From assembly GCA_025403435.1 (NCBI GenBank), contig CM046341.1, positions 20,297,460 to 20,361,459 of the forward strand: a stretch of DNA of 64,000 nucleotides, given 5' to 3'. The notes under the pieces are model-generated. The model had not been told where the DNA came from, did no database searches, and saw only the letters and a program-made list of their open reading frames with translations. How positions within the stretch are numbered: the first letter of the stretch is position 1; the number at the start of each line of letters is the position of its first letter. Of this stretch, positions 1-64,000 are shown piece by piece. Origin of the DNA: Artocarpus heterophyllus (lineage: Eukaryota; Streptophyta; Magnoliopsida; Rosales; Moraceae). Both the position numbers and the translations under genes were made by a program.

Positions 1-1410
1 TCTGGGATTTGAGAAAAATAGGTTAAAATGAAGATTTGTGTTTTGGGAGACCTAAAACCCGTGCCTGAGATTTCTGGAAATTTTCCAGTTTGGCAGGCCG
101 AACTTTGTGCTCGGTAGGCCAGATTCAAATGATCGGTAGGCTAGATTCATCCATCCAGCGGGCCAAACCTGAAGAATGTTCGACCGATCAGACTTGTCCT
201 CCGGCAGGCCGAACTATGCTGTTCAGCTAGCCGAACCAGGGAGACCAGCAGGCCAACCAAACTAGGGCAAAATTTTGTGATTTCCATCCGTTTTCATTGC
301 TTTGAACCCTGATTGAAATTCCAACCTTATAAAATGATTTTAAAGGTACAAATGGTACACTAGGACATCATGAAATGGTTTAGTAATATAGTATTTCTCA
401 AACTAGATATTGATCGACTTAGTGTGTATCTAGGATCGTTTGTGTTTTCGCGGAGCTAACGTATAGTGGACCGGGATTACTGTGTGGGGCACTGGTACAA
501 GTATCGAGGTAGGACTTCTCCCCTTCTTTGGTAACCAGTTTCAAAATGATTTGACTTTGAAAAGGGTTTTTATAAAAATATTTTCAACGGTTGATTGAAA
601 ATGAAATTTATCGATTGTATTTCTATGACCCGTGGTCCAAAAATGAACTCCATAATGAACTTCATAATGAATGATAATGAAAATATCTGATAAATGGATT
701 TTGAATAATGTTAGAGATAAATATAAGGGCATGATGTCATATCAGAGATCGGGTCGTGTAGCGATCGACCTTGGGGGTAGGTCTCGAAACCCGGTTGGGC
801 CACTACGGTGGTGGTATTCATGTGGTTTGCCGAGGAAAAGAGAATGATGATATTTCTGGTCGATCAAATAAACTGTTTTTGGTAAGAACGGTTTTATTTA
901 AATTTATTCACTCGAGTTTTCTTTTAAATAATCTCTTGAATTATGATATTTCTTTTCAAACTAAATGAATTTTTTTTATATAGTCCTATTGAGCCTTTTG
1001 CTCACATTTCATTTATTTTCAAATTTCTCCCTCTAGGTGGATTTCCACATAGGTTCAGAGAGGACTCAACGGATAGAACTTAGGAGCAGTAGAGAACTAG
1101 TAAATTATTTGTAATAATTAAACAAGGCATGTAATGTTTTAACTTTCCTTGTGCTTGGGCTGCAGTTGTATTATTATAATGTCAGTACAATGTGTGTGCA
1201 CAAGCTGTGGGTTAGTGGAATTCATACTCGCTATATTTATTGCTTATTTCTTGCTCAATGAATTTATCTGTTCAAAGAATATGAATTCTTTTACTAAATG
1301 GTCTTTTTGGAAAATTTCATATTTTTATATTTAATTTAACCCCTAAAACTCTTGATTTTAATTAATTTAAATAATCTGTCACGTCACCTCCCGTACTCTA
1401 GGGCATGACA
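1..1410 (+). repeat. 5' LTR of G1 (3' two thirds only)
   Basis: It aligns along its whole length with about 9793-11189, the 3' LTR. Both copies share the actgagcc/ctcacattt stretch, the 22-bp GC-rich array and the terminal CGTGACA/CATGACA. The last bases, GGGCATGACA, are followed at once by a tRNA-Met primer site. The first roughly 790 bp of the LTR lie to the left of the window. Relative to the 3' LTR it has one extra unit of the 22-bp array, and scattered substitutions are mostly transitions. Confidence 0.93.
90..255 (+). repeat. 22-bp dyad-core tandem array in G1 5' LTR, about 8 units
   Basis: Units built on GGCAGGCCGAAC start near 92, 113, 135, 157, about 179 (degenerate), 203, 225 and 247, a period of 21-24 bp and mostly 22. 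The core TTCGGC-AG-GCCGAA is an inverted repeat with a 2-bp spacer. The bases between cores are not conserved, so the pattern looks like spaced binding sites rather than a simple minisatellite. It follows another dyad, CTGGAAATTTTCCAG, at 74-88. Confidence 0.85.
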
Positions 1411-1413
1411 AAA

Positions 1414-1425
1414 TGGTATCAGAGC
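1414..1425 (+). other. G1 primer-binding site (tRNA-iMet)
   Basis: TGGTATCAGAGC lies 3 bp after the LTR end and matches the standard plant retrotransposon primer site complementary to the 3' end of initiator tRNA-Met. It fixes the LTR boundary at 1410 and the element's orientation as plus. Confidence 0.92.
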
Positions 1426-1515
1426 CCAAGGTTATGAACCTTGGAAATTGTGCACACATATGTATGGCAATGAAATACCTCTGATAGTCCAAATTTTGTT
1501 TTCAGAAGTGAGAGG

Positions 1516-2695
1516 ATGGCACCTAGATGTCGTTCGACAGCTGACGTCGAGTTTGGAAATGATAAAGGTATGATGAGATCTATGTTTGTGGCTTTCCGAC
1601 AGATGGCAGCTAGGGCTAGACCGAAGGATTCTGATGTCAGTCATCGGCATACATATTTAAAGGAATTCCAGCATCCATCTATTTTGACTTTTGATGGTAA
1701 CGGGGATCTGTAATTGGCAGAATATTGGTTAGACTCGATTGTGAAGCATTTGGATACCCTTGGTGTGCCTGATTGGATCGTGTGGAATTTGTTGCATATA
1801 AGCTCGAGGGTGGTGCTAATACTTGGTGGAAACAAGCTAAGCATTTGGAATGCGGTGGCAATATCAGCTGGGACAGATTTGAGGAGCTGTTCTATGACCG
1901 GTATTTTTCGTAGGGGTATAGAGATCAGAAGGCAACTGAGTTCTACAAGTTGCAGTAGGGTGACTTGTTAGTTTAGGAATATGAGGCAAGATTCAATGAG
2001 TTGGCCATGGTTTGCTCCATCAGCAGTGGCATCGAAACGCGATAGGTGCATTAAGTTTCAGGAAGGGCTTAAGGCTCCTATTTGGTGACAGGTGGTTGCT
2101 CGGTGACTTAGGAATTTTTGTGAGCTTGTGTCGTCAGCAATATTAGTGGAAAATGATTATGTGCAGTATTGTGAGGATCGAGCAAAAGCTTCGAGAGGAC
2201 CACAGAGGAGCGGTAGGAAGAGCACCAGTAGCCATCCAACTCCAGGAAAGAATAAGCAGGGTGGCGCGAAACAGTGGTAGCAGCAGTTCATCTGGTAGTG
2301 GGCGTAGCAATCCCTACAGCTTCCATTGTCATTTTTGTCAGTAGCCAGGACACATCAAGAGGAATTGCCCGATCAGGAGTGCCCGTCTTGGATCTCAGAC
2401 CGGAGAAGGTGTCAGTCGTCAGTCTCAGCCTCAGACCCTACCTCCGCCTCGACAGTATCCACAGTTGCAGTACCTTCTCAGCAGTTTTCATATCCAGCAC
2501 AAGGGCAGCAGCCGCAGCATTTCCAATGTAGCGTCCCTCAGTACCGAGCGTCGAGTACAGCTAGCGTGCAGTCGTCTCCGTCTCAGCAGTATCGGTAGAA
2601 TAATCCAGGGCCTAGCAATGTTGGTAGAGGAAAAGGAAAGGCACCAGCGCAGGTTCATGCAATGGCATCAGGAGGTTCAGATTCCAGACCAGTAA
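1516..2695 (+). pseudogene. G1 gag (capsid and nucleocapsid), broken
   Basis: The ATG at 1516 follows the leader by about 90 bp. The first frame ends near 1713 after a match to the retrotransposon gag domain (FDGNGDL, then AEYWLDSI in the next open piece at 1714). The frame then shifts repeatedly. A CX2CX4HX4C zinc knuckle can be read around 2325-2375 (CHFC..GHIKRNC), but a stop lies inside it. Downstream is Q/P/S-rich sequence typical of the gag C-terminus. The protein would form the virus-like particle and bind genomic RNA. No intact product is possible. Confidence 0.8.
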
Positions 2696-2699
2696 TACG

Positions 2700-5600
2700 G
2701 TAGTCGATGGTACGATCTTAGTTTTTAAATCCTTAGCTCACGTTTTATTTGATACAGGTGCTACTCATTCTCTCATTTTGAGTTCTTTTATACATGCCTT
2801 GGGACTAGAGATAGAAGATTTTAATGAACCCTTAGTCATAGCTTCTCCCTTGGGGTGGGTGTGTGTGAATTGTGTATGAAATCTTGTAAAATAAAGATTG
2901 GGGATGAAATTTTGAAAAGTGATTTGATTATACTCCCCATGAGCTCATATGATGTAATTCTAGGGATGGACTGGTTGTCTAGGTATAATGCAGTTGTAGA
3001 CTGCCAACTTAGAAAAGTGACCATAGTGTCTGATAAGGGGATGATGATCACTTACTAAGGTGGTGGTGATCGGTTAATGAGTGAGCGTCTCATGAAGTCA
3101 TGTATTGGAGGGTGAAGAAATCTGGTTTGTCATACTTTTCTTACGAATCTAGAGTGCAAGCCCTATACCTTGCGAGGAAATGTAGCGATTCTGGTGGTTG
3201 ATGAGTATGAGGATGTCTTCCCCGATGAGTTGCCAGGATTACCACCGCATCGAGAAATTGAGTTTGGTATTGAATTGTTTCTGGGGACAGCACTGATTTC
3301 TATAGCACCTTATCGGATGGCGCTGGCAAAAAAGAAAGAATTGAGGAAGCAACTTTAGGAGCTTGCTGATAAAGGGTATATTCGAAATAGCAAATCTCCA
3401 TGGGGAGCACCGGTTTTGTTTGCTAAGAAACATGATGGGACTCTCAGGTTATGTGTAGATTATTGACAGCTAAATCATGTTACAATGAAAAATAAGTATC
3501 CCTTGCCTAGGATCAATGAGTTGTTTGATCAACTAGGAGGTTCGTGGTACTTCTCAAAGATTGATTTGCTGTTGGGTTACCATCAACTCAGGATTAAGGA
3601 AGAGGATATTCCCAAGACAGCTTTTGGGACCCGGTATGGGCATTTTGAGTTTATGGTGATGTCGTTTGGGTTGACGAATGCCCCGGTGGCTTTCATGGAT
3701 TTGATGTATAGGATATTTAGGCCATATATGGATCAGTTCATGATTATGTTCATCGATGACATTCTAGTATATTCTAAGACTTGGGAGGAGCATGAGCAGC
3801 ATCTCTGGATCGTGCTTTAGACTCTGCGGGAACACCAGTTGTATGCCAAGAGAGAAAAGTACGAGTTTTGGTTGACTGAGGTCAAATTTCTGGGTCATGT
3901 CATCTCTAAGCATGGTATTTCTGTGGATCCGTCCAAGATTGAAGCCATAGTGGAATGGGATCGACCAAGGAATGTAGCAGAAATTCGTAGCTTCTTGGGT
4001 CTTGCTGGTTATTACAGAAAATTTGTAAGGATTTTTTGAAGGTTGCAGCTCCAGTTGACGAGGTTGATCAAGAAGAATGTCAGGTTTAGGTGGGATGAAG
4101 AATGTGAGCTTGCTTTTCAGGAATTAAAAAACCGGTTGACTTCAGCCCCAGTGTTGGTTATTCCTAGCAATGACGAGCCGTATAAGGTTTACGCAGATGC
4201 TTCAGGACGCAGACTTGGATGCGTGTTGATGCAGCATGGGCACATGGTTGCATACAGATCAAGACAGCTACGGCCTTACGAGCGAAATTATCCTACTCAC
4301 GACTTGGAGCTCGCAGCGGTGATTCATGCGCTGAAGATTTAGAGTTGTTATTTGTATGGAGCGACATTTCAGGTCTTCTCTGATCATAAGAGTTTGAGGT
4401 ATCTGTTCACTCAGAGGGATCTTAATTTGAGGTAGCGGAGATGGATGAAGTATATGGAGGATTATGATTTCGCGTTGCAGTACCATCTCGGGAAAGCTAA
4501 TATGGCCGTGGATGTGCTTAGCAGGAAGTCTTCAGGGATTCTCGCTTGTTTGGCTCTTGAGGACTGGAGCAGGGATGCGACAGTGAGTGAGTATAAACTA
4601 CGGTATCATGAAGACTATGATCGAGTTTTGGTATATCATATGGAGGTGACGCAAAATCAGTGGTGAAGCAGATGGTGAAGCAAAATCAGTGGCAGGACCA
4701 GCATTTGCAGGAGATTTTGATGCAGATTCAGAACGAAGAGCGGTTTGAAGAATGGAGAGTGCATGTAGACGGATCGTTATATTTTTGGGAACGTCTTGCA
4801 GTTCCAGCTATCGCAGAGGTAATGAAAGCCGTTATGGACGAAGCCCATAGGTCTCAGTTCGCCATTCATCTGGGGAGCACAAAGATGTATCATGATTTAA
4901 AGAGGTAATATTGGTGGAGAGGCATAAAGAAAGATGTTCGAGAATACGTGGCCAAGTGTACGACGTGTCTTCAGGTGAAAGCCAAGCATCAGAAGCCAGC
5001 GGGTTAGCTTCAGCCGCTTCTTATTCTAGGGTGAAAATGGGAGCATGTGACGATGGATTTTCTCATAGGTTTGCCGAGGACGGAGCAGCGGCATGATGCA
5101 GTTTGGGTCGTGGTCGACAGATCGACGAAATCAAAGCATTTAATTTTATTCAGGTCGACATGTTCTAGGAGGATTCTCGGGGATTTGTATCTGCAAAACA
5201 TAGTGAGATTGCATGGAGTTCCTTTGTCCATCACTTCTGATCGAGACACCAAGTTTAATGCTAAGTACTGGAGGAGTTTTCAAGAGGCTTTGGGTATAGA
5301 TTTGAACTTCAGTACGGCGTTTCATCCTCAGACTGATGGGCAGTTATTCAGATTCTGGAGGATATATTGCGTGCTTGTGCGTTGGACTTCGGCGGGAATT
5401 GGAAGAAATATTTGCATCTGGCAGAATTTGCGTACAACAATAGCTATCAAGCGAGTATTGGTATGGCACCGTTTAAGGCGTTGTATGGGCGATCGTGTCA
5501 GTCACCGGTGTGTTGGGCAGAACCGAAAGACAGGGTTATTTTTGGGCTAGATGAGATCCATGATAGCAATGAGAAAGTAGCCATGATTCGAGATCGATTG

Positions 5601-5902
5601 AGGGTAGCTCAGAGTCAACAAAAGAGTTATGCGGATGGAAGACGTCGACCCTTAGAATTTGCAGTAGGAGATTTCGTTCTCTTGAAAGTATCACCTCGTA
5701 AAGGAGTTATGCGGATCGGAGTGAGTGGAAAGCTTGTACCGAGGTATATTGGACCGTTCGTGATCACTCAACATGTTGGTGTGGTTGCTTATGGGCTCGA
5801 CCTTTCGCCCGAACTCTCTCATGTTCACGATGTGTTCCATGTGTCGATGCTTAGGAAGTGTTCGCCTGAGCAGGGTAAGATAGTTTCATTTCGTGATGTA
5901 CA
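2700..5902 (+). pseudogene. G1 pol: protease, reverse transcriptase, RNase H, integrase (broken)
   Basis: Protease shows the catalytic FDTGATHS at 2748-2771. RT runs from about 3200 to 3820, with the catalytic FIDD in [14 protein letters not shown] near 3747-3790, and continues with [10 protein letters not shown] at 3890. RNase H of the Ty3 type (YADASG) starts near 4190. Integrase has an HHCC zinc segment near 4840-4980, the first Asp in MDFLIGLP at 5050 and the second in TSDRD near 5235. The catalytic Glu region after HPQTDGQ (5340) has a short deletion with a frameshift. At least seven in-frame stops interrupt the region, nearly all one transition away from Gln, Arg or Trp codons. Confidence 0.9.
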
Positions 5903-6127
5903 TGTAACACCTGCCTATTTTTATGTAATGAATCACGTTAAGTTAGTAACAACGTTAATGAAATTTTATGATATATGATGTTAATGTTACTAACTTTTTA
6001 TGTCAAGTTATATGACAGGTGATGACCGCATGTAATCGTTGTGCTCAAGTGTTCATGATTATTTTAATGTATGTTTAATTATGATGTAATGATGACTTAA
6101 ATATTTTAATGTTTGGTATTTAAGGAC

Positions 6128-6225
6128 AGTTCGACAGGCCGAACAGTCTGCCAAAGATAGACAGGCCAAAGGAAACCATCGGTAGGCCGAACGTGGTGGA
6201 ACCAACAGGCCGAACACAGCTGACG
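6128..6225 (+). repeat. 21-22-bp dyad-core array, left cluster of solo LTR
   Basis: Cores of the GRCAGGCCGAAC type start near 6133, 6160, 6181 and 6204. This is the same orientation as in the G1 LTR, although the LTR is otherwise dissimilar. The cluster lies about 230 bp from the left LTR terminus. Confidence 0.75.
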
Positions 6226-8289
6226 AGCAGTCAGCAGAAATCTCTCCAAATTTATGACTGAGTTAATTACGTTAAATGGGTGATTCATTGTGATTAATTG
6301 GCATAATAATGGAATAATTTTGTCAGTTAAGGAAATTAAAAGGTTAACTCTACATTGATTTGTCTGATTTTAAATGGTTTCCCATTTTAAGAGGGCAAAA
6401 CATGGTAAGTATAGAGTGATTGTTTGACTTTTCTTCTTTCTTTCCTTTTCTCCACGCCAATTAGCACCATTTGAGTCAGAAAATTCTGACTTAATGGAGG
6501 GAATTGAATTCCCATCAATTATGCTCATTATGTTAAAATTTTTAATGTTCCGTTTTTATTTTTTTTTTCTCATTCTCATGTTTCTCTCTCTCAAACTTCT
6601 GAGACGTTTGTTTTTTTCATTCTTCTTCTCTTCTCCACGAATCCTATCTCCCTCTCTCTCAAAAATTCTCTGCAAGTATTGAAAGAAAAAAAAAAGGTTA
6701 TTTTCGTTGGTTAAATTTAAGAATTTTGAGAAGAAATTTTCAAGGTAAGAACTTTTCTGGTAATTTTGAAAAGAATTCTTCTCCTCCAATCGCTTGCAAA
6801 AATCTTTCTATAGGTATTGTATTTTTGCCCTAAGTTTTAATATGATGTTCATGTGTGTATTGGGTGTTGTTTTTCCAAGTTTCATGTTATTCTGGTGTTT
6901 TTATGAAAAATATGAATTTTCTATCCTTTACCCCTTACAGTAAAATATTACTGTTTAACATTGATGCATGAAAAATGTAATGTTTATTCAAGACGTAAAT
7001 GAATGATGTTTTCATGAAAGTTGTCAAGAATGTACATGTATAATGTATGATGAATGTATTTTATTTTATGAAATGTTTTATAAGTTTAAAGGATTTTGAT
7101 TGATGATGAAATATTTTTATGATGTTGGAATATATGATAATAAGATGTTTGTATGAATTTTTAAAATGTAGGTATATTAAATTATTAGAAAACGTTTTCA
7201 AAAGATTTTCATATTTATAATGTATGAAATGTTTTGATGATAATATTTAAGGAAACATGTTATGAATAATGTTTATATATGATGATAATTTTATGTTGTC
7301 ACAATGATGATTATGAATTGTGTTTGTAATATGAGATGAATGTATATATGAATGTTATATGAATGATTGTTTTATGATAAGTATTAATTTTATTGTATTT
7401 TTAAATGGATAAATGGCATGAACACTCAAAGAAACGAGCACTTCGAGACCGCGACATCGTCACCAAAAGTATATTAAGGTTAAGTAAGCTAGCGTTAAGG
7501 TAAGTACATTCTCACTTGCAACATGATACGTTTTACAAGGTTTGATGATATATTCACAAGTTATTCATGATGATTTTATGGTTATTTTTCCTTAAAGGAT
7601 TTCTTATGAAAAATTATCATGATTTAGAGTTATGTATGTATGATGATGACATGTTTCAAAGTATGAAAATTATGTATTATGTATCACCTAATAAGTGTTG
7701 CACACCAATGTTATGAAATGAAATGTTATGATGTCATGTTTGGTTTGGGATTAGCTACCCTTCTCCTCTCATGACGGCGCGCCTACAATGATGTTCATGG
7801 TGCAACACTTGGGCCCTTAAGATAAAATGGAATAAGTTTTAATATGGTTAATGTAATGAAAGATATGTTTCTATGAAATTGTGCTTAAGGCACTTTTATG
7901 ATACGATGACAATGATAATGATGATGATGTATATGAAATGTTTTTAAATATGAGAATTATATGTACTTACTAAGCATTAGCTTAATCAAGTTTTATGTCA
8001 TGCTGCAGATAAGGGTAAGAAAACCATGGAATAGGCGGAGGACATGGGAAGGCGTGTGAGCACAAAGCACGATGAATTGTAACTGGAAGAACGCCAAGAA
8101 GAATTTTTTTTTATGTTTTAATTCAAGTTTTATATTTTGAACATATTTTTTTTATGTTAAGTTTTAAGAATACTTGAACTATGGTTTTATACTTTATTTT
8201 ATCATTTTAAAGAATTTTGATCTTTCTGCAATTTTTATGAAAAGTTAACTCTGTTTTACAAATTAAGTTTTTCTCCAGGATCTTGGCTC

Positions 8290-8462
8290 GGTCGGCCTGC
8301 CGAAGGTCATGGGTCGGCCTGCCGATGTTTGGAAGTTCGGCCTACTGATCACGTTTTAGCTTGCCGGATGATGATGAGTTTTTAATCCAGATTTGCAAGG
8401 TCTCTACCGGCCTGCCGATCATGTTCGGCCTGCCGAAGTCCCAAGTTCGGCCTGCCGAACTG
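8290..8462 (-). repeat. 21-22-bp dyad-core array, right cluster of solo LTR (inverted)
   Basis: GGCCTGCCGA cores start near 8294, 8316, 8339, 8409, 8427 and 8449. They are in the opposite orientation to the left cluster of the same LTR, about 320 bp from its right terminus. The two clusters could pair with each other in a transcript that spans the LTR. Confidence 0.75.
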
Positions 8463-8784
8463 TTGGGGTAAATGAGTTATAAACAATGTGATGTTTTAAA
8501 CGATGTGGTGTTTTTATAAGTTACGATTTTACAACTTGGTATACCTATTCTATAAAAATAATTTTATGATTAATTTAAAGTATCATTAAATAAATGATGA
8601 TATGGAATAAGTTAAACAATGATATTGTTTTATAAAAAAAATGTATGAATGGGTCCTGGTTAAGTATGTTTAATTAAAGTATCGTATAAGTTTTGGGCTT
8701 ATGTTCTTGTTTAAAGTTTAAACAAGTATGAATCTATGAAAGTAACGACATATGTGACGTCCATAAAGGGGGTGTTACAGTACA

Positions 8785-8968
8785 GGTTCGGGAAGATATG
8801 ACGTACGAGGAGGTGCCGATTCAGATTATCGATCGAAAAGTAATAAGTTTGCGCCGTTGTGAGATACCATTAGTAAAGGTTGTGTGGCGGCATCACAGGA
8901 TTGATGAAGCCACTTGGGAACTAGAGTCGAGTATGCGGGAGTTGTATCCGCATTTGTTTTGTTTTTAA
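8785..8968 (+). pseudogene. G1 pol C-terminus with chromodomain-like segment
   Basis: The open reading VREDMTYEEVPIQIIDRK, then KVVWRHHRIDEATWELES and a stop at 8966-8968, matches the end of chromovirus integrases. There a chromodomain of the form V.V.W..H...ATWE helps target integration to marked chromatin. It resumes the pol frame that is cut at 5902 by the solo LTR insertion. Between its stop and the 3' LTR lie only about 50 bp ending in the polypurine tract. Confidence 0.85.
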
Positions 8969-9016
8969 ATTGATTTCTAAATTTCGAGGGCAAAATTTCT
9001 TTTAGGGGTGGAGAGT

Positions 9017-11189
9017 TGTAACGCCCCGAAATTTATTTAATGATATTGTAGTGTAAAATGATGAATTAGTGTGCCATAACTAAGTTTCAAAAATTAATTT
9101 GATCATTTGGTTAAATTTTGAGTTTTAGGTTGTTTTGTTATTTTAATGAATTCTAATGATTTTTTATTGTTTTAAAATGTTATTTTGGGATCTTAAGACA
9201 AAACAATTTGTAAAATGTTAAATATATTTGGTTTTACAAAACCGTGGGTGGCACATGGTTTTCACACAGTAAAACCGCCCACTTTTCTCTCTATTTAATC
9301 TCTCTCTCACTCTTTCTCTCATTCTCACACTCTCTCTCTCTCTCCCCGTGACACTCTCTCTCTCACTCTCCCTCTCGGTTTCTCTCATTCTCTCTCTTTT
9401 TTCTCTCAAATTTTTGAAGCAAAATTTGAATCCAAGCTTCGGGTTCATGAGTAGGAAGCTCAAGGACGTGATTTGGTAACCAAGAACGTGATTTAAAGCT
9501 TCGATTCGAGGTTAGTTTTGAAATTTCTAAACTTTTTCTAAATTTTCAATTTTACATGCATTTTGAAATCTAAGTTTGTTTGAGCTTAGAAAACCCTTGA
9601 TTTGAGTTAAAGGAACTTAGAACAACTAGAATCTATGCTTTGTTTGAAGAAAAACGGATTAGATTCAAGATTTTTTATTTTTTCTCATTTTTCCCTATTT
9701 TTGGATTTTCTTGGATTTTGTGTTCAAATCTTGTTTAAATGAGTTCAAAAGTGTCCTAGTATGTTTTTTTATCATCTATGATTGTTTTCTATGACTAGGA
9801 TTTGAGAAAAATAGGTTAAAATGAAGATTTGGGTTTTGGGAGACCCAAAACCCATGCCTGAGATTTCTGGAAATTTTCCAGTTCGGCAGACCGAATTCAA
9901 ATGATCGGCAGGCCAGGTTCATCCATCCGGCAGGCTGAACCTAAAGAATGTTCGGTGGACCAGACTTGTCCTCCGGCAGGCTAAACTATGTTGTTCGGCC
10001 GGCCGAACCAGGGAGACCGGTAGGCCGACCGAACTAGGGCAAAATTTTGTGATTTCCATTCGTTTTCATTGCTTTGAACCCTGATTGAAATTCCAACTTT
10101 ATAAAATGATTTTCAAGGTACAAATGGCACACTAGGACATCATGAAATGGTTTAGTAATATAGTATGTCTCAAACTAGATATTGATCGACTTAGTGTGTA
10201 TCTAGGATCGTTTGTGTTTCTGCGAAGCTAACGCATAGTGGGCCAGGATTACGGTGTGGGGCACCAGTACGGGTATCGAGGTAGGACTTCTACCCCTTCT
10301 TTGGTAACCCAGTTTCAAAATGATTTGGCTTTGAAAAGGGTTTTTATAAAAATATTTTCAACGGTTGATTGAAAATGAAATTTATCGGTTGTATTTCTAT
10401 GACCCGTGGTCAAAAAATGAACTCCATAATGAATGATATTGAAAATATCTGGTAAATGGATTTTGAATAATGCTAGAGATAAATATAAGGGCATGATGCC
10501 ATATCAGAGATCGGATCATGTAGCAATCGACCTTGGGGGCAGGTCCTGAAACCTAGCTGGGCCACTACGGTGGTGATATTCATGTGGTTTGCCTAGGAAA
10601 AAAGAATGATGATATTTCTGGTCGATCGAATAAACTGTTTTGGGTAAGAACGGTTTTATTTAAATTTATTTACTCGAGTTTTCTTTTAAATAATCTCTTG
10701 AATTATGATATTTCTTTTCAAACCGAATGAATTTTTTTTATATAATCCTACTGAGCCTTTCGCTCACATTTCATTTGTTTTCAAATTTCCCCCTCTAGGT
10801 GGATTTTCACATAGGTTCAAAGAGGACTCAATGGACAGAACTCAGGAGCAGTAGAGAACTAGTAAATTATTTGTAATAATTAAACAAGGCATATAATGTT
10901 TTAACTTTCTTTGTGCTTGGGCTGCGGTTGTATTATTATAATGTCAGTACAATGTGTGTGCACAAGCTGTAGGTTAGTGGAATCCATACTCGCTATATTT
11001 ATTACTTATTTCCTACTCAATGAATTTATCTGCTCAAAGAATATGAATTCTTTTACTAAATGGTCTTTTTGGAAACTTTCATATTTTTATATTTAATTTA
11101 ACCCTTAAAACTCTTGATTTTAATTAAATTCTCATTTTAATTAATTTAAATAATCTACCACGTCATCTCCCGTACTCCGGGGCGTGACA
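9017..11189 (+). repeat. 3' LTR of G1, complete (2173 bp)
   Basis: It starts TGTAACGCCCCG directly after the polypurine tract AGGGGTGGAGAG (9004-9015) and ends GGGGCGTGACA at 11189. A possible TATA-like sequence (TATTTAAT, about 9292) is followed by a long CT-rich tract (9300-9400) that may mark the start of R. The 22-bp array here (about 9884-10035) has about seven units against eight in the 5' LTR. The missing unit corresponds to about 102-125 of the 5' copy. Confidence 0.93.
9884..10035 (+). repeat. 22-bp dyad-core tandem array in G1 3' LTR, about 7 units
   Basis: This is the same array as at 90-255, one unit shorter. One unit, GTTCGGCCGGCCGAAC near 10001, is an uninterrupted palindrome. 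Most other units have one or two C-to-T or G-to-A changes in the core. Confidence 0.85.
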
Positions 11190-12416
11190 GTTTTCTTACG
11201 TATTGAGTACAAAATGAATTCCTTTAACCTCAATGCCCATACATTTTTTCTTATATTACCAGAGACCAGATGCAAAAGAATTAAGGAGTTGAAGAATTTT
11301 ACAAGTTATCAAATTATCAACCTAATCGGATGATGCAAAAATTCTTATTCATGTATATATTAATTTATAATAATTAATAAATCTATAGAGTACGACTTAA
11401 AGTTGTATGCAAACTTTTGTTGTATAAGGTCCAACCGCCTATTTTAGTTCTGATGTTTTCATTGATTTTGGTTTCCCTAACCAACAGATTATTTATTGTT
11501 TTAGCTTGCTTTTAAAAAAAGGTTTTATGCTTATTTTTTCTTTGTTTTTTTTTGGTTTTCTTCATTTTTTAACGTGATCTTTTTTCTTTTCTTTTTAATA
11601 AAGTTTTTACGAAATAAAAGAAAGAAGGTATAAACTTAGATCTGTAATTTATCGGTTGATTGAAATAAGTTATCCTCCTTCGGCATTTATTTTTGTGCTT
11701 TCTGGTCATCCAAGTAATTAATTAATGTTTAGGACTATTAATTTAATTGAAAATTACAAGTTACAATTAGTTACTATATTTTCCATAATGGCTATGACAC
11801 GCTTATATGCATGCATCTATCAAAATGTGAATCATGGGTTGGTAAAATTCTCCACACATTGAATCCCATATATGCATGTGTGTTTCGCGCCATACATACA
11901 AAACCCTGTTTCATATGCACGTAGAATTGCCCATCAATCAGGCCGGTTACTACTAGTACAACATGTCAGCGGGGTCTTCTTGATTTGTGACTGCAGCCAA
12001 ACTTTTTTGAGGGTCAAGTACTAAACTTATAGATAACATGTTGACTGAATTTTTTTTTTTCACTCATTGTTTCTTCATCGTGTTTTTGTAATAAGCAGTT
12101 GCTAGTTATTAGGTGATACTTTATATGTCTCTGTATTTTTCTTATATATCGTGATATATAAGACTCAAATGGCAGCCAAGATACATATACCACAAATCAG
12201 GGGCATAACCACCTAGAGACGGTGGAAAGTCCCTGAATATTTTTTCTTTTAATTTTACATGTGAAATTTTATAAAATTTATATTTTATTTTTTAAAAAAT
12301 TATATTTTACCTTTCTAAAAATTTTGCCATCTCTTTATTTGTCACATCACATTAGGTCATGTCTCATCTCTGGCTAATTTTTTTGACTCCATTTCTACCA
12401 CAAAGAAATTAGTTGG
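11190..12416. other. AT-rich spacer without recognisable genes
   Basis: The sequence between the end of G1 and the start of CACTA-1 is AT-rich, with homopolymer runs and no convincing reading frame. I see no RNA gene. The last three bases, TGG (12414-12416), are the left target duplication of CACTA-1. Confidence 0.6.
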
Positions 12417-12436
12417 CACAACAACAATTATAGAAT

Positions 12437-12620
12437 TTAGCGACGAAACTTTGAGTGACGACATTTGAAGCTACATATAACGATGACAATATCGTCGCTT
12501 ATTGTCATTAATTGTCCTAAATAATGTGGCATCATTTCTTAGATTCACCCACCAAAATTCCTAAACGGGCGCCATAAATAGGAGGGTTATTTTTTCAGAT
12601 TCAGCGACGACATATTATTA
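12437..12620. repeat. CACTA-1 left subterminal repeats
   Basis: Short motifs of the type TTTAGCGACGAC and CGTCGCTAA occur at 12438-12455, around 12480-12500 and at 12600-12612. They match the palindromic motifs at the right end. In En/Spm such arrays are bound by the TNPA product, so these are inferred transposase-binding sites. A CT-rich leader (12625-12735) and a splice donor-like GTAAGTTTT near 12860 follow. Confidence 0.7.
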
Positions 12621-12959
12621 ACTCCCCACTCCCAGTCGCCCCTTCACCACTTCTCGATCCACCGTCTTCTTCCTTACGAACGACCCTCTCCCTCTTCAAC
12701 ACTCTCTCACATCTTGCGCTTTCTCTTTCTCAAATTTTTTTTGGGAGAACACTACCAATCAACCCTGCGAACCCTGTGAGCTCCACCGGTGTAATTCATT
12801 GGCCAGATTGTCGCCGTTTGCCGTCGGATTGTTGTCATCGTCATCTGCCGCCCAACTTTGTAAGTTTTTTTTTTCTTTAGTTTCCTGCCTTAATTTCTTC
12901 TGGAATTTGATTTCCTCTGGAGGATCCCCAATCTATGGCACATTTACTTGGCCAATCTC

Positions 12960-13400
12960 AATATAGGTCAATTCAAGCTAATGTAAATAGTAAAAACGTG
13001 CGCCTTGAGTAAATTTGGTAAAACTGTTGCCAAACTTTGAACACAAGCCAATCCCGAATATTGTAACTTCCTGGGCAGCAAAAAATGAAAAATTTTGGAT
13101 CACCTATCACAATGTATCTGCGTATAAATTTTGCACTAATTTTCGGTTTAAAACGTGTCTTAACGATTGGATTATTGTCATTGCAAGCCTTGCACAAAGT
13201 TGGAACATACATATCATAGTACCTGATTAACCATCAACAAATACAGAGCTGTTAGTGCACATCATAACTATTTCTTAATAAAATTTGAATGGAAAAAGAC
13301 TTACTTACGAGCGTGTCCTAATTTGCATTGCTGCACAACACTTTTTTATGGTAGACAAAGTTATATTTTTCACATCACCCTAAAGCAAAAGAAGTGAAAA
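12960..13400 (-). pseudogene. Possible second captured exon cluster, unidentified
   Basis: The minus strand shows an exon-like stretch bounded by a CTTTAG acceptor (about 13382) and a CGT/GTAAGTAAG donor (about 13308), reading GDVKNITLSTIKKCCAAMQI. A later stretch starts after an AATCAG acceptor (about 13227) and stays open for about 80 codons (YVPTLCKACNDNNPIVKT). I do not recognise the protein. It lies downstream of the PARP2 fragment in the same antisense orientation, so it may come from the same or another captured gene, or be chance. Confidence 0.35.
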
Positions 13401-13448
13401 AAAGTTGCAGGTAAGAAAAGAACTCATGTTAACATGCAAAAGGATAAC

Positions 13449-13614
13449 GCTCATTAAGAGTGCAGAGTGATAGAATATTTTCAGTTTTTTTACAACTTCA
13501 AAAATGTAGAGACAATTACCTCATTGTGTCCAGCAGTAGACTTGGCAATATTGTCAGTTTTTTTACGACTTCCTATATTGGAATATAGTGCTCATTAAGA
13601 GTGCAGAGTGATAG
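13449..13614 (+). repeat. Local direct repeat in CACTA-1
   Basis: A 25-bp segment starting GCTCATTAAGAGTGCAGAG is present at 13449-13473 and again at 13590-13614. A TCAGTTTTTTTACRACTTC segment is also repeated next to them. This looks like a small local duplication in the antisense captured region. Confidence 0.6.
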
Positions 13615-13739
13615 ATTTTTCACTGTTTAAGTATAGCAATTTGAAGGGGGAAAAAAGGAACAGAAAATAGCTTTTAGGATAAGCAATGTTGCATGCATAA
13701 CTATAACTTCTAATCACACATTCACACAATTTTTAGAAG

Positions 13740-14140
13740 AGGGACAGGATGACAGTACATAGGAGCCAAGTGTCATAGGAAGGTCGAAGAGGTAACTAAT
13801 TCCAGCATCATCATCATCATCCCCAACATTTGTCTGGTTCAACATGGCATCATAGATGTCATCACCCTGCATTGAATTATGTATACGTTAACATCAATAA
13901 TGTTTAAACAAACACAAATAAAAATTACAAATTGCAACATGATATTAATAAGACTTACAATACGCAAAACATGGTACTGTGTCTTTATGTCGTCTGGTGG
14001 CCATTGATCCAGCACTGCCGAACCCTTCTTGGTGGCAGTCATAATCTTCTCATGTCTCTTCTGCACCTTTGAGTCGCACTCCACAATGTGGCCTTTTACT
14101 AATTGAATTATGGAGAGGAAAAAGCTAACATCTACTTTAA
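13740..14140 (-). pseudogene. Captured PARP2 fragment (two exons and an intron), antisense in CACTA-1
   Basis: On the minus strand, bases 14100-13966 encode KIMTATKKGSAVLDQW and DDIKTQYHVL. After a GTAAGT...CAG intron of about 100 bp, bases 13867-13820 encode GDDIYDAMLNQTNVGD. These match the plant poly(ADP-ribose) polymerase 2 stretch that joins the DNA-binding region to the WGR domain, with the intron where HVLQ and GDD meet. The retained intron shows capture at the DNA level, not retroposition. The reading after the last motif becomes acidic (GAT repeats) and diverges from PARP. The fragment is far too short to make an enzyme. PARP2 itself modifies proteins with ADP-ribose at DNA breaks. 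Confidence 0.8.
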
Positions 14141-15243
14141 TCAAACACCCGTATAAAGAGGAAAAAAAAAAAAAAAGGAAATGTGAATGCTTTTTAAAGT
14201 GGGAATTTTGCTTTACTAGACGTGGAGAAAGATTAATTTCCTAACATCACAAAAGCGTTTGCTTCAGTCTTTTGTTTTTCACACAAATTAATTAAGGAGA
14301 TCCAAGAAGCTTTGGCTCCAAAATATCTTCTTTGTAATTTTACATTATATATATGCACTTATATACATATTGATGCATAAAAACATGAACTTATCAAGAG
14401 CTCATTGTTCAAATCTCGTTTCAAAGTACTGGAATTTGTTTTGTTCAATTTGGGTTCTTGTAATTTTTTTTTTTTGGTTGTGGGTATTGGCTTTGATATA
14501 GAATTCATGATCTGGATTTTATGTTAAGTGGGGTTTTGTGATTATAGTGTTAGAAGCATATTGCACTTATTTCTAATGGTTGAAGTTTGCATCTTTGGAC
14601 CTTGGATGCTCAATGTGTGCTATGATTGCTTAAGGTTTCTTTGTGTTTGACAATGTAGGTTGCCCTTACAAAGAGACAGTGTTTATTGTTGGTGTCAGTT
14701 GGTTCTCTGTTACATTTCTTCTTGGATCACTTATTTGAGGTAATATCAATTAGAAATTTGACATGTTATTATTTCCATCATTCTCATCGTGTGAAGTTAT
14801 TACAATAGGGCTCATGTATGCTCTCTCACCCAGCATAATAGAAAAGTGTTAGGGACATAATTAATCGAAAATATAACTCGTATGTGGATCTTGTGGGATT
14901 CATTTTTATTAATTAATATGTGGTGCTTAACACTCTTGTTTGGTGTAATAGTTTGGACTGTAGATGGCTACAGATAATATAATTGTTTCAATTTGACCCA
15001 ATGTCTATTAAGAAGATAAGTGACTTACATGTTACTCCTTAGATCTCAATATCCATCAATATTTTTCTTTTTCTTAGAACAACTATGGATTTTAACTGTT
15101 GAAACTCAATCTACTTCCCAGCTTAATTTAACTGCATGAATTACAGTATGTAACCAAATATTATGTAAATAAATTTGTTTACTAGAAAATTTTACATATT
15201 TATGAGCTATATTACATTTGACAATAGGATTGAAAACATCAAA

Positions 15244-17990
15244 ATGGCGATTGACAAGAGTTGGATTTTTGAAAATGATTGTTTTTCTGACCAAAACTGG
15301 AATGGTGCAACAACATTTTTGGAAAGAGCAAAAAACTACATGAATGAGGATGGGGAAGTTAGTTGTCTATGCATTAATTGTTTGAATGTAGCAATGCAAA
15401 CATTACCAGTGGTTGAAGCTCATATAATTGACAAGGGATTTAGTCGAACATATACTACGTGGATATACCATGCAAAATCTTATAATGTGAACATTAATGG
15501 TTATAAAACACATGAACAATCTACTGACAAGATATAAAACGTCTTAGATGATGTAGTGGGGCCAACAATCATGTCAAACTAGAAGAGTCAAGTCCAACCA
15601 GAAAATGCAATTCTAGGCAGTTTGAAGAACTTTTTGCTGAGCTTGAGGCAGAGTTGTATCCTGGAGGCGAAAACTTTTTATCTCTTGATTTTTTAGTAAA
15701 ATTGATGCGTTTAACGTTGCTTCATAGATGAAGCACCAAATCTTTTGACTCTTTGCTAAAGCTTTTAAAGGAGGCATTACCAGGAGGGAATAATATTCCT
15801 GCTTCACATTATGAGGCCAAGATGAAGTTACGCAAGTTGGGTTTAGGTTACGACACATTTCATGTGTGCAAGTACGATTGTGCTTTATTTAGGAAAGAAT
15901 ATGCTGATTGAAACTTGTCCTATATGTGGTGAGAGTCGATGGGTGAACCAAACACAAAGAGAAAGAGAGTGTCTCATCAAGTATTATGCTATTTCCCTTT
16001 AAAGGATCGGTTGAAGCGTTTGTATGCATCAAGACATTCTGCAAGAGATATGAGATGGCATGGTTTTGGTCAATCTATGCAAGGAGTTCTGCAACATCTA
16101 GTAGATGGAGAGGCATGGAAGGCATTTGATTGTAGGTATCCTGATTTTGCTTTTGAATTAACTAATATTCATTTAGGTTTAGCGGCTGGTGGGTTTAGTC
16201 CGTTTGGAAATATGAGTCAACCTTATAGTATGTGGCCAGTTATCTTCTCAACATACAATCTACCTCCATGGCTTTGTACAAAGGAACCATACTTGATGTT
16301 GACTTTGTTGATTCTGGGACCTAATGCTCCTGCAACGCATGTCCAACGTGCAACATGCATACTCCTTCTAAGCGTTTAAGGAGTAAGACGTGTTATGTAG
16401 GCCATCGACAATTCCTTCCAACTTCAAATAGGATGAGGAAAGACAAACAATTTGATGGTACGGTAGAGAAAAGACACCCGCCTCCATGCTTGTCTACAGC
16501 TGAAATAGTAAATCAGTTAGAACGCTTATGAAGTAGACTACCAGGCAAGCACATTTATTTTGAAAGAAAAAAACGTAGGCGAGAACCTTACAAGTTAAAC
16601 TGGACAAAGCCATGCAAGGGGGTCCTGTTCATACAAGGTGGATGTACCCTTTTGAGCAGTATATTAGGGCACTTAAGTAGTATGTTAGAAACCAAGCATG
16701 ATCGAAAGGATTAATTGTAGAAGCTTATGTTGTAAATGAGGCTTTGACTTTCTGTTCACGTTACTTTTATGGTGTCGAAACTAAATTCAATCGGCCTGAA
16801 AGGAACCTGCCTGATCATGATTTTGGTCCAAAGAAAAACATATCGGCTTTCCAATCACAATGCCAACCAGTGGGAAAGATTGTAGCAACTCATTTAAATG
16901 AGCAATTAAGGAAGAAGGCGGAGTGGTATATTTTAAACAATTGCCAAGAGATCTGAAGATACATAGAGTAAGTTTAACTCTTTAATTGTTAACTTTCTAG
17001 TATGTAATATAGCATAACTTTTATGAGACCCATTTCATGTATAGGGAACACATGCGTGAGCTTGAAATTATTAGTAGAAGAAACTTGAATAAGGTTGAAA
17101 TTGATGAGTTTTTGGTGTGGTTTTACAAAAAGGTAAAAAAATATTTTTATCTTCTTAGGCAAAAAATCAAATTTCAAGATTTAGTAACAATAATAAATTT
17201 CTCATTGTAGGTGTACCATTTATGGAAAAATCATTCACCAGAGTCCACGGATTAATTGCTCGCCTTGGCGTCTGGTCCTAATGACACTGTATTATCATAC
17301 TCTGCTTGTGTGGTAAATAGGGTCAAGTTTGTGTGCAACAATCGTGACGTTCAGCAAAAAACACAAAACAGTAGGGTTTGTGTACCTGGTGTTGATGACA
17401 ACACATATTACGGTCGGCTAGAAGATGTATTGGTACTTTGATATATGAATGATTGTTCGGTTGTGTTGTTTAGGTGTAAATGGTTTGACGCAGATCCAAG
17501 AAAGAAAAGGATCTTAAATGATAAAAACTTCATAAGTTTATTTGTCAATGCCGAGGCTTATAAAGATGATCCCTTTATATTATCATCACAAGCAAAACAA
17601 GTGTTTTATCTTGAAGATCAGCTTAATGGCCCTAATTGGAAAGTGGTCCAACAGTTTGGTCATCGACATGTGTGAAATCTTCTTGACATCGAGCATGAAG
17701 ATTCTAGTTCAGTTGAGGTGCTACAAGATGCTTATTCAAATTTTGAACTGGTAGTTGAGCTACCCAATTTGGAGTCAACAACATTTAGAAGAAATGATGT
17801 TGATCCTAATGTCATTGAGAATGCAACATTAATCGAAGTGGGTCATTCAAATGATGGCATTGAGGTTGACCTTGAGATGGATGATACTTTACTAGAGTAC
17901 GATGATGATACAAGCACAGAAAATGAAGATGAAGACGATGATACTGGTTTTGAACAAACTAACAATGAGAGTAGTAGTGATGACGAATAA
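15244..17990 (+). pseudogene. TNP2-like CACTA transposase of CACTA-1, internally deleted
   Basis: The N-terminal frame (ATG at 15244, stop at 15535-15537) reads MAIDKSWIFENDCF and CINCLNVAMQT, a degenerate Transpos_assoc domain. The next pieces encode LGLGYDTFHVCKYDCALFRK (about 15836-15897) and then, at 15939-16379, FPLKDRLKRLYAS and MRWHGFG, the TNP2 (Transposase_21) core start. The centre of the catalytic region is missing: soon after LILGP comes CYVGHRQFLP (about 16390). DUF4218 remnants (WMYPFEQYIRALK, about 16640) and DUF4216 (FRCKWFDADPRKKR and QAKQVFY, 17460-17620) follow, then an acidic tail to 17990. The protein would cut the terminal repeats. Deletions, stops and frameshifts make it inactive. 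Confidence 0.88.
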
Positions 17991-18106
17991 TGTACTTATA
18001 AATTTAACTTGTTTCCATTAGTACTAGTTCTCAATGAACTTCCTTTTTTATATTATTCTTTTTAATAAATACTGTCTAAGTAAATTGTTATCAATAGGTG
18101 ATTCGA

Positions 18107-19790
18107 ATGACTGGACCCATTGCTACATGTGCTGGATCTTTTGGAGGTGCAGAACCTCCACCGGGGCCAAGTAGACTTCCAGCAGATTGTGAGTCAAGTA
18201 TGACTGAATACAATATGTCTTCTATCAAATGTATTATAAATTTTATATAAAATCTAACACTCTTGCATTGTCTTGTTTTTTGGTTTTATTTTTCAGTACC
18301 TGCTACCGCTAAGAAGGTTCATGGACACACACAGAATAAGGAAGTCCACAAGATTGTTGGTGCTAGTAAAGGAAAACTTTCAGTATTCCTAGACACTGAA
18401 GGAAAGACATATAAAGGCTTAGGGGACAATGTAGCCCGCTTGAGTAATTGTATAGGTCAGGCGGTGCGATCCAAATTCCTCCATATTATGATAGTTGGAA
18501 GAAGGTTCTTGCGGTATACAGGGATCAAATTTTACCTCAAACATAGGTAATAGTATTTCATATTTTATTTGTAATATATAATTTTAGCGACCTTGTATTA
18601 ATTGTGATATTTATAATAAAATTATAGGATCTTTTTTATTTTGATTTGACTTTTATATTGGAGGCATCAATAGATCGTAATGCACAAGACCGGTATAAGG
18701 AATGGAAAAATGACCTTCATGAATATTCCAAGCAATTAGGGGGGGCAAAAAATGTAGTTAACATGAAGAAGCAACGTCCCGACAATGTACGAACACAAGT
18801 AGATTTCGAGGCTGCTTATGATCGCTTCTACAGTGAAGCTTTTCAGGTTTAAAGTTATAAACTCTATTTTTCATGATCATTGCATATTTTAATATAACAT
18901 ACTAATTTAATCATTCATCTTTGTCACAGAAAAGGTCGACGACAAATAAAAGAAATAGTGCAAATGTGGAGCAACCAAGTCGTCATGGAACACAATCGTA
19001 TGCTAATTTGAGATATCAAAAGGTAGTAAATAAAAATTTATTGAACTATTTTTCATTTTTTCTTTAAGATATGTATTGTTCTAACATAAGCTTATCCTTT
19101 TTGTAGAGAAATCCCGAGACTGGTGAGTTGCTCTCAATTTTAGAAAATTGACATCAGTGTCATCAATATTCTGATGGCAGATGGGCTAATGACGCTGTAG
19201 AGGCTAGATATGTAAGTCATATAACTTATTTAGTTTTAGTTATGAAATTTTGAGTTGGATTGTAGTTTACTTTATAATTTGTTTTATTAAATGGAATGTG
19301 CATAAGGAAATGCTTCAGATGCATACTTAACAAACCCAAGCTGCTGCTACATCTGCTTCTGCTTCTTGTTCGAGCACATCTCAAACAACACATCTCATGA
19401 ATGAAGAAGAGATAGCAGAGAATGTGCTTGGATCACACAGAGGGCATAGGAAAGGAGTGGACCTGAGGATGAGAAAAGACATTCTTGCAGCAGCTACTCT
19501 TGAAGAGGCTCGTTCACAGTCACAAGTACCTCCACAGGTGCAACAATGGATGGAGGTATGATCTTGGTATAACACACAACAAACCCAATATCAAAATCAA
19601 ATGGTTGAATATCAAAATCAAATGACAACAATATTCGTACGTTTACTGCTGGATTTAGATTTACCAATGCCTCCCCCCCCCCCCCCCTCCACCACCACCA
19701 CCACCACCTCCACCTGTTATGTCTTCCTATCCATCTCATGAAGAAAACAATGATGATGATGAAGAAACCGCTAATTTAGGTGATTAGTTT
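18107..19790 (+). pseudogene. TNPA-like second gene of CACTA-1 (plant Transposase_24 type), several exons
   Basis: An ATG at 18107 opens MTGPIATCAGSFGGAEPPPG, then a GTGAGT...TTTTCAG intron. The exon 18297-18546 reads GKLSVFLDTEGKTYKGLGDN. A further piece (18646-18852) ends in FEAAYDRFYSEAFQ, next to GTTTAAAG. Short exons near 18930-19021 (NANVEQPSRHGTQSYANL in part) and 19340-19560 (NVLGSHRGHRKGVDLRMRK) follow. The order matches the second gene of plant En/Spm elements, whose product binds subterminal repeats. A run of C (about 19671-19687) and CCA/CAC repeats encodes a Pro-rich tail near 19670-19720. Stops in several exons suggest decay. Confidence 0.7.
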
Positions 19791-19989
19791 CTATTTTTAT
19801 GATTTAGACTTGTTGACTTAATGTACATATAAACGTATTGTCTATATAGTTCTATTTTATTTCTATCAAATTTTTTTAGTTATTATAGTATGACAAGAAA
19901 ATATATCTTTGACTTGGTAGTTATTTGCTTGCAGTTTATTATGGCTGGGGATGAAAATTTAAAGCATTAAAAAAAAACACCAAAATACA

Positions 19990-20265
19990 ACAACGACATT
20001 TGTCATCGCTAATAATTGTCAAGTAAAATAAAATACAGCGATGACATTTATCGTCGCTAATAATTATCAACGACGATAAATGTCGTCGCTGTATTTTTTA
20101 CAATTTCAAAGTTCTCCCTAATTAGCGATGACAAATTTAGCAATGACAAAATGTCGTCGCTAAATGTGTTTGGTTACCATTTATTAGCGACGACAATGTT
20201 GTCGCTGTATATTTTTAGAGACGACTTTTTTGGTTTTAGCAATGACAAATGTCGTTTCTAAATGG
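19990..20265. repeat. CACTA-1 right subterminal repeats
   Basis: Repeated palindromic units occur here, such as AGCGATGACATTTATCGTCGCT and ACGATAAATGTCGTCGCT, at least seven times in both orientations. They end about 15 bp inside the right terminus. They are much denser than at the left end. Confidence 0.8.
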
Positions 20266-21534
20266 TCTTCTTCTTGTAGTGTGGTGAAATGTTCCTGGCC
20301 CTCATAGGATAGCTTTTACAAATTTCAAGTAAATTATGTCACTTGTGTCAACATATCTATCGAACATCAAGCCAGACTAACTAAATTATTGGGTTTTTTT
20401 TTTGTTGCAATTATAGTCATAGATTCATACTTAAATTTTGTATTCAAAGTTTTTTTATATGGAATAATTTTTTGAGTTTCTTTGTCAATAAGTTTCTTAC
20501 TGCAGAGTAATTTTGGACTTAGGTGTGAATTCTTGATGAGCTTATTAATGAGTTTTTCAATAAACTTTTAACCTTTTTTTCCCTCTGTTTTGTTTTTTAC
20601 CAGCTTTAAGAAACTAAAGTGGATGAGTCTTAAAACCGAAACTAATGTTTCGGGAGGAAAGTGCATCTTATAAAACCAAAATATCATACCTAATTTGCAA
20701 AGAAAAGGGATAAATTGGCCTTTTTCATTAAAAATTGATGGAATAAGATAGATGGGGAAAAGTTGAAGACAAATGATAGATCAAGAGGGAAAACATTTAA
20801 CTTTTGAAGTTTGGAGAACATATTGACATATGTGACATAGTTCTGAAATTTGTACAATTAAACATCCTTGTTTTTTTATACTCTCAGGGTTTGTTTAAAA
20901 AAAAAAGTAAAAGAATGTGTTTTCCCAAACCATATAGTGGGTTTATTTGGGACGGCTTCATCGAATTTGTTTTTGACTTTCAGAATCCAAAAGCTACTTC
21001 TTGAAGTGTCTGGATAAACTATCAAAGCCATAAGATGTGGCTTCTTAAATAAGTATTTCTAAAATAGTCTTTGTAACTTATACTAAACGATTAATAATAT
21101 ATTATGAGCTTAAATATAACAATATTGTAACTTTTTTAAAAAATTGAAACCATTTTAACCTTTTAAAGCTCTTTAAAAAGTATAATTCTAAACATTTAAA
21201 AAAAAAACTTCAGTTTTTGTTTCTCTGTTTTTTACTAACTATAAGCCCAAGCAGATAGACCAATATTTAAAGCGTTAACATCTCTACTGAAAAATCGATA
21301 TGCATATCACATTGGTTGGCGGATAAAGTAATGTTTTAGCACAAAAAGAAGATGAAGTTGTGTGGAGCCGGGCCGAAACTCCGCTACAATTACAGATGAC
21401 AGCCAAAAGATGCGAAACTAATAATTTGGATGAGTACTAGTGAGATCATGTGAGAGCCCACTTATTTTTGATTGGAGTGCTAGCGAAAGAGTACAAAGCC
21501 AGAAAAGGAAGAAGTATCTGATATATAAAGACTC

Positions 21535-21592
21535 ATGCATGTATATATGTATATATGTATCTGATATATATACATATATATATATATATGTC
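21535..21592. repeat. AT-rich microsatellite (TATATG/TA)n
   Basis: This is a run of TATATGTATATATGTATC and TA dinucleotides. It is low-complexity and strand-symmetric, with no coding meaning. Confidence 0.9.
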
Positions 21593-22539
21593 AGTTTCAA
21601 GAGCACTATTATACACAGGTTATATCCACGTCCTTATCAAAACTTGTGCTCCACACGCACCAAATGTTTCTGGAATTCTCTAGCTCTCTTTCTCTTTCTC
21701 CCAATTTCGATCAATTGCTCTTTTCTATTTTGCTTTTGACGGTATAGTTTATTTATTTTTGTTATTTTTTTTCACGGTATATCCAGTACTAAAAATGAGT
21801 GAGAAGTGTCAAACTGGACCGTATTTTGCGTGTGGACCCAGATACGCGGACAGAACTGCATAATAGGGCAACAATTATGTAAATATGATAACCGAACAAA
21901 CTAGTTACGTGAATGAAAAACGTGAAAGTCAAATGACTTACACTCTTATAAAGTCAAACACTTTGTGTCACAGATTTTCATAGGGTCATATATCGACTCT
22001 CATAATCATTTTATTATTATTTCGGTGTTGAAGAAACAGTGGAAGAAAAACCAAGAAAATATGCAGCAAGAAAATTACGCAAAAAAAAAGAAAATGTCGG
22101 GGGTCAAAGGAAAGCCAATTTGGTAGTAGTGGTATGGTAAAACAAGTAAAAACGTGATCATGCCATTAGGGAAAGAGGGAGGGGGGACGAAAAAATATAT
22201 AATACCCCCTTTACTTGGCGCGTGCAAATTTTGCAACTAGCCCAATTCTTGTGCTTCTAATTTCGACCTACATGACAAAACTGTGCAAATTTATTAATCA
22301 CAAGTAACGCCAGTTCGCCATTTGGATGGTTAAAAAAAAACCTTAAAAAAGTAATTAAAAAACTATTAGTTACCAATGGATAAAAGCTTTAAATATGGAT
22401 GAAATTGTTTGAGCCAAATTGTTATCAGCACCCTCATTCATATTTTGAAATTTTTATTTATCTCTAAAATTTCTGAAAAAATTTTGTTGTCAACTATTGC
22501 TTTATTATCCAATAATTTCGCTATTTCTCTCTAAGCGTT

Positions 22540-23515
22540 TAGTTTGCTCGGGTTTCTTACTTGTGCGCTGCCACCCTTGGGCTAGAGACCACGTTACCGC
22601 TTGGCTGGCTTGGTCTCCGGCCCAGAGATGGTTTCAGGGTCTCACAGCGGTGCTCCATTGGTGACTTGCTCCTAGATTGTTGTTTTTCCTGTGGTGGATT
22701 CCAACGGGATTGAAAGGAGGTTTCCTTTGAGTTCTTGGATTCTTTCTGGAGTCTCATCGACGCTTGGTGGAATTGCGCTTCTCGGGGTTTTTCCTATCGT
22801 CATTTGGAGTCATAGCTACAGAGATGGCTTCCGTGGTTTGGCGGTCATCATCATCGGCGGTTTGATGGTTTGTCTCTACAACACGTGATTTTATAGGTGG
22901 TTGTGCCGTTTTTAAGGGGTGTTTGCCCTGGCGGGGCTGCCAATGGTCAGGGGTGCCTTTTATCATGTTGGAGATGCTGGCCAGGTCTGGTCATGTACCT
23001 CCCGTTCTCCGGGGTTGACTTTCCTCACGTAACTATGCTTTCTGCAGTCTTCGATCTCAGTTCCAGTTGCAGTGGTTATGGAGTTTTGCCCTCGCCGGTC
23101 TATACGTGAGGTCGAGCCTCTTGTTGTACTTTGTTTTCTTAAATAACGATCTTTGGTCTATGTTTTCTAATGTTTATTTTTGCTGGTTTTGTTTTTTCCT
23201 TTTTAGGTTTGGTTATGTTGTCAGCAAGGTTTCCTTTGCAGTTTTGCCATTTAGTTTGTCTTACTGGCGATGATGTTTGTGGTACTTTATTGTGAAACCT
23301 TTTCTGACCGGATTTTTCGTTGACTTGTAGAATCTCTAAGAGAGAGTAATGTGTGTTTGTCCTTGGATGTGTTGAAGTATTCCCACATATTTTACAGACT
23401 TTTGTTACTCCAACTACTAGTGTGTTGTCATGCTTGTATTCATAGTCTTGGTTGGGTCATACTCTATATTACAAGGTTTGTAACGGTTGTAATGGTTCTT
23501 ATATGAATGAAATCC
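22540..23515 (+). other. GC-richer segment of unknown origin, possible non-LTR element remnant
   Basis: Base composition rises clearly compared with both flanks, and the text is non-repetitive with CTTGGTCTCCGGCCC-like stretches. The right end, TTATATGAATGAAATCCCTTT, resembles a transcript 3' end or a LINE/SINE tail. No reverse transcriptase or other domain is readable, and short frames of about 65-70 codons match nothing I know. It could equally be the 3' part of a decayed host transcript. Confidence 0.3.
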
Positions 23516-23520
23516 CTTTC

Positions 23521-25798
23521 TGTAACACCTCGATTTTTAATTCAGTGTAATTAGTATTAAAATAGTGAATTAGTGTACTATAATGTAAGTCTGAACTTAA
23601 TTTAACTATTTTGTAATATTTTCAAATTAGAATTTCTTTTAATTATTTCTAATCACTCTTTATTATTTTAATTGTTTTAATTGTTATTTTGAATTTTTGA
23701 AACAAAACAATTTGTCAAATGCTTGATAAATCCTTCTTTGAAAACCATGTGATAAGGACATGGTTTTATCTGAGGAAAACTACCCCTCCTTTCTCTATTT
23801 ATTTCCTCTCCCTCTCCTTCCCTCACCCACTCTCTTAGCACTCTCTCTCTCAGCTCTCCCTTCCTCTCTCTTGTTCCCTCTCACATTCTCTCTCTCTCCT
23901 TTTGATTTCAAAAATTGAGCAAAAACTCTCGATCTCCAGCAAGATTAGAATGCTTGGAAGCAAGGATTGGCCTCCACAAACTTGGATTCAAGCTCAAATT
24001 TCAAGGTTAGTTTAACTTTTTTTAAAAATTTCAAACTTTTTCTCTAAATTTTCAATTTCTTTATAAAGTTATAATCTGAGTTTCTTGAGCATAGGAAACC
24101 TTAAATCTAGGTTAGTAGAACATAAACCCTCACAAATTTGAGCTTGATTTGGACAAAATCAAGCTTGATAAACTTTTTCCCTTTTTCTCCATTTTTGGAT
24201 TTCTTTGAAATTTTCTATGTAAATCTTGTTTAAAATTATTTAAACGTGTTCTATTATATTTTTCTATCATTTATGAACATTACCTATGCTTGAGAATTGA
24301 GAAACTAGGTTTAGATTGAGATTTTGATCTCGAGGAGGCCGAGACTCGACGTCTTAGGTCCTCAGATTTTTCCAATTTGGCAGGCCGATCTTGAACATTG
24401 GTAGGCTAGACTCATGAGTTCGGTATTCTGGATTCATATCATCGATAGGCCAAACCTGGGAAAGTTTGATAGACTGGTCCTGCATGGTCAATAGGCCAAA
24501 CTGTGTAGTTCGGCAGGCAGGACCAGAGAATTTTGCAGGCCAAACGGTCATAGGAAAAATGACTATTTTTCATCCGTTTTTATTATTTTAAACCCAGATT
24601 GAGGATTTAAACCTTACAATATGATCTTACGGACATAAATGGCACATTAGGACACCATAAGATAGCTTAATAGTGTAGAAAATCTCAAGCTAGATGTTGA
24701 TGAACTTAGTTTACATTTAAGGTCATTCGTGGTTCCGTAGGCTAATGTACAGGGGGTCGGGACTACTGTGCTGAGTCACAATACAGGATGTCGAGGTAGG
24801 ACTTCTACCTCTTTCTTTGGAAACCAGGTTTTTAAGCAATTTTGGCCTCAAAAGATTTTCTCAAAATGTTTTCAATGAATGACAAAATGTTTTAAATATT
24901 TTCAAAGGGGGCCTTTGCCCACAAAATGATTTCTTTCAATTTGATTTTTTAAGGAATGATTAAAATGAATTTCTCAGTATTTTTCACTACTGGCCTAAGA
25001 ATGAATGTTCATAATGAATCAAATAATGAATGTAATAGAGAATACTCGGCAATATGGGATTTAAATAATGATAAATACACAAAAGGGCATGATGCCATAT
25101 TTAGAGATTGGGTGATATAGAGTGCGACCTTGGGGGCAGGTCCTGAAACCCAGCTGAGCCACTACGGTGGTAACATATATGGTTTGCCCGAGGAAGACAA
25201 TAAGATTCCTTCTGGATGAACAAAGAACTGTGTTGGTAAAAACGATTTAAATGAATTATTTGTTCATTTATTTGTCAAATTTGTTTTCTAAATACTTTTT
25301 GGAATGCGAAATTTTATGTTCAAATTAATGTTTTTTCTAAATCTACTCCTACTAAGCCTTCTGCTCACATTTCTTTATTTGTTTTTAAACCCTTTCCCTT
25401 TAGGTGGATTACAGCTTAAAACCAATTGGGAGGCAACAAGGTAAACTCCTGAGTTGTAGGAATTCTGTTTAGGTTGTTTCTTTATTTAAATTAAGGCATC
25501 TATTATTTAAACTTTTATTTCTTATATTGGACTGTAATTGTAATATTTTATTGTTGATACCATGTGTGTGCACTAATATGGGTCCGGTGGAGCCTGGCTT
25601 ATGTTTAACTGTCATTGTTATTTTATTTTATGATTAATTGTTTTCAAATTAACAATAATAGCTTTAAAAATGTTTTACTCTATCATGGTTTTCAAAAATA
25701 ACCCAAAAATCATTTAATTGGTGTTTTTAATAAAAAATCTGCATATAAATTAACTTAATCAATTCATCACGCAACTACCCACACTTCAGGGCGTGATA
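23521..25798 (+). mobile_element. Solo LTR (2278 bp) related to the G1 family
   Basis: It starts TGTAACACCTCG and ends CAGGGCGTGATA, and is flanked by CTTTC and CTTTT, a 5-bp duplication with one transition. Along its length it follows the G1 LTR order: CT-rich tract (23800-23900), 22-bp dyad array (24376-24550), the segment GACCTTGGGGGCAGGTCCTG (25125-25144) and the CTCACATTT box (25363). It is more diverged than the two G1 LTRs are from each other. No internal region is present, so recombination has removed it. Confidence 0.85.
24376..24550 (+). repeat. 21-22-bp dyad-core array in the solo LTR, decayed
   Basis: About eight units of the GGCAGGCCGAAC type can be traced, such as TTTGGCAGGCCGATC near 24376 and GTTCGGCAGGCAGGACC near 24509. 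Most cores carry one to three transitions, so this array is older than those in G1 and the copia copies. Confidence 0.7.
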
Positions 25799-25803
25799 CT
25801 TTT

Positions 25804-26849
25804 TTATTTTAAAAAAATACTTCTTTGTTTAAAAATAATTATTATTACACCAATACTCATCAATAATTGACACTACAAGAAAACTTCCTTGTTTAAAATC
25901 GTACAGACATTTATAATTGTAAAGATCTCAAAAATATAGGAAATTGGCTTTGAAATCTGCCGTGATGCATGACGTATCCACTCATGTAGAAGCTTAAAAA
26001 TCCGTCTGATATTGCTTATATGGAAGTCCCTTGCTGATGAGGATGCTTATGTATCAATGCATACGTTGGTTTTTATGGTTGTGTACTGACATGGATGTCT
26101 ACTTTGATTGACATATAGTAGTGACATGTTATCTGACATGTTATCTGACATGTGACATATATTATATATGCCATATAGTCTAAATTTACTGACATAGTAA
26201 TGACATGTCTGACTTGGCAAATGTGTAGACAGAAGAATTGTCATTTTTGAGTTTTTTTTTAATAATAGAATCTTGTACGTAAAGTCATTAAATGTGTAGG
26301 CAAAGCCTTTAAATGTATGGGTAAAGATTTCAATTGTATAGAAACTAGAATTATGATATAAGCATCAAGACCAAAAATATCCCATCGAAAAAAAAAATCT
26401 CAAAACAGTTACTAATGTCATACAAAAGACAAGGCCTCAAATACAAAGTCATGATCCCCCATGTCGTTAAAGGAGTGACATAAACTATAAAGTCGCATAA
26501 GTTACGCAGAAGGGATTGCATCAGAAGGGATGCCAGAAGAACAAAACTAGAGTGTAGTGGTAAAGGTCCAGAACTCTGATTATATACATATGCAGGCTGA
26601 GATGGTGGTAATATAATATTATTGACACAGTACCTGACGATGCTCATCAAGAATTCCCTCGACATTATAGAGATGAGATTTAGTAGGATTCAACTCCGTT
26701 AGCAACTCGTCATAATTTGGGCTTTGAACAAGGCAACTAGATGAGTCAATCATATCAGAAGTCGTCATATGGGTAGCGGGAGACCCATTCTATTCTCTTA
26801 AATGAATAGAGACTTATTGCCGTGAACTCACTCTAAGTTATTCTTATCA
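25804..26849. other. Spacer with an isolated CACTA-type terminus at 25871
   Basis: CACTACAAGAAAACTTCC at 25871-25888 matches the CACTA terminal inverted repeat in plus orientation. It is followed by motifs such as TTATAATTGTAAAGATCTC and, later, ATGGGTAAAGATTTCAATTGTA (26317-26338) that may be subterminal repeats. I find no partner end, so its size is unknown. A minus-strand frame at 26351-26665 encodes nothing I recognise. Confidence 0.5.
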
Positions 26850-26869
26850 CACTACAAGAAATTTTTTAT

Positions 26870-27190
26870 TATACGACCTTTATTTAATGACCGTTTCTTA
26901 AAAACTGTAGTAGTAAGGAGAAAAAAGTGCGACGAGTTACACCCGAAAAGACAAAAACCATCGCAGAATGGAGCTTTAGCTACCAGGACGGGGTTATTAA
27001 AAAACCGTCATGGAATTGACAGGCTATCATGATGGTTTTTAAAAAAACTGTCGTGGTAGCATACCTATCTCACAACGGTTTTTTAAAAAACCGTCATGGA
27101 ATAGAGAGATATCACGATGGTAAAAAACCGCCCTGGTAGCTGCAGTGCATTCCATGACGGTTTTTTAATAAAACTGTCGTAGTAGCTTAC
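26870..27190. repeat. CACTA-2 left subterminal repeats
   Basis: Palindromic motifs of the CCATGACGGTTTTTTAAAAAACCGTC type and ACTGTCGTGGTAGC repeat at least six times in alternating orientation. The family differs from the AGCGACGACATTTGTCGTCGCT motifs of CACTA-1, so the two elements probably answer to different binding proteins. Confidence 0.8.
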
Positions 27191-27607
27191 TTAAAACCCC
27201 TTTTTCCCACCTCAACATTCAGACACAATTCACAAACTCGCTTCTCAAATACAAACATAGACCCATCTGAATCAGCTGCCGCTGTCTCTCTCCGCCTCCA
27301 CACTCCTTAATCTCAGCCCAAATTGTAAGTTTTCGTTAGAAATTGATAAATTGTTGTTGATTGTGCTGTATAATTAATCTGAAATTGATAAATAGTTGTT
27401 GATTTTGTTGTTTATTTGATGAAATTTGTATTGTGGATCATGGGTATGATTTATTTGTTTTATAATGAGTATGTGCAACTTGTTTTATGATGGGTGATGT
27501 TTTTGTTTTATGATTAATTAATATATATAGGTGGGTATATATATAAATTGTGAAATTAATTTTAATTGAATATTTGCTATTTATTATTTCGATTTAGAAA
27601 TTGCAAA

Positions 27608-29789
27608 ATGGAAAGGAAATGGATGTGGGATTTTCGATTGTCTAGGGAGTATGTGAATGGTGTGGAAGAGTCCTTGAATTTTGCCACAAGTCATGCCAAT
27701 GGTGATAAAATTTGGTGTCCTTGTGTTCAATGTGGAAACCATAGATTGCATCCAATTCCAATTGTTAGAGGACATTTATTTCGAAATGGAATTATAAGTA
27801 GTTATCAAACATGGCTTTTTCATGATGAGTCTAATTTCAATCCAAGTTTACTAAGTAAAGAAAAGGAAGCTGTTGTGGAGGATAATATGGATGATCAAGA
27901 CAATATGGTTGACATGGTCAATGATTTAGAAGAACACTTTGTGCACCGTCTGGACTTATTTGAGACAATGATGAATAATGCGGAGACACCCATGTATGAG
28001 GGGTGTACCAATTTCACTAAATTGTCTGTTTTAGTTGGATTATGTAATTTGAAAGCATCGGGTGTGTGGTCAAATTCTAGTTTCACAAAGCTTTTGGAAT
28101 TTTTAGGAAGGCTTCTACCATAGGGTAATAAATTACCAACTAGTATGTATGAGGCTAAGAAGACTTTGAGCACTTTGGGAATAGATTATGAGATAATTCA
28201 TGCTTGTGAAAATGATTGTGTTCTATATAGGAATGAGTATGAGAACGAAAATTATTGTCTAGTTTGTAAACAAGCAAGGTGGAAGACAGGAAAGGAGCCA
28301 AAAGACGACAAGAATGGACTACCAAAGAAAGTGTTATGGCACATTCCACCGGCACCACGTTTGAGGCATTTATTCAGAAACCTAGAACATGCCAAGAATT
28401 TGACATGGCACCATGACAAATGGGTCGATGATGGTATGCTTAGACACCTGGCGGATTCACCACAATGGAAGACTTTTAAAGCCGATCATCCCAAATTTAG
28501 TGCAGATCCAAGAAACATACATTTCGCTTTGTCGAAGAATGGAATAAACCCACATGGTAACATGAGTAGTAGGCATGGCACTTGGCTCATAATACTTGTT
28601 AACTATAATCTCCCTTTGAAGATGTGCATGAAGCAAAATTTTTTAATGTTGTCTTTATTGATTTCGAGTCCTTACCAACCAGGCAATGACATTGATGTAT
28701 ACTTGGCACTGTTAATCGATGACCTAAAAAAGTTGTGGGAAAATGGAGTTGAAGTTAGAGATGCTTACCGAAAAGAGAGATTCACGCTCCGTGCAATTTG
28801 ATATGGACAATTAACGACTTCCCTGCATATGGCAATTTATCTGGTTATTTTATGAAGATTTCTATTAGTTGTCCTATTTGCATATGGAAACATCTCACAA
28901 ATGGTTGAAGAATGGTAAGAAAATCATTTTTCTTGGTCATAGAAGATGGTTGCCAAGAGATCATCGCTATCGCAAACAAAAGAAAGCTTTGATGGCAACA
29001 ACGAAGAAAGAGACCCTCCTTGCCCTTTGACAGGTGAGCAAATATTTGAAATGGTAAAAGATATAAGAGTCGTATTCGGTAAGAGAAAGTGAACGAGCTG
29101 CCAAATGATGGACCTGGGAAAAAAAGACCAATCTTCTTTGATCTTCCATATTGGAAGACACTTTTTATTCGTCATTGCTTGGATGTTATGCATATTGAGA
29201 AAAACACTTGTGAATCCGTAGTCGGCACGTTGCTTGACATTCCAGGCAAGACTAAGGATGGTGAAAAAGCTCGGTTGGATCTCATGGAAATGGAAATTAG
29301 GCCTAATTTGTTTCCTGAGAAAAGAGGGAACCGTACTTACTTACCTCCGGCAAAGCACATGTTATCCAGAGCAGAAAAGAGAAAGCTTTATGAATGGCTT
29401 GCTTCCTTAAAAGTATCGAATAGGTATTCTTTGAACTTCAAAAAGTTGGTGTCGGTGAAGGATTTGAAACTTATTGGCATGAAAAGACACGATTTTCATG
29501 TGTTGATGCAGCAATTACTACCACTTACTTTGCGGGGAATTCTAACAAAGGATGTGAGATTTGCAATTTCCAAGTTGCGTTCGTTCTTGAATTCAATATG
29601 CTCAAAGGTCATTGATCCACTTGTGCTAGATTCACTGCAATCGGAGTTGGTACAAACCTTATGCATGCTTGAAAAGTTTTTTCCCTTGGCATTTTTTGAC
29701 ATTGTGATTCATTTAACGTTGCACTTAGCACGTGACGTTAATTTATGCGGACCGGTGTATTTGAGATGGATGTACCCATTTGAAAGATA
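27608..29789 (+). pseudogene. CACTA-2 TNP2-like transposase, 5' part
   Basis: The ATG at 27608 opens MERKWMWDF and CPCVQCGNHRLH, a clear Transpos_assoc domain. One TAG stop (28121-28123) interrupts the frame, which continues unchanged to 28801 with IIHACENDCVLYRNEY, LRHLFRNLEHAKNLTWHHDK and NDIDVYLALLIDDLKKLW, the TNP2 core. A frameshift near 28800 follows, with a shortened region containing GHRRWLP. At 29089-29789 the DUF4218 segment reads DVMHIEKNTCESVVGTLLDI and ends WMYPFER. Copia A is inserted in the next codon. Apart from the insertion, the lesions are one stop, a frameshift and local loss. Confidence 0.9.
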
Positions 29790-30087
29790 TGTTAGACATG
29801 TATGCCCTAAGGAGTAAAAATATAATATGTTTTTGGAGACATTTTTATCAATAAAGAATTTATTCAATATTTATATACCAAATCTTGTCCTCTTTATGTT
29901 CATATTTGTTGAATGTATGTTAAGCAAACAATAGTTTGAGACTATTGGTCTAAACCTTAAGAATTGGGCATATGATGGACGGATTACGCGGAAGACATGA
30001 TTCTTAAGGTGATGGTCTAAATCATACGATCCACAATCGAGGGAATAAATTTGGGCGCTTTATTGACGCAAAGATTGTTATGCTGTC
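29790..30087 (+). repeat. Copia A 5' LTR, first piece
   Basis: It starts TGTTAGACATGTATGCCC and stops where copy B is inserted. The last five bases, CTGTC (30083-30087), are duplicated at 39785-39789. Its sequence continues at 39790, as comparison with the LTRs of copy C shows. Confidence 0.93.
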
Positions 30088-32140
30088 TGTTGGAAACAAA
30101 GTGCGCAGCGGAATTTTTAAAAATTTTCATCAGAGTATTTTCCAAAACACAAGTGTGACATGTTATATGTATAAATGAAACAGATCTTACTAACCTCAGT
30201 GTGCCGAAGAACCTCCGCGACCTGTGTAGAGAAGTAACGTTCCAGAAGAGCCTCAACCAACTGGTCTTCTTTGCTATTCTCTATCCACAACCGGAGTGAG
30301 TGTGGGCTCACACGTACAGCTCTTCCACCGGTGACTCTCCTTCCAGCCAACAGAGAGAACCCAAAGCTAGTGTTCGTGATTTGTGAACAAAAGCTCTCAG
30401 GGAGTTTTCAGATGCTCACTAGAAGAGTATCACTCTTAATCTCTCAAATTGATCTAAGTAAATCATTAGACTTACTTCCTTTTTATACCTATTGGTCCTT
30501 GGGGTCAGTCCATATCAGATTAGGTCTCAAAAATCAAAACAGAATCAAGTTTGGATCAATATCTGATAAGATACGCGTGAAAAACGCGTAATCTTATGTG
30601 CGCTGATAGGCAGGCCGAACTGTCTGATAGGCAGGCCGAACTGCCCAGTTCGGCAGGCCAAACACGTCATCCGGCAGGCCGAACACGTCATCCGGCAAGC
30701 CGAACTGCCGAGAAAAAATCTCTGTGAATCTTTTATTTTTCACCCGAGATTCTAAAGGATAAAGTCTCAGTTTTGATTCAAATAGCCCAATAGAAAAGAT
30801 ATCTGATCAAAACAAACTTTATCAAGATAATCTCTAAGAAAATAAATCAATTCACAATAATTCTACAAGTTTATCTTGTTCTAATTGTCCAAAATTAAAA
30901 CAACCGATAAACAGACAAGAATTATCCGAACGCAATAATTCAACAAGTTCATCTTGAACTAATTTTTTTACATAATTAATTCAACCGATAAACAGACATG
31001 AATTATTTGATTCTTACAAATTTTAAACCAATCTGATAAATCCGACATAAGTCACCAATTATTGGAAAAGCACGCCGTGTCGTTACAGGATTTTGTGAGC
31101 TAGCAAAGGGGACCAAAATGGACCTATAAAGTTCAAGCTCATGATAATTATGAAACCCAATATCCCAGATATACATTTCACAATTATCAACTCCAACGCT
31201 ACTCCACTAAAAGCTTGGAGCTGCACTCTCGAACTTTATAGAATTACGAAGCTCGTGTAGCTAAGTCTCCATGACATATCATAGTGTATCGCATCCCCAT
31301 ATGATCATCCATAATCGGCTTAAGGACAAGTTCTGTCTTACCTTCCCGATTATTTTTATCTTACGTTCCATTGTCTCACCATTAGAAAACTTACCATCCA
31401 AAGATAGTATACCATTCGGTTACACCTATGTATCCAAATGGTTGAGCGCTCCAGTTTTCCAATTACAGGACAACGCATATAAGAGGATATCATTACTCCT
31501 AAAGAGGAGCTATGGATTCCATATCTATGAATAACAAGTCTACGCTATCAAGAGTGATGCCTCCAACGTACCGGCATGCATGCCACTATAGAGATGTGGG
31601 AGTCACCCATTGGTACATCAAAAGACACAAGTCGAGACAACGGGCCCATTATTCATCTCAGGATTAAGATACAATAGAAATGATTGTCTAAAGTGAATCA
31701 ATTTGCTAAGACAGAATTATTAATCCAAATCAATTCACTTTATGTCCCGATCCAACACATCGTCACCTTTGACAACGTGCCAATGTTTCTATTCATGGAG
31801 TCCAACTCCGATGGTCAAGACAAACCATCTCCCAAAAGGGATATAGACAACATAACAATCTTTACATGCATAAAGCACCCAACTTTATTCCCTCGATTGC
31901 GGATCATATGTTTTAGACCGTCACCCTAAGAATTGTGTCTTCCGCATAATCATCCCATCATATGCCCAATTCTTAAGGTTTAGACTGACAGTCTGAGACT
32001 ACTGTTTGCTTATCATACATTCAACAAATATGAACGTGAAGAGGACAATATTTGGTATATTTATGAATAAATTATTTATTGATAAAAATGTCTCCAAAAA
32101 CGTATTACATTTTTACTCCTTAGAGCATACATGTCTAACA
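30088..32140 (-). repeat. Copia B 3' LTR (2053 bp)
   Basis: On the minus strand it starts TGTTAGACATG at 32140 and ends TTCCAACA at 30088. The polypurine tract lies at 32141-32152. The TATA box (minus strand TATAAAAAGG) is at 30478-30487. It carries five units of the 21-bp array. Confidence 0.95.
30608..30712 (+). repeat. 21-bp dyad-core array in copia B 3' LTR, 5 units
   Basis: GGCAGGCC or GGCAAGCC cores start at 30610, 30631, 30653, 30674 and 30695, spacing 21, 22, 21 and 21 bp. The sister LTR has three units. In element orientation the cores read GGCCTGCC and lie about 120-230 bp upstream of the TATA box. Confidence 0.9.
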
Positions 32141-32154
32141 ATCTCCCACTTGCA

Positions 32155-35100
32155 CTAAGTGAGTAAATACTGCAAATTTCGCATCCCCATAGCTTCCACA
32201 TGCCTCTCGAAGACTCTCCCAGTAAGTGTCTTCGTAAATGGATCAGCTAAATTATCCTCTGATGCGATCTTGCACACCGTGACATGCCCGCTCTCAACGA
32301 AGTCCTTTATCACATGATACTTCCGATCAATATGCTTACTCTTCTTATGAAATCTTGGTTCCTTAGCATTAGCTACCGCCGCACTGTTATCACAGTACAG
32401 TGATACCGCCTTATCCATACCAGGAACTACCTCAAGATCCCCAAGGAACTTGCGGAGCCACACTGCTTCTTTCGAAGCATCACTAGCCGCCACATACTCG
32501 GCCTCCATCGTTGAATCTGAAGTGCAATCTTGCTTCGCACTTCTCCAACTGATGGCACCGCCACCTAGAGTAAACACAAACCCCGAAGTCGATTTCCTAG
32601 AATCCAGACAGGATTGAAAATCTGAATCAGTGTATCCTAGAGGAGTTAAATCCTCACCCGAATACACAAGCATATACCCTCGAGTCCTTCTCAGGTACTT
32701 GAAAATATGCTTTACCGCAACCCAATGGTTCGGTCCTGGATCCGCCTGAAATCGACTCACTATCCCGACCGCATAGCTAATATCCGGTCGAGTGCAAAGC
32801 ATGGCATACATGAGACTACCCACTGCCGAAGCATAAGGCACCTTCTTCATGTATTCTCTTTCTTCATAAGACTTTGGAGAGTCTTTCTTAGAAAGAGTAA
32901 TTCCAGACCTAGATGGTTGCCCACCTTTCTTGGAATCCTGCATTGCAAACCTCCTGAGAATTTTATCTATGTAGCTGGCCTGTGACAAAGCTATCATTTT
33001 GTTCTTCCTATCCCGAAAGATCTGGATACCGAGAACAAAATTAGCCTCACCCAAGTCCTTCATGTCAAACTGCTTGGTCAACCATAATTTGACCGATGAC
33101 AACGCCCCAACGTCATTGCCAATTAGCAGAATGTCATCTACATAGAGTAGTAAAAAAACCACCTTCCCATCCTTTATGTGTTTGTAAACACATGGTTCAT
33201 CCACATTTTGTGAGAACCCATAAGTCTTGATCACTTGATCAAATCTTATGTTCCAAGAATGAGAAGCCTGCTTAAGTCCATAAATTGACTTTAGCAGCTT
33301 ACAAACCTTACCTTCTTGACCCGCGACCTTGAACCCGTCTGGTTGTTCCATACAAATGGACTCATCAAGATAGCCATTCAGAAAAGCCGTCTTGACATCC
33401 ATCTGCCAAATCTCGTAGTCGAGAGCGGCAGCTATGGACAAGAGAATCTGGATGGACTTAAGCATGGCTACAGGTGAAAAAGTTTCCTCATAATCGATTC
33501 CTTCCTTTTGCGTATAACCCTTAGCTACCAGTCTAGCCTTAAAGGTTTCGACCTTTCCATCCACTCCTCTTTTCCTCTTGTAGATCCACTTACACCCTAT
33601 AGGTTTTACCCCTTCGGGAAGATCCACAAGTTCCCAGACCCGATTAGTCTCCATGGACTTCATCTCAATGTTCATGGCCTCTGTCCAGAGTCTTGAATCA
33701 ACATCCTCCATAGCTTCTGTGTAAGTATAAGGATCCCTGTCATGTTCATCCGGTTCAGCCAAAAAGACCTCCCCATTGAACATATACCTTTCAGGTTGAC
33801 GCTCGATCCTCCCACTACGCCGAAGCCCCTGAGATTGTTGTTTAGGTTTGTTTGGTTTTTCTACACTAATCGGAATGGTTTCATTCGGAACCTCCGGAGT
33901 AAACGGATCACCCCTCAACTCCTCAAGCACCACTTTGTTTCGAGGTTTAAAGTCGTTCATGTAACTCTCCTCAAGGAAAGTTGCATTAGTTGAAACCACG
34001 ACTTTATTTTCCTTTGGGTTATAAAAATATCCCCCTTTAGTCCCTTTTGGATATCCTACAAACACGCAAACTTCTGAACGTGCTTCCAACTTATTCGGAT
34101 CCTTAAACAGAACATGAGCTGGACATCCCCATATGCGAATATGGTTTAAGGATGTCTTCCGTCTTGTCCACAACTCGTGAGGAGTTTTAGGGACCGATTT
34201 TGAAGGCACATTGTTCAAAAGATAACATGCGGTTTGTAGTTCATATCCCCAAAAGGATAAAGGCAATGATGAATAACTCATCATGGACCGAATCATGTCC
34301 AACAAAGTCCTATTCCTTCTCTCCACTAGGCCATTCTGCTGCGGAGTGCCCGGCGCAGTCAAATGGGATAAAATCCTATTCTCTAACAAGTGTCCCAAGA
34401 ACTCATCAGAAAGGTATTCCCTACCTCGATCAGATTGAAGTGCCTTTATGGGTTTACCCAATTGCTTTTCCACTTCAGCCCGAAACTCCCTGAACTTATC
34501 ATAAGTTTCGCTTTTGTGGTGCATTAGGTACGCATACCCATATCTTGAGTAATCGTCAATAAAAGTAACGAAGTACTCATACCCTCCTCGTGCCCGGATG
34601 TTCATCGGTCCGCAAACATCACTATGCACAAGTTCTAGAACCCCTTCGGCCCTATTGCCCTTAGACCCATATGGTCTTTTGGTCATTTTACCCTCCAAAC
34701 AAGACTCACATTGAGGTATAGATTCCACCTTGAAGTGACTTAAAGGTCCATCCCTTACCAACCTTTGAATCCTATTCAGGTTAATATGGCCAAGGTGCAA
34801 ATGCCAAAGATAAGTCTTATTAGAGTGAGAAGTTTTAAGTCTTTTTGAGTCATTATCATTTATCTCAGCATTAAGCAATAAGTCCATCTTAGGTTTGATA
34901 AAATATAGATTATTTTGCATCCATCCAGAACAGATAAAAGATTTGTTTTTACGAATCACCACTTTTTCATTAAAAGATACCACGTAGGAGTCTTTAAATA
35001 AAGAAGATACAGAAATTAAATTCCTTTTAAATTTAGGAACATAAAAACAATCTCGCAAAATTAAATTCCTATAATTATCAAAATAAAGATGGACATCTCC

Positions 35101-36108
35101 CACTGCTTCCGCTGAGACCAAGGATCCATCGCCCATCCGAAGCGTTAAGTCTTCACGAAGTAGACTTTTCGTTTCTTTGAATCCCTGCAGAGAAACACAA
35201 ACATGATTAGTTGCACCGGAATCTATGACCCAAATGTCACTGGATTCCTCAACCAAACAAGTTTCTAAATATAGAAGATCACACCTACCTCCCTTGGAAA
35301 GGAAGTCCTTGCAATGCTTCTTTATATGCCCGACCTTACCATAGAAGAAGCACTTAAGCTTCTTTGGGTTCTTCTTCTTCTTCTTCTTGCTCTTGGTTGT
35401 AGCAGGAATAGAAGACTTGCCACTCTTGGCCCGTTGCTTCTTTCCATTTCCAGAGTTAGAATTGGAACTAGAAGCAGCTACCATATTGGCCTCTCCACCA
35501 GTAGGAGACTCCCTGATCAGCAGTTCAAACTCCTGTAACTGTTTCATCAGTTCTGTCAAGGTCATATCCCGTCTATTGCTCAAATTAAAAGTAGCTCTAA
35601 ACGGAATAAATTCTTTAGACAGAGTCTCAAAAACCATAGTCATCTGAGTTTCAGCATCGATGTCGGCTCCATTGGTTTGAGCCTCAGCGAGGTAACCCAT
35701 GACCAACATCATATGCTCCTTTACAGATGTCCCCGGTCTCTGCCTACAGTTTAAGAGTTTTCGAAGTGCCCCTTGCCGCTTTGTTATGGCCTGGCCTCCA
35801 AACATGTCCTCAAGATTATCCAAGATCTGCTTCGCAGTCTCATAATCCTGATGTTGAGCCTGCAACACGTTGTTCATGCTAGCCATAACATAGCAACGGG
35901 CCTGATCATTAGCATCTTTCCAGCGGTCGTACGCTTGGAATTGCTCATTACTTGAGTCTCCCGTAGGCTCGGGAGGACAAGGAGTTGTCAGTACATATTT
36001 CAGTTTCTCAAAGGATAGGATGATGTCCAGCTTCCGTTTCCAATCATTATAGTTCTCACCGGTTAATTGGTTTTTGTCAAGTATCGATGATAAAGCATTT
36101 TTAGACAT
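32155..36108 (-). CDS. Copia B gag-pol polyprotein, 1317 aa, uninterrupted
   Basis: I chose the start at 36108 ([19 protein letters not shown]), because copies A and C begin there. The frame stays open 24 codons further upstream. Domains: Gag UBN2-like (about 20-225), a Lys-rich stretch, zinc knuckle (about 250-265), protease with VIDSGATNH (about 292-300), GAG-pre-integrase with WHLHLGH (about 433), and integrase with catalytic Asp in HSDVCGP (about 495), Asp in QSDRG (about 560) and Glu in VERRNRT (about 596). RT with LLYVDDILL lies near 990, and RNase H with YTDSDF near 1162. All catalytic residues are present, but the knuckle reads [14 protein letters not shown], so its second Cys is Tyr. 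The product would be a self-processing polyprotein for cytoplasmic particle assembly, reverse transcription and integration. Confidence 0.95.
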
Positions 36109-36259
36109 TTTCAATCTACAATAAAGAATCATATACCAAACATAAGCAAACATATATATTAATTTAGTAAGATAACACAATCATGTAAAATCATACAAAT
36201 GTGTTCATGTGTCAAAACCTTGAAAATGTCACAACCTTACAACGATAATTCCCAACTCA

Positions 36260-36509
36260 GAATTCAACAAGCTCCTAGGGGAGTCATGCCAAATTCAATC
36301 AGGAACACGGATCCCCTCCTGATTAATATATGCCATCCAGGACCCGTATGATCCAGCATATATTAATAATCGTTTCTTTGGCCATTAATTTTATTAACAG
36401 AGCTCCTAGGGGAGGTTAATAATAAAATTAACGTGAGTGTATAACCACCGTTTCAATATTTTATCCATGATTTATAATCACCACCTAGGGGTGTGCAACC
36501 ATAAATCAT
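36260..36509 (-). promoter_or_regulatory. Copia B leader stem-loops with CCTA loops
   Basis: Three hairpins lie at 36260-36296, 36385-36431 and 36467-36509. Each has an outer AT-rich stem (GAATT-type, a 14-bp TTAATTTTATTAAC type, and ATGATTTAT/ATAAATCAT), then an inner 4-bp stem closing a CCTA loop. The inner stems are CTCC/GGAG, CTCC/GGAG and CACC/GGTG in element orientation. A fourth CCCCTAGG (about 36563) sits in a weaker CCC/GGG pairing. Confidence 0.65.
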
Positions 36510-37074
36510 ACTAAAATACCTTATCCTTTCAGAGATCCAATCTGGTACATGATAGAAATCCCTTCCTAGGGGTTGGGACCACCATGTTCTTCCTATGGAC
36601 CAACGATGGAGGCCTTAGGTTCTCTCTTCGAAAACCTTCTCCCACTCAATCTTTTGAAGTCAAGGTTTTATTTTAAAATTATGCATGAACAATTTTAATA
36701 TGAGTGGCACTCCCTATTCTATATGACATGTTATCAATATACATGGTAAATCATATTATAATGCAAACAAGCAAAGTAATCAAGCAAAGCTACAAGCATA
36801 ATAATAATAACCGTAATATTATGGTTCCACCCTAGAGAATAGAAAAATAAGATTACAAGAGAATAATCGAGACATTTATCGATTCTTCATCCTTGAATCC
36901 TTAAGCAGTATCCTTCTTCATGTAATATCCATCTTCAAGTCCTCAATCCCGTATGAATCGAACACTTCATATTTCCGGTCATATCCAAATTTAATGTTTC
37001 TCATAATCATCCCAAAAATAAAATTAAAACTGCATTGGAAAAATCGCACCTTTTCTGGACACCTGGTAGCTCTC

Positions 37075-37262
37075 GGTCGGCAGGCTGATCTAGGTGATCG
37101 GCCTACCGATCATGGAGGTTCGGCCTGTCGAACATGAAGGTTCGGCCTACCGACAGAGCACCAAAATTTCTGCCCCACTGTCGGCTTGCCGGACCTTACG
37201 TCCGGCCTGTCGATTTGTGACCTTCGGCCTGCCGAACTGTGAGGTCCGGCATGCCGACCGAG
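37075..37262 (-). repeat. 21-22-bp dyad-core array in copia B leader
   Basis: About nine cores of the TTCGGCCTGCCGAAC family are spaced mostly 21-23 bp on the plus strand. In element orientation they read GGCAGGCC, the opposite of the array in the element's own LTR. Confidence 0.8.
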
Positions 37263-37772
37263 CAGAAAACCCTCAATCCAGAAAATACAATTTCAATGCA
37301 ATTCATCAATTTTATTTTCAACAATTCAAAAACATAAAATTAGAGACTCAGTAAATACTTGGAGGCGCCATCATCAATCTTTAAGATTCGACTTCTCGTT
37401 CCGTCTTCTCCGAATAATTATTTAATTACAAAATTCTTACAAATTAAAAATTAAATAACAATTCCTAGACGGAGATGATAGTCCGCCATCTAATTACATG
37501 AAAAACCTAGATACACATTCTAACCTCTAAGGAACCATAACCGATATTAATTAATTAATAAATAATTAAACAACAATTTAATCAACCATAATTAATTAAT
37601 AAACATTCACCACATAATCCATGACAACATTTATATATTATATAGAAACCTACAGTGCCATCTCTCTATAAAATTCAATTCAAGCATAGGAGAGATTAAG
37701 ATCACAAAATTTATGCATATAACATGATCACAAACTTGCAAATTTATGTAAAACCTCGTCTCTGATACCAAT

Positions 37773-39784
37773 TGTTGGAAACAAAGTGCGCAGCGGAATT
37801 TTTAAAAATTTTCATCAGAGTATTTTCCAAAACACAAGTGTGACATGATATATGTATAAATTAAACAGATCTTACTAACCTCAGTGTGCCGAAGAACCTC
37901 CGCGACCTGTGTAGAGAAGTAACGTTCCAGAAGAGCCTCAACCAACTGGTCTTCTTTGCTATTATCTATCCACAACCGGAGTGAGTGTGGGCTCACACAT
38001 ACAGCTCTTCCACCGGTGACTCTCCTTCCACCCAACAGAGAGAACCCAAAGCTAGTGTTCGTGATTTGTGAACAAAAGCTCTCAGGGAGTTTTCAGATGC
38101 TCACTAGAAGAGTATCACTCTTAATCTCTCAAATTGATCTAAGTAAATCATTAGACTTACTTCCTTTTTATACCTATTGGTCCTTGGGGTCAGTCCAGTA
38201 TCAGATTAGGTCTCAAAAACTCGAAACAGAATCAAGTTCGGATCAATATCTGATAAGATACGCGTGAAAAATGCGTAATCTTATGTGCGCTGATAGGCAG
38301 GCCGAACTGTCTGATAGGCAGGCCGAACACGTCATCCGGCAGGCCGAACTGCCGAGAAAAAATCTCCGCGAATCTTTTATTTTTCACCCGAGATTCTAAA
38401 GGATAAAGTCTCAGTTTTGATTCAAATAGCCCAATAGAAAAGATATCTGATCAAAACAAACTTTATCAAGATAATCTCTAAGAAAATAAATCAATTCACA
38501 ATAATTCTACAAGTTTATCTTGTTCTAATTGTCCAAAATTAAAACAACCGATAAACAGACAAGAATTATCCGAACGCAATAATTCAACAAGTTCATCTTG
38601 AACTAATTTTTTTACATAATTAATTCAACCGATAAACAGACATGAATTATTTGATTCTTACAAATTTTAAACCAATCTGATAAATTCGACAAAAGTCACC
38701 AATTATTGGAAAAGCACGCTGTGTCGTTACAGGATTTTGTGAGCTAGCAAAGGGGACCAAAATGGACCTATAAAGTTCAAGCTCATGATAATTATGAAAC
38801 CCAATATCCCAGATATACATTTCACAATTATCAACTCCAACGTTACTCCACTAAAAGCTTGGAGCTGCACTCTCAAACTTTATAGAATTATGAAGCTCGT
38901 GTAGCTAAGTCTCTATGACATATCATAGTGTATCGCATCCCCATATGATCATCCATAATCGGCTTAAGGACAAGTTCTGTCTTACCTTCCCGATTATTTT
39001 TATCTTACGTTCCATTGTCTCACCATTAGAAAACTTACCATCCAAAGATAGTATACCATTCGGTTACACCTATGTATCCAAATGGTTGAGCGCTCCAGTT
39101 TTCCAATTACAGGACAACGCATATAAGAGGATATCATTACTCCTAAAGAGGAGCTATGGATTCCATATCTATGAATAACAAGTCTAGGCTATCAAGAGTC
39201 ATGCCTTCAACGTACCGGCATGCATGCCACTATAGAGATGTGGGAGTCACCCATTGGTACATCAAAAGACACAAGTCGAGACAACGGGCCCATTATTCAT
39301 CTCAGGATTAAGATACAATAGAAATGATTGTCTAAAGTGAATCGATTTGCTAAGACAGAATTATTAATCCAAATCAATTCACTTTATGTCTCGATCCTAC
39401 ACATCGTCACATTTGACAACGTGCCAATGTTTCTATTCATGGAGTCCAACTCCGATGGTCAAGACAAACCATCTCCCAAAAGGGATATAGACAACATAAC
39501 AATCTTCACATGAATAAAGCGCCCAACTTTATTCCCTCGATTGCGGATCATATGTTTTAGACCGTCACCCTAAGAATTGTGTCTTCCGCATAATCATCCC
39601 ATCATATGCCCAATTCTTAAGGTTTAGACTGACAGTCTGAGACTACTGTTTGCTTATCATACATTCAACAAATATGAACGTAAAGAGGACAATATTTGGT
39701 ATATTTATGAATAAATTATTTATTGATAAAAATGTCTCCAAAAGCGTATTACATTTTTACTCCTTAGAGCATACATGTCTAACA
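37773..39784 (-). repeat. Copia B 5' LTR (2012 bp)
   Basis: On the minus strand it starts TGTTAGACATG at 39784 and ends TTCCAACA at 37773, next to the primer site. The TATA box is at about 38163-38172. It is about 41 bp shorter than the 3' LTR, almost entirely because its 21-bp array (38290-38352) has three units instead of five. Confidence 0.95.
38290..38352 (+). repeat. 21-bp dyad-core array in copia B 5' LTR, 3 units
   Basis: The cores, each GGCAGGCCGAAC, are spaced 21 bp. The flanks are identical to those of the five-unit array at 30608-30712, so two units were gained or lost after insertion, or during the last replication cycle. Confidence 0.9.
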
Positions 39785-39789
39785 CTGTC

Positions 39790-40053
39790 TACATTCCTTT
39801 TAGGAGATGCTTTGTCTTGGCCATCGGAGGAGGACTCTGTGAATAGAAACATTGGCACGTTGTTATAAGTGACGATGTGTTGGATCGGGACATAAAGTGA
39901 ATTGATTAGGATTAATAATTCTATCTCGACAAATCGATTCACTTTAGACAATCATTTGTGTTGTATCTTAATCCTGAGATGAATAGTGGGCCTGTTGTCT
40001 TGACTTGTGTCTTTTGATGTACCAAAGGGTGACACCCACATCTTAATAGTTGT
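39790..40053 (+). repeat. Copia A 5' LTR, middle piece
   Basis: It continues the LTR from the B insertion to the C insertion. Its last five bases, GTTGT (40049-40053), are duplicated at 49738-49742. The neighbouring CTGTC at 39785-39789 is the duplication created by B. Confidence 0.93.
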
Positions 40054-42052
40054 TGTTAGACATGTATGCCCTAAGGAGTAAAAAAATGTAATACGTTTTT
40101 GGAGACATTTTTATCAATAAAGAATTTATTCATTTATATATACCAAATCTTGTCCTCTTTACGTTCATATTTGTTGAATGTATGATAAGCAAAAAGTAGT
40201 CTGAGACTGTCAGTCTAAACCTTAAGAATTGGGCATATGATGGACTGATTATGCAGAAGACATGATTCTTAAGGTAACGGTCTAAAACATATGATTCGCA
40301 ATCGAGGGAATAAAGTTAGGCGCTTTATTCATGTAAAGATTGTTATGTTGTCTATATCCCTTTTGGGAGATGGTTTGTCTTGACCATTGGAGTTGGACTT
40401 TATGAATAGAAACATTGGCACATTGTCATGGGTGACGATGTGTTGGATCGGGACCTAAAGTGAATTGATTTGGATTAATAATTTTTTCTCGGCAAATCGA
40501 TTCACTTTAGACAGTCATTTGTATTGTATCTTAATCCTGAGATGAATAGTGGGCCTGTTGTCTCGACTTGTGTCTTTTGATGTGCCAAAGGGTGACACCC
40601 ACATCTCTATAGTGGTATGCATGCCGGTACGTTGGAGGCATGACTCATCATAGTGTAGACTTGTTATTCATAGATATAGAATCCATAGCTCCTCTTTAGG
40701 ACTAATGATATCCTCTTATATGTGTTGTCTTGTAATTGAAAAACTGGAGCGCTCAACCATTTGGATACATAGGTGTAACCGAATGGTATACTATCTTTGG
40801 ATGGTAAGTTTTCTAATAGTGAGACAATGGAACGTAAGATAAAAATAATCGGGAAGGTAAGACAGAACTTGTCCTTAAGCCGATTATGGATTATCACTAT
40901 GATTTGTCATGGAGACTTAGCTACACGAGCTTCGTAATTCTATAAAGTTCGAGAGTGCAACTCCAAGCTTTTAGTGGAGTAGCGTTGGAGTTGATAATTT
41001 TGAAATGTATATCTGGGATATTTGGTTTCATAATTATCATGAGCTTGAACTTTATAGGTCCATTTTGGTCCCTTTTGCTAGCTCACAAAGTCCTGTAATG
41101 ACACGGCGTGCTTTTCTAATAATTGGTGACTTATGTCGAATTTATCAGATTGGTTTAAAATTTTTAAGAATCAAATAATTCATGTCTGTTTATCGGTTGA
41201 ATTAATTTTGTAAGAAATTAGTTCAAGATAAACTTGTTGAATTATTACGATCAGATAATTCTTGTCTGTTTATCAGTTGTTTTAATTTTGGACAAATTAG
41301 AACAAGATAAGCTTGTAGAATTATTGTGAATTGATTTATTTTCTTAGAGGTTATCTTGATAAAGTTTGTTTTGATCAGATAACTTCTCTATTGGGTTATT
41401 TGAATCAAAACTGAGACTTTATCTTTAGAATCTCGGGTGGAAAATAAAATATTCGCGGAGATTTTTTCTCGGGAGTTCAGCCTGTCGGATGACGTGGTCG
41501 GCCTGCCGAACTGGCCTATTCGGCCTACCGATCAGCGGAGATAAGATTATGCATTTTCACACGGATCTTATCAGATATTGATCCGAACTTGATTCTGTTT
41601 CGAGTTTTTGAGACCTAATCTGATACGGACTGACTCCAGGACCAATAGCTATAAAAAGGCAGTGAATCTTATGATTTACTTAGATCAATTTGAGAGATTA
41701 AGAGTGATACTCTTCTAGTGAGCATCTGAAAACTCCCTGAGAGCTTTTCTTCACAAATCACGAGCACTAGCTTTGGGTTCTCTCTATGGGTTAGAAGGAG
41801 AGTCACCGGTGGAAGAGCTGTACGTGTGAGCCCACACTCACTTCGGTTGTGGATAGAGAATAGCAAAGAAGACCAGTTGGTTGAGGCTCTTCTGGAACGT
41901 TACTTTTCTACGTAGGTTACGGAGGTTCTTCGGCACACTGAGGTTAGTAAGATCTGTCTAATTTATACATATAACATGTCAAACTTGTGTTTTGGAAATT
42001 ACTCTGATAGAAAAAAATTTTAAAAATTTTGCTGCGCACTTTGTTTCCAACA
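40054..42052 (+). repeat. Copia C 5' LTR (1999 bp)
   Basis: It runs from TGTTAGACATG to TTTCCAACA and is followed by the primer site TGGTATCAGAGA at 42055-42066. The TATA box CTATAAAAAGG is at 41649-41659. Three dyad cores lie at 41479, 41500 and 41522, spacing 21 and 22 bp, about 130-170 bp upstream of the TATA box. Confidence 0.95.
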
Positions 42053-42562
42053 ATTGGTATCAGAGATGAGGTTTTTATATAAATTTGCAAGTTTGTGATC
42101 ATGTTATACGCGTAAATTTTGTGATCTTAATCTCTGCTATGCTTGAATTGAATTTTATAGAGAGATGGCACTCTAGGTTTCTATATAATATAGATGTTGT
42201 CATGGATTATGTGGTGAATGTTTATTAATTAATTATGGTTGATTAAATCGTTGTTTATTTATTTATTAATTAATTAATACCGGTTATAGTTCCTTAGAGG
42301 TAAGAATGTGTATCTAGGTTTTTCATGTAATTAGATGGCAGACTATCATCTCCGCCTAGGAATTGTTATTTAATTTTTTATTTGTAAGAATTTTGTAATT
42401 AAATAATTGTTCGGAGAAGATGGAACGAGAAGTCAGATCTTAAAGATTGATGATGGTGCCTCCAGGTATTTCTTGAGTCTCTAATTTTATGTTTTTGAAT
42501 TGTTGAAAATAAAATTGATGAATTGCATTAAAATTATATTTTCTGGATTGAGGGTTTTCTGC

Positions 42563-42776
42563 TCGGTCGGCATGCCGGACCTCACAGTTCGGCAGGCCGA
42601 AGGTCACAGATCAGCAGGCCGGACGTGTGGTCCGGCAAGCCGACAGTGGGGCAAAAATTTTGGTGCTCTGCTGGCAGGCCGAACCTGCATGGATCGGCAG
42701 TCCGATGTATCAGATCGGTAGGCCGATGAAGCAAGACCGGCAGGCCGATCACCTAGGTCGACCTACCGGCCGAGAG
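42563..42776 (+). repeat. 21-22-bp dyad-core array in copia C leader, about 8-9 units
   Basis: Cores start at 42569, 42591, 42613, 42634, 42673, 42696, 42717 and 42739, mostly 21-23 bp apart with one gap of 39. They read GGCAGGCC, while the LTR arrays of the same element read GGCCTGCC. The array lies about 500-720 bp after the LTR, in the transcribed leader. Confidence 0.85.
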
Positions 42777-43336
42777 CTATCGGGTGTCCAGAAAAGGTGC
42801 AATTTTTCCGATGTAGTTTTAATTTTATTTTTGGGACAATTCTGAGAAACATTAAATTTGGATATGACCGAAAATATGAAGTATTTGATTCAAGTGGGAT
42901 TGAAGACTTGAAGATGGAAATTACATGAAGAGGGATACAGCTTGAGGATTCAAGGATGAAGAATCAAAAAATGTCTCGATTATTCTCTTGTAATCTTAGT
43001 TTTCTCTTCTCTAGGGTGGAACCATAATATTACGATTATTATTATTTTGCTTGTAGCTTTGCTTGATTGCTTTGCTTGTCTGCATTATAATATGATTTAC
43101 CATGTATATTGATAACATGTCATATAGAATAGGGAGTGCCGTTCATATTAAAATTGTTCATACATAATTTTAAAATAAAACCTTGACTTCAAAAGATTGA
43201 GTGGGAGAAGGTTTTCGAAGAGAGGACCTAAGGCCTCCATCGTTGGTCCATAGGAAGAACATGGTGGTCCCGACCCCTAGGAAGGGATTTCTATCATGTA
43301 CCAGATTAGATCTCTAAAAGGATAAGGTATTTTAGT

Positions 43337-43586
43337 ATGATTCATGGTTGCACATCCCTAGGTGGTGATTATAAATCATGGACAAAATATTGAAACGGTT
43401 GTGATACACTCACGTTAATTTTATTATTAACCTCCCCTAGGAGCTCTGTTAATAAAATTAATGGCCAAAGAAACGATTATTAGTATATGCTGGATCATAT
43501 GGGTCCTGGATGGCATATATTAATCAGGAGGGGATCCGTGTTCCTGATTGAATTTAGCATGACTCCCCTAGGAGCTTGTTGAATTC
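43337..43586 (+). promoter_or_regulatory. Copia C leader stem-loops with CCTA loops
   Basis: Hairpins lie at 43337-43379, 43415-43461 and 43550-43586, upstream of the gag start at 43738. The outer stem of the second pairs TTAATTTTATTATTAAC with GTTAATAAAATTAA with a 3-nt bulge. Inner stems are CATC/GGTG (one mismatch), CTCC/GGAG and CTCC/GGAG around CCTA. Confidence 0.6.
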
Positions 43587-43737
43587 TGAGTTGGGAATTA
43601 TCATTGTAAGGTTGTGATATTTTCAAGGTTTTGACACATAAACACATTTGTATGATTTTACATGATTGTGTTATCTTACTAAATTATTATATATGTTTGC
43701 TTATGTTTGGTATATGATTCTTTATTGTAGATTGAAA

Positions 43738-46700
43738 ATGTCTAAAAACGCTTTATCATCGATACTTGATAAAAACCAATTAACCGGTGAGAATTATAAC
43801 GATTGGAAATAGAACCTAGACATCGTCCTATCCTTTGAGAAACTAAAATATGTTCTGACAACTTCTTGTTCTCCCGAGCCTACGGGAGACTCAAGTAATG
43901 AGCAATTCCAAGAGTATGATCGCTGGAAAGATGCTAATGATCAGGCCCGCTGCTATGTTATGGCTAGCATGAACAACGTGCTGCAGGCTCAACATCAGGA
44001 TTATGAGACTGCGAAGCAGATCTTAGATAATCTTGAGGATATGTTCAGGAGGCTAGGCCATAACGAAGCGGCAAGGCTGCGCCTCGAAAACTCTTAAACT
44101 ATAGACAGAGACCGGGGACATCTGTAAAGGAGCACATGATGTTGGTCATGGGTTACCTCGTTGAGACTCCAACCAATGGAGCCGACATCGATGCTGAAAC
44201 CAGATGACTATGGTCTTTGAGACTCTGTCTAAGGAATTTATTCTATTTAGAGCTACTTTTAATTTAAGCAATAGACAGGATATGACCTTGACAGAACTGA
44301 TGAAACAGTTACTGGAGTTTAAAATGTCTGATCAGGGAGTCTCCTGCTGGTGGTGAGGCCAACATGGTAGTTGCTTCTGGTTCCAATTCTAACACTGGGA
44401 ATGGAAAGAAGCAACGGGCCAAGAGTGGGAAGTCTTCTATTCCTGCTGCTATCAAGAGCAAGAAGAAGAAGAAGAAGAACCCAAAGAAGCTTAAGTGCTT
44501 CTTTTGTGGTAAGGTCGGGCATATAAAGAAGCATTGCAAGGACTTCCTTTCCAAGGGAGGTAGGTGTGATCTTCTATATTTAGAAACTTGTTTGGTTGAG
44601 GAATCTAGTGACATCTGGGTCATAGATTCTGGTGCAACTAATCATGTTTGTGTTTCTCTACAGGGATTCAAAGAAACGAGAAGTCTACTTCGTGAAGACT
44701 TAACGCTTCGGATGGGCGATGGATCCTTGGTCTCAGCGAAAGCAGTGGGAGATGTCCATCTTTATTTTGATAATTATAGGAATTTAATTTTGCAAGACTG
44801 TTTTTATGTTCCTAAATTTAAAAGGAATTTAATTTCTGTATGTATCTTCTTTATTTAAAGACTCCTACGTGGTATCTTTTAATGTAAAAGTGGCGATTCG
44901 TAAAAACAAATCTTTTATCTATTTTGGATGGATGCAAAATAATCTATACTTTATCAAACCTAAGATGGACTTATTGCTTAATGCTGAGATAAATGATAAA
45001 GACTCAAAAAGACTTAAAACTTCTCACTCTAATAAGACTTATCTTTGGCATTTGCGCCTTGGCCATATTAACCTGAATAGGATTCAAAGGTTGGTAAGCA
45101 ATGGACCTTTAAGTCACTTAAAGGTGGAATCTATGCCTCAATGTGAGTCTTGTTTGGAGGGTAATATGACCAAAAGACCATATGGGTCTAAGGGCAATAG
45201 GGCCGAAGGGGTTCTAGAACTTGTGCATAGTGATGTTTGTGGGCCGATGAACATCCGGGCACGAGGAGGGTATGAGTACTTCGTCACTTTTATTGACGAT
45301 TACTTAAGATATGGGTATGTGTACCTGATGCACCACAAAAGCGAAACTTATGATAAGCTCAGGGAGTTTCGGGCTGAAGTGGAAAAGTAATTAGGTAGAC
45401 CCATAAAGGCACTTCGATCTGATTGAGGTGGGGAATACCTTTCTGATGAGTTCGTGGGACACTTAATAGAGAATGGATTTTGTCCCATTTGACTGTGCTA
45501 GGCACTTCGCAGCAGAATGGCATAGCGGAGAGAAATAATAGGACTTTGTTGGACATGATTAGGTCCATGATGAGTTATTCATCATTGCCTTTATCCTTTT
45601 GGGGATATGCACTACAAACCGCATGTTATCTTTTGAACAGTGTGCCTTCAAAATCGGTCCCTAAAACTCCTCACGAGTTGTGGACAAGACGGAAGACATC
45701 CTTAAACCATATTCGCATATGGCGATGTCTGGCTCATGTCCTATTTAAGGATCCGAATAAGTTGGAAGCACGTTCAGAAGTTTGCGTGTTTGTAGGATAT
45801 CCAAAAGGGACTAAAGGGGGTTATTTTTATAACCCAAAGGAAAATAAAGTCGTGTTTTCAACTAATGCAACTTTCCTTGAGGAGAGTTACATGGAAAACT
45901 TTAAACCTCGAAGCAAAGTGGTGCTTGAGGAGTTAAGGGGTGATTCGTTCACTCTGGAGGTTCCGAAAGAAACCATTCTGATCAGTGTAGAAAAACCAAA
46001 CAAACTTGAACAACAACCTTAGGGGCTTTGGCGTAGTGGGAGGATCAGGCGTCAACCTGAAAGGTATATGTTCAATGGGGAGGTCTTTTTGGCTGAACCG
46101 GATGAACATGACAGGGATCCTTATACTTATGTAGAAACCATGGAGGATGTTGACTCAAGACTCTGGACAGAGGCCATGAACATAGAGATGAAGTCTATGG
46201 AGACTAATCGGGTCTAGGGAGCTTGTGGATCCTCCCAATGGGGTAAAACCCATAGGTTGTAAGTGGATCTACAAGAGGAAAAGTGGAGTGGATGGAAAGG
46301 TCGAAACCTTTAAGGCTAGACTGGTAGCTAAGGGTTATATGCAAAAGGAAGGAATCGATTATGAGGAAACCTTTGCACCTATAGCCATGCTTAAGTCCAT
46401 CCGGATTCTCTTGTCCATAGCTGCCACTCTCGACTACGAGATTTGGCAGATGGATGTCAAGATAACTTTTCTGAATGGCTATCTTGATGAGTCCATTTAT
46501 ATGGGACAACCAGACGAGTTCAAGGTCGCGGGTCAAGTGGGTAAGGTTTGTAAGCTGCTAAAGTCTATTTATGGACTTAAGCAGGCTTCTCGTTCTTGGA
46601 ACATAAGATTTGATCAAGTGGTCAAGACTTATGGGTTCTCACAAAATGTGGATGAACCATGTGTTTACAAACACATTAAGGATGGGAAGGTGGTTTTTCT

Positions 46701-47697
46701 ACTGCTCTATGTAGATGACATTCTGCTAATTGGCAATGACGTTGGGGCGTTGTCATCAGTCAAATTATGGTTGACCAAGCAGTTTGACATGAAGGACTTA
46801 GGTGAGGCTAATTTTGTTCTCGGTATCCAGATTTTTCGAGATAGGAAGAACAAAATGATAGCTTTGTCTTAGGCTGGCTACATAGATAAAATTCTTAGGA
46901 GGTTTGCAATGCAGGATTCCAAGAGAGGTGGGCAACCATCAAGGTCTGGAATTACTCTTTCTAAGAAAGACTCTCCAAAGTCTTATGAAGAAAGAGAATA
47001 CATGAAGAAGGTGCCTTATGCTTCGGCAGTGGGTAGTCTCATGTATGCCATGCTTTGCACACAACTGGATATTAGCTATGCAGTCGGGATTGTAAGTCGA
47101 TTTCAAGCGGATCTAGGACCGAACCATTGGGTTGCGGTAAAGCATATTTTCAAGTACCTGAGAAGGACTCGAGGGTATATGCTTGTGTATTTGGGTGAGG
47201 ATTTAACTCCTCTAGGATACACTGATTCGGATTTTCAATCCTGTCTGGATTCTAGGACATCGACTTCGGGGTTTGTGTTTACTCTGGGTGGCGGTGCCAT
47301 CAGTTGGATAAGGGCAAAGCAAGATTGTACTTCAGATTCAACGATGGAGGCCGAGTATGTGGCGGCTAGTGATGCTTCAAAACAAGCAGTTTGGCTCCGC
47401 AAGTTCCTTGGGGATCTTGAGGTAGTTCCTGGTATGGATAAAGTGGTATCACTGTACTGTGATAACAGTGCGGCGGTAGCTACTGCTAAGGAACCAAGAT
47501 TTCACAAGAAGAGTAAGCATATTGATCGAAAGTATCATGTGATAAAGGACTTCGTTGAGGGCGGGCATGTCACGGTGTGCAAGATCGCGTTAGAGGACAA
47601 TTTAGTTGATCCATTTACGAAGACACTTACTGGGAGAGTCTTCAAGAGGCATGTGGAAGCTATGGGGATGCGAAATTTGTTGTATTTACTCACTTAG
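43738..47697 (+). pseudogene. Copia C gag-pol, broken
   Basis: The ATG at 43738 gives the same N-terminus as B, but a TAG lies at about codon 24. Gag has frameshifts near 44050 and 44200. The open stretch 44364-44858 holds an intact zinc knuckle [14 protein letters not shown] and protease VIDSGATNH. Integrase follows at 44869-45390, with stops at 45388-45390 and about 45424 shared with copy A. Other open pieces are 45480-46022, RT 46225-46872 with LLYVDDILL, and RNase H 46909-47697. The TAG near 46870 separates the last two. Confidence 0.92.
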
Positions 47698-47711
47698 TGC
47701 AAGTGGGAGAT

Positions 47712-49737
47712 TGTTAGACATGTATGCCCTAAGGAGTAAAAAAATGTAATACGTTTTTGGAGACATTTTTATCAATAAAGAATTTATTTATTTATATATA
47801 CTAAATCTTGTCCTCTTTGCGTTCATATTTGTTGAATGTATGATAAGCAAACAGTAGTCTGAGACTGTCAGTCTAAACCTTAAGAATTGGGCATATGATG
47901 GACTGATTATGCGAAAGACACGATTCTTAAGGTGATGGTCTAAAACATATGATCCGCAATCGAGGGAATAAAGTTGGGCGCTTTATTCATGTAAAGATTG
48001 TTATGTTGTCTATATCCCTTTTGGGAGATGGTTTGTCTTGACCATTGGAGTTGGACTCTGTGAATAGAAACATTGGCACGTTGTCATGGTGACGATGTGT
48101 TGGATCGGGACATAAAGTGAATTGATTTGGATTAATAATTTTTTCTCGGCAAATCGATTCACTTTAGACAGTCATTTGTATTGTATCTTAATCCTGAGAT
48201 GAATAGTGGGCCTGTTGTCTCGACTTGTGTCTTTTGATGTGCCAAAGGGTGACACCCACATCTCTATAGTGGTATGCATGCCGGTACATTGGAGGCATGA
48301 CTCATAATAGTGTAGACTTGTTATTCATAGATATAGAATCCATAGCTCCTCTTTAGGACTAATGATATCCTCTTATATGTGTTGTCTTGTAATTGAAAAA
48401 CTGGAGCGCTCAACCATTTGGATACATAGGTGTAACCGAATGGTATACTATCTTTGGATGGTAAGTTTTCTAATAGTGAGACAATGGAACGTAAGATAAA
48501 AATAATCGGGAAGGTAAGACAGAACTTGTCCTTAAGCCGCTTATGGATTATCATATGGGGATACGATACACTATGGTATGTCATGGAGACTTAGCTACAT
48601 GAGCTTCGAAATTCTATAAAGTTTGAGAGTGCAACTCCAAGCTTTTAGTGGAGTAGCGTTGGAGTTGATAATTGTGAAATGTATATCTGGGATATTGGGT
48701 TTCATAATTATCATGAGCTTGAACTTTATAGGTCCATTTTGGTCCCTTTGGCTAGCTCACAAAGTCCTGTAACGACACGGCGTGCTTTTCCAGTAATTGG
48801 TGACTTATGTCGGATTTATCAGATTGGTTTAAAATTTGTAAGAATCAAAAAATTCATGTCTCTTTATCGGTTGAATTAATTTTGTAAGAAATTAGTTCAA
48901 GATAAACTTGTTGAATTATTGCGATCAGATAATTCTTGTCTGTTTATCGGTTGTTTTAATTTTGGACAAATTAGAACAAGATAAACTTGTAGAATTATTG
49001 TGAATTGATTTATTTTCTTAGAGATTATCTTGATAAAGTTTGTTTTGATCAGATAACTTCTCTATTGGGTTATTTGATTCAAAACTGAAACTTTATCCTT
49101 TAGAATCTCGGGTGGAAAATAAAAGATTCGTGGAGATTTTTTCTCTAGAGTTCGGCCTGCCAGATGACGTGGTCGGCCTGCCGAACTAGCCTGTTCGGCA
49201 ATGTTTGGCTTGCCGATCAGCGAAGATAAGATTACATATTTTCACGCGGATCTTATCAGATATTGATCTGAACTTGATTCTGTTACGAGTTTTTGAGACC
49301 TAATCTGATACGGACTGACCCCAGACCAATAGCTATAAAAAGGGAATGAGTCTTATGATTTACTCAGATCAATTTGAGAGATTAAGAGTGATACTCTTCT
49401 AGTGAGCATCTGAAAACTCCCTGAGAGCTTTTGTTCACAAATCACGAGCACTAGCTTTGGGTTCTCTCTATTGATTGGAAGGAGAGTCACCGGTGGAAGA
49501 GCTGTACTTGTGAGCCCGCACTCACTCCGGTTGTGGATAGAGAATAGCAAAGAAGACCAGTTGGTTGAGGCTCTTCTGGAACTGTTACTTCTCTATGCAG
49601 GTTGCGGAGGTTCTTCGGCACACTGAGGTTAGTAAGATCTGTCTAATTTATACATATAACATGTCAAACTTGTGTTTTGGAAATTACTCTGATGGAAAAA
49701 AATTTTAAAAATTCCGCTGCGTACTTTGTTTCCAACA
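47712..49737 (+). repeat. Copia C 3' LTR (2026 bp)
   Basis: It is preceded by the polypurine tract AAGTGGGAGA (47701-47710). The TATA box is at about 49333-49342. The dyad cluster (49153-49218) has cores at 49153 and 49174 and a disturbed third unit, differing from the 5' LTR array by an insertion. The remaining LTR sequence is close to the 5' copy. Confidence 0.95.
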
Positions 49738-49742
49738 GTTGT

Positions 49743-51209
49743 ATGCATGCTGGTACGTTGGAGGCATGACTCTTGATAGCGTAGAGTTGGTATTCATAGA
49801 TATGGAATCGATAGCTCCTCTTTAGGAGTAATGATATCCTCTTATATGTATTATCCTGTAATTGGAAAACTATAGCACTCAACCATTTAGATACATTGGT
49901 GTAACTGAATGGTATACTGTCTTTGGATAGTAATTTTTCTAATGTTGAGATAATGGAACGTAAGATAAAAATAATCAGGAAGGTAAGACAGAACTTGTCC
50001 TTAAGCTGATTATGGATTATCATCTGGGGATACGATACACTATGATATGTCATGGAGACTTAGCTATACGAGCTTCGTAATTCTATGTAGTTGAGAGTGC
50101 AGCTCCAAGCTTTTAGTGGAGTAGTGTTGGAGTTGATAATTATGAAATGTATATCTGGGATATTGGGTTTCATAATTATCGAGAGCTTGAACTATATAGG
50201 TCCATTTGGTCCCCCTTTGCTAGCTTACAACATCCTGTAACGACACGACGTGTTTTTCTAATAATTGGTGACTTATGTCGGATTTATTAGATTGGTTGAA
50301 ATTTGGAAGAATCAAATAATTCATGTCTGTTTATTGATTGAATTAATTTTGTAATAAATTAATTCAAGATAAACTTGTTGAATTATTGGGATCGAATAAT
50401 TCTTGTCTGTTTATCGGTTGATTTAATTTTGGATAAATTAGATCAAGATAAACTTATAGAATTATTGGGAATTGATTTATTTTCTTAGAGATTATCTGGA
50501 TAAAGTTGTTTTGATCAGATAACTTCTCTATTGGGTTATTTGAATTAAAACTAAGACTTTATCTTATAGAATATCGAGTGAAAATTAAAAGATTCATGAG
50601 ATTTTTTATTCGGCAGTTTGGCCTGCCAATGGACGTGTTCAGCCTGCCGATCAGGTGATTCGGCCTGCCGATCAGGTGGTTCGGCCTGCCGATCAGCGAA
50701 GGATAAGATCACGTATTTCCACAAGAATCTTATCAGATATTGATCCAAATCTGATTCTAATCTAAATTTTGAGACCTAATCTGATGAGGACTGACCCTAG
50801 GACCAACATCTATAAATAGGAAGTGATTCTCACAAGTTACTTAGATCAATTGAGAGATTAAGAGAGATACTCTGCTACTGAGAATCTAAAACTCCCTGAG
50901 AGCTTTTGTTCACAAATCACGAACACTTGCCTTGGGTTCTCTCGATTGGTTGGAAGGAGAGTCACCAGTGGAAGAGCTGTACGTGTGAGCCCACACTTAC
51001 TCTGGTCATGGATAGAGAATAGCAAAGAACACCAGTTGGTTAAGGCTTTTCTGGAACGTTACTTCTCTTCACGTTTTGCGAGAGTTCTTCGGCACACAAT
51101 GGTTAGTAAGATCTGGTTAACTTATGCATATAGCATGTCAAACTTGTGTTTTAGAAATTACTCTAATGAAAAAATTTTTAAAACTCTGTTGCGTACTCTT
51201 TTTTTAACA
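49743..51209 (+). repeat. Copia A 5' LTR, last piece
   Basis: It resumes with ATGCATGCTGGTACGTTGG, matching the LTR text just after the C insertion point, and ends TTTTAACA at 51209. The primer site TGGCATCAGAGC (51212-51223) follows. It contains a TATA box, TATAAATAGG, at 50811-50820. Confidence 0.93.
50612..50695 (-). repeat. 21-bp dyad-core array in copia A 5' LTR
   Basis: GGCCTGCC cores start at 50620, 50641, 50662 and 50683, an exact 21-bp period. The array lies about 120-190 bp upstream of the TATA box, in the U3 promoter region. The matching array in the 3' LTR (about 58190-58270) has more substitutions. Confidence 0.88.
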
Positions 51210-51702
51210 ATTGGCATCAGAGCCATGGTTTTTACATAAATTTATGAGTTTGTGATCATGTTATATGCATAAATTTTGTGATCTTAATCTCTCCTATGCT
51301 TGAATTTAATTTTATAGAGAGTTGGCACTCTAGGTTTCTATAAATTATAAATGTTGTCATAGATTATGTGGTGACTATTTATTAATTAATTATGGTTGAT
51401 TAAATCGTTGTTTAATTATTAATTATTTAATTTATACCGGTTATGGCTCCTTAGAGGTTAGATGTGTATCTAGGTTTTTCATGTAATTAGATGGTAGACT
51501 ATCATCTCCATCTAGGAATTATTATTTATTTTAAATTTGTAAGAATTTTGTAATTAAATAATTATTCAGAGAAAACGAATCTAGAAGATTGATGATGATG
51601 CTCCTAAGTATTTCCTGAGTCTCTAATTTTATGTTTTTGAATTGTTGAAAATAAAATTGATAAATTGCTTTAAAATTGTATTTTCTAAAATAGAGATTTC
51701 TG

Positions 51703-51900
51703 CTCGGTCGGCATGCCGAACATCACAGTTCGACAGGCCGATGGTCATAGATTGGTAGGCCAGACGTGTGGTTCGACAGGCCGTCAGTGGGGCAGAAATC
51801 AGCTAGCTCTGCCAGTAGGTCAAACTTTCATGGGTCGGCAGGCTGATGGAGCATGACCGGAAAATCAATCATCCAGGTCGGCTTGCCGACCGAGAGCTAG
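51703..51900 (+). repeat. 21-22-bp dyad-core array in copia A leader
   Basis: This decayed array, with TCGGCATGCCGAAC, GTTCGACAGGCCGATGG and similar units, lies about 500 bp downstream of the 5' LTR. It is in the opposite orientation to the LTR array, as in copies B and C. Confidence 0.75.
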
Positions 51901-52456
51901 AAAATTTCCAAAAAAGGTGTAGTTTTTTAATGTAGTTTTAATTTTATTTTTGGGACAATTCTGAGAAACATTAAATTTGGATATGACCAGAAATATGAAG
52001 TGTTCAATTCATACGGGATTGAAGACTTAAAGATGGAATTACATGAAGAAGGATACAGCTTGAGGATTCAAGGATGAAGAATCAATAATATGTCTCGATT
52101 ATTCTCTTGTAATCTTAGTTTTCTATTCTCGAGAATGGAGCCATAATATTACGATTATATATTATTTTGCTTGTGGTTTTGCTTGATTGCTTTGCTTGTC
52201 TACATTATAATATGATTTTCCATGTATATTGATAAAATGTCAAATAGAATAGGGAGTGCCGCTCATATTAAAATTTTTCATGCATATTCTTAAAATAAAA
52301 CCTTGATTTCTAAAGATTGAGTGGGAGAAGGTTTTCAAAGAGAGGACCTAAGGCCTCCATCATTGGTACATAGGCAGAACATGGTGGTCTCGGGCCCTAG
52401 GAAAGGATTTCTATCATGTACCAGATTGGTTCTTTGAGAGGATAAGGTATTTTAGC

Positions 52457-52706
52457 ATGATTTATGGTTGCACACCACTAGGTGGTGATTATAAATCATG
52501 GATAAAATATTAAAACGATGGTTATACACTCACTTTAATTTTATTATTAACCTCCCCTAGGAGCTCTGTTAATAAAATTAATGGCCAAAGAAACGATTAT
52601 TAATATATGCTGGATCATATGGGTCTTGGATGGCATATATTAATCAGGAATGAATCCGTGTTCCTGATTGAATTTGGCATGACTCTCCTAGGAGCTTGTT
52701 GAATTC
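52457..52706 (+). promoter_or_regulatory. Copia A leader stem-loops with CCTA-type loops
   Basis: Three potential hairpins lie at 52457-52499, 52535-52581 and 52670-52706, just before the gag start at 52860. They have the same outer AT-rich stems and inner 4-bp stems as copies B and C. Here the first loop is ACTA, and the third inner stem is CTCT/GGAG, which keeps pairing through a U-G wobble. Confidence 0.6.
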
Positions 52707-52859
52707 TGAGTTGGGAATTATCATTGTAAGGTTATGATATTTTCAAGGTTTTGACACATAAACACATTTGTATGATTTTTACATGATTGTGTTGTCTTAC
52801 TAAATTATTATTATATGTTTGTTTATATTTGGTATATGACTCTTTATTGTAGATTAAAA

Positions 52860-55800
52860 ATGTCTAAAAATGCTTTATCATTGATGCTTGACAAAAACCA
52901 ATTAACCGGTGAGAACTATAACGATTGGAAATGGGACCTGGATATTGTCCTGTCCTTTGAGAAACTGAAATATGTTCTGACAACCCCTTGTCCTCCCGAG
53001 CCTATGGGAGACTCAAGTAATGAGCAATTCCAAGCGTATGATCACTGGAAAGATGCAAATGATCAGGCCCGCTGCTATGTTATGGCTAGCATGAACAATG
53101 TGCTGCAGGCTCAACATCAGGATTATGAGACTGCGAAGCAGATCTTGGATAATCTTGAAGATATGTTTAGAGGCCAAGCCATAACAAAGCAGCAAGGGGC
53201 GCTTCAGAAACTTCTAAACTATAGACAGAGGCCGGGGACATCTGTAAAGGAGCATATGATGTTGGTCATGGGTTACCTCGCTGAGGCTCAAACCAATGGA
53301 ACCAACATCGATGCTGAAACTTAGATGACTATGGTCTTTGAGACTCTATCTAAGAAATTTGTTCCGTTTAGAGCTACTTTTAATTTAAGCAATAGACGGA
53401 TATGACCTTAACAGAACTGATGAAACAGTTACAAGAGTTCAAACTGCTGATTAGGGAGTCTCCTGCGGGTGGTGAGGCCAACATGGTAGCTGCTTATGGT
53501 TCCAATCCTAACTCTGGGATTGGAAAAAAGCAACAGGCTAAAAAAAAGAAGTCTTCTATTCCTGCTACTACCAAGAGCAAGAAGAAGAACCCGAAGAAGC
53601 TTAAGTGCTTCTTCTGTGGAAAGGTCGGGCATATCAAGAAGCATTACAAGGACTTCATTTCAAAGGAGGTAGGTGTGATCTTCTATATTTACAAACTTGT
53701 TTGGTTGAGGAATACAGTGACATCTGGGTCATAGATTTCGGTGCAACTAATCATGTTTGTGTTTCTCTACAAGGGTTCAAAGAAACGAGAAGTCTGCTAC
53801 ATGAGGACTTCACGCTTCGGATGGGCGATGGATCCTTGGTCTCAGCGAAAGCAGTGGGAGACGTCCATCTTTATTTTAATAATTATAGGAATTTATTTTT
53901 GCAAGATTGTTTTTATATTCCTAAATTTAAAAGGAATTTAATTTATGTTGCTTGTTTATTTAAAGACTCCTATTTGGTTTCTTTTAATGATAAAGTGGTG
54001 ATTCGTAAAACAAATCTTTTATCTGTTTTGGATGGATGCAAAATAATCTATATTTTATCAAACCTAAGATGGACTTATTGCTTAATGCTGAGATGAATGA
54101 TAATAACTCTAAAAGACTTAAAACTTTTTACTCTAATAAGACTTATCTTTGGCATTTGCGCCTTGGTCATATTAACCTGAATAGGATTCAAAGGTTGGTA
54201 AGGGATGGACCTTTAAGTCACTTAAAGGTGGAATCTATACCTCAATGTGAGTCTTGTTTGGAGGGTAAAATGACCAAAAGACCATTTGGGTCTAAGGGCA
54301 ATCGGGCCGAAGGGATTCTAGAACTTGTGCATAGTGATGTTTGCGAACCGATGAACATCTGGGCACGAGGAGGGTATGAGTACTTTGTCACTTTTATTGA
54401 GAAGTTCAGGGAGTTTCGGGCTGAAGTGAAAAAGTAATTGGGTAGACCCATAAAGGCACTTCGATCAGATTGAGGTGGGGAATACCTTTTTGATGAGTTC
54501 TTGGAACACTTGTTAGAGAATGGGATTTTGTCCCATTTGACTTTATCGGGCACTCCGCAACAGAATGGCGTAGCGGAGAGAAGAAATAGGACTTTGTTGG
54601 ACATGATTGGGTACATGATGAGTTATTCATCATTGCCTTTATCCTTTTGGGGATATGCACTACAAACCGCATGTTATCTTTTGAGCAACATGCCTTCAAA
54701 ATCGGTCCCTAAAACTCCTCACGAGTTGTGGGCGAGTAGGAAGACATCCTTAAACCATATTCACATATGGGGATGTTCAGCTCATGTCCTGTGTAAGGAT
54801 CTGAATAAGTTGGAAGCACATTCGAAAGTTTACGTGTTTATAGGATATCCAAATGGGACTAAAAGGGGTTATTTTTATAACCCAAAGAAAAATAAAGTCG
54901 TGGTTTCAACTAATGCAACTTTTCTTGAGGAGAGTTATATGGACAACTTTAAACCTCGAAGCAAAGTGGTGCTCAAGGAGTTAAGGAGTGATCCGACCAC
55001 TCCGAAGGTTCTGAATGAAACCATTCTGATCGGTGTAGAAAAACCAAACAAACCAGATCAACAACCTCAAGGGCTTCGCCGTAGTGGGAGGATCAGGCGT
55101 CAACTTGAGAGGTATATGTTCAATGGGGAGGTCTTTTTGGCTGAACCGGATGAACATGATAGGGATCCTTATACTTACGCAGAAGCTATGGAGGATGTTG
55201 ATTCAAAACTCTGGACAAAGGCCATGAACATTGAGATGAAGTCTATGGAGACTAATCAAGTCTCGGAGCTTGTGGATCTTCCTGTAGGGGTAAAACCCAT
55301 AGGGTGTAAGAGGATCTACAAGAGGAAAAGAGGAGTGGATGGAAAGGTTGAAACCTTTAAGGCTATACTGATAGCTAAGGGTTATATGCAAAAGGAAGGA
55401 ATCAATTATGAGGAAACCTTTTCGCCTGTAGCCATGCTTAAGTCCATCTAGATTCTCTTATCCATAGCTGCAGCTCTCGACTACGAGATTTGACAGATGG
55501 ATGCCAAGACGGCTTTTCTGAATGGCTATCTTGATGAGTCCATTTGTATTGAACAACCAGACAGGTTTAAGGTCATGGGTCAAGAGGATAAGGTTTTTAA
55601 GCTACTAAAGTTAATTTATGGACTTAACTAGGCTTCGTTCTTGGAACATAAGATTTGATCAGGTGATCAAGACTTATGGGTTCTCACAAAATGTGGATGA
55701 ACCATGTGTTTATAAACACATTAAGGATGGGAAGATGGTTTTTCTACTGCTCTATGTAGATGACATTCTGTTGATTGGCAATGACGTTGGGGCATTGTCA

Positions 55801-56742
55801 TCGGTCAAATTATGGTTGACCAAGCAGTTTGACATGAAGGACTTAGGAGAGGCTAATTTTGTTCTCGGTATCCAGATCTTTCGAGATAGGAAGAACAAAA
55901 TGATAGCTTTGTCTCAGGCCAGCTACATAGGTAAAATTCTCAGGAGGTTTGCAATGCAGGATTCCAAGAAAAGTGGGCAACCATCTAGGTTTGGAATTAC
56001 TCTTTCTAAGAAAGACTCCCCAAAGTCTTATGAAGAAAGAGAATACATGAATAAGTTGCCTTATGCCTTGGCAGTAGGCAGTCTCATGTATGCCATGCTT
56101 TGCACTCGACTAAATATTAGTTATACGGTCGGGATTGTAAGTCGATTTTAGGCGGATCTAGGACCGAACCATTGGGTTGTGGTAAAGCATATTTTCAAGT
56201 ACCTGAGAAGGACTCGAGGGTATATGCTTGTATATTTAGGTGAGGACCTGACTCCTTTAGGATATACTGACTCGGATTTTCAATCCTGTCTGGATTACAG
56301 GAAATCGACTTCAGGTTTTGTGTTTACTCTGGGCGGTGGTGCCATCAGTTGGAGAAGTGCTAAGTAAGATTGCACTTTGGATTCAACAATGAAGGCCAAG
56401 TATGTGGCAGCTAGTGATGCTTCGAAAGAAGCAGTGCGGCTCCGCAAGTTCCTCGGGGATCTTGAGGTAGTTCCTGGTATGGACAAAGCGATATCACCAT
56501 ACTGTGAAAATAGTTCGGCGGTAGCTAATGCTAAGGAACCAAGATTTCACAAGAAGAGTAAGCACATTGATCGGAAGTATCATGTGATAAAGGACTTCGT
56601 TGAAGGCGGGCACGTCACGGTGTGCAAGATCGCATCAGAGGACAATTTAGCTGATTCATTTACGAAGACACTTATTGGGAGAGTCTTTGAGTGGCATGTG
56701 GAAGCTATGAGGATGCGAGATTTGTCATATTTACTCACTTAG
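52860..56742 (+). pseudogene. Copia A gag-pol, broken
   Basis: The ATG at 52860 opens [19 protein letters not shown]. The Gag UBN2-like region follows to a stop near 53324. The zinc knuckle [14 protein letters not shown] (about 53598-53640) has its last Cys changed to Tyr. Protease reads VIDFGATNH, so the catalytic Asp-Ser-Gly has become Asp-Phe-Gly. Integrase lacks about 20 residues after VTFI (near 54400) and has stops at about 54435 and 54470, both also present in copy C. RT keeps YVDD near 55757, with stops near 55449, 55491 and 55629. RNase H runs to 56742 with stops near 56149 and 56366. It cannot make a working polyprotein. Confidence 0.92.
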
Positions 56743-56756
56743 TGCAAGTGGGAGAT

Positions 56757-58793
56757 TGTTAGACATGTATGCCCTAAGGAGTAAAAATGTAATATGTTTT
56801 TGGAGACATTTTCATCAATAAAGAATTTATTCATTATTTATATACCAAATCTTGTCCCCTTTACATTCTTATTTGTTGAATTATGTTAAGCAAACAATAG
56901 TGTAAGACTGTCGGTCTAAACCTTAAGAATTAGGCAGACGATGGATGGATTATGCAAAAGACACGATTCTTAAGTTGATGGTCTAAATCATACGATCCGC
57001 AATCAAGGGAATAAAGTTGGGCGCTTTATTCATGAAAAGATTGTTATGTTGTCTATATCCCTTTTGGGAGATAGTTTGTCTTGGCCATCGAAGGAAGACT
57101 CCATGAATAGAAACATTGGCACGTTGTCATAAGTGACGATGTATTGGATCGGGACATAAAGTGAATTGATTTGGATTAATAATTCTGTCTCGACAAATCT
57201 ATTCACTTTAGACAATCATTTGTGTTGTATCTTAATCTTGAGATGAATAGTGGGCCCGTTGTCTTGACTTATGTCTTTTGATGTACCAAAGGGTGACACC
57301 CACATCTTAATAATGGTATGCATGTTGGTACATTGGAGGCATGACTCTTGATAGTGTAGACTTGTTATTCATAGATATGGAATCCATAGCTCCTTTTTAG
57401 GAGTAATGATATCCTCTTATATGTGTTATCTTGTAATTGGAAAACTAGAGCTCTCAACCATTTGGACACATAGGTGTAACCGAATGGTATGCTATCTTTG
57501 GATGGTAAGTTTTCTAATGGTGAGATAATGGAACACAAGATAAAAATAATCGAGAAGGTAAGACATAACTTGTCCTTAAGCCGATTATGGATTATCATAT
57601 GGGGATACGATACACTATGATATGTCATAGAGACTTAGCTATACGAGCTTCGTAATTCTACGTAATTCGAGAGTGCAGCTCCAAGCTTTTAGTGGAGTAG
57701 CGTTGGAGTTGATAATTATGAAATGTATATCTGGGATATTGGGTTTCATAATTATTGGAAGCTTGAACTAGATAGGTCCATTTGGTCCCCTTTGCTAGCT
57801 CACAACATCCTGTAACGACAAAACGTGTTTTTCTAATAATTGGTGACTTATGTCGGATTTATTAGATTGGTTGAAATTTGGAAGAATCAAATAATTCATG
57901 TCTGTTTATCGGTTGAATTAATTTTGTAATAAATTAATTCAAGATAAACTTGTTGAATTATTGGGATCGGATAATTCTTGTCTGTTTATCGGTTGATTTA
58001 ATTTTGGATAAATTAGATCAAGATAAACTTGTAGAATTATTGGGAATTGATTTATTTTCTAAGAGATTATCTAGATAAAGTTATTTTGATCAGATAACTT
58101 CTCTATTGGGTTATTTGAATTAAAACTGAAACTTTATCCTATAGAATCTCGGGTGGAAAATAAAAGATTCGTAAGATTTTTTATTTGGTAGTTCGTCCTG
58201 TCGATGGACGTGTTCGGCCCACCGATCAGGTGGTTCGGCCTTCCGATCAAGTGGTTCGGCCTGTCGATCAGCGAAGGATAAGATCACACGTTTCCACGTG
58301 GATACGTGGATCTTATCAGATATTGATCCGAATTTGATTCTAATCTGAATTTTAAGACCTAATCTGATGAGGACTGACCTGAGGACCAACATCTATAAAT
58401 AGGGAGTGATTCTCACAAGTTACTTAGATCAATTGAGATATTAAGAGAGATACTCTGCTACTGAGAATCTGAAAACTCCCTAAGAGCTTTTGTTCACAAA
58501 TCACGAACACTTGCTTTGGGTTCTCTCGATTGGTTGGAAGGAGAGTCACCGGTGGAAGAGCTGTACGTATGAGCCCACACTCACTTCGGTCGTGGATAGA
58601 GAATAGCAAAGAAGACCAATTGGTTGGGGCTCTTCTAGAACGTTACTTCTCTTCACGTTTTGCGAGAGTTCTTTGGCACACAAAGGTTAGTAAGATCTGG
58701 TTAATTTATGCATATAGCATGTCAAACTTGTGTTTTAGAAATTACTTTGATGAAAAAAATTTTAAAACTTCGCTGCACACTCTTTTTCCAACA
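56757..58793 (+). repeat. Copia A 3' LTR (2037 bp)
   Basis: It is preceded by the polypurine tract AAGTGGGAGA, starts TGTTAGACATG and ends TTTCCAACA. It has a TATA box, TATAAATAGG, at 58394-58403 and a 21-bp array at about 58190-58270. Many substitutions separate it from the split 5' LTR, more than separate the LTR pairs of B or C. Confidence 0.94.
58190..58272 (-). repeat. 21-bp dyad-core array in copia A 3' LTR
   Basis: Four units correspond to those at 50612-50695 with several transitions, including GGCCCACC, GGCCTTCC and GGCCTGTC cores. The 21-bp spacing is kept. Confidence 0.8.
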
Positions 58794-59827
58794 AGATATA
58801 TGAAGGTTTTGAAGGGCTATGTGAAGAATCCAAATAGGCCAGAGGGATGTATTGTAGAAAGTTACATAGTTGAGGAATCAGTTGAATTTTGCTCTAAGTA
58901 CCTATTTAATGCAGACACAATTGGGGTGCCAAAGACTATAAACATTGAGGCTAGGGGATTATCTATGGGGAATGCTTCATCAGTAAATCGAAAGGAGTGG
59001 AAGCAAGCTTGTCTTTATGTCTTGGACAATGCTAATAAAGTGGAGCCTTTCATTGAGGTGCACATGAATGAATTAAAAAAAAGCATACCCAAAATGAGCA
59101 AGAATTGAGACTCGGTTGCAAGATGAACACAACCAAACCTTTCGGTTGTGGATTAGAGCATACATCTATGGCAAGTGCTCCACATCACAAGATGGAGGCA
59201 TGTCACAGGAGTTGAAGAACCTAGCTAGAGGATCGTCATCAATAGTTACAAGGTATATGTCACATTCCATGAATGGTTACACTTTCTACACTCACGAAAG
59301 AGATGAGAAGCATCCGGTGCAAAATAGCAGTGTGACTCTCCATGCTGAGGCTATGCATATTGCTTTTGCCAAGGACAAGAATCTGGTATATGGGACCATG
59401 AACTACTTTGGTTTCATTGAAGATATTTAGGAACTTGATTATGGCGTATTACGCATAGCACTTTTTTAAGTGCAAGTGGGCCGACAATAATTATGTTAAG
59501 AACAATGATGACGGCATCACGGTGGTTGACTTTAGAAGATTGTGATACAGGAATGATCCCTTCATTATGGCATCACAAGCAATCCGAGTTTTTTATACTA
59601 CAGATCCCTTAGACATAGAGTTGTCTCTAGTCGTCCCGACAAAGCCAAGAATAGTTATCGACGATGAAGAAGTTGCTGAGGATTGCACAGACATCCCTTC
59701 ATTCACAAAGGGATTGCCACTGGTTGAAGAGATAGATAATTTTGAAGATGATGTTTCACACTTGCTTCGTGAAGATGTGGAATGGATATGTATTGAGGAA
59801 CCACTGAAAAAAAAGATAAAAAGATGA
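58794..59827 (+). pseudogene. CACTA-2 TNP2-like transposase, 3' part
   Basis: After the AGATA duplication the frame resumes YMKVLKGYVKNPNRPEGCI, the direct continuation of DUF4218 after WMYPFER at 29789. It runs to a stop at 59106-59108 with ARGLSMGNASSVNRKEW. A frameshift leads into 59116-59430 (NQTFRLWI and NGYTFYTHERDEKHPVQNS), and the DUF4216 end at 59567-59827 reads FIMASQAIRVFYTTDPLD followed by an acidic and then basic tail (stop at 59825-59827). The clean resumption shows that the transposase gene was the target of copia A. Confidence 0.9.
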
Positions 59828-60050
59828 GCATCTATAAACCAATTTATGTTAATTTATTTTAACATTCTTCTTTAATTTATTTCATTTTTCAATCTTTTTC
59901 TAAGGGTTTTGTATATCTATCTATAGTTATATTTCTGTTTAAAATGGAGAAAGAGTATATACATTCTGGGCCATTGGATGCTTAACACACGGGCTGGCCA
60001 CCTTAGGCAGCAAAGAATATCATGTGTAAGAAATATTTTAGACAATTTTT
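59828..60050. other. 3' flank of CACTA-2 transposase
   Basis: AT-rich sequence after the transposase stop, with no second gene. A TNPA-like gene would be expected near here in an autonomous CACTA element, so CACTA-2 has probably lost it by deletion. Confidence 0.5.
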
Positions 60051-60430
60051 TACGACGCTTTTTCCAAAAACAATCGTGGAACATAGTCTTCCATGATGGT
60101 TTTTGAAAAACCCATTGTGGAATGCTTATCACAATATAAAAAATGCTATGAAAAGCAGCAACTTTTTCCACAACGGTTTCCTTCTCATAGCATAAAATAT
60201 GTTGTGAAAAGCAGTGCTTTTTCCACGATGGTTTTTGCAAAAAACGGTCGTGGAAAGCATATTACAGCATATAAATGCTGTGAAAAGCAACAACTTCTTC
60301 TATGACGGTTTTTACAAAAACTGTCGTGAAAAGCTATGAACCATCGTGGAAGACATTCCACAACATTAATTTTGCTATGAAATATTACAACATTCGACGA
60401 CAATTTTTGTAAAAACCATCGTGGAATCAT
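60050..60430. repeat. CACTA-type subterminal repeats (CCACGACGGTTTTT family)
   Basis: Palindromic units such as TCCACGATGGTTTTTGCA and AAAAACTGTCGTGGAAAGC repeat about eight times in both orientations. They resemble the left repeats of CACTA-2 but are not identical. They are either its right end without a terminus, or the left end of a further CACTA element. Confidence 0.7.
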
Positions 60431-60767
60431 CATTTCCCCCTTTTTAAATTTTTGAAATTCGCGCCTACCACCCATTTTTAGTGCACGCACTCTCTCTCCA
60501 AGATTCCTCACATTCTCTCTAAAATCCCTCTTTCTCCCTCTAAAAAATCCTTATCTCTCTTCGCCGCCATCACCTCCACCATCTAGCCCCCGCCACTATC
60601 GCCTACTCGTAGCCGGTAAGCTCCCCCTCCCTCTCTATCCTCTTCCCACTTCCTGCTACCCCTCAAACCCAACCCCCTTGCCCCCTCACCCCCTTCCCAC
60701 CAGCCCCCTCGCCCCACCTACGGCCCCCACCCACCCCCTCGCCCCTCGCCGCTCACCCGATTAACAT
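60431..60767 (+). other. C-rich leader-like stretch, possible 5' UTR of another CACTA element
   Basis: CT-rich sequence (60490-60560), TCGCCGCCATCACCTCCACC, a splice donor-like CCGGTAAGC (60613-60621) and then a very C-rich run to 60765. The layout, subterminal repeats then CT-rich leader then donor, copies that at the left ends of CACTA-1 and CACTA-2. No coding sequence follows because the LTR element at 60768 interrupts it. Confidence 0.45.
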
Positions 60768-62481
60768 CATGTAGTAGGGCCCTAAACTTAGTTATCTTTA
60801 AATTGGATTTGTAAGGTTTACTTATCAAGCATTAGTTCAAATAATTCTCAAGACGCAGATAGCTTCTAAGTAGAGGTTTCAGGTGATAATAGTAGTCTAA
60901 GGTCACATGACGAGTCTAAAAATTTTTAGATATGAAATTAGTGATTTTTATTGTTGTATATTGACAATAGATTTGCAATAAAGGTTATTATTTTCCATTG
61001 TGTAGGGTTACTATTATTAAGGTTTCAATGATAGAAGTTATGATATAACATTTTTATCCAGCTTGTGCAGTTAAAAGCTACTAGTTTGGGAAGGGTATTA
61101 CATTTTAGTATTAGAAGCAATATAGTTCTGGAGATTTTTAAAGTGCCATAGGACTAAGTATTTAGTCATCCATAGTACCATTAATTTTTTAGGACAATTA
61201 TTGAATTTGGGGAATTAGAGTTAACAAATTTTGAGGTTGAAATTTTTGTAAGAGGGGGAGTTATAATATCAAAATTTTTAAGCTTCTTACTTAGAGTTAG
61301 AAACTCATGAATTGTAGATTGGAAGATGTTTAGAAGTTTTAACAACGCTATAGCGAGTTAAGCATGAAGTGGCAATAAGAGGAAGTTAGGTGTTATAATA
61401 TGTAGTTAGGCTATGACTTATCACTCTAATAAGCATGAGGTGTTGCCACGAAGTTAATGACTAACCCTAACATGACACATAGACATTAGATGGCTTACAT
61501 GCCAGATACCTAAGTGGCATACACGGATAGTGATACATGGCACCACATGGTAGGGATTGAAGCAAGATTAGTGTCTTAGGTAACATGTGGCAAGCATGTA
61601 CTTCGACATATGGCAAACATGTGTGGTAGTTTAGTGTCGAAGGAAGCCACAAGATTTATATACACTGTGACACATGATTACATGTGTTTAACTATAATTC
61701 AAGAGATGCATTGTCGTGCTTAATAGAGGCCTATAAGTAGGAGATTGATGGGCCATTTTGTAGCATGCCAAAGGTAGGCAATCTGAGTGAGAAAAAATAA
61801 AGAAAGAAGAGAAAGGAAAAGAAAAGGGAAAGGAATAAAAGAAAGAAATAGAGGTAGCAGTGATTCCTTGTTAAGCAGCTTAAAGTAAGTACACCTTCCA
61901 CTGTATTACTTTAACAATAATATGTTTATGAAAGCATGTTTTAAATTTACGTTATGATGATTATGATATGTATATTGACATGTTTCCTGAAAAGTGTTTT
62001 ATGTATGGTGTAAACTCTAGTGTTTGTCACTAACCAAAGAAAGTTAATAACATAAGGGCCAAATCCCTTGAGGAAAAGTGTTCAGGGGCCAATGAATATG
62101 ATGTAAGGGTTTTAAAAACACAAGGTTGGCATCATATAGTAGGGCCCTAAACTAAAAGTTAAAGAAAAGTATTTTTAAAGTGTATTTTTATGGCTACTTA
62201 CTAAGCATTAGCTCATATAGTTTTCATGATGCAAGTGGTTTTTGAGTAGAGATTTCAGGCTACTAAGTAAGTATGATTCAAGGTCCCGTGATGAGTTTAG
62301 AGATATTGACATGTGAAATGAGTGATTTTTTGTGTTTGTATATTCACAGTAGATTTGCAATAAAGGTTATTGTTTTCTATTGTGTAGAGATATTTTTATT
62401 ATGTTTTTGATGAAAAATGTTATGATATAATGTTTCTCTCAAGTTAAAGCAGTTTAGAACTACTATTTAAGGGGCGTTACA
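60768..62481 (+). mobile_element. Short non-coding LTR element: truncated 5' LTR, about 160-bp core, 3' LTR
   Basis: Bases 60768-61102 align with 62130-62481, the end of the downstream LTR (TAGTAGGGCCCTAAACT, AGATTTGCAATAAAGGTTAT). The terminus is GGGTATTACA upstream and GGGGCGTTACA downstream. The core 61103-61261 starts with a decayed primer-site-like TAGTATTAGAAGC and ends in the polypurine tract AGAGGGGGAG (61251-61260). The 3' LTR (61262-62481, 1220 bp) starts TATAATATC, one set of transitions from TGTAACGCC. It has no coding capacity. It is either a LARD/TRIM-like non-autonomous element or the product of a large internal deletion, and its left part is lost. Confidence 0.75.
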
Positions 62482-62489
62482 CTTGTACT

Positions 62490-63330
62490 TCCAACATTTC
62501 ATTTTGTGTCCCGCCAAAATCGGAAGATCTTTTCAATACCCTCCCCTTATTGATGTATCCAACACGAGGCCTACAAATTTATTTAACAATCTCCTCTTCA
62601 AATAAAAGATGTTGCTTACTTAACTCTGTATCATTAGACTAACTAGATTGTATTTCACGAAGTGCCACCATTTGATTTTGAAAAAAAAGTTACTAGAGTT
62701 TGAAAAGATGTACATAAAACTTGCATAATTGCAAAATCATAAAATAATTAATTAAATTTAGTAGCTTATATGCTCTATCTCTGCTTAGGGATAAGGAAGT
62801 TAGCTTGTAACTTTGTCAGAATACATGTGTTGATGAAATGCTATGTCACCTGGGAACTCATTAATGTTGGGATCAACTTACACTAATATTTTAAAGTTAT
62901 AGTGACAAAATGAAAGGAAAAAAATTAATATAAAATAAGGAAAAATTCTACCTACCAAACTAGCATGTTGTTCAAACTTTGATTTTTACCCATACTTGTT
63001 GTATTTATTTCTTGCCTTGCGATTTTTTGAATTTGTCTTTGATATTTCTTGAAAAGCGAATAGATTATTGAGTAAAAAGGATATTGTCTCTAGTAAATAT
63101 GAACAAATGACTTTGTGAGAATTTCAAAACTAACTATTTGTTTTTCAATACTGTAGTGGTCGCAAAGCGATTTCCAAGCATTATGATCAATAATATTCAG
63201 ATGAGGCAAATTCTTTGAAATCTCTGGATTAAGTTCTCCATCGATATCCTTAAAGTGCCCATGTAATGTAATAGACCGTCAATCTCTGTATAAATGTGCC
63301 ATGTATAAACCCATGGACTTTTTGATGATT
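62490..63330 (-). pseudogene. CACTA-3 TNPA-like (Transposase_24) remnants
   Basis: Minus-strand pieces around 63270-63080 read EISKNLPHLNIIDHNAWKSL and CDHYSIEKQIVSFEIL, and around 62680-62520 LREIQSS and FEEEIVK, separated by AT-rich intron-like sequence. They fit the second gene of plant CACTA elements in position and character. In-frame stops occur. The assignment is weaker than for CACTA-1. Confidence 0.45.
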
Positions 63331-63579
63331 TCCATCATTTTAAAATGATACCTCTTTTGTACGACAAATGAGTGATAATCAATATTGTACAACTAATATA
63401 ATTTTTTAATGAAAAAGCAAATAAATGTATAACCATAAGCATAGTTCAATTCATTACCATTAAAATAAAATTGTTTACAAAAGAAGTTAAAAAGTGCAAA
63501 GTCATTATAAGAAAATGTTTACAATTGATTCATTGTCCTCATCTAACAATTTAAGAGGCTTATCACTATCATAATCACT

Positions 63580-64000
63580 TTAATCACTTTCCCGTACTTC
63601 GTCATCAACATACTCTTTTAGAGTTTCATCTATTTCATCATCCATCAATGCATCAGCAACAACATCAATTTTAGATGCTTTAATTGCACTATCTATACCA
63701 GTAGTACAAATATCTGGATCTACATCATCAACGGTAGATTGATAGTTTGTCCATCTCAGGCTCAAAGCAAAGTGTCCTTTTGAAGAATCATCTTCGTACA
63801 CAATGTCATCATTCTCAACACTCTCCTCAGCCGAAATGTCGCACAGATGCCTTTTACTAAATATTTGAACAATATGCCATGGTACATGATTGAGTGGATC
63901 AATATTGTAAAAGACTTGGTGAGCTTGGAATGCTAATATGAATGGATTGCCTTTGTGCCATTCTTTGTCATGATGTAGAGTTGCTATTTTTTTCTTGTAA
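63580..64000 (-). pseudogene. CACTA-3 transposase C-terminus (DUF4216 end), partial
   Basis: From the window edge the minus-strand frame is open to a stop at 63580-63582. It reads HKGNPFILAFQAHQVFYNID and then PWHIVQIFSKRHLCDI, the conserved end of DUF4216, with a long acidic tail (DDVDPDIC, DDEIDETLKEYVDDEV). The same PF-LASQA-QVFY motif is seen in CACTA-1 (17570-17620) and CACTA-2 (59560-59590). The rest of the gene lies to the right of the window. It may be intact there, and no lesion is seen in this part. Confidence 0.85.

Follow-up and report, generated by a model that had tools for sequence, protein, structure and literature searches.

Word-1 arrays in the window

The 64-kb stretch of Artocarpus heterophyllus DNA analysed here (the window) contains a Ty3 element (G1), a solo LTR of a second Ty3 family (S1), a G1-related LTR (S2) and three copia elements (A, B and C), and these carry 14 arrays of a short palindrome (Table 1). 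The unit, referred to as word 1, is the 14-letter palindrome TTCGGC-NN-GCCGAA, whose full form is (CAG)TTCGGC-AG-GCCGAA(CTG). With up to two mismatches allowed, 44 units were found in the window, versus a mean of 0.8 (maximum 3) in the 20 dinucleotide shuffles used as the null model for window counts. Exact units numbered five and units with up to one mismatch 21, with none of either in the shuffles, and units with up to three mismatches 73 versus 9.15 (maximum 15). All 44 units with up to two mismatches and 64 of the 73 with up to three lie inside the 14 arrays (1,926 bp), and the nine outside equal the number expected by chance; the core arrays that the original prediction had claimed in both Ty3 and copia elements are thus real. 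The variant GGCATGCC occurs three times, and GGTAGGCC occurs five times on the plus strand.

Table 1. Positions of word-1 arrays and their carrier elements in the window
Feature	Position	Strand	Remarks
Word-1 array, truncated 5′ LTR of G1 (Ty3)	85–262	+	
Solo LTR S1, second Ty3 family, within G1 integrase	5903–8779	+	TGTAACACC...GGTGTTACA; TSD GTACA at 5898–5902 and 8780–8784
S1 array a	6130–6214	+	4 units, AG centre on +
S1 array b	8291–8459	-	7 units, CT centre on +; edge GCCGACCGAG (read on -)
G1 3′ LTR	9017–11189	+	TGTAACGCCCC...GGGGCGTGACA
Word-1 array in G1 3′ LTR	9882–10033	+	TATAAAAT 67 bp beyond array
Decayed word-1 array in G1-related LTR S2	24376–24544	+	Aligned stretch ~23521–25573
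Copia A	30088–39784	-	Open gag-pol ORF 32155–36180 on -
Copia A 3′ LTR array	30606–30704	-	5 units (21, 22, 21, 21)
Copia A leader array	37076–37258	-	8 units, edges CTCGGTCGGC and GCCGACCGAG
Copia A 5′ LTR array	38293–38348	-	3 units
Copia B, family of copia A	40054–49738	+	
Copia B 5′ LTR array	41476–41532	+	3 units; TATAAAAA 118 bp beyond
Copia B leader array	42566–42770	+	8–9 units; two hairpins as RNA (predicted fold)
Copia B 3′ LTR array	49151–49217	+	3 units
Copia C, family of copia A/B	49738–58794	+	Truncated 5′ LTR
Copia C 5′ LTR array	50617–50693	+	4 units, exactly 21 bp apart
Copia C leader array	51707–51890	+	5–6 units
Copia C 3′ LTR array	58192–58268	+	4 units, 21 bp apart

When units with up to four mismatches were counted, 38 of the 57 unit-to-unit gaps in the window were 21 or 22 bp. 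The spacings claimed for two arrays were also right: units start at 30606, 30627, 30649, 30670 and 30691 in copia A (21, 22, 21, 21) and at 50617, 50638, 50659 and 50680 in copia C (21, 21, 21). Copies of near-identical 21-bp units, together with unequal unit numbers in the LTRs of copia A (5 versus 3), indicate that the constant spacing comes partly from tandem duplication. An Rfam search of the whole window gave no match at the gathering thresholds.

The solo LTR that had been placed in G1 spans 5903–8779, is flanked by the GTACA duplication and holds two arrays in opposite orientation. The orientation and superfamily of S1 were taken from another locus (L048), in which the end of a Ty3-type integrase and a stretch resembling a chromodomain adjoin the same LTR start. 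The SH3_Tf2-1 profile (Ty3-type integrase end) scored 81 bits in G1 and 97 bits in the S1 type of L048 (Pfam run on L048); Chromo profile matches lie in place with scores below the cut-off of 25.1 (17.0 in G1 and 17.9 in the S1 type of L048), and both Ty3 LTR families are probably chromoviruses. The S2 LTR is 72–77% identical to the G1 LTR, and the array in it ranks with the most decayed. The host families had been described as unrelated, and this stands insofar as Ty1/copia and Ty3 carriers cannot share an ancestral LTR, so that descent of all arrays from one such LTR, an alternative raised at the same time, does not apply. However, copia A, B and C belong to one family, with DNA identity of about 87–96%, and are not independent hosts, and G1 and the LTR at 24 kb are related, leaving three lineages rather than many among the carriers sampled.

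Word 1 and a second word across the genome

A genome-wide count, which had been proposed as a check, gave 33,063 exact copies of word 1 in the 985-Mb genome versus 27 of the reversed control word, and 1,987 exact pairs at 21–22 bp versus 13 at 14–20 bp. A further 2,619 exact pairs are 23–52 bp apart, and their spacing is 43 or 44 throughout among the matches listed, i.e. two periods with a further unit between. We inspected 24 exact-word loci (22 non-overlapping places, because L013–L015 overlap) taken from the start of the genome listing rather than at random, and all belong to three lineages: one copia family, which has the word in its leader as well as its LTR, and two families of Ty3 LTRs. 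Of the 184 gaps in a set of 39 arrays drawn from 25 fetched loci, 117 measure 21 or 22 bp; others, of 18, 26 and 39 bp, interrupt the regular spacing. Stretches of viral contigs (11 + 1) that matched multi-unit patterns were set aside; in two, L007 and L012, the portions read resemble repetitive coding sequence of high GC content.

The pattern of sharing is wider than originally claimed, since a second word behaves alike. Word 2, GGCGCCTAGGCGCC, is unrelated to word 1, occurs in 2,665 exact copies versus 0 for its control, is spaced mostly at 22 bp and is common to a further copia and a Ty3-type element. Five word-2 loci (four non-overlapping places) were fetched, of which L057–L059 are copia of the L021 type, and L060 and L061, being one place, are the L033-type element. 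A word swap at one LTR position, by which a G1-type LTR would have had its array turned to GCGCCTAGGCGC in L033, was considered and ruled out: the longer G1-type homologies of related loci end at about L033:3455–3460, and the array thus belongs to another inserted element.

Position, conservation and folding of the arrays

A TATA box downstream of the palindromes is a feature of the Sirevirus clusters discussed below. Here it lies 117–126 bp after the copia LTR array in 11 of 11 copies and follows all six word-2 arrays (copia, 4/4, at 123–152 bp; Ty3 type, 2/2, at 64–65 bp); it was found after four of 12 G1-type arrays, at 61–71 bp, within 150 bp of one of six S1b arrays, one of the six having just 49 bp of sequence to scan, and after neither of the two S1a arrays read in reverse.

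Between copies of LTR arrays, cores diverge less than spacers (0.167 versus 0.264 in G1 and 0.161 versus 0.240 in copia LTRs); in leader arrays the core is no better kept than the spacers (0.176 versus 0.160), and flanks diverge more slowly than array DNA taken whole. Spacers differ between families apart from shared edge sequence. CAG precedes the core in each of the five array classes (42 of 202 units versus 3.5 expected) and CGAG follows the unit in 13 of 202 versus 0.8 expected, the 202 units being copies of few families and not independent; the edge GCCGACCGAG is common to copia leader, G1 and S1b arrays. Families differ in the orientation of the centre, in line with what a near-symmetric site would allow. 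It is improbable, in our judgement, that the arrays are a functionless module copied between elements through template switching or ectopic recombination, with tandem duplication and copy-number amplification maintaining it. The edge in three array classes, the CAG in five and the unit numbers unequal between LTRs of one element are what such copying would leave, but the other spacer sequence differs between families, the core of LTR arrays is better kept than the spacer, and the pattern recurs with the unrelated word 2 in two further elements.

The GC content of the 14 arrays is 0.48–0.65 and their CpG o/e exceeds that of 300-bp flanks in 11 of 14, reaching 0.84–1.31 in the nine copia arrays versus 0.66 for the window. 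Sirevirus clusters define CpG islands; the arrays here are 68–221 bp long, with CpG o/e of 0.49–1.31. A first count had suggested two- to threefold CpG protection of the core in all three classes. Once CpG columns were set by majority, this was lost for G1 (core CpGs 0.201, flank CpGs 0.205) and was significant only in the leader (0.119 versus 0.242; 42/5,000 permutations), the copia LTR difference (0.143 versus 0.195) being not significant (707/5,000). We consider it quite improbable that the arrays belong to the host side, as targets of a sequence-specific silencing protein, with their spread a by-product or with elements being held by their arrays: one word in unrelated families and copia arrays richer in CpG than the window would suit such targets, yet selection would then favour site loss, and tens of thousands of exact words are present in the genome.

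Another alternative, which appears rather unlikely, is that the arrays act as RNA, i.e. as hairpins for packaging or dimerisation or as a DCL substrate leading to silencing, as proposed for maize Sirevirus palindrome clusters, which in the LTR control region are small-RNA hotspots according to two papers (PMC5311732, PMC10760457). In its favour, the copia B leader array folds far below shuffles (z -6.1), and spacers contribute pairing in each of the six leader arrays (z -1.3 to -3.4), with at most one of 60 spacer-shuffled versions reaching the real fold in four of the six; most pairs of the lowest leader stems, which lie outside the cores, are invariant. On the other side, covariation counts against the consensus fold of the leaders (term +1.44), in which a double change occurs in only 4 of 67 pairs, although low divergence limits power. 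Arm pairs 2-13 to 6-9, the inner five, show no significant covariation, two being slightly above expectation and power again being limited by low divergence. In favour of an RNA role, the outermost pair 1-14 has an excess of matched changes that was reached by 17 of 2,000 shuffles, and by 89 of 2,000 with units collapsed across families. Against it, spacers add little pairing in the 18 word-1 LTR arrays run, where the spacer-shuffle z was -1.7 to 0.7 for copia LTRs (5 of 11 arrays), -2.2 to -0.1 for G1-type (9 of 12) and -1.3 to 0.5 for S1b (4 of 6); it was mildly negative in 16 of 18, and in only one did no more than 2 of 60 shuffles match the real value. Two of the four word-2 LTR arrays, on the side of RNA, show clear spacer pairing (L033, 0/60; L058, 2/60 shuffles). 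The absence of significant covariation in the inner arm pairs and the small contribution of LTR spacers argue against hairpins in LTR arrays, and hairpins need no 21–22-bp DNA period, while the transcribed copia leader array may, from these predicted folds, form hairpins as well. The half-site and spacer pattern of LTR arrays fits an array of dimer sites; the outermost pair, the leader spacers and the two word-2 arrays do not.

Proposed function and relation to known arrays

The array had been likened to protein-binding sites, and the inner pairs, the LTR spacers and the TATA position in copia agree with this. We lean, by a narrow measure, towards the view that the LTR arrays are enhancer-like modules of dyad sites, with a dimer of a single host protein occupying each site. 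Tandem dyad sites would then serve as upstream activating modules in LTRs, and sites about two helical turns apart would allow dimers of the DNA-binding protein to load side by side on one DNA face, the copia arrays being placed ahead of the TATA box in the LTR. Use of one word by one copia and two Ty3 families would reflect dependence on one host factor, and word 1 may have spread by convergence or by module exchange between elements, some exchange being favoured by the shared edge GCCGACCGAG. Word 2 in the other copia and the Ty3-type element would presumably have the same role for another factor. More tentatively, with confidence clearly short of even, we suggest that copia and Ty3-type superfamilies share regulatory words, as two-turn dyad arrays read by one host factor each, which elements join or leave by convergence or module swap; with two words, each carried by a copia and a Ty3-type element, such regulation of TEs would be general rather than peculiar to Sireviruses. 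Should a single host protein recognise sites in the tens of thousands across several unrelated families, these would be coupled, i.e. woken or silenced together by the same signal, and much of the genome's mobile DNA could be addressed through this one protein. The findings also suggest that dyad arrays, so far regarded as a Sirevirus trait, occur in other copia and in Ty3 elements, and one shared word offers a simple test of whether palindromes work as DNA or RNA.

Host-factor site arrays in leader or U3 are known from the Drosophila gypsy leader (Su(Hw) array) and from the U3 boxes of Tnt1 and Tto1; their words, hosts and factors differ from those of word 1, and to our knowledge they are not shared across superfamilies. 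VANDAL elements, which are DNA transposons, provide a case in which the binding protein comes from the element. The targets of VANC (PMC5735166) are short motifs that have multiplied into tandem repeats within non-coding TE DNA, bound sequence-specifically and with word turnover between related elements; unlike word 1, the VANC21 word is not palindromic and its binding protein is TE-encoded. That the arrays here are bound by a factor which the elements themselves encode is highly improbable, even though short tandem motifs in non-coding TE DNA with words varying by element group resemble VANC targets: copia A has no ORF of at least 150 aa other than gag-pol and has ~14 bp from the pol stop to the 3′ LTR, and one and the same factor would have to be encoded by three lineages from two superfamilies.

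Besides the Sirevirus papers, no account of word 1 or of a word common to copia and Ty3 LTRs was found among the matches listed from titles and abstract starts of CC-licensed PMC articles (supplements excluded), and matches to the word-1 letters as a text string were judged unrelated by title and abstract start. As far as found, what is new is one palindrome word shared across retrotransposon superfamilies, the dyad arrays themselves being known from Sireviruses. Maize Sirevirus palindromes were reportedly described as small-RNA hotspots by Bousios et al. in 2016; the word and the host differ here, and the word-1 arrays in LTRs resemble DNA sites rather than RNA elements. The original statement that no description was known thus holds, as far as found, for one word across superfamilies, but not for the arrays as such, because Sirevirus CGG-CCG arrays (PMC2829016) and the hotspots had already been described.

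Sirevirus LTRs have high-copy palindromic repeated motif (RM) boxes with a CGG-CCG core and a TATA box downstream of them (Bousios et al., 2010; PMC2829016); words vary between elements, near-identical words occur in distant elements, extra clusters lie beyond the LTR, and RM boxes are reported to be confined to Sireviruses and lacking in other copia. Word 1, CGGCAGGCCG, likewise has a CGG-CCG core (CGG-CAGG-CCG), and word 2 does not. Unlike RM boxes, which have an extra cluster before env, the arrays here have an extra one in the 5′ leader, are carried by copia without Sirevirus structure and by Ty3 elements, and show 21–22-bp spacing and one word across superfamilies in one genome. The Sirevirus linker is 0.52–3.96 kb with several PPTs, whereas copia A has the very short linker given above and one PPT-like stretch; judged from this structure, the copia that carries word 1 falls outside the Sireviruses. 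As for the Sirevirus feature of at least eight copies per element, copia A has 16 (LTRs and leader), with 2–5 per copia LTR and 5–8 per G1-type LTR.

Abundance and periodicity of the palindrome

When up to two mismatches were allowed, word 1 (TTCGGCNNGCCGAA, a palindrome of the form TTCGGC-NN-GCCGAA) had 44 units in the window against 0.8 expected, all inside 14 arrays that occupy 1,926 of the 64,000 bases. The site is near-symmetric: in a profile of 64 units, whose orientation was itself picked to favour an AG centre, A was found in 59 and G in 54, and the flanks were G before the unit in 43 and C after it in 50. The window's 14 arrays were pooled with 25 more from fetched loci; these 39 held 223 units with up to four mismatches, and of their 184 gaps 56 were 21 bp and 61 were 22 bp, against 25 for 20 and 23 bp together. 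The assembly (985,004,640 bases, 334 contigs) is of plant origin: a FAS1 gene from one of its random stretches has its nearest full-length relatives in Morus notabilis (86%) and Ficus carica (85%), which makes the host Moraceae-like. Across it, the exact word occurred 33,063 times and its reversed-letter control 27 times; exact pairs numbered 13 over the seven spacings of 14-20 bp, 1,987 at the two spacings of 21-22 bp and 2,619 over the thirty spacings of 23-52 bp. Among the matches listed, the last class was always spaced by 43 or 44 bp with an exact or slightly altered unit midway, and such pairs thus represent two periods. The original observation of a core kept at 21-22 bp was confirmed by this genome-wide tally, and word-1 arrays are real and well above chance.

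Although the LTRs of copia A are 96% alike, one holds five units and the other three; unit number thus changes more quickly than the rest of the LTR sequence.

Retrotransposon lineages sharing a word

The three copia elements of the window (A, B and C) all carry the word and form one family: A and B share 93% identity along 9.7 kb, and A and C share 89-90%. The LTR at 24 kb is a 72-77% relative of that of G1, the Ty3 element at the window start. S1, a solo LTR in the G1 integrase, gave no match of at least 80 bp to the G1 LTR at E 1e-5 in the window self-comparison and belongs to another family. Elsewhere in the genome, at L048, the start of an S1-type LTR is directly preceded by an integrase end of Ty3 type (SH3_Tf2-1, 97 bits) and by a stretch resembling a chromodomain, whose 17.9 bits fall short of the cut-off of 25.1; because both abut the LTR start, we assign S1 to Ty3, on the forward strand, and its family is probably a chromovirus. 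G1 resembles this type (SH3_Tf2-1, 81 bits; Chromo, 17.0 bits, below the same cut-off).

Arrays of at least three units (up to three mismatches) were present in five of 20 random 10-kb stretches (L017, L023, L026, L029 and L034), each adjoining DNA related to the three word-1 families, the kinship of the L026 array at 5201-5368 being judged from array appearance only. The 24 exact-word loci examined reduce to 22 non-overlapping places, and a single copy may have contributed both its LTR and its leader to this number. Every locus belonged to one of three lineages: the first four were three copia (one place) and one S1-type, and a further 20, hand-picked from the genome-wide listing for differing spacing patterns, were eight copia, six G1-type and six S1-type. 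Sharing across Ty1 and Ty3 therefore stands as copia/Ty3 sharing among three lineages, but not as a trait of every element.

According to one report, palindromic boxes cluster upstream of the TATA box in Sirevirus LTRs, a CGG-CCG core being present in 12 of 13, and such clusters are stated there to be Sirevirus-specific (PMC2829016). The window copia is not a Sirevirus by its structure, since some 14 bp separate its pol stop from the 3' LTR, whereas Sireviruses have a linker of 0.52-3.96 kb; the other word-1 carriers are Ty3. In maize, the structured regions of Helitrons reportedly have the Sirevirus palindrome as their commonest motif (PMC10760457), so that a motif shared between classes has a precedent. 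Among the papers listed by searches of the open-licence PMC literature, we found none on one word common to copia and Ty3 LTRs; the novelty originally supposed would thus hold for this sharing, but not for palindrome clusters as such, published for Sireviruses.

A second palindrome, GGCGCCTAGGCGCC (word 2), is unrelated to word 1 and seems to repeat the sharing across superfamilies: it is arrayed in a copia and in a likely Ty3-type element, L021 and L033, two of the 20 random stretches. L021 is copia by Pfam gag and integrase; its DNA did not match the window at E 1e-10, and its protein was 36% identical, over 366 residues, to that of the window copia. Membership of L033 in Ty3 is likely but short of proven, because its nearer Ty3-type gag scores 18.4 bits against a cut-off of 24.1, the stronger one (81.8 bits) being several kb further away. 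The exact word 2 occurred 2,665 times genome-wide against 0 for its control, and nine of 16 gaps under 70 bp were 22 bp. Five fetched loci represent four places, one L033-type and three L021-type copia, two of the latter being 3.5 kb apart and possibly one element.

Regarding how sharing arose, every one of the five array classes has units with CAG directly before the core, 42 of 202 word-1 units in total (3.5 expected). The copia leader, G1 and array b of S1 also have CGAG after the core, in 13 of the 202 units against 0.8 expected, mostly as the array edge GCCGACCGAG; we attach no probability to these excesses, because many units are copies of one another. The common outer context may be either a longer putative recognition site or the trace of a copied module.

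Several other features were observed (see the table). Copia C begins at the end of copia B, and the 5' LTR of C lacks about 0.5 kb; the B/C pair may have arisen by truncated insertion or represent a partial tandem. All six window copia LTRs have a second tandem repeat of two ~80-bp copies, which in element sense precedes the palindrome array by about 150 bp. Between the Ty3 and copia elements lie ORFs whose Transpos_assoc and DUF4218 domains look like those of a CACTA element. In a hAT transposon (L024), TGGGCNNGCCCA forms a third array, spaced by 23, 25, 48, 25 and 23 bp, about 1.4 kb upstream of the transposase ORF; it may be ordinary transposase sub-terminal repeats.

Positions of arrays and associated features
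Feature	Stretch	Position	Strand	Remark
G1 3' LTR	window	9017-11189		5' LTR cut by window edge
S1 solo LTR	window	5903-8779	+	TSD GTACA
Transpos_assoc/DUF4218 ORFs	window	27566-29817
Copia A LTR array, five units	window	30606-30704
Copia A LTR array, three units	window	38293-38348
Copia C start, with short 5' LTR	window	49738-51213
~80-bp tandem repeat	window	30855-31006, 38499-38650, 41170-41325, 48844-49000, 50311-50470, 57891-58045
Leader arrays folding as two hairpins	window	37076-37258, 42566-42770, 51707-51890
Word-1 array	L026	5201-5368
Word-2 array	L021	2914-3102
Word-2 array	L033	3648-3958
Word-2 arrays	L057-L061
TGGGCNNGCCCA array	L024	5216-5371
hAT transposase ORF	L024	6761-8881

Putative DNA sites and a predicted RNA shape

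Read on the sense strand, most centres are CT in copia LTRs, whereas G1 LTRs and copia leaders mostly have AG; as the centre differs among array classes, orientation seems irrelevant, as for a dimer site. For the working of the arrays we infer dimers on one face of the DNA helix, which the two-turn period would fit, although tandem duplication also preserves spacing and gaps of 18, 26 and 39 break the period.

Across 153 distinct family-unit combinations, matched double changes were not significantly in excess at the five inner arm pairs: two pairs lay slightly above the mean of the shuffles and three below it. At the outermost pair they were in excess, the observed value being reached by 17 of 2,000 shuffles, or by 89 of 2,000 once duplicates had been merged into 124 distinct units. 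When spacers alone were shuffled with cores kept (60 versions per array), z was negative, mostly mildly, in 16 of the 18 word-1 LTR arrays submitted, one of the 18 being matched by as few as two shuffles; four of six leader arrays were matched by at most one, and two of four word-2 arrays by zero and two. The leader arrays fold into two hairpins of ~100 nt each, whose lowest stem pairs outside the cores are mostly invariant, and the covariation term of the fold is unfavourable. We read the LTR arrays as putative DNA sites and the leader as the same word with a predicted RNA shape added; the word-2 spacer pairing is the weak point of the DNA-site reading. Between copies, core and spacer differ by 0.167 and 0.264 in G1, 0.161 and 0.240 in the copia LTR, and 0.176 and 0.160 in the copia leader; array flanks differ less than either (0.10-0.14).

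Against a background of 0.46 TATAWA per 200 bp, and with copies within a family non-independent, a TATA box follows the array by 117-126 bp in 11 of 11 copia LTR copies, 123-152 bp in four of four word-2 copia and 64-65 bp in two of two word-2 Ty3-type copies; the G1 type has one after the array in only four of 12, S1 array b within 150 bp in one of six, and S1 array a, read in reverse, in none of two.
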